From assembly GCA_020283715.1 (NCBI GenBank), contig JAIQCW010000021.1:1-45426 (forward strand): a DNA stretch of 45,426 nt, given 5' to 3'. The translations under genes and the position numbers were made by a program. This DNA comes from Cytauxzoon felis. Its lineage: Eukaryota; Apicomplexa; Aconoidasida; Piroplasmida; Theileriidae. This document shows positions 1 through 45,426 of the stretch, piece by piece (position 1 is the stretch's first letter; each line of letters opens with the position of its first letter). The notes beneath the pieces were generated by a model. The model was not told where the DNA came from, searched no databases, and worked only from the letters and a program-made list of their open reading frames with translations.

Positions 1-34
1 GTATATATTATTGGGTAATTGTGATAACTTTTAG

Positions 35-252
35 ATGTGTTGGAGGGTGGTGAGACAGTATTTCCGGAATTAGGTATCGCTATAAAACCAATAGCTAATA
101 GTGGTGTATTGTGGAAGAATATATATGAGAATTCAGAACCTGATTTAAGATTAATTCATGCTGGTACAACACCTAAAAAGGGTGTTAAATATGTTGTAAA
201 TTGTTTTTTTAATACACAACCTATAAGAACAATGGATGAAATTGATTTATAA
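35..252 (+). CDS. Prolyl 4-hydroxylase-like 2OG-Fe(II) oxygenase, C-terminal exon (partial)
   Basis: This is the last exon of a gene that begins before the window. Bases 1-34 read as the end of an intron (ends ttttag), and the exon restores a split Asp codon. The translated end carries the core of the P4H alpha-subunit fold: a GGETVFPE strand, and LIHAGTTP followed by KGVKY. These correspond to the distal iron-binding His and the 2-oxoglutarate-binding Lys of the family. Such enzymes hydroxylate prolyl residues (for example in Skp1 or secreted proteins) using 2-oxoglutarate, O2 and Fe(II). The first iron ligands (HxD) would lie in the missing upstream exon. The gene converges on LSM8, only 59 bp away. 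The family call is firm; the substrate is unknown. Confidence 0.8.
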
Positions 253-311
253 ATAATTTTTTACACAATTATTATTATTATTAGAAATTATAAATCATTA
301 ATTTATTGTAT

Positions 312-702
312 TCAATAGACTATAGGTTTGAGTGGTTCCGCTTTCATTACTGACATACTTCTATCAACATCTAAATCAATTTCACCAACAAGTACACTAA
401 TTAAAAAAAAATAAATAAGAATTATAATAAATAAACTTACACATTATCTCCTCTCATTATAAATACACCCAATTGTAATTCTTCTACAGGTGAATCTAAA
501 TGATAAACACGTTCTATACAATTATATAATACTAGATTTGTTAATTGATCAAATCCTTTTAAAGTTCCTACAAAAATACGACCATCGGCTGAAATTACAA
601 ATACATGACCTGAATATTTATATTATAAGATGATTTTTTTTTCAATAATTGAAAGAAAAAATTATACTTACATTCTATAAATTGCTCCAATGAAGGAGCC
701 AT
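312..702 (-). CDS. LSM8: U6 snRNA-associated Sm-like protein LSm8
   Basis: Three exons are inferred: 702-672, 609-441 and 396-312, with introns of 62 and 44 nt bounded by GTAAG..AG. They join to 94 aa. The protein has the Sm1 motif (DGRIFVGTLKGFDQ) and Sm2 motif (MRGDNVVLVGEID), with the LKGFDQ and RGDNV signatures typical of LSm8. LSm8 joins LSm2-7 in the nuclear ring that binds the U-rich 3' end of U6 snRNA. The start MAPSLEQF is the only ATG that fits, and length agrees with the family. The introns are short and contain no interspersed repeat. I am confident in both the family and the exon structure, although the first exon is only 31 nt. Confidence 0.9.
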
Positions 703-763
703 AATTTTAATTAATATAACAAGAATAATAAAAATTTAAAAATATAATTTTATAGTGATTAAT

Positions 764-1804
764 TTATTTATGGTGAATTTGTCTATTTTTTAATTTTTCA
801 TCTATTATAGCAATTAATTTATTATTATCATATACATCTTCAAATCCTTCTATTGGTGTTTTAAGAGCATTTATTAAATCTTCATGTAGAGTATTATTTA
901 CCATTAAAATTTTATCTAATATATCTTCTGCGATCTTTAATTCTATTTGTTCAACAAAATAACCTTTTAATTCTTTTAAATAATTATAACGCCAACGTCT
1001 TGCTTCTTGTAATCCACCAATTATACCAAAATAACTCTCATGAAAACATTTTTGCATCCTTTTACCTTCTACTGATAAATCAACTACCCATCTCTTTCTA
1101 CTAGCTTCATAACGAATACAACCAATACGTTTTTCTCTTTTATCAGATGATTCTTTATATTTTGTACGACCTCTTTTACTAATATTTCCTATAATATCAT
1201 CACTATTATATATAAAAAAAAATTACTTACTTTGATATGTATTTGGAATATTATTTATATATATTGGTGAATTCGATTCTGGTGTCTGCATATAATCATT
1301 TGTCAAATTCCATGACCATGTATTGTTACTCATAAATATATCATTAAAATTCGCATTATATATTACATCATCTGGTATATTATAATCATATATTATAAAT
1401 TTATTAATATAATCATGTAATAATACTAATGTACAATTCAATTCTATCATCTCATCTTTCTTTTCTAACCATATTTTAATTGCATCTCTACCATTCCATG
1501 CTGTACCATCTATAAAATTTATCATATAAATATTAAATTACATACCTTTAGGTAACAATCCAAAATACATTAATATCGCTACTATCGTAGGATGACTATT
1601 ATTGTCATGTAATAACATATTAATCTCTAATGATTCACAATAAATATCTCTTGATCCATATTTTGGAAATATATAAGGTATCGGATCACCTTTAGGATTC
1701 ATCTTCATCCAAAAACAATATGGCCTCATCACCATCATACCACAAACCTTTTCATAATCCATCCCATCCGATATTATATACGGTATTATACGTATCTTCA
1801 TCAA
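764..1804 (-). CDS. Small AP2-domain (ApiAP2-like) DNA-binding protein
   Basis: Exons 1804-1546, 1509-1231 and 1188-764 join to 320 aa with introns of 36 and 42 nt. The third acceptor is chosen at ttatag before 1188, because the nearer AG would bring in a stop. In the last exon, residues around 205-265 fit an AP2/ERF-type fold: a basic lead (KRGR..KREKR), then IGCIRYEASRKRWVV, a second strand (VEGKRMQKCF), then a helix containing EARRWR. ApiAP2 proteins are the main sequence-specific transcription factors of Apicomplexa. The N-terminal half (YCFWMKMNPKGDPIPYIFPK onward) is rich in aromatic residues and matches nothing I recognise. Target genes are unknown. The AP2 assignment rests on pattern rather than alignment. 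Confidence 0.7.
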
Positions 1805-1840
1805 ATTCTATTATATATATATATTATAAAATAATTCCAC

Positions 1841-1950
1841 TCGAGGTCTAATCCACCTCTCTTCGTCCTGCACCTGAGGTCTTTCCACTCGCCGTGGTGG
1901 CCTTCTCTATTTAGTTATCCTCCAACTCCCATAGATCGTTTCCGGGTAAT
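1841..1950 (-). repeat. Family A repeat, single arm
   Basis: An isolated A arm lies just upstream of the AP2 gene. It starts with TTCCACTCGAGGTC, contains the CCACTCGCCGTGG cassette, and runs into ctatttagt and the arm body ending ccgggta. Strand is given as the orientation in which other copies are translated. Confidence 0.8.
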
Positions 1951-2129
1951 GTATGGTAAATATGATATCATTAATGATCAATTGTATTATACAATTCTCA
2001 GTTTAAACATCATAATTAAAAACTACCCCATAAAACACTACAACCCCACAATAACAATTTACCCTACATAATTAAATTATACAATAACACAATTTATGAA
2101 AGTTTGAGGGTTAACTAATTAGAAGACCT

Positions 2130-2235
2130 TGAAGGTAATGATTGGACCTCGAGTGGAACCTGGAAGCGATCTACGGGAGCTGGAAGGGGAACTAAATAGA
2201 GAAGCTGTCTGCAAGACAACCTCAGGTGGAGTAAA
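2130..2235 (+). repeat. Family A repeat, single arm
   Basis: This A arm carries ACCTCGAGTGGA, the cctggaagcgatct..ctaaatag body, a GTCTGCAAGAC cassette and a terminal CCTCAGGTGGA. With the oppositely oriented arm at 1841-1950 it brackets about 180 bp of AT-rich DNA that does not resemble the B core. The pair may be a composite with a different centre. Confidence 0.8.
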
Positions 2236-2281
2236 TACAACACTTTACTCATTATAATCTTTAGGATTAGATGTTTTACAT

Positions 2282-2620
2282 TTATAATACCTGTTTAATA
2301 TACAAATTTTTACATGCGATATGTGCTTTACGATTGATTCTATTTTGATAAATGATTTGTTCATTTTTATCTATAGAGTTGATTAGTGGAGTAGCATCTT
2401 CTATCCAGATTGATGTAATTTCGATTTCTACATCGCTAAAAGTATAGCTATATGATTTAATATATCCTAATAATGACCATTCATCCCTATAATATGATTA
2501 TATATGTATATAGATTTAAAAAATTTTTTACCATTCTAATGGTACACCATTAATAGTAATACCCATAATAATTTGAACATCGAATGGTTCATTAAAGAAG
2601 CTCCATGTTCCACAATACAT
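2282..2620 (-). CDS. Small protein of unknown function, two exons
   Basis: Exons 2620-2532 and 2486-2282 join across a 45-nt intron to 97 aa. The protein opens MYCGTWSFFNEPFD and contains GITINGVPLEWDEW. It is tryptophan- and aromatic-rich, with no signal peptide or membrane segment. I do not recognise the family. A strong acceptor-like tract (tttccctattacag) lies about 7 nt upstream of the ATG, so a further 5' exon could exist; I could not find one in a compatible frame. A GTATTA sequence just before the stop could likewise be a donor leading to a further 3' exon. The intact frame across a canonical intron supports a real gene. Confidence 0.5.
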
Positions 2621-3341
2621 TATCACCTGTAATAGGGAAATTATAATGATATTTAATTATAAATTATAAAAATTATTATGAATTTATTGATAAAAAATAT
2701 TTTTATACTTTGGATAAATCATTTATGCAATGATTTTAAAAAAAATTTTTTCAAAAAAAAAATCATTTTAAGGTTAATTTACATCATTTAATGATAGAAA
2801 TTAGAAATATTTATAAAAATCATCATCATTTAAATATAATTTACTACATGTTGTATTAAATATTTGTGGATGATAATACATTATAGTAATTATTTTTTAT
2901 TTATAGAACAAAATAAGATAAATATATGAAGATTATATATAATCATTAATAAATATAAACATACTTATAATTAAATGATTTAGAATCTTTAATAATATAG
3001 ACCAATATATATTGATTAATAATATAGAACATAATTTCAATTTATTATAATCATAATTTGGATTATATTGATGATTATTAGATACAATCATATATATATT
3101 TATAAAATTATAGTATAATAGAATTTTCAATAGATGATGATCCATTGGTATAAAAGATTTGCAGTAAGGAGCAGCAATAATTGAAGAGAAAATTATTATT
3201 AATGAAATCTAAATCTTATAATTAAAAAATTTTTTTTAATATATTATTTATAATTATATATTAGACAAATTTGCCCATTTATTAAGGGGATATATATCAA
3301 TATTATAAAATGTTAATTAAATCTCCTTATTGGAGTATATA
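2621..3341. other. AT-rich intergenic stretch
   Basis: This is very AT-rich sequence with poly(A/T) runs. It holds one short low-complexity frame on the minus strand (2933-3145), which I do not accept as a gene. No family A or B repeat is visible. It probably contains the promoters of the diverging unknown gene and LeuRS. Confidence 0.5.
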
Positions 3342-6287
3342 ATGATATTTATTATATATTATATAATTTTTATTATAAATTTTAGGTCTAATTATATTTA
3401 TACAATTAAATGTGTAAATAATTATAGCTATTTAGGTACTCGTAATATATTTTTTAAATTAAATTATAATAAATTTACAAAATTATATAATATTAATGAA
3501 AATTCTATAAAATTTCATGAAATAGAAAAGAAATGGCAAGATTATTGGAGAGATTCTAATACATTTATAGCAAAAGATTATGATTTTATATATAATAATG
3601 AAAAATCTATAAGAAATGATAATATATCAGATGATTCTAATGATATAAATGTTATTTATATTAATAATAAATCACCAAAATATTATATTCTATCAATGAT
3701 ACCATATCCATCTGGTGATGGATTACATGTTGGACATTTACTTGGTTATACTATTACAGATGTAATATCTAGATATAAAAGAATGAATGGTTATAATGTA
3801 CTTAATCCTATAGGTTGGGATTCATTTGGATTACCATCAGAAAGATATGCTAATAAAGTTAAACGTAAAGTTGAAGATGTAACTATAGAAAATATAAATA
3901 ATTTTAAAAAACAATTAATATCTATGGGATATTCATATGATTGGAGTCGTGAAATTAATACTTGTAATATTAATTATTATAAATGGACACAATGGATATT
4001 CCAACAATTATATAAAAATAATCTAGCATATAGATCATTAGAACTTGTTAATTGGTGTCCAATGCTACAAACTGTATTAGCTAATGAAGAAGTTTCAAAT
4101 GGTAAATCTATACGTGGTAATTTTGATGTTTATAAAAAACCAATGAAACAATGGATGCTATCAATAAGAAAATATGCTAAAAGATTATCAGATGATCTTA
4201 ATAATCTTAATTGGCCAAAATCTATCAAATTAGCACAAAATAAATGGATTGGTATGGAAAATGGTTATAAAATAAAATTTAAAGTTAATCATTGCAATTT
4301 ATATCTTTATGCATTCATAAATAATCTTAATCTATTAAAATCTTGCTATAAAATCGAAATCTCCATCTATTTTAATGATATTTTACAATATTTATCCAAT
4401 AATATTAAAATTAAACTTTATAATATCATCAATAAAACAAATAAATTAACCAATCTACAATTATTCGATAAATCAAATCATGAATCCATAAATACCAATC
4501 TATACTGCATAAATCCACTCAATAATAATAAAATACCAATCTTTATCACAAACTCTTTCATCGATACCAATCGTGATATCAATGCACGTATAGTTACATC
4601 TATAGATCCACTCGACTCCACCGAGGTCCAATCCACCTCACCACCTGAGGTCCAATCCACCTCTATTCGTCTTGCAGACAGCTCTTCCAATTACATATCT
4701 CTAAAGAGTATAACCACTCCCGGAGATCGTGGCGATGATAGTGATGTAACCTCAAGTGGAGAACCCGTAGCTGATCTCAGGGAAGCGGAGGGGGAAGTAA
4801 ATAAAGGAAGCTGTCTGCAAGACGACCTCGGGTGGAAAGGCGAGTGGAATACCTCAGATGAAATAGTGAATGAATATGACATTGATTCATCATATTGTGA
4901 AAAATATACAAATTTCAAACTTCATGATTGGATATTTAGTCGTCAAAGATATTGGGGTGAACCCATACCCATTCTCACCAATGACAATAATCATAACAAT
5001 CCACTCGAGGTCAATCCTGCCGTCAGCTCTCCACCTGATGTCCAATCCACCTCTCCTTGTCTTGCAGACAGCTCTCCACCTGAGGTCCAATCCACCTCTC
5101 CTTGTCCTGCAGACAGCTCTTCCAATTACCTCCCCGTAAACGGTATAACCACTCCCGGAGATCGTGGCGATGATAGTGATGTAACCTCAAGTGGAGAACC
5201 CGTAGCTGATCTCAGGGAAGCGGAGGGGGAAGTAAATAGAAGAGCTGACGGCAGGACCTCAGGTGGAACGGCGAGTGGAAAAGAGAGTAGGACTGTAACC
5301 TCAGGTATAAAAGGTGTAGATGAATTTGAGTTAAGATCTGATGTAGGAACCAGTTCAAATTCAGATAATGATGATCATGTATATAAATTATTGGATATAC
5401 CGGTGAAAGTAGAATCGAATATAAGTAATGAGACAATGCCTCAATGGGCTGGTTCAAGTTGGCATTATTTGAGATTTACTGATCCTAATAATGATGAAGT
5501 GATATTTGATTATAAAAAAGCAAAATATTGGATGCCTGTAGATTTATATATAGGTGGTAATGAACATTCGATATCACATTTATTATATTCAAGATTTTGG
5601 AATAAGATATTATATGATTTGGGTATATCACCAGTATCAGAACCATTTAAAGAGATATTATTACATGGTATGATAAATAATGCAAAATATTATGATGATG
5701 ATGGTAATGAAATAAATGAAGATAAAATAATTAAATTTAAAGGTAAATATGTATTAAAAGATAATAAAAATAAAAATATAATAATGAAATCTATAAAAAT
5801 GAGTAAATCTAAAGGTAATATTATAAAACCAGATGATATTATAAATAAATTTAGTGCTGATACATTAAGATTACATTTATTATTCCTTAGCCCTATAGAA
5901 TTTGATAAATTATGGATATTTAATGGTATTTATGGTGTATATAAATTATTAATTAATATTTATAATATTTTTTATAATTTAAATTATAATAATAAATTAT
6001 TAGATAATAATAATAATGAAATTAATATTGAAATGAATAAATTTATTAATATTATTACAAATTATATAAAAAATTATAATTTTAATCTAATTATAGCTTA
6101 TTTTTTTAAATTTTTACCCACTCTACAAAAATGGAAATCTAATAATAAATTATCAATCACAATCGCAAATAAATTCTTAAAAATATTAAATCCATTCGCA
6201 CCACATCTAGCAGAAGAATTATATCATATTATTAATCCAAATATCAATCATAGCATCAATCATACAAAATGGCCCACCACCAACTAA
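3342..6287 (+). CDS. Leucyl-tRNA synthetase, bacterial/organellar type, with two repeat-derived insertions
   Basis: The single-exon gene encodes 981 aa; the ATG at 3342 is the first in frame. Residues 1-15 are hydrophobic, followed by a K/N-rich segment, as expected for an apicoplast (or mitochondrial) leader. Class I motifs are present: HVGH at 129-132 and KMSKS at 819-823. LeuRS-specific blocks include NPIGWDSFGLPSE, DWIFSRQRYWGEPIP and the DLYIGGNEHSISHLLYSRFW region. The CP1 editing region looks degenerate: no threonine-rich TTRPDT-like block or HD motif can be seen. Two family A copies are read through in frame, at about residues 423-505 (end of CP1) and 553-656 (just after EPIPIL). The catalytic core and anticodon-binding region look intact, so the enzyme is probably active in aminoacylation but not in proofreading. 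Confidence 0.9.
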   Translation: MIFIIYYIIFIINFRSNYIYTIKCVNNYSYLGTRNIFFKLNYNKFTKLYNINENSIKFHEIEKKWQDYWRDSNTFIAKDYDFIYNNEKSIRNDNISDDSNDINVIYINNKSPKYYILSMIPYPSGDGLHVGHLLGYTITDVISRYKRMNGYNVLNPIGWDSFGLPSERYANKVKRKVEDVTIENINNFKKQLISMGYSYDWSREINTCNINYYKWTQWIFQQLYKNNLAYRSLELVNWCPMLQTVLANEEVSNGKSIRGNFDVYKKPMKQWMLSIRKYAKRLSDDLNNLNWPKSIKLAQNKWIGMENGYKIKFKVNHCNLYLYAFINNLNLLKSCYKIEISIYFNDILQYLSNNIKIKLYNIINKTNKLTNLQLFDKSNHESINTNLYCINPLNNNKIPIFITNSFIDTNRDINARIVTSIDPLDSTEVQSTSPPEVQSTSIRLADSSSNYISLKSITTPGDRGDDSDVTSSGEPVADLREAEGEVNKGSCLQDDLGWKGEWNTSDEIVNEYDIDSSYCEKYTNFKLHDWIFSRQRYWGEPIPILTNDNNHNNPLEVNPAVSSPPDVQSTSPCLADSSPPEVQSTSPCPADSSSNYLPVNGITTPGDRGDDSDVTSSGEPVADLREAEGEVNRRADGRTSGGTASGKESRTVTSGIKGVDEFELRSDVGTSSNSDNDDHVYKLLDIPVKVESNISNETMPQWAGSSWHYLRFTDPNNDEVIFDYKKAKYWMPVDLYIGGNEHSISHLLYSRFWNKILYDLGISPVSEPFKEILLHGMINNAKYYDDDGNEINEDKIIKFKGKYVLKDNKNKNIIMKSIKMSKSKGNIIKPDDIINKFSADTLRLHLLFLSPIEFDKLWIFNGIYGVYKLLINIYNIFYNLNYNNKLLDNNNNEINIEMNKFINIITNYIKNYNFNLIIAYFFKFLPTLQKWKSNNKLSITIANKFLKILNPFAPHLAEELYHIINPNINHSINHTKWPTTN
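4609..4857 (+). repeat. Family A repeat inside the LeuRS exon (copy 1)
   Basis: This full A element is bounded by CCACTCG and CGAGTGGAA. Its left arm contains the GTCTTGCAGACAGC cassette, attac..tctctaaagag and CACTCCCGGAGATCGTGGC. Its right arm contains GTAGCTGATCTCAGGGAAGC, aagtaaata and GTCTGCAAGAC. It is translated in frame, including TTPGDRGDD and DLREAEGEVN. Confidence 0.9.
5000..5310 (+). repeat. Family A repeat inside the LeuRS exon (copy 2)
   Basis: This is a second full A element in the same gene, with tandem CCACCTGATGTCC/CCACCTGAGGTCC units at the left end. Its left arm is an alternative body (ctccccgtaaacgg) in place of ctctaaagag. The right arm carries CTGACGGCAG and GGCGAGTGG cassettes. 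It uses the same reading frame as copy 1. Confidence 0.9.
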
Positions 6288-6354
6288 TATTCAAAACTCT
6301 ACAATAAATTATATCCAATCCTACTCTTCTTGCCACACGATGTTACAACATTAC

Positions 6355-6860
6355 CTTTCATTCCACTCGCCGTGGTAGCCTCTCCACCTGAGGTCGTCTT
6401 GCAGACAGCTTCTCTATTTACTTCCCCTTCCAGCTCCCGTGGATCGCTTCCAGGTACCACTTGAGGTTATAAATGTAATCTCGGTGAGATAAGGATAAAG
6501 TGACGAAATTCACATAAATGAGGATATCTCAATGAATATATATTGGAATTAAGTGAGGATGAGTAAACTCAATACAATCATCAAAGTCCTCTTCAATGAA
6601 GTATTAATATTTATATTTCATCCAATAGGCATTCCACAATCTTCATTAGTTTCCCCAGAAACTCAGATTTTTCGTCAAATTTTCGAGGTAAAAATGAAGT
6701 AGTGAAATTAGTACTAATCGACCTCAGGTGGAGACCTCAACTGTAATACCTGGAAGCGATCTATGGGAGCTGGAAGGGGAGGCAATTAGAAGAGCCACCA
6801 CGGCGAGTGGAAAAGATACGATCTCAGGTGGACGCTTACGGAGGAATGTATCCTCAGGCG
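6355..6860. repeat. A-B-A composite between LeuRS and HAD gene 1
   Basis: A minus-oriented A arm (about 6355-6465, CCACTCGCCGTGG to ccaggtacc) and a plus-oriented arm (about 6721-6860, ending CCACGGCGAGTGG and beyond) flank a B core at about 6466-6720. The B core carries the diagnostic atctcggtgagataag, aaagtgac, ctcaatgaa and aatcatcaaa blocks. The rest of this 650-bp gap holds no gene; a short frame at 6728-6910 is repeat translation only. Confidence 0.85.
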
Positions 6861-6933
6861 TAATATATTTTAATGAATGTATAAAATTTTATAGTATATT
6901 AGACCAGTGATTGCAATTATTGCAATTTATATA

Positions 6934-7944
6934 TTACAGTGTGATTCCATAAACCTGTTGTAGAGTGTATGCAACAGCAGCTTCATTATTAGATAAATTT
7001 ACAACATATTTAGCCTCTCTTTTAACATAATCATGCGCGTTATTCACAGCAAATGATAAATTTGATAATTTCATTGCTTCGACATCGTTGTAATTATCTC
7101 CGATATAGCCGCATGATGATTGATCTTCTCCCAAATGTTCCATTAATATCTTTAAACCTTCAGCTTTATTACCACCAGGTGGTGTGATATCAAAGGAGTC
7201 ACTTCCTGCCCTCATAGAAGTGAAATCTTTACCATTATCGAGTCCAGGAATTTCAATATTTGTTAAATCATCATTAGAATATATTTCTATAGTTATTATA
7301 GAATCACTTAATAAAATTTCTTCTGTAATCGAATCAATTGGTGGATACTTGTCACGTTCGCATACTTTTATAAATCCTTCAACTAATTCCACACATTTTA
7401 AAGCACGTGAATTTGAATAGAATATAGTTGATGATAATAGTCCCTTCTCCTTTACATAGTCATAGATTAATTTCAATGCCTCGGGACTAAATCCATTTGA
7501 TTTAACTACGATTCCATCTTTACCAAATATCGTGGAACCATCTGTATATATACCGGGATAAACATTGTAACCAGTTTCCTTCTCGAGATTATCAAATAAA
7601 TATAAAGCTGAATAAAATGTACGTCCTGAATGATGTCGTAGATTAATATCATCCTTCAACATACCAGTACAGAAGAATGGTGTATAACCAAGTTTAATTA
7701 CTTCTTTTAATGCCTTGAGATTTTTATTCATGGCTTCCTCATTATCTGTATAGAATGTACCATCTAGATCTAGTGCAAAGTATTTGGGAGGATTCTGTGG
7801 TTTAGTAAACTCACGGTGAGCTTTAGATTTTATAATTTGTACGACATCTGCTTCCACATCTTTACTATCATTTAAATCTGTACGCCCACATTCGATAGTA
7901 TAAAACAAATGCGATATAATAAAGTATACTATTAGCTTCATCAT
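6934..7944 (-). CDS. Secreted Cof-type HAD hydrolase (paralog 1)
   Basis: The single exon encodes 336 aa. Residues 1-18 form a signal peptide (KLIVYFIISHLFYTI). HAD motifs are complete: motif I DLDGT (nucleophile D59, acid/base D61), Lys260 in NKAEG as motif III, and motif IV GDNYND (D283, D287). The Cof/IIB layout, with a cap between motifs I and III and the phrase SCGYIGDNYNDVEAM near the end, suggests a phosphatase acting on sugar- or nucleotide-like phosphates. The substrate cannot be predicted. The secretory leader implies action outside the cytosol, possibly in the parasite vacuole space or host cell. The last 131 bp (6929-7059, including the stop) are identical to paralog 2, although the rest of the proteins differ widely. 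Confidence 0.85.
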   Translation of the reverse strand: MMKLIVYFIISHLFYTIECGRTDLNDSKDVEADVVQIIKSKAHREFTKPQNPPKYFALDLDGTFYTDNEEAMNKNLKALKEVIKLGYTPFFCTGMLKDDINLRHHSGRTFYSALYLFDNLEKETGYNVYPGIYTDGSTIFGKDGIVVKSNGFSPEALKLIYDYVKEKGLLSSTIFYSNSRALKCVELVEGFIKVCERDKYPPIDSITEEILLSDSIITIEIYSNDDLTNIEIPGLDNGKDFTSMRAGSDSFDITPPGGNKAEGLKILMEHLGEDQSSCGYIGDNYNDVEAMKLSNLSFAVNNAHDYVKREAKYVVNLSNNEAAVAYTLQQVYGITL

Positions 7945-8455
7945 CTATCGAGGATGTAGAAGCGACAATGTAATTAGAATACAATACATACTATTATAAT
8001 CAATAATGCGTATAAATAACAATCATTTTTTAAAATATATTAATGGGGGCAAATGTGTAAATACAAAAATAATAACTTTCGATTTAAATACATTATTCGA
8101 TAAACTACCGGTATTATAATGATATTTACCATTATATCAAACTTATATTAATAAAATATATCATCTTAGTATCGATTTTATAGTTTTTGACACATGCTGC
8201 CTAGACCAAGCATACAATTACCATAAATTTGTAAATATAACATCCAATGTGTACTGTATTCTCACTAAATTAGTTAATTCTATGTAACATATGACGATTT
8301 TATTAAAAGATTATAACAAACATCGGATATTCTACCATAATTAAGCCATTACATATGGTAGTAACAATGTTACGGTTATAGCAACGAGTGAAAAATTCTA
8401 GAGAAGAAAATTCTCCATGTATATTATACATCATTGAATATCATCACAATTCAAT
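7945..8455. other. Gene-free AT-rich stretch upstream of HAD gene 1
   Basis: This presumably contains the promoter of paralog 1. No open frame, RNA gene or recognisable family A/B copy was seen here. Confidence 0.4.
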
Positions 8456-8459
8456 ATCA

Positions 8460-8705
8460 ATCCTTTATTCTACCTTCCACTTTTTTACCACTCGTCTCCA
8501 CTGAATGAATCATTCCATAAAATCCCTACCTGAGATCCATCCTCTACCATTTCATCCTTCTCTTAATCCCATTTTCGCTCAATCTGAGGTCCAATCCACA
8601 TCCTTATAGTACCAACTCTTCTTCCACTCGCCGTGGTGGCTTCTCTATTTAGTTGTCCCTCCGCTTCCCTGAGATCAGCTGCGGGTAATCCACTCGAGGT
8701 CCAGT
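8460..8705 (-). repeat. Family A repeat, arm plus decayed portion
   Basis: About 8620-8705 is a good minus-oriented arm (CCACTCGCCGTGGTGGC, ctatttagt, CTTCCCTGAGATCAGCTGCGGG, CCACTCGAGGTCC). About 8460-8620 holds diverged pieces (CCACTCGTCTCC, CTGAGGTCCAATCC) and looks like an older copy. Confidence 0.7.
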
Positions 8706-9060
8706 ACTATAATTATATACAATTTAATACAACAATATATATAGTAACTATCTTCTCTCAATTATTTACAATCTTTATATAATATCTTAATAATTTATTA
8801 AAGTATATATAATTAGTATTATTACTAGTATAATATAGTTACTATAATAGTATCAGTTCATATTAATAGTTATATACTATATATATTATTATTATTATTT
8901 ATATTAATACATAACTACCATCATACAACTACACATCATCCTTCAATTGTATTAATATAGTAATATATATTATATTAAGAGAGATATCTTCAATAGACCC
9001 TCAATATGTAGTGGAAATGGTGTTTTTTACCCCTATAATTCTGGGGTTTGTGTGGCGGCG
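8706..9060. other. AT-rich intergenic DNA with a block shared with 33483-33570
   Basis: Mostly low-complexity AT sequence. A stretch at about 8847-8935 (atcagttcat, then tatata and ttatatta runs) resembles one near 33483. No gene is apparent. Confidence 0.4.
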
Positions 9061-9064
9061 ATAA

Positions 9065-9182
9065 TATTGTAACCTCTATTACACTACCCGGAGGCGATCT
9101 ATGGGAGCTGGAGGGATAACTAAATAGAAGAGCTGTCTGCAAGACGACCTCAGGTGGAATGGACCTCAAGTGTAGTGTACGA
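9065..9182 (+). repeat. Family A repeat, single arm
   Basis: Plus-oriented arm with ggaggcgatctatgggagctgg, ctaaatagaagagct, a GTCTGCAAGAC cassette and CCTCAGGTGGA. It sits about 140 bp downstream of the stop of HAD paralog 2, between the two paralogs. Confidence 0.8.
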
Positions 9183-9323
9183 TGGTCAAGTATAACATTA
9201 TTTAGGTACGTTTATGCATGTATATATAAACTTTAATATTATATTACAATCATTTGCAAGTTTTGCAAATTTCACTGAAGAAATTGGAATCATTAGGATG
9301 TTTGCAATTTTTAGCAACATATA

Positions 9324-10355
9324 TTACAGTGTGATTCCATAAACCTGTTGTAGAGTGTATGCAACAGCAGCTTCATTATTAGATAAATTTACAACATATT
9401 TAGCCTCTCTTTTAACATAATCATGCGCGTTATTCACAGCAAATGATAAGTTTGAAAAATTCATAATTTCAATATCATTTTCACCATCACCAATATAACC
9501 ACATGATGATGGATCTTCTCCAAAATGTTCCATGAGTACTTTTAGACCTTCAGCTTTATTAGCACCAGGTGGTATAATATCATAAAGTTTATCGGGATAT
9601 TTTTTAACTATAAAATCTTCACCATTTATCAAGCCCGAAATTTCGATATTTTTTAAATCATTACTAGTTTGTACCACAAATACTACAATATTTTCCTTCA
9701 ATAATTTTTCTTCTGTTATTAATTCGACCGGTGCACGTCTAGCATATTTGAATTGTTCCTCCAACTCATTTGTTAATTTCGTGCATTTAAATGGCCTCGA
9801 ATGTGAAAAGAAGACGGATGATGATAACAATTCCTTCTCCTTCAAATATTCATAAATCATCTTCAATGTCTCTTTCTTAAATTCAATTGATCTAATTATC
9901 CTCCCATCTCTATCATAAACTACAGAACCATTAGCATAGATACCGGGGTATCCATTATAGCCTATATCCTTCTCGAGATTTTTAAATCCATAAAGTGTTG
10001 AATCATATGTACGTCCTGAATGTCGTATATTATTATCATCATTCAACATACCAGTACAGAAGAATGGTGTATAACCAAGTTTAATTATTTCTTTTAATGC
10101 CTTTATATTTTTATTCATAGCTTCTTCATTATCTGTAAGAAATGTACCATCAAAATCGACACCGAAATATTTTGGTGGATTCTCGGGCTTAACGAAATCA
10201 TCATGAGCTTTGGATTTTGTAATTTGTATTAAAGTAAGATCATTAGATCTTAAACTACTATTAGATACATTGTCGGATGAATCACAATTATCATTTGCAG
10301 TACCACAGTTAACACTTTGAAATAAACATACAAATAACAATAAATTAAACATCAT
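9324..10355 (-). CDS. Secreted Cof-type HAD hydrolase (paralog 2)
   Basis: The single exon encodes 343 aa with a signal peptide (residues 1-17). Motif I is DFDGT (D67, D69), motif III is the Lys in NKAEG, and motif IV is GDGEND (D290, D294), so catalysis should be intact. It is collinear with paralog 1: both share KSKAH, NPPKYF, GYTPFFCTGML, SGRT and the SCGYIGD region, while the cap regions differ strongly. That pattern suggests substrate or antigenic divergence of the cap. The 3' 131 bp (9319-9449) match paralog 1 exactly. The two genes form a same-strand pair separated by about 1.4 kb of repeat-bearing DNA and were probably created by local duplication. Substrate is unknown. Confidence 0.85.
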   Translation of the reverse strand: MMFNLLLFVCLFQSVNCGTANDNCDSSDNVSNSSLRSNDLTLIQITKSKAHDDFVKPENPPKYFGVDFDGTFLTDNEEAMNKNIKALKEIIKLGYTPFFCTGMLNDDNNIRHSGRTYDSTLYGFKNLEKDIGYNGYPGIYANGSVVYDRDGRIIRSIEFKKETLKMIYEYLKEKELLSSSVFFSHSRPFKCTKLTNELEEQFKYARRAPVELITEEKLLKENIVVFVVQTSNDLKNIEISGLINGEDFIVKKYPDKLYDIIPPGANKAEGLKVLMEHFGEDPSSCGYIGDGENDIEIMNFSNLSFAVNNAHDYVKREAKYVVNLSNNEAAVAYTLQQVYGITL

Positions 10356-10599
10356 CGCGATAAATATAATTAATGTACATAAAATTTTACAATATTTTAC
10401 AGAACATCATTATAGATAATGCATATGGAATCAATGATTGACAAAAACAAGTTACAATGGGGACATAAGACTAGTAAAATAATTAATCAATAATTTAATT
10501 GAAAATAACAATATAATAACAATTCATACATTAAACAATGATATATACTCCTTATATATCATTATTTTATTTTGAATGATACTTCCAGCCGATATTATC

Positions 10600-10935
10600 T
10601 CTTTTCGTCCTCAGACAAGCTCTTCACATGAGAACTATCTTTGTTTTCCACTCGCCTCCACCGAGGTCCAATCCTACTCTCTTCCTCTTGCAGAGAGCTC
10701 TCCACCTGAGGTTAGTCCTGCCGTCAGCTCTTCTATTTACTTCCCTCTAAAGAGTATAGCCACTCCCGGAGATCGTGGCGGAAGTATAGTCATAGGACCT
10801 CAAGTGGAGAACCCGTAGCTGATCTCAGGGAAGCGTAGGGATAACTAAATACAGAAGGCACCACGCCTAGTGGAATACAATGATTGGACCTCAAATGGAA
10901 AGGCCTCCACGGCTAGTGGAAAGAAAGGAACTCAG
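10600..10935 (+). repeat. Family A repeat, full element with extra right-hand cassettes
   Basis: The left end contains CCACTCGCCTCCACCGAGGTCC, the cctgccgtcagctc cassette, the tctaaagag arm and GATCGTGGCGG. The right arm (GTAGCTGATCTCAGGGAAGCG) is followed by CCACGCCTAGTGG and CCACGGCTAGTGG cassettes. It still contains an open frame (10576-10818) in the same phase as the exonic copies. Confidence 0.85.
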
Positions 10936-10939
10936 GTAT

Positions 10940-11313
10940 ACAGCTGTATACAAATCAAAGGAACGTATATTTCAAGATAACATGTACTAGAATAGTTGCT
11001 ATACTTTTTCGAGTACTACTATGATGATTTCTATCATCTTTATTGATATATTTTTAATGTACTGGAAGCAAATCCAATACAAGTTACTATACTAGTCATA
11101 AATATTATAACCTACTATAATATACATATAATCATCAATAATGAATGCATAAATTCCAACATAATACAAATTATAATAAGTGGGGTGAAATTTTGAAAAA
11201 AATTAATTTAGTTTAAATTAAGTATGATTAATTTATTATAAAATCATGATTATTTATATTGAAAATTTCTTGATATGTTTTATTATATATATAAAAGGGA
11301 TATATCCCTAATT
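10940..11313. other. AT-rich intergenic DNA
   Basis: This lies between a repeat and the 3' end of the 11314-12126 gene. I see no gene or repeat in it. Confidence 0.4.
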
Positions 11314-12126
11314 TTAACTAGTTGATTTATTTTGTTCATTTTTGATAGTAATTACTTCATTTAATTCCTATTAAATAAATAAATAATGGGGTAATAAAAA
11401 ATCATTCATTAAATATAAATTGTAATTAAATTATTAAACTAACCTCTTTTAATAGATTAATAGTTATCTCTTCATTATATTTTGATTTTTCAAGTATATC
11501 TAATTGTTTTTTAATAGCACCTTCAACAAGTTCAAATAATTTTACATTTGAAAATTTAATAAAATTATTATAACATGGTTTCCCTTCTTCTGGTCTTAAA
11601 TCATATGCTTTTCCGGTATAATCTCTAAATACACCAGGAAATGCTGTACATTGATATGCTTTTAAATAACCATTCACATCTACATTTTCATGTTCTTCAA
11701 ATTCTTCTATATCATATACTTTTAATTTATTACGCTCTAATTCATTGTAATAATTATAATTTATAGGTGGCCAATCTGGTAATACATACCACCATCTTTA
11801 ATATAAATTAGTAATATTATATGAACAATATAATAAACTAACCTACATAATAAACGTGCTACAAGCCAATCTTTAAATTCACGATTAGTATTATATTCAC
11901 CAACCTCAATATCATCACCATCTTCATTTAATTCTTCATCTTTAGGCGATTGTTGTGTTTGATCTTCATCTTTAGGTGATGGTTGTGTTTGATCTTCATC
12001 TTTAGGTGATGGTTGTGTTTGGTCTCCTTCATCTCCTATAGTTTAAAAAAAATTATACATTTACAATATCAAAAAATTAAACACACTTCCTAAATCATCA
12101 ACAAGTTGAGTATTCTCTATAGACAT
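11314..12126 (-). CDS. Protein of unknown function with DEDQTQPSPK repeats
   Basis: Four exons (12126-12087, 12035-11843, 11795-11444, 11367-11314) join in frame to 212 aa, with introns of 51, 47 and 76 nt. The N-terminus is acidic and contains about three copies of a 10-residue unit (DEDQTQPSPK), encoded by near-identical 30-nt repeats at about 11937-12027. The remainder is well ordered in composition: WLVARLLCRWWYVLPDWPP, then FPGVFRD, YDLRPEEGKP and a C-terminal helix with charged residues. No signal peptide or membrane segment is seen. The Trp/Pro-rich central block looks conserved, but I cannot name the family. The splicing is well supported because all phases agree. Confidence 0.65.
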
Positions 12127-12847
12127 TTTCAGACAAAAAAATATTAAATTTATAAATATACAAAAATTACATATGGATTAAACATAAACTATATATAGAA
12201 TAACTAGGCACGCAGGTGTTAAATTATTACACAATTCAAGATATGCACTCCAACTAGGAAAATTTAAATACTAAATCATTATGTATTTAGAAATATATAA
12301 TTTAAAGTTATAAATGTTAATATATAAGTATTATATTTGTCGGATTTGGAGAGTCAGATGGGCTGAAATTCAAGTCATCAAATTTTGCACATAAGAACGA
12401 ATAAGTAAATAAAATTAATGTTTATTATTAAAAAGTATATATTTTATACTAAAAATGACCATTTCTTAAAAAAATTTTGCCGTACAGGATCGAATAATAT
12501 GTGATACATCCATGGGCATGGGCATGGGCATGGGCACAGTCATAATTTAGTTGTAAGTTTAAAAAAAACTTGGCATTTAATAATTTATGATTATATAAAA
12601 TAGATATATTTGTTAAAATATAAAATTAATTGTATCTGAAATCTTGAATTGATATATCGTGGATGAGCACGATATATACATGTATATATAGCAGGGCTTG
12701 GTACATTTTCAGATTGAATATATGTTGAAGCTATATTTAGCTAAAATAAATAGTGAATTTATTGAATGTGTTTGTGATAAATTTGTAGAAGGAATAGATC
12801 CGATTTTTTTTAAAAGGTTTTCATTGTAATAATTATACTGTATAATA
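12127..12847. other. Divergent intergenic region with a CATGGG microsatellite
   Basis: This is about 720 bp of AT-rich sequence between two divergent genes, so it probably holds both promoters. At 12511-12537 there are four and a half tandem copies of the hexamer catggg, much richer in GC than its surroundings. No family A/B repeat was seen. Confidence 0.5.
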
Positions 12848-15016
12848 ATGTCGTCATCAGAAGTTGAATATATAGAGGTATGTTTCCGTATGGTGACGGA
12901 GAAAACATTTACAATGAAATTGGATCCATTATTAATGGTTAGTGATGTTAAGGCATTGATTGAGAGTGAATCTGACATATTACCTAGTAATCAGAGATTG
13001 ATATTTAAAGGTCAAGTATTGAAGGATGATTGTACATTATGTAGTTATAATGTAGAATCTGGTAGTACTATACATGTAGTTGGACGTGTTGTACAGGATC
13101 AAAATTCTGGTGAGACGAATACGAATACGAATACAAATACAAATACATGTCCACAATCACAATATACATATCCTAGAGCTGTTGCATCATCTATGGGTTT
13201 TTTTGTTAGTCCTATATTTACTGCTACAAATGTATCTACAACTGAGAATACTGAAGAAAATAGAGATGTTAATAATACAGAAACACAGACATCACAACAA
13301 CAAGAGGGTACAAATAGTTTTGGTTCATTTTTTCCTGGTACATCAATGCCATTTTTTACTGGTGGAAATAATTTATTTACAAATGATGGAAATAATTCAC
13401 AACAACAACAATCACAACAGCAACAGCCTGGACAAAGTGATAATAATTCCGGCTGGCAATGGTCTTATAATTTATCTTCACAACCAATGATGGTTGGACG
13501 TATGCAATTTACACATACTGTACCTGATGGTGAATCTAGTGTTAATCAAATGGCTTCTAATTTTATCAGTGGTATTGTTAATAATTTGATGTCTAGTAAC
13601 ACTATTTTTACTGGAACTAATACTACAAGTCAATCTACACAAAATCCAATTGTTGAGGAACCTGGTGATGATGGAAATCATCCAGATCGTCAGAATGACG
13701 ATAATACTACACATGAAACTAATGTAACATCAGATGAAGGCAATGCACAACCAAATTCATCCTCTATTCCACAAAGAAATGTAGGTGGAACCTATGGGAT
13801 GTCAGGAAATTTAGGATATCCAGTAGCAGCAGTAATTGGTACATTAGTAGCAGATGTAATTACAACAAGAGATGAAAGTGAATTGTTAAATATAAATTTA
13901 AAAGAGATTGTCAAAGATGCTAAAGAATCATTAGATAAAATTTATGAAACATTAGAATCTAGTGATGATAATAATAATGATAATACAAATGTAAATGCAG
14001 CTGATGATACAAGAGGTGGGAAAATATTATTAGTAGACCCCACAATCTTAGATACTAGATTACCGTGGAAAACTCTTAGAAATTTAGAAGAAATTTTAAT
14101 TTCAAGAGGATATTTACAACCATTCAATCCACTCGCTCCTGAAAATTTCAATAATTTTATTACAAGATATGAATATGTATCCAATATTGTCCTTAGATTA
14201 TTCCGATTAATTAATAGAAGAGAACGACTAAATCTACAATTCATTCATATCACTACATGCCTAGCATTACTTTCATCAATCAATACAGAATTAGCCAATC
14301 TATACCTATATATCAATAACAATACCAACATCGTCGTTAATGGTCATGCCAAAGATCAAGTCGAAGATACACCCTCATGCCCACATAATATCAATCATGA
14401 TAACACCGATGAAATCACAGATTTACCACCAAATGATGACGATGATGTTGTTGTAGTTTCAGAAACCAATACTGTTCCACTCCCCTCAAACGAGGTCCAA
14501 TCTAACTCTCTTCCACCTGAGGTTAGTCCTGCCGTCAGCTCTTCCAATTACCTATCTCTAAAGAGTATAGTCACTCCCGGGGATCGTGGTGAGGGTAGTG
14601 ATGGATCATCCATCATGGGAATGATGGAAGATGGTGCTAAGGTTGTGTTGGATGTAACCTCAAGTGGAGAACCCGTAGCTGATCTCAGGGAAGCGGAGGG
14701 GGAAGTAAATAGAGAAGCTCCATGCAATGCGAAAGATGGAAGGACCTCAAGTGGAGACGGCAGGATGACCTCAGGTGGAAGCTATCTGCAGGACAATGAA
14801 AGGACTTCAAGTGTAGTTAACCATCTCAGTCATGATGTTCCTTCGGACGGTGATGTAATAGAATCTATAGATGAAGTGATGGATATGGACAGCAATACAC
14901 CGACATTATCAAATGCACGCGATTTACTAAATGCCTATAAATCAAGTGGCTCATTTAAGGAACGTATGTGTGAGGTATCTAATACACAATTGAGTGACGC
15001 TTACTTGGGATCATAA
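12848..15016 (+). CDS. Ubiquitin-like domain protein, BAG6/Scythe-like
   Basis: The single exon encodes 722 aa. Residues about 8-78 form a ubiquitin-like fold (FTMKLDPLLMVSDVKALIES, QRLIFKGQVLKDDCTL, GSTIHVVGR), as at the N-terminus of BAG6 or ubiquilins. A long low-complexity middle (TNTNTNT, poly-Q, S/N-rich) follows, then a helical, hydrophobic segment near residues 330-500. The C-terminal LSDAYLGS recalls the LSDAYLSG-type end of BAG6. BAG6 is a chaperone-like factor for tail-anchored and defective proteins; that role is inferred here. A family A element is translated in frame at about residues 544-657, including a SSIMGMMEDGAK segment shared with other genes. The gene lies head-to-tail with the methyltransferase, 22 bp apart. 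Ubiquilin-type identity is the alternative. Confidence 0.7.
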   Translation: MSSSEVEYIEVCFRMVTEKTFTMKLDPLLMVSDVKALIESESDILPSNQRLIFKGQVLKDDCTLCSYNVESGSTIHVVGRVVQDQNSGETNTNTNTNTNTCPQSQYTYPRAVASSMGFFVSPIFTATNVSTTENTEENRDVNNTETQTSQQQEGTNSFGSFFPGTSMPFFTGGNNLFTNDGNNSQQQQSQQQQPGQSDNNSGWQWSYNLSSQPMMVGRMQFTHTVPDGESSVNQMASNFISGIVNNLMSSNTIFTGTNTTSQSTQNPIVEEPGDDGNHPDRQNDDNTTHETNVTSDEGNAQPNSSSIPQRNVGGTYGMSGNLGYPVAAVIGTLVADVITTRDESELLNINLKEIVKDAKESLDKIYETLESSDDNNNDNTNVNAADDTRGGKILLVDPTILDTRLPWKTLRNLEEILISRGYLQPFNPLAPENFNNFITRYEYVSNIVLRLFRLINRRERLNLQFIHITTCLALLSSINTELANLYLYINNNTNIVVNGHAKDQVEDTPSCPHNINHDNTDEITDLPPNDDDDVVVVSETNTVPLPSNEVQSNSLPPEVSPAVSSSNYLSLKSIVTPGDRGEGSDGSSIMGMMEDGAKVVLDVTSSGEPVADLREAEGEVNREAPCNAKDGRTSSGDGRMTSGGSYLQDNERTSSVVNHLSHDVPSDGDVIESIDEVMDMDSNTPTLSNARDLLNAYKSSGSFKERMCEVSNTQLSDAYLGS
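14478..14818 (+). repeat. Family A repeat inside the BAG6-like exon
   Basis: This full element has an extra inner block (ggatcatccatcatgggaat and following) between its arms. It carries cctgccgtcagctc, a tctaaagag arm, GTAGCTGATCTCAGGG, and then CCATGCAATG, GACGGCAGG and CTGCAGGAC cassettes in series. It is translated in the standard frame. Confidence 0.9.
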
Positions 15017-15038
15017 TTGAATTTTTACTATATAAATA

Positions 15039-16974
15039 ATGAAAGTTTTAACCTTGAAAAATGTAAAATTATAATATCCTTTTAAGTATACATGTATATT
15101 ATAGGCAAGTATCATATTATTAACGGCCAATGGCTTGGCATTTTATGGTACATACAGACGTTTTAAAAGTAATAGACCACCCTATGAAGATATAGCACCT
15201 CCATTAGGTATAAGAGTTATTTATAATACTTTAATTCATTATCCAATTCAGAAAGTCATCGCATACAAATTTATGATTCTTTGGCCAATGTATACGACTC
15301 CACGTACGGTCCACTTTTGAAGGTAAATTAAAATTTAACATTAAAATCCATATTATTAGCATATCGGTGTTGCAAAAGCTAAAAGTGTATTATTGAAACA
15401 TGCCAAAGGTCATGTACTCGACATAGCAGCTGGTACATTGGATAACCTCCAATACTATGATAATGTCGAAAGCCTAACCGCTATAGACAAGAGCATTAAC
15501 ATGTGCATTAACATGAAGAACAAAATAGGTACGTTTAATTCCACAATTTCCATTCTCACCCATATGATCTCGTTTTTCATTCCTCTACCTGAGGCCCATC
15601 CTTGTCTTGCAGACGGCCTCCTTTATTTACTTCCCCCTCCAGCTCCCGTAGATCACTTTCGGGTATTCCACTTGAGGTCCAATCACTAACATCGCCACGA
15701 TCTCTGGGAGTGGCTATACTCTTTAGAGATAGGTAATTAGAAGAGCTCTCTGCAAGAGAAGGAGAGGTGGATTGGACCTCAGGTGGAGAGCTGACGGCAG
15801 GATGAAGAGAGGATGGATTGGACATCAGGCGAAAAATTAAGGATTTTTTTGTACTTTTGATTCTTGGAATGTTTATAAATGATGATATAGAGAGGGATAA
15901 GCCTTCATTTCCTGTTACGGTTATATGTGATGATGTATCGAACATACCATTTGAGGATTCATGTTTTAACACTGTTGTAAGTACTCACGCATTATGTTCA
16001 ATCGAGAATCCATCATTATGTATAAATGAAATCGCAAGAGTTTTGAAACCAAGTGGACGATATTTAGCACTTGAACGTGGAGCTATTTATTATAAACCAC
16101 TTCGTAATTTAATGTTAGTTTCATATACCTCATCATTACTTATCTTAATTACAGGTCAAAATTGAAATTATATCCAAATCCAGTAATACCATGGAAATAC
16201 GGATACTTCGAAGATCGTGACCCACTGTATGTTTACATTGGATGCCCTTTCCTCCTCTTGAGGTCCATCCAACTCTGTTCCACTTGCCTTGGAGGCTTCT
16301 TCTATTTAGTTTCCCCTTCGCTTCCCTGAGATCAGCTACGGGTTCCACTTGAGGTCAATTATTACTAATTACACTAACTTCATTTTCACCTCCAAAATTT
16401 GAAGGAAATCCTCAATTTCTGTGGAAACTACTGAAGATAACTCAATGAATAATGGTTGTATTTCTGATGACAATACTTCATTGAAGAGGAATTTGATGAT
16501 TCTATTGAATTATATCATCCTCACTTCAATCCAATTCATATTCATTGAGTTATCTCCACAAACATAAATACCATCACTTTATCCTTATCTCGACGAGATT
16601 ATAAATTAACCTCAAGTGGAACCTGGAAGCGATCTATGGGAGCTGGAAGGGGAACTAAATAGAGAGGCTCCATGCAATGGGAAATATGGACATAGACTAG
16701 AGAATCCGATGAATATCTAAGATGATGTATGATTGAATAGTTGATATTGATTATTTGGATAATAATAATATTATATAGTGCACTAATACGTGGAAGTGGT
16801 ATGGATATATCGGATTATGGTGTATTTGGTTATGGTTTACATTATTCGATAATATCACGTCGTGTTTGTAAAATAGATGAGAATGAGATTAAATTACACC
16901 AAGATCCACAATTTAATCGTAAAGTGAATGTATTTTATCGTTATGTACCAAAAGATCAGGATTTACTTCTTTGA
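15039..16974 (+). CDS. SAM-dependent methyltransferase (METTL7/OMS1-like), seven exons
   Basis: Exons 15039-15062, 15105-15207, 15252-15322, 15360-15528, 15891-16113, 16155-16226 and 16779-16974 join to 285 aa with all phases consistent. An N-terminal hydrophobic stretch (ASIILLTANGLAFYG) suggests a membrane or mitochondrial anchor. It is followed by YDSLANVYDS, typical of this family. The SAM-binding motif I is VLDIAAGT. ICDDVSNIPFED and a motif around EIARVLKPSGR follow, then a C-terminal GYFEDRDP block. These features fit type 11 methyltransferases of the OMS1/METTL7 group; the substrate (lipid, quinone or other) is unknown. Intron 4 (362 nt) contains an antisense A element and intron 6 (552 nt) an A-B-A composite; the other four introns are 37-44 nt. 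The 3' end overlaps TIM22 by 19 bp, convergently. Confidence 0.8.
15590..15832 (-). repeat. Family A repeat in methyltransferase intron 4
   Basis: Full element in antisense orientation to the host gene. It reads tcttgcagacggcc, tttacttccccc, agatcac, then CACGATCTCTGGGAGTGGC, ctctttagagata, cctcaggtgg and gctgacggcagg. Its own frame (minus strand, 15577-15972) is open although it lies in an intron. Confidence 0.85.
16240..16695. repeat. A-B-A composite in methyltransferase intron 6
   Basis: A minus-oriented arm (16250-16355) ends CCACTTGAGGTC. The B core (about 16356-16612) is in reverse orientation, with aaatttgaaggaa, tcctcacttcaatccaattc and tctcgacgagatt. A plus-oriented arm (16610-16690) ends in CTCCATGCAATGGG. 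Confidence 0.85.
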
Positions 16975-17820
16975 TATTTTTCCATTGCTAAAGAGAATGC
17001 AGCAAATCCTATACAACCACCAGTAGCTGATAATGGTCCATCTGAATTTTATTATTTAAATGTATATATGATACAAGTATATTTATTACTCACTTTTCAT
17101 TGATAATAATGCACCTGTACTACATCCGGCATATAATGCATTATATAAATCTGATTTAGCTCTTTTCTAATAATAATTCATGAAATTTGTATAGTGGGTA
17201 AAATTTTTACCTTTTGTACAATACATTCAACAAGAGAGTAAATAAACCCTAATTTAGCAAAATTTTTTACAGTTGATTTAATATATGGTATGAATTGACG
17301 ATATTGATGAACTAATTCTTGTCTAAATGTACGAGTTTGATCTAAATCTGCTACAGATGTATTACTCATGTTCACGCTGAACAAAAATGTTCCGATAAAT
17401 GTTCCTGAATGAATATAGTCATCATGAGTAAAGATTTTATGTTATTATGTATAGTTAAGAAATGTTTGATCTACTTCACTCAACAGAATACAGTTCCAAC
17501 TAAATTCAGTTGAATTTGGAAAAATGCAATGGGATATACGGGGTAAAATTGTAAATTTATGGGTATTAGACATTTATATGGAGATATGATTAAAGTAATA
17601 TATCATTGTTAATTAAAATTTAAATTAAATAATGACACATACCTATTATTCCACTACCAAAGCCTATCATTGTAGCTCTTAATAGACAATTTTCTTGTAT
17701 TTTATACTGTAGTGATAATGCTTGATGTAATGGTACTTCATCTCCATTAGGATTATTCTTTATAGTTTTAAGTGATTTATACCGATCAGATAGGAATAAA
17801 TTGCGATAATTATTATCCAT
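16956..17820 (-). CDS. TIM22: Mitochondrial inner-membrane translocase subunit Tim22
   Basis: Exons 17820-17643, 17404-17211, 17166-17094 and 17041-16956 join to 176 aa. The protein has the Tim17/22/23 layout: a first glycine-rich membrane segment (GFGSGIIGTFIGTFLF), a loop, then GFIYSLVECIVQKKRAKSD with the conserved Cys-Ile-x-x-K pattern. ALYAGCSTGALLS and GGCIGFAAFSLAMEKY follow. Tim22 inserts carrier proteins into the inner mitochondrial membrane. Intron 1 is 238 nt and, unusually for its length here, has no recognisable A/B repeat; the others are 44 and 52 nt. The terminal codons overlap the end of the convergent methyltransferase. Both the family and the exon structure are well supported. 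Confidence 0.88.
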
Positions 17821-18155
17821 TTATTAAAAGTACATTTAATTATTGTGTATGGAGGTCGATAAAGTGGGTTATATGAGTGATGGATATTTCTTTAAGGATT
17901 CCCAATTTATATATATATAAATCCACTAATCTATTCATAATGTTGGAATATGTTGATGGACTGAAATATATATCGTATAAAACATAGGTCTAGTGTTAAT
18001 TTGATATCGTTAATGAAAATGTAAAAGTGGCAAGTACACAGTGTGTCCACATACGTATAATGGTAATGAGTACAGAGAATGTGGAATGAATGATTATAAA
18101 ATAATAAATGGTAGTATTTTAAAGTATTAATAATGAATATAAAATTAGTTCTATA
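17821..18155. other. Divergent TIM22/ERO1 intergenic region
   Basis: About 335 bp of AT-rich sequence, with no gene or family A/B repeat seen. It presumably contains the two divergent promoters. Confidence 0.4.
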
Positions 18156-20701
18156 ATGTATATTAAGAGTTTTTACATGTTGAATTATCGCAAATTAAGT
18201 ATTCTTTTGATAGTACAGTTATTATTTAACTGTAATTCTATTCAGTGCTCAAATGATAATAATAAATCAAATGCAATTAATATTTCTGTAAATGAATATG
18301 TAAATCATGAAGATATTGAAAGGACACATCAAATATATTCAAAATCTAAACCATTATCATTAACAGATACTAAAAATCATAGTACATCATTACAACAACT
18401 CATTGATGATGCTGAATTATTAAATAAAAAATTAAAGAAGTTATTATCAATTTTATATTTTAGAGTTTTTAGAGTCAATCTTGATTCTAAATGTAAAACT
18501 AAAGGAAAAAATGGATTATGTGCATCTATTAATCATAAAGATATTTCAGCTTATATACTTTCTTCATATTCTGCTAATAATGATGGTATTAATCTCTCAA
18601 AATGCCAAGTTGATAAATGTAATCTTAGTGAAGTACCACATGATCTACAAACCTCAAAAATGGAACATTTTGTACTCAGATACCCAGCAAATATCAAAAA
18701 TTCTAATTGGGATCCAATAGAATTATACGGTAAAGATCTATTATACAATGATATCCTCGGAAATTACCCAGGAACATCCATCGAACCATCGGTCTTTGTC
18801 GACCTCTCCAGAAATCCACCCTCGTATACCGGATATCAAGGACATAATGACTGGTTTGTTTATACATTATACAAGGAATAACGATCACTATACTCGAGGT
18901 ACAATACCACCTTCTTTTCCACTCGCCTCCACTCGAGGTCGTCCTGCCGTCAGCTTCTCTATTTACTTCCCCCTCCGCTTCCCTGAGATCAGCTACGGGT
19001 TCCACACTTGAGGTCAATTATTACTAATTACACTAACTCCATTTTTACCTCTGAAATTTGAAGGAAATTCTCAATTTCTGTGGAAACTACTGAAGATAAC
19101 TCAATGAATATTGAATGAATTATAAATCTCAATACTTCATTGAATAGGTTTTTGATGATTGTATTGAATTATATCATCCTCACTTCAATCCAATTCATAT
19201 TCATTGAGTTATATCCACAAACATAAATACCATCACTTTATCTTTATCTCGACGAGATTATAAATTAACCTCAAGTGGAACCTGGAAGCGATCTATGGGA
19301 GCTGGAAGGGGAACTAAATAGAGAGGCTCCACGCCTAGTGGAAGGAGAGTTGGAATGTATAGTAGAGGATTGAACATCGAGTGGATGTATATCTTCTTTA
19401 AATGTGAATAAATAAAATATTTTAGGAAAATGATATATGATGATAGTATAAATGGTACGATAGAGGTTCCATGTGATCAGAATGGTCATTTATATAAGTT
19501 GATATCGGGTATGCAATCATGTATATCTGCTACATCATCATGGAATTATGAATGTATAAATCCATTAGAGGCATATCAATTACAGACAGAGTTACCTCGT
19601 TATCGTTCTAATGTAGATTTTTTTAATAATAAATTAGGTAATCATTCAGATCGTTTAGAGAATTTATATTATACATTTCAAACATTATTAAAAGCTACAT
19701 GTAAATTAACACCAGTATTAGTTACATTTGCTCGTAAATTAAAAAATGAGGATAATACATTACAATCAACATTATTAGATTTATTAGATACACAATTTAC
19801 TACATGTCAAAATTTAAATATAGCAGATCAAAATAATACACATGAACATGGTCTTGCTAATTGTTGTTTATGTAATAATGATATACATTATCTCAAGTAT
19901 GTTTTAAATTTATCATTAGTGTCTCATATATCTTTTAGCCACCCATTACTACTCGAAAAATTCCAAAATATCACCAAAATTATCGAATGTATCAACTGCG
20001 AAAAATGCCGATTACACGCCAAAATCAAACTATCCGCATTACAAATCGCCATACGGGTACGCCTTTATACAATTTATAATTAATCATCACACTCCACTCG
20101 AGGTCCAATCACTACCTTCCTTCGTCTTGCAGACAGCTTCTTCTAATTACCTATCTCTAAAGAGTATAGCCACTCCCAGAGATCGTGGCGGAAGTGAAGG
20201 TGTAGAGGATGTAACCTCAAGTGGAATACCCGTAGCTGATCTAAGGGAAGCGGAGGGGGAAGTAAATAGAAGAGCTGACGGCAGGAATGTAACCTCAAGT
20301 GGAACGGCGAGTGGAAGACCTCAGGTGGAGAGCCGTCTGCAAGACGAAGGAAAGGTGGGAGTGGAATGAGGTCTATGTAGTGATTGGACTTCATGTAAAG
20401 TTCTTATTGTATTCGTTTTTATATCATTTATAATAATTAAATATAGGCATTTGCAAGTGAGGATTCATTACAAGTATTAGAAAGGAATGAGATTGTGGCA
20501 TTTTTGCATGGTCTGTATTATTTTTCAGAGTCTGTATTGATAGTGCGTCGTTTTAATGAGCGTCATCGTCGTCAGATTATGTTATATCCAATAAGGATTA
20601 TGTTGGCAGCATTATTATTTTTAATTGTTGTATATCGTAGAGAATTGTTTTATGCAATGTTTTATTGTACACTGGTAGATTATAGTAATTACAATTTATA
20701 A
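18156..20701 (+). CDS. ERO1: ER oxidoreductin (Ero1)
   Basis: Exons 18156-18853, 19426-20056 and 20447-20701 join to 527 aa. A signal peptide (about residues 9-31) is followed by an SILYFRVFRVNL block, and by KCKTKGKNGLC and CQVDKC cysteine clusters corresponding to the shuttle region. NPPSYTGYQGHNDW is the family's flavin-domain signature, with YKLISGMQSCISA later. The active-site motif is ECINCEKCRLHAK (CxxCxxC). The end has a NEIVAFLHGLYYFSES block and, unusually, a hydrophobic segment (IMLAALLFLIVVY) that may anchor it. Ero1 uses O2 and FAD to reoxidise PDI in the ER lumen. The first donor is GTTTGT, chosen because phase and alignment demand it. Both introns (572 and 390 nt) are filled by A-B-A and A repeats. 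Confidence 0.9.
18893..19388. repeat. A-B-A composite in ERO1 intron 1
   Basis: A minus-oriented arm (about 18905-19012, with gtcctgccgtcagct and ctgagatcagctacggg) is followed by a reversed B core (19013-19268). A plus arm (19265-19385) with a CCACGCCTAGTGG cassette completes it. The B core is very close to the copy at 16356-16612. Confidence 0.85.
20090..20395 (+). repeat. Family A repeat in ERO1 intron 2
   Basis: Full element in sense orientation. It keeps the open frame SSNYLSLKSIATPRDRGG..DLREAEGEVNRRADGR even though the flanking splice sites remove it. The right side has GACGGCAGG, GGCGAGTGG and GTCTGCAAGAC cassettes in series. Confidence 0.85.
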
Positions 20702-20779
20702 TGAAGATTTAAACTTTTAAAATAATACAATTTATAATTCATGAATATATCAAACGAACATAATGAACCAAAGGAGTGT

Positions 20780-20915
20780 AGTGATTGATCCACCTGAGGT
20801 CCATCCACTAACTTCTCCAGTCGAGGTCCAATCACTACATTCAACTCTTCCACTCGCCGTGGTGGCTTTCTTATTTACTTCCCCCTCCTCTTCCCTGAGA
20901 TCAGCTTCGGGTATA
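20780..20915 (-). repeat. Family A repeat, single arm, after ERO1
   Basis: Carries CCACCTGAGGTCC, GTCGAGGTCC, CCACTCGCCGTGGTGG, tatttacttccccc and CTGAGATCAGCTTCGGG in minus orientation. Confidence 0.8.
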
Positions 20916-21330
20916 AGACACAATATTCGGATTAGCACATAAAAAATGAGAAGTTCGACACATAGGTTGATGTATGAACACTCTAATATCGTGATATCCC
21001 TTTAACTTCCTCTCTTCTATCCCACCTCAACTCTGTTCCATTTCAAATGCCCCATTATTGATGTTGTAATTTCAGGAAGTGATATCTCCCAAATATGAGT
21101 ACTGCTTTAATAATATTATGGTAATTTAGGTATTTTAGTGTGAAGCGTTTTAATCGGTACACTAGGTAATTCAATAATCGAAAGCTACTCTTCTTACTCG
21201 TTGTCATTATATGACAACCTTTTACCATTGCACAATAAAATGAATTTAATTATACATTTACCAATTGAATAATGCATTATTACCATCTAATATACTCATC
21301 AATTGAATTCATATCGCATCATTTTAAAGG
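20916..21330. other. Intergenic region upstream of the FAINT-like gene at 21331
   Basis: No gene or repeat was recognised. It probably contains the promoter of the secreted FAINT-like gene. Confidence 0.4.
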
Positions 21331-21828
21331 ATGTATATCATTCTATTCTTCCTTATTGCATTATGTGATTATACATCAACCGCAGGGAATGACCAAACTT
21401 CTGATACGCCTATAAACTTGGATGTCAATACAAGGGAAGAAACAGATAGAGTTAATGTAACTAAGAAAGAAGATGGTAACATGGTAATATATAAAATTGA
21501 GCCAAAGAGTGGATACAAAATTGATAAATTTGTCGATGGTGAAGAAATAATTAATTCACCGCAGTTTAATATCGAATTTTCATGTCTCGAGGTTAAATGT
21601 CCTAAGGCTACAGATGAGTCAATGCTGGTATCCTTAATATATCAAAAACCATGTTGTGGTAGAGGTAAATTCAATTACATTTGTTACAAAGGTAAATGGG
21701 TATCAATAGCCGACAAACTCTATAAAACCATCAATAATAGAATGAAAAGTGAACAAAGTCTTAGTAGGGAAGTTGTAGAACAGGAATACGTCAAGACTCA
21801 TAAAGCCAACGGTAAAGAAAATAAATAG
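21331..21828 (+). CDS. Secreted protein with one FAINT/DUF529-like domain
   Basis: The single exon encodes 165 aa. Residues 1-18 form a signal peptide (MYIILFFLIALC). A TPINLDVN motif at about 27-34 opens a FAINT-like unit, followed by YKIEPKSGYKIDKFVDGEEII, a cysteine-bearing strand (CLEVKCP), a LVSLIY strand and a YKGKWVSI segment. This is the order of elements in the Theileria DUF529 repeat. Members of that family are typically secreted into the host-cell cytoplasm; the molecular function is unknown. The usual Trp after the VVDGEEVI strand is absent here (INSPQF). The protein has a single unit and a short charged tail, with no GPI signal or transmembrane segment. Confidence 0.7.
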   Translation: MYIILFFLIALCDYTSTAGNDQTSDTPINLDVNTREETDRVNVTKKEDGNMVIYKIEPKSGYKIDKFVDGEEIINSPQFNIEFSCLEVKCPKATDESMLVSLIYQKPCCGRGKFNYICYKGKWVSIADKLYKTINNRMKSEQSLSREVVEQEYVKTHKANGKENK

Positions 21829-21974
21829 TACGGAGCATAAATACCGTAATTTTAAAAATAAATGGACTAATTCCAACTGTATAATGTAGATAATAATAAG
21901 TAATACCATGTTGGTACTTAATGTAGTTTTAATATTCAAATATATACTAACAAATGAAGTGAGTTAGTTGTATA

Positions 21975-22205
21975 TTCCACCTGGGGTCCAATCCAACTCT
22001 CTTAGTCCTACCGTCAGCTCTTCCAATTACCTATCTCTAAAGAGTATAGCCACTCCCGGAGATCGTGGCGATTATAATATGGACCTCAGGTGGAGACCTC
22101 AAGTGGAACCCGTAGCTGATCTCAGGGAAGCGAAGGGGGAACTAAATAGAAGAGGCCACCACGGCGAGTGGAAAGACCTCAAGTGGAACGCCGAGTGGAA
22201 GATAA
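21975..22205 (+). repeat. Family A repeat downstream of the FAINT-like gene
   Basis: Full element from CCACCTGGGGTCCAATCC through ctaccgtcagctc, the tctaaagag arm and the right arm to CCACGGCGAGTGG and GCCGAGTGG. An intact frame runs through it. Confidence 0.85.
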
Positions 22206-22318
22206 GGTTTTACTAGAAGCTATAGAATGTGGTGTTGACAATCTTAGGTAGTAATAACACATTGGGTGAATAATGTTCATGTATATATTATATTTTGAGA
22301 AGTAGATTGAGTGTATGA

Positions 22319-25300
22319 TTATATGATGATAGAGTTTCCAAGTGTGTTTGCGATGATTCCATTGAATTTATTGGATTTATTGAATTGATTGATATTAATA
22401 AAAGTGGGATTATTGATATTTTGGAGTGTAATATTAGTGATATTATCTTTAGAATGTAAATTATAAATAGAAACTATAGGATTTTGTTCATTTAAACCAC
22501 AGAATGCAATAAAATCATCAGGATCAGAATATGATCCTAAAAATTTAAATTTATTACATTCTACTTGTTTCATAAATCCAATAGATGAATTAAGTGAATT
22601 TAACATACGTATATCCCAAAATAGTACAGGAATATTAGATTTATTAGTTAATTGTATATAATGATTACTTATACTACAATTTAATACATTACTACCAATA
22701 TTAGATTCATATGTCCATATCGGTATCTGTGGTATACGTACATCCCATAATGTTAAATTACCATTTATACTAGCAGATAATAATAAATCACTCCTACAAC
22801 ATACACTTACAACCGCACCATTATCTTCGTCATATATACACATCAAACGCAACTCTATAAATATATATCATAAATTAATCACTATTCATAATCCATATCT
22901 CTTCCACTCTACATTCCACTTGAGGTCCTGCAGACAGCTTCTCTATTTACCTCCCCTTCCAGCTCCCGTAGATCGCTTCCAGGTTCCACTTGAGGTTATA
23001 AATCTAATCTCGACGAGTTATGTATAAAGTGACGGAATACATGTTTGTTCGGATAACTCAATGGATATAAATTGGAATGAAGTGAGGATGAGTAAACTCA
23101 ATACAATCATCAAAAACCTATTCAATGAAGTATTGAGATTTATAATTCATTCAATATTCATTCCTCAATCTTCATGAGTTTCCCCAGAAATGATGGATTT
23201 CCTTCAAATTTTGGAGGTAAAAATGAAGATATTGTACCGAGGATGATCTACGGGAATCCGAGGGGAGGTAAATAGAAGAGGCACCACGGCGAGTGGAAAA
23301 GACAGGTGGATTGGACCTCAAGTGGAGTGAATAATATTCTTTGGGTAGGTATGTTATTTTAATTACCTTCTGGTGTGATTTTATATCTTTTGATAGATTC
23401 ATCGATACTACCGGTTGTTATGACATCGAATTCATGATCGATTGTTTTGATAGAATCGAAGTGTATATTCTGAATATATAATGAAATGAATAGATAGATA
23501 TAAACAAACATATCTTAGAAATTGTTTATTAACATCACATATATTATTAATATTAATTGTATTGATATCATTAAAATTTTTATTTAATATATCTTTCCAT
23601 TTACATAATGTTATATTACCATTATATGAACATACAATTAGATAATCATTAACAACTGTAGAACAAATTAATGGACATCTTTCAATAGATATAGAGGTTA
23701 ATTTATAATCTTCTTCATCAGATTGGAATATAATATAACCATCATTAGTTAAATAATACCAAATATTATCATCAATAAATCCAATATTATTAATTTTTTT
23801 ATTTAATTTATTTAATATTTTTATATTATTATTATTATTATATAAATCACTTATTTCTTTTAAATATCCTCTACTACTATTAGGTAATATAGTTTTTCTT
23901 AATCTAAAATCATTATTACCATCTATATTTGATTTACCAAATAATTCAGAATGTTTTTCTACATATATAAACCATGGTGAACTATCATATATATCACCAT
24001 CTGATTTCCATATAGGATACATTAATCTTCTAGGATGTGGTGTATCAAATAATATTATAGGTGATTGACCAAATTCACGAACTTGAACAGATATAGCCTT
24101 ACAATCCATCGTAGATAATAAATTCGTCATCGCAGATGATGGTTTCAAACGATCAGCGTGAACAGATGTCAAATATGTCAATGGATGAAATGTATTATCA
24201 CTCATTATACATTTCTAAAAAAATTATAATAATGAAGATTCAAAGAATGTATAACACTCATCCCCACCTGAGGTTACAACCAATGTTCCACTCGCCGTGG
24301 AGGCTTCTTCATTTAGTCATCTCTAGAGAGTAGAGCCACTCCCAGAGATCGTGGCGAAGAATCCGAGACGATCAATGGGAGTAGAGGTGAGGTAATTAGA
24401 AGAGCCTCCACGGCGAGTGGAATGAAGAGTAGTACTGGACCTCGAGTGGAACCCGTAGCTGATCTCAGGGAAGCGGAGGGGGAAGTAAATAGAAGAGCTG
24501 TCTGCAAGACGACCTCAGGTGGAAAGACAACATGTAATTGAATGGAATTGCTGCTTATTTTAGTGAACTAGGGATTGGATACATCTAATGGATTTATTTG
24601 TTAGGTGAATAAGTTTTACTATTATATTTTAAAACTTACGGGTCCAGTTTGTTTATATCCGAATATAAGATCGATCCAAGAGGGTAGATTTTTTGATACA
24701 TATTCTGATTCAAGTGCACATCTCATTAATTGTAGAAATTGTGAAGTTGAATTATTTGCCCACGGTGGTAATTCAACATCTCCAAGTCTACCATCTTGCG
24801 TTACAATATTCAGTGAATTTAACAAAAATGCCTCAGATGATTCATAAAATTCTGGTATCAATTCAAAAAATGTAGAATGACCACCATACGTATCTATAAT
24901 ATCGATATTCTATATACATCACATCTTCATCCTATCCACCCGAGGTCCAATCCACTCCACCTTGTTTTCCACTAGCCGTGGTGGCCCTTCCACCTGAGGT
25001 TACAACCTTGTATTCCCATTGCATGGAGCTCTTCCAATTACCTATCTCTAAAGAGTAGAGCCACTCCCGGAGATCGTGGTGAAGGTAAAGTGATTGGACC
25101 TCAGGTGGAGACCTCAAGTGGACTACCCGTAGCTGATCTCAGGGAAGCGAAGGGGGAAGTAAATAGAAGAGCTGACGGCAGGACCTCGGGTGGAGAGCTC
25201 CATGCAATGGCAGAGAGGAAGTGGATTGGGCCTCAAGTGGAATATATGTGATATAACATACTTGAGAATGTTTCGGCAACATTTTTGAATGTTCTTGCTG

Positions 25301-27645
25301 CGGCATCGAATCTACCTCCATATAGTCTGAGTTGGCATTCTGGTAATAATCTAATTAGGAAGAAAACGATTAAAGCTGGTGTTGAATAATGTGAACCATA
25401 TAAATAAAATCCATTATTCCATAATTTTTGTGCACATAATTCACATATATTACTTTCTAAATCACAATTATGACCATTAATTATACTTTCACTTGTAATA
25501 TTTAATCCTTTCATTCTTTTTTTTAATAATAATAAACGTTCAGAATTTAATGCACCAATTGGTTTTGATAAATCTCTAAATACTTTTGGATCATTTAAAT
25601 CTAATTCTGTAGATATATAATCTGAAATTACCCATGGAAATACAGGATATTGTGATATATCATATCTTGATCTACCTGCTATACAATTCAAAAAATCCAA
25701 ATATTGAAAATTAGGTAATACACCCAAACGCCATAACTGAGTCATCTCTTGTCTAAATACTGATGACTCAACAGCATGAAATACACTAAAATTATTTTTA
25801 TTATTATAAATACATCACTCCACCCGAGATCCAATCCAACTTTCCCTCCACTCGCCGTGGCGGCCTCATCTATTTACTTCCCCCTCCGCTTCCCGTAGAT
25901 CAGCTACGGGTGTTCCACTTGAGCTCTGATCACTAACTTCATTTTACTTCTAAAATTTGAAGGAAAATCTGAATTTCTGGGGAAACTCATGAAGATTATG
26001 GAATGATTATATGATGTATATCAGATGTCAATACTTCATTCAAAAGGAATTTGATGATTGTATCTATTTCTATCATCCTCACCTCATTCCAGTTTATATT
26101 CATTGAGATATCCTCATTTGTGTGGATTCTGTCACTTTAGTCATATCTCGCTGAAATAAGGTTTATAACCTCAGGTGGAACCTGGAAGCGATCTACGGGA
26201 GCTGGAAGGGGAAGTAAATAGAAGAGCTGTCTGCAGGACGAAGAGAGTTGGATTGGACCTCGAGTGGATTGTTTGTATATATTAATTTGAGTAGACAAAC
26301 CGTGGTATGATATTTTTGAGTGTATTGACGATGATATCACGATGTGAGTTGGATTTGAATTCGAGATAGATACATCTATATGATTTTTTATGTGTAGTGA
26401 TATTATCGACATCATCTAATAATGATACAACTTCTAATGCAATTGAGCATTTACCATGTATATTTATACCACAATCACGTTTGAATATATGTAATATTTT
26501 ATCTAATGATATTCTTTTATATAATTTTCTAGAAAAATTAGGACAAGGTTGGAAATATAATGCACGATTAGTTAATACAATAAAACCACTATATCTAACC
26601 ATACGTTTTAATCTCCAACAATAAATAGATTCTGAATTATATATAGAATTAGATGATCCTAATAATAATTTTTCTCTACATGGTATTAAATTTAATGAAA
26701 ATCTAGAATTTTTAATAAATTCTAATTCATCATAAATTTCATTATTATTTAATCTTTTCCATAAATTTTTAAATTCAATTAATTCTTGTTTCTGTATATC
26801 ATTTGTAGAAAATATAAAAATAAAACAAAATCCAGGAAGATAATCTGATATTTTATTCTTTATATCAATTTTAATATTATTTTCATCTTTTATATCATAT
26901 ACAGTATAAGGAGATATAAATCTTGATTTTCCATTATATACAGCTGTAGGTATCGATATCACCTTCTTACAACAAACATATACTGCATTACATATATATT
27001 TATACTCACATATCACCTCCATATACTGATATTTTAATTTCAATATCGGCATCTCTAATGAATCCGGCTCAAATATCAATGATTTTGTACCCACCCTAAT
27101 ACGACCCTTACTATAACCTATATATATCAAAAAAATACATATATTAAACAGTTATCCACTCGAGGTCCAATCCACTCCACCTGAGGTCCGTCCTGCCGTC
27201 AGCTTCCTTATTTACTTCCCCCTCCGCTTCCCTGAGATCAGCTACGGGTAGTCCACTTGAGGTCACATCCTCTACACCTTCACCTCCGCCACGATCTATG
27301 GGAGTGGCTCTACTCTTTAGAGATAGGTAATTGGAGGAGCCTCCACGGCGAGTGGGAAAGAGTTGGATTTGACCTCAGGTGGAACGCCTAGTGGAAAAAG
27401 GTGTATTGGACTTTGGGTGGAGTAGACAACATCTTAATTACGATACACATTTGACTAAATTTGATGGACAATATGAACAAACCGATGGAGTTATGTACAT
27501 TTTGAGTAGATTTGATGAATTTGTCCCAATTTAGTTGCGATATTTGTGAAGGGAATGATGTTACCATATTACACGTTGTATCGGAAACATATTCTTCACC
27601 TTCTTCTAGCAGTACTAGATCAAAACTGCGAACAATTGATAACAT
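22319..27645 (-). CDS. FAN/NSMAF-type GRAM-BEACH-WD40 protein, seven exons
   Basis: Exons run 27645-27447 (donor uncertain; 27573 is an alternative), 27117-26301, 25785-25262, 24893-24640, 24214-23510, 23469-23367 and 22854-22319, giving about 1045 aa. An N-terminal SFDLVLLEEGEEYVSD and GTKSLIFEPDSLEMPI match the start of FAN. A GRAM/PH-like region (RMVRYSGFIVLTNRALYFQP) follows. The BEACH domain begins at about residue 345 with AGRSRYDISQYPVFPWVISDY, FRDLSKPIGALN and YGSHYSTPAL. It continues into ELIPEFYES, ELPPWA and IDLIFGYKQTGP. NTFHPLTY leads into WD40-like blades (TGSIDESIKRY, SINGNLTLWDVR). BEACH proteins act in membrane trafficking; FAN couples to neutral sphingomyelinase in animals, which is not implied here. 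Introns 1-4 and 6 all contain A or A-B-A repeats; intron 5 is 40 nt. Confidence 0.85.
22915..23335. repeat. A-B-A composite in BEACH-gene intron 6
   Basis: A minus arm (about 22915-22990, cctgcagacagc and cgtagatcgcttccagg) is followed by a forward B core (22991-23228) with tctcgacgagtt, aaagtgacgg and tcaatgaagtattgag. A shortened plus arm (about 23229-23335) ends CCACGGCGAGTGG and CCTCAAGTGGA. Confidence 0.85.
24262..24525 (+). repeat. Family A repeat in BEACH-gene intron 4
   Basis: This element has three arm bodies. A tctctagagag type is joined directly to a rarer type (gaatccgagacgatcaatgg) that is found elsewhere only at about 42405-42450. The standard ctgatctcaggg right arm with GTCTGCAAGAC follows. 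It is antisense to the host gene. Confidence 0.85.
24938..25245 (+). repeat. Family A repeat in BEACH-gene intron 3
   Basis: Full element, antisense to the host. It contains a CCATTGCATGGAGC cassette on the left and GACGGCAGGACC followed by CTCCATGCAATGG on the right, so three different cassettes occur in one copy. Confidence 0.85.
25820..26272. repeat. A-B-A composite in BEACH-gene intron 2
   Basis: A minus arm (25845-25922, CCACTCGCCGTGGCGGCC and cgtagatcagctacgggt) is followed by a reversed B core (25935-26165). A plus arm (26166-26272) with GTCTGCAGGAC and CCTCGAGTGG completes it. The B core is somewhat more diverged than other copies. Confidence 0.85.
27150..27425 (-). repeat. Family A repeat in BEACH-gene intron 1
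   Basis: Full element in sense with the host. It has cctgccgtcagct, CTGAGATCAGCTACGGG, CACGATCTATGGGAGTGGC, ctctttagagata, CCACGGCGAGTGG and a terminal CGCCTAGTGG. Confidence 0.85.
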
Positions 27646-27841
27646 ATCTTAATATTATATATACACATTTTATTTTTAAGTTGTGTAGCTATAGACATCA
27701 CACATATAATCAGGTGATATATTTATTGTTATATAATATAAATGTAATCTATATAAATTTATTAAGAATATATTTTAATAAAATTTGAAGGAACACTTCA
27801 AAAAAATTTTAAATTTAATTTGATCATCGCATATATTTAGA

Positions 27842-28822
27842 ATGACGCTATTTATGTTAAATAATATAAAGAGGTTATCATTCGATATAAATAATCATTT
27901 GAAATGTAAAGGTATATTTCCTTTGATATCTTATAGATTTTATTCATCATTTAATGATAATGTTACATGTTCTCCAAATGAAGTCATTACGAATCATGTT
28001 GACAATTTGTATTCTATAAATAGTTATCATGACTATATTTATCAACGTGTAATAGATCATAACGGTATTAATCGTTCATGGATACAAAAAATATTACCGG
28101 TTGATCATATTAACGATGGATTGATATTAATTCATGACTATTTGAATTTATCATGGTGTAGTACTATAACATTATGTACGTTATTGTTAAAAATTATAAT
28201 GTTGCCATTATGGCTATCAGCTGAACGTGCTAGAAGAATGAATGCTCATTTAGTACCTGAAGCTATGGAATTAAAGGAAAAGGCTAAATTAGCATATGAT
28301 ACAGGTAATGTTAAATTAGCATCAGAGATACAAGAAAGAATTTATAAAACAATGAATAAAACTGTATTTATAAAGGGTGCTATTATACAAATTATTACAA
28401 CAATTACACAAGGTATAATGTTCGCTACAGTCTATGGAGGATTGAGATTATTCGCTATTAAACCCAAAGAAAATCCTAATTTTACATTTGAATCACCATT
28501 GTGGTTAGATTCTCTATCATTACCCGATCCTTATTATATATTTCCCTCCATCTTCGGTATTTTAATGACCATAGTTTATGAACATAATGCTGAAATTTCT
28601 AAAGGATTAATGGACAAAAATATACAAAAACAACAGAAATATATAAAAATTTTTTCCAGATTAGGTATTGTCTTCTTCACATTCTATGGATCTACTATGC
28701 CAGTATGCACATTCTTCTATCTCATTCCAAGTTTTCTATTCCAAACAATCGTCAGATACTCGTGCAATATATATCAAATCTCAAGATTACTCAATATACC
28801 CATAATTCACAAAATTAAATAA
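27842..28822 (+). CDS. OXA1: Mitochondrial Oxa1/YidC-family membrane insertase
   Basis: The single exon encodes 326 aa, with an N-terminal basic, Ser/Tyr-containing leader (residues 1-40) compatible with mitochondrial import. The YidC/Oxa1 core begins at about residue 90: an amphipathic stretch, a first membrane segment (WCSTITLCTLLLKIIMLPLWL) and a charged loop with KEKAKLAYDTGNVKLASEIQERI. Membrane segments follow at about 178-200, 222-245 and 275-300. Oxa1 inserts mitochondrially encoded and imported proteins into the inner membrane from the matrix side. There are no introns and no repeat insertion. The 5' end is about 200 bp from the divergent BEACH gene. An apicoplast Alb3-like role is less likely given the leader but cannot be excluded. 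Confidence 0.88.
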   Translation: MTLFMLNNIKRLSFDINNHLKCKGIFPLISYRFYSSFNDNVTCSPNEVITNHVDNLYSINSYHDYIYQRVIDHNGINRSWIQKILPVDHINDGLILIHDYLNLSWCSTITLCTLLLKIIMLPLWLSAERARRMNAHLVPEAMELKEKAKLAYDTGNVKLASEIQERIYKTMNKTVFIKGAIIQIITTITQGIMFATVYGGLRLFAIKPKENPNFTFESPLWLDSLSLPDPYYIFPSIFGILMTIVYEHNAEISKGLMDKNIQKQQKYIKIFSRLGIVFFTFYGSTMPVCTFFYLIPSFLFQTIVRYSCNIYQISRLLNIPIIHKIK

Positions 28823-29336
28823 TTTATGCATCCATTTCTATTTTTTCTCAGAATAACTAGGGGGTGTTGATTAATGAGGCTTTGCATTTCATCGAAGATT
28901 ACTGAATATTGTAATTTATCACTCGATATGTGCATCATCTAATTATATATCCTTAAATAGTAGAACAACTCCCGGAGTTCAGCTACTGGATTGTTTATTA
29001 TGAAGGATTATTATCAGGAATTTCATGCTGTTGATTGTTGTGATATTATGGAATGCGCAGTTACCACTGAATGTACCGACGTCACATTCAGTTGCCCATC
29101 TCAACGCGAAGCATCTAACATAGATTCTTCGAATATTTCTTCTAGTATTAGAAAATTATACCAATTACATCATACAACATTTCACTTCTATATAATCCTA
29201 TAGATTTCATGTACAACTCCACATCCACTTGGCGATGTCGTCATCCATTATTCACAATAGACATGGCTAAATCCGCTTCAATTGTACATTAATAATTGTA
29301 ATAATTTCCAATATTTACTTCTAACATAATGTATAG
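28823..29336. other. Intergenic region with a decayed family A fragment
   Basis: About 28938-28990 keeps the skeleton of an A arm (taattatat, cttaaatagtagaacaactcccggag, tcagctactgg) but with many substitutions. A frame at 28991-29203 (ATG at 28999) encodes about 68 aa with several cysteines. It could be a remnant or a 5' exon of the Cys-rich ORF, but no splice pair joins them convincingly. Confidence 0.5.
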
Positions 29337-29339
29337 TAA

Positions 29340-32081
29340 AATTATTCTAATGTGTTAATAATTTCCTCTACATTCCATACACACATACTCCCACTACTCT
29401 GTTTCTATGATAATAATGAGGATAGTTGTCAACCTAAAGGACCTACAGTTACAACTGAATATAAATCTACTCTAATATGGTTATTATGTGATTACTATAA
29501 GGATTGTGAGACGGTGAAGGAGGATTTTGAGAAGAATAAAATATCATGTTGTCCTGAGAATAAGGATGAAAAGAATGAGAATGCTGCATCTACTACAACA
29601 AATACATGTACTGCGAGTTCAACAGATGGTAAAACTACTTCATGTCCTGCGAGTACGGATACTTCTCAGGCTACATGTAATACTGCAGCAGATGCAAGCA
29701 CTCCTTCATGTGGTACTAGTCCTCCTCCTACTACAGCATCACCTGTACAAAGTCCTAATGGATCAACAAATCAATGTAAACTTAAAGAATTGGAGGATAG
29801 CTTGAGTAAAGCAACATGTGAAGTACTTAAAAATCTTGTAAAGGCAAATGGAACTAATGATTGTCCATGTACAAGTAATAATGAGAAGATAACTGACTTC
29901 GTTAAGGAGTCAATGGAGAATTGTAAAAAGGAGGCGAAGGAATTAATTGATAATGTTAATGCACAAGTAATAGATACAAGATCATATGAAGAGATGGAAC
30001 CATATATAAAGGAATACAGTCTTAAAATCTTATGTCTATTGTTATACAAACGTTTAGTTGAGGAATTAATCCTATTACATAACTTCCTTGATTCTATTAT
30101 AAAGAATCTATCAACTTGTGATATAATTAAATCATGTACGTGTGGAGATAACATTACAAGATGTTGTTCTATAGAGGGAAAATGTCTATGTACTATATTC
30201 TGTAAATTATTTAAAGCAACTAAGTCACTTCATGATAGATATTGTAAGATTATTGGTTATATGGAGGGAGAATCTGATGAAGATTTATATAAAGTTATAC
30301 CTCCATTATCTCTAACTAGATCCATTGTTTTATTAACATCCTATTTCAATGATTATATCAGGTCGAGTTATATGGTTGAGGAAGACAAATGTACATGTAA
30401 AGAGAAAAACACATGTCCAAAAGAGTCATTAACTAAGCTTGTAGGTGATATTGTGTTTAATATGTTTTTGGGAATATTAAGTACTATTACTGGAATTAAT
30501 GATGGAGAGTGTAGCTGTCATAGATATAGTAGTAAATTGGATGAGATATTAACGTCATTATGTGAGACAATTGAGGATGAAACGTCAGATGATATATTAT
30601 CCAATGTAATACAATTTATTAGTTATGTTGTGAAGGATGAATTTAGTGAGGAGAAGGGGTTTGATTATAATAAGAAGAGTGATATAGAAGGTAAGACGTT
30701 TGAGACCACTAAGTTGGGTTGTTGCTGTTGTCGTACTAAAGATAAAGATAAGTGTTGTTGTGGAAAAGATGGTGAAAAATGTACTTGTAACGCAGAAAGT
30801 GGTCAATGTTGTAAAAATGATAAATGTTGCTGCAGAGACAATAAGGAGTGTTGTTGTATCAAGGGTATAGATATTAAGACTCAGAATGGGGATGTTAAAA
30901 TAGAATTATGCGACTGTTGTTGTACACATGAGAATGGTCATTGCACAGGTAAATGTGATTGTACACCTGTTACAAATAAATGTTATTGCTGCTGTTTGTG
31001 TGGAGATAAATCTGGTACATGCACATGTCAAACAACTCCTACTGATTCTTCCACTGGTTTGACTAGATGTTGTTGCACTAAGTGTAAGAATGGTGGGAGT
31101 GGATGTTGTACTAATTGTCAAGATTGTAAATGTGAATGCAAGCAAATTAAAATATGTAACTGTTGTAAATGTATCAAAGACGATAAAATAATATCATGTT
31201 GTGAGTTGGATGCTAAAGATGGAGGATGTACAGCCGATAATTGTTGTTGTAGTAAAGAAGGTTGTCAATGTAAAGAAATAAATGGTTGCAATGATTCAAA
31301 TGGTAATGCTTCATGTGGAAACGATTTAAATTATTGTTGCAATGAAAGTAGCGATAAATGTAAATTAGACATATGCAATATCAGTTGTTGTATGAGTAAT
31401 TTAACGACAAAGAAGAATGGATCCAATGGAAAGGGTAATGTTTGTTTATCGGAGATTGTTAAGGATATGAAGAGTTTCAGTGAGTATTTGAAGAGGGTTA
31501 AGGAATGTACTGATGGTAATGGTAAGTGTACGTGCACATGTGAAGGAAGGGATTGTTGTTGTAAGACTCTAGAAAAGGATGGGAAATGTTGTGATATGTA
31601 TTGTATGGTTAAGAATATGTTTACCCAAATATTTAATAATTCTACTGATGAGAAGAATGGTCACACTGGTAAGGTTAGTATATGTAATGGTGGTAAATGC
31701 ATATTCTGTATTCTGTGCTGTTTGAGGGAGAGGGCGTCTAAAATTAATGATGAATATAAGAAATGTACTACTGCTACATGTTGTAATATTACTACGGCAT
31801 GTACTAATGTACCAAATGGAGAATGTAGTGCATGTGGTGCTGGCCCCACTATCCCCACTTGCCCTACAACATGTACAATTCCTTCACAAACAGAAGGAAA
31901 ATGCCAATGCAGTAAAATATGTCCCGAAATAACAAACTGCTGCACTACTCCTCAATGCTCTACATGTAAATTTTCTCCATCTTCTATTTATACATTTGTT
32001 AAAAAATTAATTATAATTATTATTGAAACAAATTCATTCGGCCATCTCTTCTACCTTACTTCTTTCCACTTCATCATCTAA
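29340..32081 (+). pseudogene. Very cysteine-rich ORF lacking a start codon (surface-antigen-like)
   Basis: About 910 codons are open, but no ATG occurs in frame near the beginning (TAA at 29337), and the region up to about 29410 offers no acceptor in frame. It is therefore either a 3' exon, a donor cassette or a pseudogene. The protein has a Ser/Thr/Pro-rich stretch (about 70-130), alternating helical regions with paired cysteines, and a central block (about 450-690) of CCC and CxC runs such as CCCCRTKDKDKCCC. A C-terminal TTP-type Cys-rich part follows. The codon pattern (TGT-rich) and composition differ from the neighbours. Babesia VESA1 proteins share the general style of Cys-rich, start-less donor copies, but I see no clear homology. 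The 3' end runs 48 bp into the convergent FAINT-like gene. Function unknown. Confidence 0.5.
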
Positions 32082-33173
32082 TTCCTTCAGCTTTATATAA
32101 AACTCTTCTTTACTAATTTCTGTCCAATCATGTTCCTTCTTTTCATAAAACCTGTAACTGAATTCTGTGTAATTTGATATGAATAATTGTAATAGCTTTC
32201 TATTATCCTCTTTATCATGGTATACAGTTATATCAACGCAATGTGTTAATAAGTCGTAAAAATTTTCCCAAATAATGATATTACCATCATGTACTACACT
32301 AAGGAAATATTTGAATTTTGGTGTGTATATTATGGCTGGTGCACCATATGGATGATGTTTATATGAAATCATTTTATCATCATTAGCATTAGAACTCAAA
32401 TCTATTTCTGTATCATATTCTACTCTTTTAACAGCTAAATTATAATCATCAGCTTCTGTTTCAACCCATTCACTGTTATCACCTGCGATTATTTTTTTAA
32501 AACATTTAACAATTCTTTGATCATATTTAAGTATTATTAATGATAATAACATTGGTTTAGCTTTAATACAATTCAAATATATAAATCTACATGATTCAAA
32601 ATCTTCACCGGTCCATATAATTTGATCACCATCTGTTACTCTAATAATAAAATAACTTTGATTACATTGTAATGTATGTATTACATTACCAGCATCTGTA
32701 ATTTTCGTATTCCTAACAGCTAAATCTTGATGATTGTTCAGATCAAGACCACGTCCATATAATACTCTATCTAATAATCTACCATATTCATGATAGCTTA
32801 TACGTTCCCAGGTATCATTATTTTTCTTAAAATATAGACTATTATATGTGTCAGATGTATGTATTTTTAAATATAATATAAACATATTATATATATTACA
32901 AGATAGACCAACTGATTCACATGATTCATTCTCATTCGTTGATTCCCATATAACTTCTTCAGCATCTATAACTTTCGTTATACAAAAACTAGATCTTGCA
33001 CGAAATTTTATTCTTGACAAGTGTTCTGATTTATATGATGTTACACGTATATTTTGATAAGGACCATTTACATCTAATGTTATAGGCGTATCATTACATT
33101 TACATTTATCGCAGCCAAATATGGCTAGAAATATAATTAGATAATTCATTAACATTATTATTATAGTGTACAA
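32034..33173 (-). CDS. Secreted protein with three FAINT/DUF529-like units
   Basis: The single exon encodes 379 aa with a signal peptide (about residues 1-24). Three units are evident, at about 31-139, 140-255 and 256-365. Each opens with (T/E)xLD(L/V/S) and contains a strand like ITKVIDAEEVIWES or IIRVTDGDQIIWTG, a Cys about 10 residues later, a hydrophobic strand, a YF/CFKK step and a W..I/E..EY block. This is the internal-repeat pattern of Theileria FAINT proteins, which are generally secreted into the host cell. The third unit contains YKHHPYGAPAIIYTPK, shared in form with the 34369-35991 protein. There is no transmembrane segment or GPI signal. The molecular role is unknown. Confidence 0.75.
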   Translation of the reverse strand: MYTIIIMLMNYLIIFLAIFGCDKCKCNDTPITLDVNGPYQNIRVTSYKSEHLSRIKFRARSSFCITKVIDAEEVIWESTNENESCESVGLSCNIYNMFILYLKIHTSDTYNSLYFKKNNDTWERISYHEYGRLLDRVLYGRGLDLNNHQDLAVRNTKITDAGNVIHTLQCNQSYFIIRVTDGDQIIWTGEDFESCRFIYLNCIKAKPMLLSLIILKYDQRIVKCFKKIIAGDNSEWVETEADDYNLAVKRVEYDTEIDLSSNANDDKMISYKHHPYGAPAIIYTPKFKYFLSVVHDGNIIIWENFYDLLTHCVDITVYHDKEDNRKLLQLFISNYTEFSYRFYEKKEHDWTEISKEEFYIKLKELDDEVERSKVEEMAE

Positions 33174-33805
33174 CTACAATATTGATTAATATACATGATA
33201 TAATGTTGAATGCACATCAATTACAAACGTGATCTATATGTCTAGAGAATGGGGAAGTATTAAGATGATTAAAGATAATACATGCACATATATTATAATA
33301 TGCATTTAGTTATATGGAAACTCAAATAAAATTCAATGTCTTTAAACTCAATTTCTTCTGCATGAATAGATAAGATCATGAAATGATTAGATTAATTTAC
33401 ATTCATAATTTAAATGCATAGATAACATTCTCTTTCTTTATATAAAGAACTTTAAATAATTATTCTTTTATTTTAAAATTATATAATAGCATCAGTTCAT
33501 GTTAGTAATTATATAGTATATATATAAATAATTATTTATATTATTACATGAATAGTATCATGCAAATTTATAATTATTATATCAGCTTGTAGATGATCAT
33601 TTAATTCGGTTAATATTACATATGCCTATTATTGGCATTAAGTTAATACAATTAATGAATTTATATTACAATCGATTTATATGATTCGTTCCAAGTTATA
33701 AAAATTTTATCATTAATACAATAGAAATAAATTCATACTCAAAACATACATACAACCAATGATTACATATTAATCCATTAATATCTCCTATCAATAGTTT
33801 TACAA
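33174..33805. other. Intergenic region between two FAINT-like genes
   Basis: AT-rich, with no gene seen. At about 33483-33570 it contains a block similar to 8847-8935. It presumably contains the promoter of the 32034-33173 gene. Confidence 0.4.
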
Positions 33806-33807
33806 TC

Positions 33808-34320
33808 GAGGTCTAATCCACCGAAGGTTATACCAACTCTGTTCCACTCGGCGTGCCACCTGAGGTCGTCTTGCAGTCGGCTTCCTTATTTACTTCCCCC
33901 TCCGCTTCCCTGAGATCAGCTGCGGGTTCCCTTGAGGTCTCCACTCGAGGTCCAATCATTACTTGAAATTTACCTTGGAAATTTGAAGGAAATCCTGAAT
34001 TTCTGGGGGAAACTACTGAAGATATCTCAATGAATATTGGATGAAATTTACATCTCAATACTTCATTGAAGAGGAATTTGATGATTCTATTGAGTTTACT
34101 CATCCTCACTTCATTCCAATTTATATCCATTGAGTTATCCGAACAAACATGTATTCCGTCACTTTATACATAACTCGTCGAGATTAGATTTATAACCTCA
34201 AGTGGGACCCGAGAACGATCTACGGGAGTTTGAGGGGGAGGTAAATAGAGAAGCTGTCTGCAAGACGACCTCATGTGGAGAAGGAATGGATGTAACCTCA
34301 GGTGGAGGCAGGATGAAGAG
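33808..34320. repeat. A-B-A composite between FAINT-like genes
   Basis: A minus arm (about 33808-33957, CCACTCGGCGTGCC, gtcttgcagtcggc, CTGAGATCAGCTGCGGG) is followed by a reversed B core (33958-34197). A plus arm (about 34198-34320) with a variant cgagaacgatctacggg body and GTCTGCAAGAC completes it. This is the best preserved B core in an intergenic position. Confidence 0.85.
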
Positions 34321-34368
34321 TGGTAGAAATTTATATTTAATTAGTTATTTGAAAAGAAGATGTTTATA

Positions 34369-35991
34369 TTATTTATTGTAATTATCTTCTATATTATCAT
34401 AAATGTTTAATAATTGATAAAATACATCGGCATTCATTTCTATCCATTCGGATTGATTAATTAATTGAAAGAATTTATAATTATGATGATGTTGATTTAT
34501 TATAAATAATTGACATAGAATATTATCATGAAGATGATTAGAATAAATGGTAACATCAATACAATATTCATTAATATCATTAGATTCCCAAATGAATAAA
34601 TTATTATCTATAACTCTGAATATAAAAAAATTATATTTGAGAGTAAATATAATACAATTTAGACCATATGGATGATATTTATATAATTTTATATTATTAT
34701 TTAAATTTATAGATGATATATCTAATTCAAATTCATTTTCTAATATATTTTTATTATTTTTATATATATTTTCATTAATTTCTATACAATTATTATAATT
34801 ATTTAAATAATAATATCTTTCAAATATTATTTTATTATTTGTTATTATAATTTGTATTAATTTTACATTATTTTTTCTATAATTTATTAATAATTTTATA
34901 CATTTTTCATTAATATTATCTGATTTCCATATTATATTATTATTTAATTTAATACATGTTATTATATATTCTTCTTTTATATCCATTTTTATTGAATTAT
35001 TACCATAATCTCCCCAAAATATTATAGTATTACATAAATTATTACAATCATTTATATCCAATTCATATTCATTACATAATTTACAATACATTACTACATA
35101 TTCTTCATTATTTATAATATTCCAATTACCTGTCAATTTATCTCTAAAATAATATAACTTATAATTTCCCACATAGTCATTAATCAAAGATGATCTTCTT
35201 ACATTATCTATTATATTAGAATCTCTATTTAGTTGTAACTCCACCTTCCTGAGATCACTCTCGGGTAGTCCACTTGAAGTCCTGCCGTCAGCTTTTCCAC
35301 TTGAGGTCGTCCCACTAGGCGTGGTGCCTCTTCTATTTACCTCCCCCTCCGCTTCCCTGAGATCAGCTGCGGGATCCACTTGAGGTCCAGTACTAACATC
35401 CTTAGCACCATCTTCCATCATTCCCATGATGGATGATCCATCACTACCCTTCTCACCGCCACGATCTCTGGGAGTGGCTCCATCGGTTACATTAAAGTAA
35501 TTAGATGAAGCATCCATAGCAACAGGAATATATGCTGTATGGGGAATATGGTAAGATTTTCCAATATAAAACATGCCATTTTCTGATGATTCATCTATTC
35601 GATTTAAAGTGGTAGCTTCACTTTTTACATGTCTATGAAACTCTAGTGAATCGTTTCTGGACTCTGCGTTATCAACATCATTATAAGATTTAACATTAGA
35701 TTTAATTTCTATTGTTAATACAGATGTACCAATTTTATTAGTATGCATTATTGCACTTGTACAAACATCGCCATTTTTACTAGACCAAATTAAATTATCA
35801 TAACATTGTATCAATTCAATAAAATTATTATACTTTGGTGTATAAATACTCATACTTACTCCATTTACTTCATTCGTCACTACATTTATATCATCACTTG
35901 GATTTAAAATATTTAAAGCTAATAACATACCATGACAGACATAATATAATTTTACAATGTAAAAAATTATTAATAATATACAAACTTTCAT
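34369..35991 (-). CDS. Secreted FAINT/DUF529-like protein with a family A insertion inside a domain
   Basis: The single exon encodes 540 aa with a signal peptide (residues 1-20). The first FAINT-like unit runs NILNPSDD..DNLIWSS..VLTIEIKSN (to residue 99), then resumes at KLYYFRDKLTGNWNIINNEEY (278-298). Roughly 180 residues have been inserted in the middle of the unit, of which residues about 161-257 are the family A translation (TPRDRGG, SSIMGMMEDGAK, DLREAEGEVNR). Two further units follow, starting at about YELDINDCN (309) and FELDISSIN (about 417). The second and third units are rich in Asn/Ile and very AT-biased. No membrane anchor is visible. Secretion to the host cell is inferred from the family; function is unknown. 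Confidence 0.72.
   Translation of the reverse strand: MKVCILLIIFYIVKLYYVCHGMLLALNILNPSDDINVVTNEVNGVSMSIYTPKYNNFIELIQCYDNLIWSSKNGDVCTSAIMHTNKIGTSVLTIEIKSNVKSYNDVDNAESRNDSLEFHRHVKSEATTLNRIDESSENGMFYIGKSYHIPHTAYIPVAMDASSNYFNVTDGATPRDRGGEKGSDGSSIMGMMEDGAKDVSTGPQVDPAADLREAEGEVNRRGTTPSGTTSSGKADGRTSSGLPESDLRKVELQLNRDSNIIDNVRRSSLINDYVGNYKLYYFRDKLTGNWNIINNEEYVVMYCKLCNEYELDINDCNNLCNTIIFWGDYGNNSIKMDIKEEYIITCIKLNNNIIWKSDNINEKCIKLLINYRKNNVKLIQIIITNNKIIFERYYYLNNYNNCIEINENIYKNNKNILENEFELDISSINLNNNIKLYKYHPYGLNCIIFTLKYNFFIFRVIDNNLFIWESNDINEYCIDVTIYSNHLHDNILCQLFIINQHHHNYKFFQLINQSEWIEMNADVFYQLLNIYDNIEDNYNK
35220..35490 (-). repeat. Family A repeat inside the FAINT-like exon
   Basis: Full element in sense with the host. 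It has two right-arm bodies in series (ctatttagttgtaact and ctatttacctcccc types), the inner ccatcatggatgatcc-type block and a left arm cut short after CACGATCTCTGGGAGTGGC, where tctaaagag is replaced by ggttacattaaag. Confidence 0.88.
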
Positions 35992-36274
35992 ATATATACA
36001 ATTGTAATTAATTAATATCTACATCATATACTATCATATTATGGATAAATGCAACATGTGATCAATCCTAATATATAATCATCAACAGTGGGGAATAATA
36101 AACATATACTATTTCTAATAAACAAACACAATAAATAATCAAATATTTATCAACCTTAATAATTATTATAAACTAACCGAAATAAATATTATTAGTAGAC
36201 AAATTATATAATAAAATAAACTTAACTTTATATAAAATATCATGATTTAGAATCGACAATTATTAATATCCATT
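35992..36274. other. AT-rich intergenic DNA upstream of a FAINT-like gene
   Basis: No gene or repeat is visible. It is the probable promoter of the 34369-35991 gene. Confidence 0.35.
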
Positions 36275-36277
36275 AGA

Positions 36278-36555
36278 TTCCACTTCACCTGAGGTCCAAT
36301 CCACCTCTCTTCGTCTTGCAGACAGCTCTTTTATTTAGTTCCCCCTCCGCTTCCCTGAGATCAGCTACGGGTACTCCACTTGAGGTCCAATTACTACACC
36401 TCCGCCACGATCTCTGGGAGTGGCTTTACTCTTTAGAGAGAGGTAATTGGAATAGGCCACCACGGCGAGTGGAAGAAGAGGTGGATTGGACCTCGAGTGG
36501 AGAGCTGACGGCAGGACTACGAGTGGAATCAGTAGATGTAACATCAGGTGTAGGA
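36278..36555 (-). repeat. Family A repeat downstream of prohibitin
   Basis: Full element with CACCTGAGGTCCAATCCACC, gtcttgcagacagc, ctgagatcagctacggg, CACGATCTCTGGGAGTGGC, the ctctttagagag arm, CCACGGCGAGTGG and gctgacggcagg. It ends only about 35 bp from the prohibitin stop codon. Confidence 0.85.
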
Positions 36556-36590
36556 CTTTCGTGTTAATTATATATGATTGGTTTACATGA

Positions 36591-37427
36591 TTATAGTTGG
36601 TTGGTATTAATGAGTAGTTGAGAATTACTTGGTAAATATGTGATATTTTTTGATGTAGCGAGTGTATCTGCGATTTCTTTGGCAGCTTCTAGTTTTCTGA
36701 TTTCAAGCATACCAGAGCCGTGTGTTTGTATTGCTTTAGAAATAAGATTGGCCGCTTCAGCCTCACCTTCAGCTCTAACAATAGCTGCTAACTTTTCCTG
36801 TTCTGATTTTGCAACTATAAATTTAACACGTTCTGATTCCTGTTGTGCTACCTGTTTTTCTTCAATAGCTTTGGAAAAATCTTTGCCGTAGCTTAAATGG
36901 GTAATAGCAACATCGTCTAAATTAATATCAAATTGTTTAGCTCTTGATGTAATTGCATTTCTAATATCATTAGATACTTTGTCTCTTTGTGTTAATAAAG
37001 ATTCTGCGTTGTATTTAGCCACAACCGCTTTTAATACTTCATTACCTATAGAAGGCAATACGCGTTCATCAAAATCCGGCCCTAATTTTTGATGCAATCT
37101 CGGTAAATGTTGTGTATATGGGCGATATAACAATCTTAAACTTATATTCACCATTTGTAAATCCCTTGTACCAGTAGTTGTATTAATTACCTTTGGTTTT
37201 GCCCTAATATCATAAATATGTGGAACTTGAAACCAAGGTAAATAAAAATGAGAACCTTCACCTAAAGTTTCATTACTAACACCTCCGGCAAACCTATTGA
37301 ACATTACGGCACGCTCACCACCATCAACATCTAATATACAGGCATATGGTACGATGCCAGCGCTACCGATTAATAAAGACAACTTTGGCAAATTAATAAA
37401 ACGCGACATTTTAAATAATTTATTCAT
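36591..37427 (-). CDS. PHB1: Prohibitin 1
   Basis: The single exon encodes 278 aa. An N-terminal hydrophobic segment (LSLLIGSAGIVPYACIL) anchors it in the mitochondrial inner membrane. The SPFH/PHB domain follows, with GGERAVMFNRFAGG and IYDIRAKPKVI. The C-terminal coiled coil contains FSKAIEEKQVAQQESER and EAEAANLI. The end LEIRKLEAAKEIADTL..NITYLPSNSQ is characteristic of prohibitin 1 rather than prohibitin 2. Prohibitins 1 and 2 form ring complexes that stabilise inner-membrane proteins and proteases. Length agrees with the family and there are no introns or repeat insertions. The gene is in tandem with the BT1 transporter, 55 bp downstream of its stop codon on the same strand. Confidence 0.92.
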   Translation of the reverse strand: MNKLFKMSRFINLPKLSLLIGSAGIVPYACILDVDGGERAVMFNRFAGGVSNETLGEGSHFYLPWFQVPHIYDIRAKPKVINTTTGTRDLQMVNISLRLLYRPYTQHLPRLHQKLGPDFDERVLPSIGNEVLKAVVAKYNAESLLTQRDKVSNDIRNAITSRAKQFDINLDDVAITHLSYGKDFSKAIEEKQVAQQESERVKFIVAKSEQEKLAAIVRAEGEAEAANLISKAIQTHGSGMLEIRKLEAAKEIADTLATSKNITYLPSNSQLLINTNQL

Positions 37428-37482
37428 ATAAAATTAAAAGAAATTAAATTAAATCCCATAATATAGAATCCCACGATAAACA

Positions 37483-40400
37483 CTATTCATTTCCGATAAA
37501 CAATCCATCATCATTCTCATCCTCTATATAAATATTATTAATATTAGTATAAATTTTCCACACGAAAAGATGGTAAAAACCGAAGGTCTATTACTTCTGT
37601 TCCACCCGAGGTCCAATCCATACCTTCACCACTTCCAACTCTCTTCGTCCTGCCGTCAGCTCTCCACCTGAGGTCGTCTTGCAGACAGCTCTTCTAATTA
37701 CCTCCCCCTCCGCTTCCCTGAGATCAGCTCGGGTTCCACTCGAGGTCCAATCCATACCTTCTCATCGCCACGATCTCCGGGAGTGGCTCTACTCTTTAGA
37801 GATAGATAATTGGAGGAGGCTCCACGCCGAGTGGAATAGAGTTTGAACCTTCTTAGAGTGACTAGTATGAAATGGAGAACATACCTGATAGACAAGGTTT
37901 GATTTCATGATCGATTGTTTGTTCTGGTACTTGTGTTGGTAGTATACTAACGAAAGCAATAGGTATTAAATGTGCAGTACTACAAATAAAAATGAGTGGT
38001 ACTAAACCATTGAAATGATTTGAATCAATACCAAATAAGAATGTTAATATAGCTGATACATATGTTGATGTATCCATACCAAGGAATTGTATAGTCCATA
38101 AGAATGAATACATTGATGATTCAATACCTTGTGGACATAATCTTGTTGCCATTACAAAAATTGGTAATGAATTAATTTCACCAACAAATTGTAGTAATGA
38201 TGAATCAGTAATAACAAAAGCTGTATCTGGTATACCAATTTCTAAATTCCATCTTTTAACAAGTATTATACTCGATAATGAAAATATAGATACAAATATT
38301 GTTGTCCATATAAATAATACACGTAAATTTATATGACGAAATAATTTCGAATAACAATAAATACCAATCAAACTTGCTACAGCCTGTACCGCACTAAAAC
38401 GACCAAATAATTCCGGCTCAAAACCCAACCTGTCCGTCATAAAATAAAACATTGCTGTACCCGCAGATGGAACAATCTATACATTTATTATTTACACATT
38501 AAATCATATACTAATCTCTCCACTTGAGGTCCAATCACTGTCTTCTACTGTTCCACTCGGCGTTCCACCTCTCTTGGTCCTGCCGTCAGCTCTTCTAATT
38601 TGTTATCTCTAAAGAGTAGAGCCACTCCCGGAGATCGTGGCGGAAGTAGAGGTAAATGATTGGACCTCAAGTGGATTACCCGCAGCTGATCTCAGGGAAG
38701 CGGAGGGGGAAGTAAATGGAAGAGCTGTCTGCAAGACGACCTCAGGTGGAGCGGCGAGTGGAATGGAGGTAGATTCGACTTCGGGTGGAGATGGAAGGCA
38801 AGTATGGATATAGTGTTGATAAACATACCATGCTAATGAATAAAAATAGAGCTGGTTTTTTGATTTCGGGTCTGGATGCAAATGTGTATAATCTTGACCA
38901 TTGATCTTTGATGTTGAGATATTTATTATTATTTCTCTCTTGTATAAATGGTGCAGTGAATAATACAATAAGAGGCATAACAGATGACATTAAAAAAATT
39001 TGCTAAAGATATCAGAGTGAATAATAAAAAAAAACATACTTTTTTAGGTATATACATTATAAGTACAGATGATAAATATGACATTGCCGCAAATGTTAAT
39101 TTCCTAAATGCACAAAATGTCGATATTGAACGCGTAACCTCATCATTATTCTGATGTCTACCAAACTCTATCACTAATGCCTCACCAATTACACTGCATA
39201 ACTAAATAAAATAATGATAATTCATGGAAGATAATAGACATTCACTGTGTATTGCTGACAGCTCTCCACTTGAGGTCCAGCTTTTCCATTGCATGGAGCT
39301 CCTCTAATTACCTATCTCTAAAGAGTAGAGCCACTCCCGGAGATCGTGGCGGTGAGAAGGTCATTTGATGAATGTAAAGGGTGAAGGTAGTACTGGACCT
39401 CAAGTGGATTACCCGAAGCTGATCTCAGGGAAGCGGAGGGGGAAGTAAATAAAGGAAGCTGTCTGCATGACGACCTCGGGTGGAACGGCGAGTGGAAAGA
39501 CATCAAGTGGATAGCTGACGGCAGGACGAAGAGATGTGGATTATAGCCTCAATAGCAGTGGGAATATATGTTGAATAACCTTCGACTCATATTGATATTA
39601 AATATAAAACTTACGGCCATTCCTAGTGAACAACATGCTAATAGCGTAGTTGTGAGTATGATTGATTGATTATCTAAAAATCCTAATGTAATAGTAGATG
39701 CCAGACATATAATTGAACCAATAGCTAAATAACTCTTCCTTCTACATCCAATTAAAGGTACAGCGTCACTTAAAAATGCAAATAATAACTTTATATTCAT
39801 TGGTAATCTAATCAAACCCAATACAAAAATCAACCATGCTGTAAATAAATTTAAATTACATGTCATAATCCAGGAGAAAATCATAACAAGACATCTTATA
39901 CTCGACGTCCCACTTGAGGTCCATCTTTTCCACTCGCCGTTCCACATGTGGTCGTCCTGCCGTCAGCTCTTCCATTTACTTCCCCGTAAACGGTAATGCC
40001 ACTCCCAGAGATCGTGGCGGATGTAGAGGTAAATGATTGGACCTCAGGTGGAAGTAGAACCTGGAAGCGATCTATGGGAGCTGGAAGGGGAAGTAATTAG
40101 AAGAGGCGCCACGCCGAGTGGAAGGAAAGTTGCATTGGACCTCGGGTGTAACTGCGAGTGGAAGACAAGGTTATATATAATAAGATCGCTTGGTGGACAA
40201 CATTTTACTCCACTATAGATTGCATCGGACGGCAAATGTATATGGTATTTTGGTGTATATATTAAGATACAACATACCTGGTGAGAGTTTGAAATCGTCT
40301 TTATAAATGTAAAGTATGGGTAGATAGCATAGTATTTCTACGCCATGTAGCATGGCTGTATGACTATATTAGAAATGTGTTGATGAACATACCGATAATA

Positions 40401-40561
40401 CATGAAATAATTTCATTTCTTGATATTTGACTAGAATTAGAGAATATCAATGAATCATTGATACTATATAGACGATCAATACCAGCATTAGGTTTTGGTT
40501 TGAGTAATTTGGGATTGGCGAGTAGTACGCTATCAGTTTCATCTGCTATCCCAGTAAACAT
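37483..40561 (-). CDS. BT1-family folate/biopterin-type transporter, seven exons
   Basis: Exons 40561-40393, 40355-40278, 39838-39615, 39201-39040, 39002-38829, 38476-37885 and 37523-37483 join to 479 aa with every phase consistent. The sequence fits the BT1/MFS family: GVEILCYLPILYIYKDDFKL, LPMNIKLLFAFLSDAVPLIG with CRRKSYLAIG, VIGEALVIEFGR, AMFYFMTDRLGFEPE and FVMATRLCPQGIESSMY. About a dozen membrane segments are spread along it. In Plasmodium and kinetoplastids such proteins carry folates or pterins; related members carry other small molecules, so the substrate is open. The start MFTGIADET is the first clean ATG. Introns 2, 3, 5 and 6 (439, 413, 352, 361 nt) each contain one A repeat; introns 1 and 4 are both 37 nt. 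Confidence 0.87.
37595..37848 (-). repeat. Family A repeat in BT1 intron 6
   Basis: Full element in sense with the host: CCACCCGAGGTCC, gtcctgccgtcagc, gtcttgcagacagc, ctgagatcagctcggg, CACGATCTCCGGGAGTGGC, ctctttagagata and CCACGCCGAGTGG. Confidence 0.85.
38515..38805 (+). repeat. Family A repeat in BT1 intron 5
   Basis: Full element, antisense to the host, with CCACTTGAGGTCC, CCACTCGGCG, cctgccgtcagc, the tctaaagag arm, CCGCAGCTGATCTCAGGG, GTCTGCAAGAC and GGCGAGTGG. Confidence 0.85.
39245..39545 (+). repeat. Family A repeat in BT1 intron 3
   Basis: Full element, antisense to the host. The left cassette is CCATTGCATGGAGC. The right arm is followed by GTCTGCATGAC, GGCGAGTGG and GACGGCAGGACG. 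Confidence 0.85.
39900..40160 (+). repeat. Family A repeat in BT1 intron 2
   Basis: Element with the alternative left arm (tccccgtaaacgg) and the cctggaagcgatctatggg right arm, ending GCCACGCCGAGTGG. It is antisense to the host. It shows that left and right arm types are combined independently. Confidence 0.85.
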
Positions 40562-40806
40562 TTTAATATATATTAAATACAAGAGTATATACGATTAAAT
40601 CTACATTATATGATAAGATAGTTATTTAGAATAATTCATATATTTTATTTTCTTGAAGTAAATATATGATTATTCTAAAAGTGTTAAATTTGAAACATTT
40701 GATGTTAATTTTTGTGCATACAATTGCAACCTTCCAAATGTACCATAGTGAATCGTTAATATTAAATAATAAAAATATTAATGTGTAAAATAATAGTGAT
40801 ATTAAA

Positions 40807-43800
40807 TTATAGTGTGGATAGTATCAACACCAGCATCGTTAAAAATAATTTATTAACCTAAGGAAAAAATATATTATTTTATCATTTATTATATTAGACA
40901 TTAATAATTATATAAACTTACATTCATATTAAAACCATTAATGTGTAATAAATCTTCACCTGTAATTTTCAAACTTGTCAACTCTATATACTCATCATTG
41001 TCTATCTTTGGACCATCATCACTTGATATCAAATTAAATCTTAATGATAATGACTTATTATTATGTAAACCATTAACTAATGACTTCATTATTCCAATAT
41101 TCTCTTCACCATTTCTCTGATGATCAACTAATTTGCCATTTGGAACATGAGGATTCACATGACCAGCCAAATTATCCCTTACATTTAAATCATTTGATTG
41201 TATACCTATCACCCTTTCATCTGTATTAGGATTATCACCTAATGCATTCATTAGATGAGAATTTAATACACTATTGCTACCTGAAGTATTGCCGTTCTCT
41301 CTTACATTTGCCGTTCCACCTGAGGTTACATTCCTACTATCCTTTCCACCTGAGGTCATTCCACTCGCCGTGGTGGCTTCTCTATTTACTTCCCCCTTCG
41401 CTTCCCGTAGATCAGCTGCGGGTTCCACCTGAGGTCCAGTACTACTCTTAATTCCACTCGTAGTTCCACCTTCCTCACTGCCACGATCTCTGGGAGTGGC
41501 TTTACTCTTTAGAGATAACAAATTAGAAGAGCTGACGGCAGGACCAAGAGAGGTGGATTGGACCTCAGGTGGAGAAGCTTCTACGGCATTGGGATGAGAG
41601 ACTATATGATTTTTAATTGAGTCATTTTTAGATGGAGGGATATTTGAATTGGTATTAATGAAGCTTGTATTGAATATTTTACTAAATATTTTCTTTGGTA
41701 ATGTTAGGATTCCATCATTGACTGTTGTATTTTTATTCTCATCTGTAATTTCTTCAAGTGTATTTGGATTAACTCCTACAATATTAGCCAATTGGTTTGG
41801 ATTATTCAATGCATCTTTAATATCTTCATATAATTTTTCAAATGGTAATGATAATTTTGATAAATTCGATTTAAATTGTTTAGATGACATCTTATTTAAC
41901 AAATCATCAACATCACCAGATATTAAAAGATTATCAATTATGGAATATATTATCCTTAATGAAGTTTGTGGACCTAAGATTAACTTTTCCAATACATTCT
42001 CATCACTAATAAAAAGAAAATTAATTTCTAATAATAAATTTCAAACTAACTTTAAATCTAATAAAATAGAACGAATTAAATTACTAATCAATGATTCATT
42101 TAATTTAGGTTCCAAATGATTACCTTTAATAGTAAATATACCCAATGGTAATAATGATCTTCTTATACCCATTAAAGGTGTTATCATATCAACCCTTTCC
42201 AATTCATTACCATCATTTAAAGAATTAACACCATATGTTATATCGTCAGCCACACCACTTGAGGTTACATTCCTGCTCTTCATTCCACTAGGCGTGGTGC
42301 CTTCTCTATTTAGTTGTCCCTCCGCTTCCCTGAGATCAGCTGCGGGTTTCACTTGAGGTCCAGTACTACTCTTCATTCCACTCGCCGTGGAGGCTCTTCT
42401 AATTACCTCACCTCGACTCCCATTGATCGTCTCGGATTCTTCGCCACGATCTCTGGGAGTGGCATTACCGTTTACGGGGAGTGAATTGGAAGAGCTGACG
42501 GCAGGACTAACCTCAGGTGGAGACATGTCTGTATGATTAGCCCCGTCATTATTTCCATTAGTTGTGGCAGTATTTTTATTTATTTCTCCTTCCAGTTTCA
42601 CTTGATTGCCTGTTGGAGGTATACTTGTATCAGGTTCATTTCTGGAGAATAATGTCATTTCTAATAATTTAGGTACGGATTCTATAAGACTTATTGTATC
42701 AGGCACAGAATCTGTAACTGATTTTATAACCTCTAAATCAACACCAGCTCTAGCTATATTCTCTAATGGTTTTAATGATTCACTACTAATCTTTGGCATG
42801 TAATTATCACTCATGGCTGATACTATCCTCTCGATTTTATGCTTATGACCCAAATTAGATATACGGGTTAAATCATTCAATAATGATGTTTCTAACTCTT
42901 CAACCAACTTACTAAATGGCTCATATGCATCCATAAATACACTTGCCTGTAAATATAGAATAATACCATTAATTATGGGGTAAAACACCACAATTGTAAT
43001 AGACCCTATAAATCCCCACATGATGTTACAACCACTGTTGGTCTTGCAGACAGCTCCTCCACCCGAGGTTACATTCCTGCCGTCAGCTTCTCTATTTACT
43101 TCCCCCTACGCTTCCCTGAGATCAGCTGTGGGTAGTCCACCTGAGGTTACATCCATTACAACTTCAGCACTATCTTCCATCATTCCTATGATGGATGATC
43201 CATCACTACCTTCACCACGATCTCCGGGAGTGGCTTTACTCTATAGAGATGAATAATTGGAAGAGCTGTCTGCAAGACCAACGGTAGAGTCGTGTGGAAC
43301 ACTGGTTGTAACCTCAGGTGGAGGTAGTAGAGAGCTATGGTACAAATTTCGTTGGGAAAATATGACTTTGACATTCCTTGTGTATAAACATACTGATTTT
43401 TTGAGATAGTCTTCAATATTGACTTTGATATTGTACACGTCATTGACGAGTGTGATATTTTTGACAATATCATTTTTATTACCACTGGCGATGGCGCACA
43501 TGATGTTTGCTATTATGTTCCATCTTTTGAATAGTATATCTTGTACATTTTTTGATATTAAGGATAATTCTGCGTTACGGAATAGTGGAAGGAATTTTTC
43601 TAGCAATGATTTGACATCGTTATATAACAATTTAACTTCGGGTATTTTTACATTATTTAAATCATTGATACGTTTTTCTAATAATTTATATATGAATTGT
43701 CCATTATTATTTGGTAGGAATGATTGATTGATGATGGCTTCTGTTATACATATAATTACTTTAAAATATTTATTAATTAAACCTTCTAATTCATTACCAT

Positions 43801-44110
43801 TACAATTATTATTATTTATTTTACATATTGATATACTTTTATCATTAATTATATGACATTCTGATAACAATTTATTATTAATTACATCATCACTATATAA
43901 TTTATTATTATTTATAGATTCTTTTAAAACATTTAATAATACATTTTGTATCTTACATGTCTCTTCATTATTAATCATATCTTCTAGATTTACTGCATTA
44001 TTTGGTGTTAAGATATTATTTATATTATCTGCATTCTTATCAAATTTAATCGATGATATATTATCTATTAATATTAAATATATAAATAATATTAATCTTA
44101 ATATATTCAT
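40807..44110 (-). CDS. Predicted secreted GPI-anchored protein with two in-frame family A insertions
   Basis: Exons 44110-43394, 42946-42051, 42005-40922 and 40857-40807 join to 915 aa with matching phases. Residues 1-20 form a signal peptide (MNILRLILFIYLILID). The last exon supplies a short hydrophobic tail (LFLTMLVLILSTL) directly at the C-terminus, after polar sequence, as in GPI-attachment signals. Between them lie mostly helical, Asn/Ile/Leu-rich segments with few cysteines (CKIQ, CHII, CKINNNNC, MCAIAS). No known domain is recognised. Family A copies are translated at about residues 379-474 and 680-773, separating three native blocks; a third A copy fills intron 1 (447 nt). The other introns are 45 and 64 nt. 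A surface location is inferred; function is unknown. Confidence 0.65.
41300..41582 (-). repeat. Family A repeat inside exon 3 of the GPI-anchored gene
   Basis: Full element in sense, with tandem CCACCTGAGGT units, CCACTCGCCGTGGTGGC, cgtagatcagctgcggg, CACGATCTCTGGGAGTGGC, ctctttagagata and gctgacggcagg. It is read in the same frame as all other exonic copies. Confidence 0.9.
42245..42530 (-). repeat. Family A repeat inside exon 2 of the GPI-anchored gene
   Basis: Full element in sense. It contains CCACTAGGCGTGGTGCC and CCACTCGCCGTGGAGGC cassettes, the rare cgactcccattgatcgtctcgg arm shared only with 24350-24400, and the gtttacgggga left arm. Confidence 0.9.
43030..43325 (-). repeat. Family A repeat in intron 1 of the GPI-anchored gene
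   Basis: Full element in sense. It contains the inner ccatcattcctatgatgg-type block found also in the BAG6-like and FAINT-like exonic copies, a ctctatagagatg arm and a GTCTGCAAGACC cassette. Confidence 0.88.
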
Positions 44111-44942
44111 ATTTATTAACTATTCTGTATTAAAATGGATCTCTTTTAACTTTTACATCGATACCTATCATTATTGACACATCATTCATCTTCTTTTGTT
44201 TATCAAATGTGCATTGTGTAAATATTATAAATGTGTACAATAACTTAAATAACATATACACATTGTCCAAATAACAACATCTCACCGGCACTTTATTGCA
44301 TTGTTCAATTTAGTAAAATTTCTAAACTACTATATGTTTGCAACCATTTATCATCTGTCTAAGTGTCAATTTATAATAAATTATTCTAAAACTTATATGT
44401 TTCATGTTAAACAAGAACATTTATTCACATTGTCCTACCTCTCCTACCATATATTAACTCTCACACTTGTCATAATATGAGCATTATAGATAAATTAACA
44501 CACAATTTAAGTAGTTTTGGAAACAGATAAATGATGTATATTAAAAGATAGTGTTTATAACATTGTCTTGAATAAAGTTCATTAGTAATTCGTAACACTC
44601 CCAAGACGTTGCCAAGTAGACACAACACAAGTTTATAAACTCAACGAAGGATAATTATAAATATACAATTTAAATTATAAGATTTTTATATATTATTGTA
44701 ACTACTTAAAAATTTTGTTATTACTAGATAAAATTGTTGCCAATTGATCAGGGACTATCCCAATACTTACTTTACATTACACAATCTTGAAATATCCATT
44801 ATTATGATACATTCTAGTCACAACTACCACTTCTAGTACTTTCTGTATATTTATTCGAATTGGTATTAGTCTTTATGAGAAGGTTTATTCATTAAGAAAA
44901 TGCGACCCTTTAACATCTGAGTCGTGATATCTATCTATGTTA
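44111..44942. other. AT-rich intergenic region
   Basis: About 830 bp with no open frame of note, no A/B repeat and no RNA gene recognised. It includes the upstream region of the GPI-anchored gene and the 3' flank of the last FAINT-like gene. Confidence 0.4.
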
Positions 44943-45426
44943 TCACTTCTTTTTAGAAGCTTGCACATTATCATCTGTTTTATTTTCATTAGAGTTGACA
45001 AATATACTATAGTACTTCATTCTGTCAATTTGAACGAAAGTATCTTTAGCCTTTTCATAGTATAATTCCTTGTAACTGGATTGATAATTTAAGAACAACA
45101 TTAGTACAACAACATTATCCCCAATTTTATCAACATTTATATTGTAACATATTAAGTTATCATTTTTCAATTCCCAAATAACAGACTTTTTATATATAAT
45201 TTTGACAATGACATGATTTGGTTCACAAGAAAATCTGTACATAGTCAAATTATCCTCACTGGATTGGCTAAATATAACGCCTTCATTCGTTTTGTTCGCG
45301 CTGATATCTACCTGAATCAAAGTTTTATCGTCAAATAAATTCTCTGAACGATTGTTGGCACCGGATTCAGCACCAGAAACTGATTGTTTAGGATTAGATA
45401 CATTCGATTCAGATGATTGTGATTGC
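44943..45426 (-). CDS. FAINT/DUF529-like protein, C-terminal part (5' end beyond window)
   Basis: The frame is open from the window edge to a stop at 44943, giving about 160 residues. It starts in a Ser/Asn-rich linker, then has one FAINT-like unit. That unit comprises LIQVDISANKTNEGV, YRFSCEPNHVIVKIIYKKSVIWEL, a Cys shortly afterwards (ICYNI), VVVLMLFLNY, KELYYEKAKDTFVQI and a polar C-terminal tail (DNVQASKKK). The aromatic IW step and the KELYY step match the other units in this window. No anchor follows, so the protein is probably secreted if it has a signal peptide upstream. Confidence 0.65.
   Translation of the reverse strand, partial: QSQSSESNVSNPKQSVSGAESGANNRSENLFDDKTLIQVDISANKTNEGVIFSQSSEDNLTMYRFSCEPNHVIVKIIYKKSVIWELKNDNLICYNINVDKIGDNVVVLMLFLNYQSSYKELYYEKAKDTFVQIDRMKYYSIFVNSNENKTDDNVQASKKK

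Follow-up and report, generated by a model that had tools for sequence, protein, structure and literature searches.

Family A, a dispersed palindromic repeat of Cytauxzoon felis, is read in frame inside unrelated protein genes. It is very probably a selfish, non-autonomous coding palindrome whose exonic copies are retained in mRNA and translated, resembling the Rickettsia palindromic elements (RPE) but residing in the nuclear genome of a eukaryote. Most known in-frame coding palindromes come from Rickettsia and a few other prokaryotes. We found no description of family A in the literature searched. The preliminary description proposed RPE-like peptide addition in a eukaryote, and this is supported by the apicomplexan host, the hairpin, the one open exonic frame and retention in the cDNA of the antigen gene cf76.

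Architecture of the element

The core of family A consists of module P (64 bp), a variable linker and module Q (59 bp). It spans about 100–260 bp and is flanked by variable arms, which lengthen by a variable number of modules, so that inspection by eye gives no fixed ends. P has one open frame among six (PADSSSNYLSLKSKATPGDRG), and Q has one open sense frame (PVADLREAEGEVNR). The mixed consensus of 46 cores has no open frame because the linker phase differs between copies; two of its antisense frames have one stop each, located in P. Two exonic copies with a linker of 10 yield a shortened Q when read.

The element forms a long, imperfect palindrome whose copies as a rule fold into hairpins, and the flanks are mirrored as judged by eye. 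With 20 shuffles for each copy, 17 flanked copies give a mean MFE z of −2.9 (range −6.1 to −0.2) and 17 of the 58 other copies a mean of −3.8 (range −13.0 to −0.2), so that some copies fold weakly, with z up to −0.2. Matching between the arms of one copy is weak for non-exonic copies (p = 0.007) and absent among flanked copies (p = 0.41). The encoded peptide is rich in Ser, Gly, Glu and Asp, with 18% hydrophobic residues (931 residues, 16 copies), and judged by this composition it is probably a disordered loop. Divergence by codon position does not clearly point to selection on the peptide.

A sister repeat, B, is built as reversed Q, spacer and Q. Among 24 B elements none has an open frame and none lies inside an ORF of at least 120 codons.

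Elements in the window

The window is the whole stretch analyzed, an entire contig of 45,426 nucleotides. Introns and exons here are predictions, not annotation. The genes and elements are as follows.

3342..6284, plus strand: leucyl-tRNA synthetase (LeuRS) ORF, two A elements (Pfam PF00133, PF09334, PF13603, PF08264; PDB LeuRS matches to E 3e-120)
4670..4822, plus strand: LeuRS A core, in frame (profile hits, frame test); arms about 4615–4855 by eye
5105..5256, plus strand: LeuRS A core, in frame (profile hits, frame test); by eye, left-arm array from about 4995 and right arm ending near 5280
10716..10858, plus strand: A element, non-exonic, frame closed (profile hits, frame test)
12848..15013, plus strand: ubiquitin-domain (BAG6-like) ORF, one A element (PF00240, 3.3e-18)
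14527..14726, plus strand: BAG6-like A core, in frame (profile hits, frame test)
15605..15757, minus strand: A element, non-exonic, frame open (frame test)
18942..19329, no strand assigned: B element between two ERO1 exons
20125..20286, plus strand: A element 3' of an ERO1 exon, ORF 19920–20366
22006..22157, plus strand: A element, non-exonic, frame open; strand opposite to the neighbor ORF 22322–22867
25019..25183, plus strand: A element, non-exonic, frame open (frame test)
34372..35994, minus strand: FAINT (DUF529) ORF, 541 aa, one full A element and a weaker second Q half at 35223–35266 (PF04385, 7.2e-14)
35327..35514, minus strand: FAINT A core, in frame (profile hits, frame test)
39955..40110, plus strand: A element, bordering a minus-strand ORF and antisense to it; all six frames closed
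40904..42040, minus strand: GPI-type surface protein gene, last-part ORF, one A element (ORF list)
41375..41543, minus strand: GPI-type A core, last part, in frame (profile hits, frame test)
42044..43105, minus strand: GPI-type gene, middle-part ORF, one A element (ORF list)
42300..42506, minus strand: GPI-type A core, middle part, in frame (profile hits, frame test)
43075..43277, minus strand: third A element of the GPI-type gene, two in-frame stops, in predicted intron 42947–43393

The preliminary description named six copies in four genes, two each in the LeuRS and GPI-type genes and one each in the BAG6-like and FAINT genes, and all six are present, in sense, open and in the same frame. 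Its list is extended by the third copy of the GPI-type gene, intronic by prediction; the intron has a donor GTATGTTTA at 43393 and an acceptor TTTACAG ending at 42947, and is 447 nt long. A Pfam search of the two GPI-type ORFs gives no match, and the whole window gives no match to any known RNA family in Rfam at the gathering threshold. The window also holds another FAINT family member.

Census and reading frame

The census sample of 214 kb comprises the window and positions 10,001–20,000 of contigs 1–21 except 14 (168,908 bases), loci picked by contig number rather than repeat content and not a random draw. Elements were located by profile hits and then tested for open frames. The sample holds 75 family A elements (350 per Mb), which extrapolates to about 3,000 copies genome-wide; from the 16 read-through copies in 214 kb we extrapolate about 640 exonic copies. 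These 16 sit in unrelated protein genes, and 59 other copies share the sample with them. Among the hosts of A copies are LeuRS and ORFs carrying zf-CW, TFIIS_M, Brix, AP2 and NIF domains.

The flank test ignores the interior of the element and takes copies with an open run of at least 180 nt on both sides of the same strand. Such flanks border 22 of the 75 copies, 18 in sense and 4 in antisense. Both flanks lie in the frame of the element for 17 of the 18 sense copies, and 16 of these 17 are open throughout, while none of the four antisense copies reads through; the earlier claim that no named copy uses another frame or strand holds and reaches beyond the named copies. The rule for calling a copy exonic demands flanks open in the frame of the element, which fixes sense and frame for those copies by definition; counts of orientation and frame free of this bias are 22, 18, 17 and 4. 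The interior is open in 16 of 17 frame-flanked copies versus 20 of 53 copies without open flanks (Fisher p = 4.3e-5), and flank limits of 150, 240 and 300 nt give p = 3e-5, 1e-4 and 1.4e-3, respectively. The sole closed copy among the 17 is the predicted intronic one (43075–43277), which was set aside only after its stops were known, and results are given with and without it; without it, 16 of 16 are open versus 21 of 59 (p = 1.5e-6). Chance open frames in exonic copies are ruled out by this interior-blind test. The rule leaves copy 9781–9895 of locus L030, open within an ORF of 959 codons that the end of the locus truncates, in the 'other' group.

Non-exonic copies occur in both orientations, often with the linker out of phase. 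A position between ORFs could be assigned to 24 of the 58, of which 9 are sense, 10 antisense and 5 mixed. The linker is in phase in 27 of the 58, above one in three (p = 0.04), so phase is not fully random. Several intronic copies had been said to keep the frame open, and this holds for 21 of the 58 non-exonic copies by the strict rule and, apart from a shift of one base close to where P begins, for the copy at 20125–20286, where the coding frame is open thereafter. The linkers of the 16 read-through copies have 11 distinct lengths, and therefore these copies do not go back to a single inherited insertion.

Retention in cDNA and antigen variation of cf76

This genome contains the published antigen gene cf76 at 100% identity, and the gene holds two A elements. 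It is a single exon, and both elements are retained in the cloned cDNA, the 2172-bp cDNA product being equal to the genomic ORF (PMC3748084). As the gene is intronless, the safeguard against genomic DNA is the authors' DNase treatment and a negative 18S control PCR (PMC3748084). Primers R1 and F2 fall within the first element (locus L003, 2185–2223). We found cDNA evidence for retention of A for this one gene only.

Two cf76 alleles differ in 59 columns, all within residues 119–298 of 723, with 41 in the first element array and 18 outside the element; the second element is identical between the two. Across 11 isolates the C-terminal region shows variation in a repeat given as 30 bp, and survivor sera bind strongly to the C-terminal fragment, which contains the second element (PMC3748084). 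One A element is likewise covered by the in situ probe for the C-terminus. Because both fragment and probe span an element, cf76-directed serology and hybridization may pick up other genes as well. With two copies in this antigen, family A is relevant to C. felis vaccine work.

The variation and the serology would also suit co-option of the exonic copies, in which the peptide persists because it benefits the parasite, for instance as an immunodominant decoy or as a place where antigens diversify. We regard this as rather unlikely: housekeeping proteins also carry A, the serology does not distinguish the element from its flank, 18 of the 59 variable columns are outside the element, and the second element does not vary between the alleles compared.

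Alternative explanations

If the exonic copies were unrecognized, introner-like introns, they would be spliced out and leave no peptide. Removal of the element at 5105–5256 would restore LeuRS segment 546–696 (151 aa versus a median of 58 across 38 homologues) to normal length, and some other copies, such as 43075–43277, do sit in predicted introns. However, an intron requires no open frame and no length that preserves the frame, yet both are seen in 16 of 17 flanked copies. A donor-like motif, taken by eye from three element-containing introns and uncalibrated by cDNA, lies within 300 nt upstream of 1 of 17 frame-flanked copies, the intronic one, versus 24 of the 58 others on either strand. 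The introner hallmark, splicing from mRNA, thus does not apply to the read-through copies, and both cf76 copies are present in cDNA; we consider this reading very unlikely. Skipping of the hairpin by ribosomes is more improbable still. Such bypassing has a reported precedent in the palindromic elements of Magnusiomyces mitochondria, cited in PMC6649704, and A RNA folds on average into a strong hairpin (mean z −2.9 in the 17 flanked copies), yet a skipped stretch need not stay open as 16 of 17 do, and the linker lengths vary.

The conserved reading frame, together with the family member that the FAINT host has elsewhere in the window, would also fit an ordinary domain spread by gene duplication or shuffling, the non-coding copies being its decayed remains. 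This too has very little probability, as the flank rule puts 58 of 75 copies outside exons, in both orientations, the identified hosts have no common domain, and the element is palindromic.

Proposed mechanism

A translated, RPE-like palindrome would have spread through the nuclear genome by insertion blind to frame and strand. Mobility is deduced from copy number alone, because no target-site duplication and no transposase are established. Selection would eliminate copies that truncate proteins, and exons would thus retain only sense copies whose linker allows one frame to run through both P and Q. Such copies would be transcribed and kept in mRNA, and their translation would yield loops rich in Ser, Gly, Glu and Asp, probably disordered, that proteins tolerate between their domains. 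Because five of the six frames of the P consensus are interrupted by stops, frame uniformity requires no targeting, and frame-targeted insertion is superfluous.

With copies that by extrapolation number in the thousands in the nuclear genome of a eukaryote, and introns beside exons as an internal control, the idea that selfish DNA builds protein becomes directly testable. A bolder reading, which we hold tentatively and with more doubt than belief, is that a mobile coding palindrome pervades the proteome, its peptide being carried by several hundred proteins, with surface-antigen arrays forming hot spots at which modules are gained, lost and exchanged between copies in frame, and one shared, shifting peptide shown to the cat on many proteins.

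Comparison with known systems

The element peptide of cf76, compared with 5.77 billion proteins in a word- and length-limited search (261 candidates scored), matches two cf76 clusters only, at E up to 10. Family A has no sequence relative within this search, and its likeness to RPE is drawn from descriptions, not sequence.

Like MITEs, family A is short, apparently non-autonomous and high in copy number, with inverted terminal arms, but neither a target-site duplication nor a parent transposon is established for it. A survey of 64 apicomplexan genomes reports no class II transposons and no transposable elements in C. felis, and discards MITE candidates as likely false positives (PMC9141347). 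The transposase model PF13843 has no match in this genome but none in 14 control genomes either, which makes it uninformative. One ORF has two stretches matching the reverse transcriptase model PF00078, and we take it to be perhaps telomerase.

The coding palindromes of Nematomorpha mitochondria are also inverted repeats within translated genes; there, in an organelle, the arms code for conserved residues that belong to the protein itself (PMC6649704), whereas family A is a nuclear repeat that adds residues. Palindromic amphipathic repeat coding elements (PARCEL) are tandem 25-residue amphipathic repeats in ORFs; they share protein-coding DNA with dyad symmetry and, according to PMC2996958, occur in some eukaryotic microbes and membrane-targeted proteins and vary between related pathogens. 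Unlike PARCEL, family A is dispersed, poor in hydrophobic residues (18%), found in unrelated ORFs and mostly outside exons.

RPE are dispersed palindromic repeats of about 150 bp, with 44 integrations in R. conorii according to a review (PMC10969869). They are described (PMC10969869, PMC2996958) as short dispersed palindromes, partly in frame in unrelated housekeeping genes, with a conserved peptide in typically non-structured segments. Family A differs in its bipartite P-linker-Q build with extendable arms, its host, a eukaryote with introns, and its density, 350 copies per Mb in the sample versus the 44 integrations of R. conorii. It shares with RPE a hairpin-forming palindrome placed in frame in unrelated genes and also outside genes, with one orientation and one frame in the coding copies.

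Structure and abundance of the elements

Each family A element pairs a 64-bp P module (consensus peptide PADSSSNYLSLKSKATPGDRG) with a 59-bp Q module (consensus peptide PVADLREAEGEVNR), always in this order. The linker between P and Q is 10 to 146 bp long in the A elements of our sample, which comprises the window and loci L011-L030 (positions 10,001-20,000 of contigs 1-21 except 14). Smaller modules flank the A cores on either side; their number is variable and by eye they mirror each other. The whole A element folds as an imperfect hairpin. Energy z averages -2.9 in the 17 copies whose flanks are open in the element's frame, and 17 copies among the other 58 average -3.8; the weakest single fold has a z of -0.2. 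The sister class B is built of reversed Q, a spacer (252-292 bp in 18 of the 24 B elements in the sample) and Q, as in this copy of the window:

18942-19329, B element

The 214,334 bases of the sample contain 240 modules, distributed over 75 A elements, 24 B elements and 42 unpaired modules. Modules with their spans occupy 10.8% of this sequence, and plain extrapolation gives about 3,000 A elements for the 8.62-Mb assembly.

Exonic copies share one frame and orientation

The frame test ignores the interior of the element and requires an open run of 180 nt or more to each side of it, both on the same strand. Of the 75 A elements, 22 have such flanks; in 18 the open runs share the element's own strand, and in 4 they are found on the opposite strand only. 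Both flanks lie in the element's frame in 17 of the 18 own-strand copies. The interior is open in 16 of these 17; among the 53 copies lacking such flanks it is open in 20 (Fisher, 4.3e-5). When flanks of at least 150, 240 or 300 nt are required, the open copies number 16/17, 15/16 and 12/13, respectively. None of the four antisense-flanked copies has an antisense frame open through the element. The preliminary description, in which exonic A elements are always read in the same frame and orientation, is borne out; this pattern is real and strongly non-random.

The exception among the 17, window copy 43075-43277, carries two stops. A donor (GTATGTTTA) lies on one side of it and an acceptor (TTTACAG) on the other, defining a 447-nt predicted intron:

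42947-43393, predicted intron of the GPI-type gene, holding the A copy 43075-43277

With this copy reassigned post hoc to the others, the counts become 16/16 open versus 21/59 (1.5e-6). The eighteenth sense copy (L028:854-1015, local coordinates) and an antisense A copy (L027:2167-2309) likewise lie, by eye, between a donor and an acceptor. GTAYGTTTA is the apparent start of the intron at 42947-43393 and of those in L027 and L028, and is possibly of use in gene models; with both strands counted, GTAYGTTT is present 48 times in the 214 kb. At 42041-42043 an in-frame TGA divides the GPI-type gene's two ORFs that bear elements; there may be a short intron here, starting at GTTAGTTTG.

Removal of the flanked copies as introns, as predicted for 43075-43277, or their bypassing is unlikely as a general account: neither an intron nor a skipped stretch needs the open in-frame interior that 16 of the 17 have.

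Elements in the mature cf76 mRNA

A homology search with the element region of LeuRS ranked two clusters of cf76, a Cytauxzoon felis surface antigen, above LeuRS homologues. The gene is present in the window's assembly (G000:C114:6540-8708) with 100% identity across all 723 residues, which assigns the window, comprising all of contig C14, to C. felis, a piroplasmid that parasitises cats. The available text of the cf76 paper describes one exon and a 2172-bp ORF amplified from cDNA, with DNase-treated RNA and a negative 18S control PCR (PMC3748084). The genomic ORF is likewise 2172 nt long and contains two A cores (local coordinates of locus L003):

2130-2273, first A element core of cf76
3249-3421, second A element core of cf76

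The published fragment primers R1 (2198-2223) and F2 (2185-2209) both fall within the first element, and the available text carries no remark on a dispersed repeat (PMC3748084). The published cDNA work is direct evidence that the mature cf76 mRNA includes A elements. The C-terminal serology fragment (L003 2995-3669) contains the second A core, 173 of its 675 nt, so reactivity with it may extend beyond cf76.

An alignment of two cf76 alleles of 723 and 706 aa has 59 differing columns, every one of them in residues 119-298; the first element array accounts for 41, with 13 upstream and 5 downstream. The remainder is identical, second element included. A 30-bp repeat in the C-terminal region is described as tandem in 10 of 11 isolates and single in one (PMC3748084, available text). 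The only comparable C-terminal repeat here is the element's EADGRNVTSGG unit, 33 bp in this genome; the published repeat is likely this unit, the match being inexact (30 versus 33 bp). The cf76 comparisons suggest, short of proof, that exonic elements are hot spots of in-frame change.

Host genes

Beyond the window, exonic A copies of the sample are found in ORFs with zf-CW, TFIIS_M, Brix and AP2 domains, and an ORF cut by the end of L030 carries both an A copy and a NIF phosphatase domain. The host-ORF scan also gave one DEAD-helicase match under its cut-off and one weak HBM match; 3 of its 10 ORFs matched no domain. In a genome-wide search with the element peptide, which is biased to intact peptides and whose listed matches are part of the candidates, about 54 of the roughly 150 matches listed sit by eye in frames of at least 300 codons, and none of these 54 or so contains a stop.

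Neither A copy of LeuRS falls within a stretch that can be aligned to solved LeuRS structures. The second lengthens by about 93 residues a segment whose median length is 58 in 38 homologues. The first occupies the expected end of the editing domain (4500-4920), in which comparison with homologues reveals no recognisable GTG...AHDERD stretch; editing activity may have been lost.

Elsewhere in the window, a 913-codon Cys-rich ORF (29340-32078) has no Pfam match; it is a candidate variant surface (VESA-like) protein. The adjacent ORFs 6937-7944 and 9327-10406 are similar to each other and HAD-hydrolase-like by eye only.

Origin of the single frame

The P consensus is stop-free in only one of six frames. 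Of the 58 non-exonic copies, 27 have Q in phase with P and 31 do not. The in-phase share is a little higher than the one in three expected (p 0.04), an excess that may reflect short exons or shared descent. Q is in phase in 15 of the 17 flanked copies; in the remaining two it is shortened yet openly read. The 24 non-exonic copies (of 58) located between scorable ORFs are 9 sense, 10 antisense and 5 mixed. None of the 24 B elements in the sample has an open frame, and none lies inside an ORF of at least 120 codons. The single open frame of P, the mixed phase and orientation of non-exonic copies and the B results together argue that the uniform frame is what blind insertion, followed by selection against truncated proteins, would leave.

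Comparison with known elements

The element peptide has cf76 as its sole match at E up to 10 among 5.77 billion proteins, in a word- and length-limited search. A survey of 64 apicomplexan genomes, in its available text, reports no TEs in C. felis and discarded its MITE candidates, judging them probable false positives (PMC9141347). Our literature search of open-licence papers found no published description of family A. The proposed parallel with Rickettsia palindromic elements in a eukaryote holds for behaviour, while no relative in sequence was found in the protein search. The best account of family A is a coding palindrome in a eukaryote, acting as the Rickettsia elements do; those elements are its nearest parallel in behaviour as far as the accessible parts of the published accounts describe them (PMC10969869, PMC2996958).
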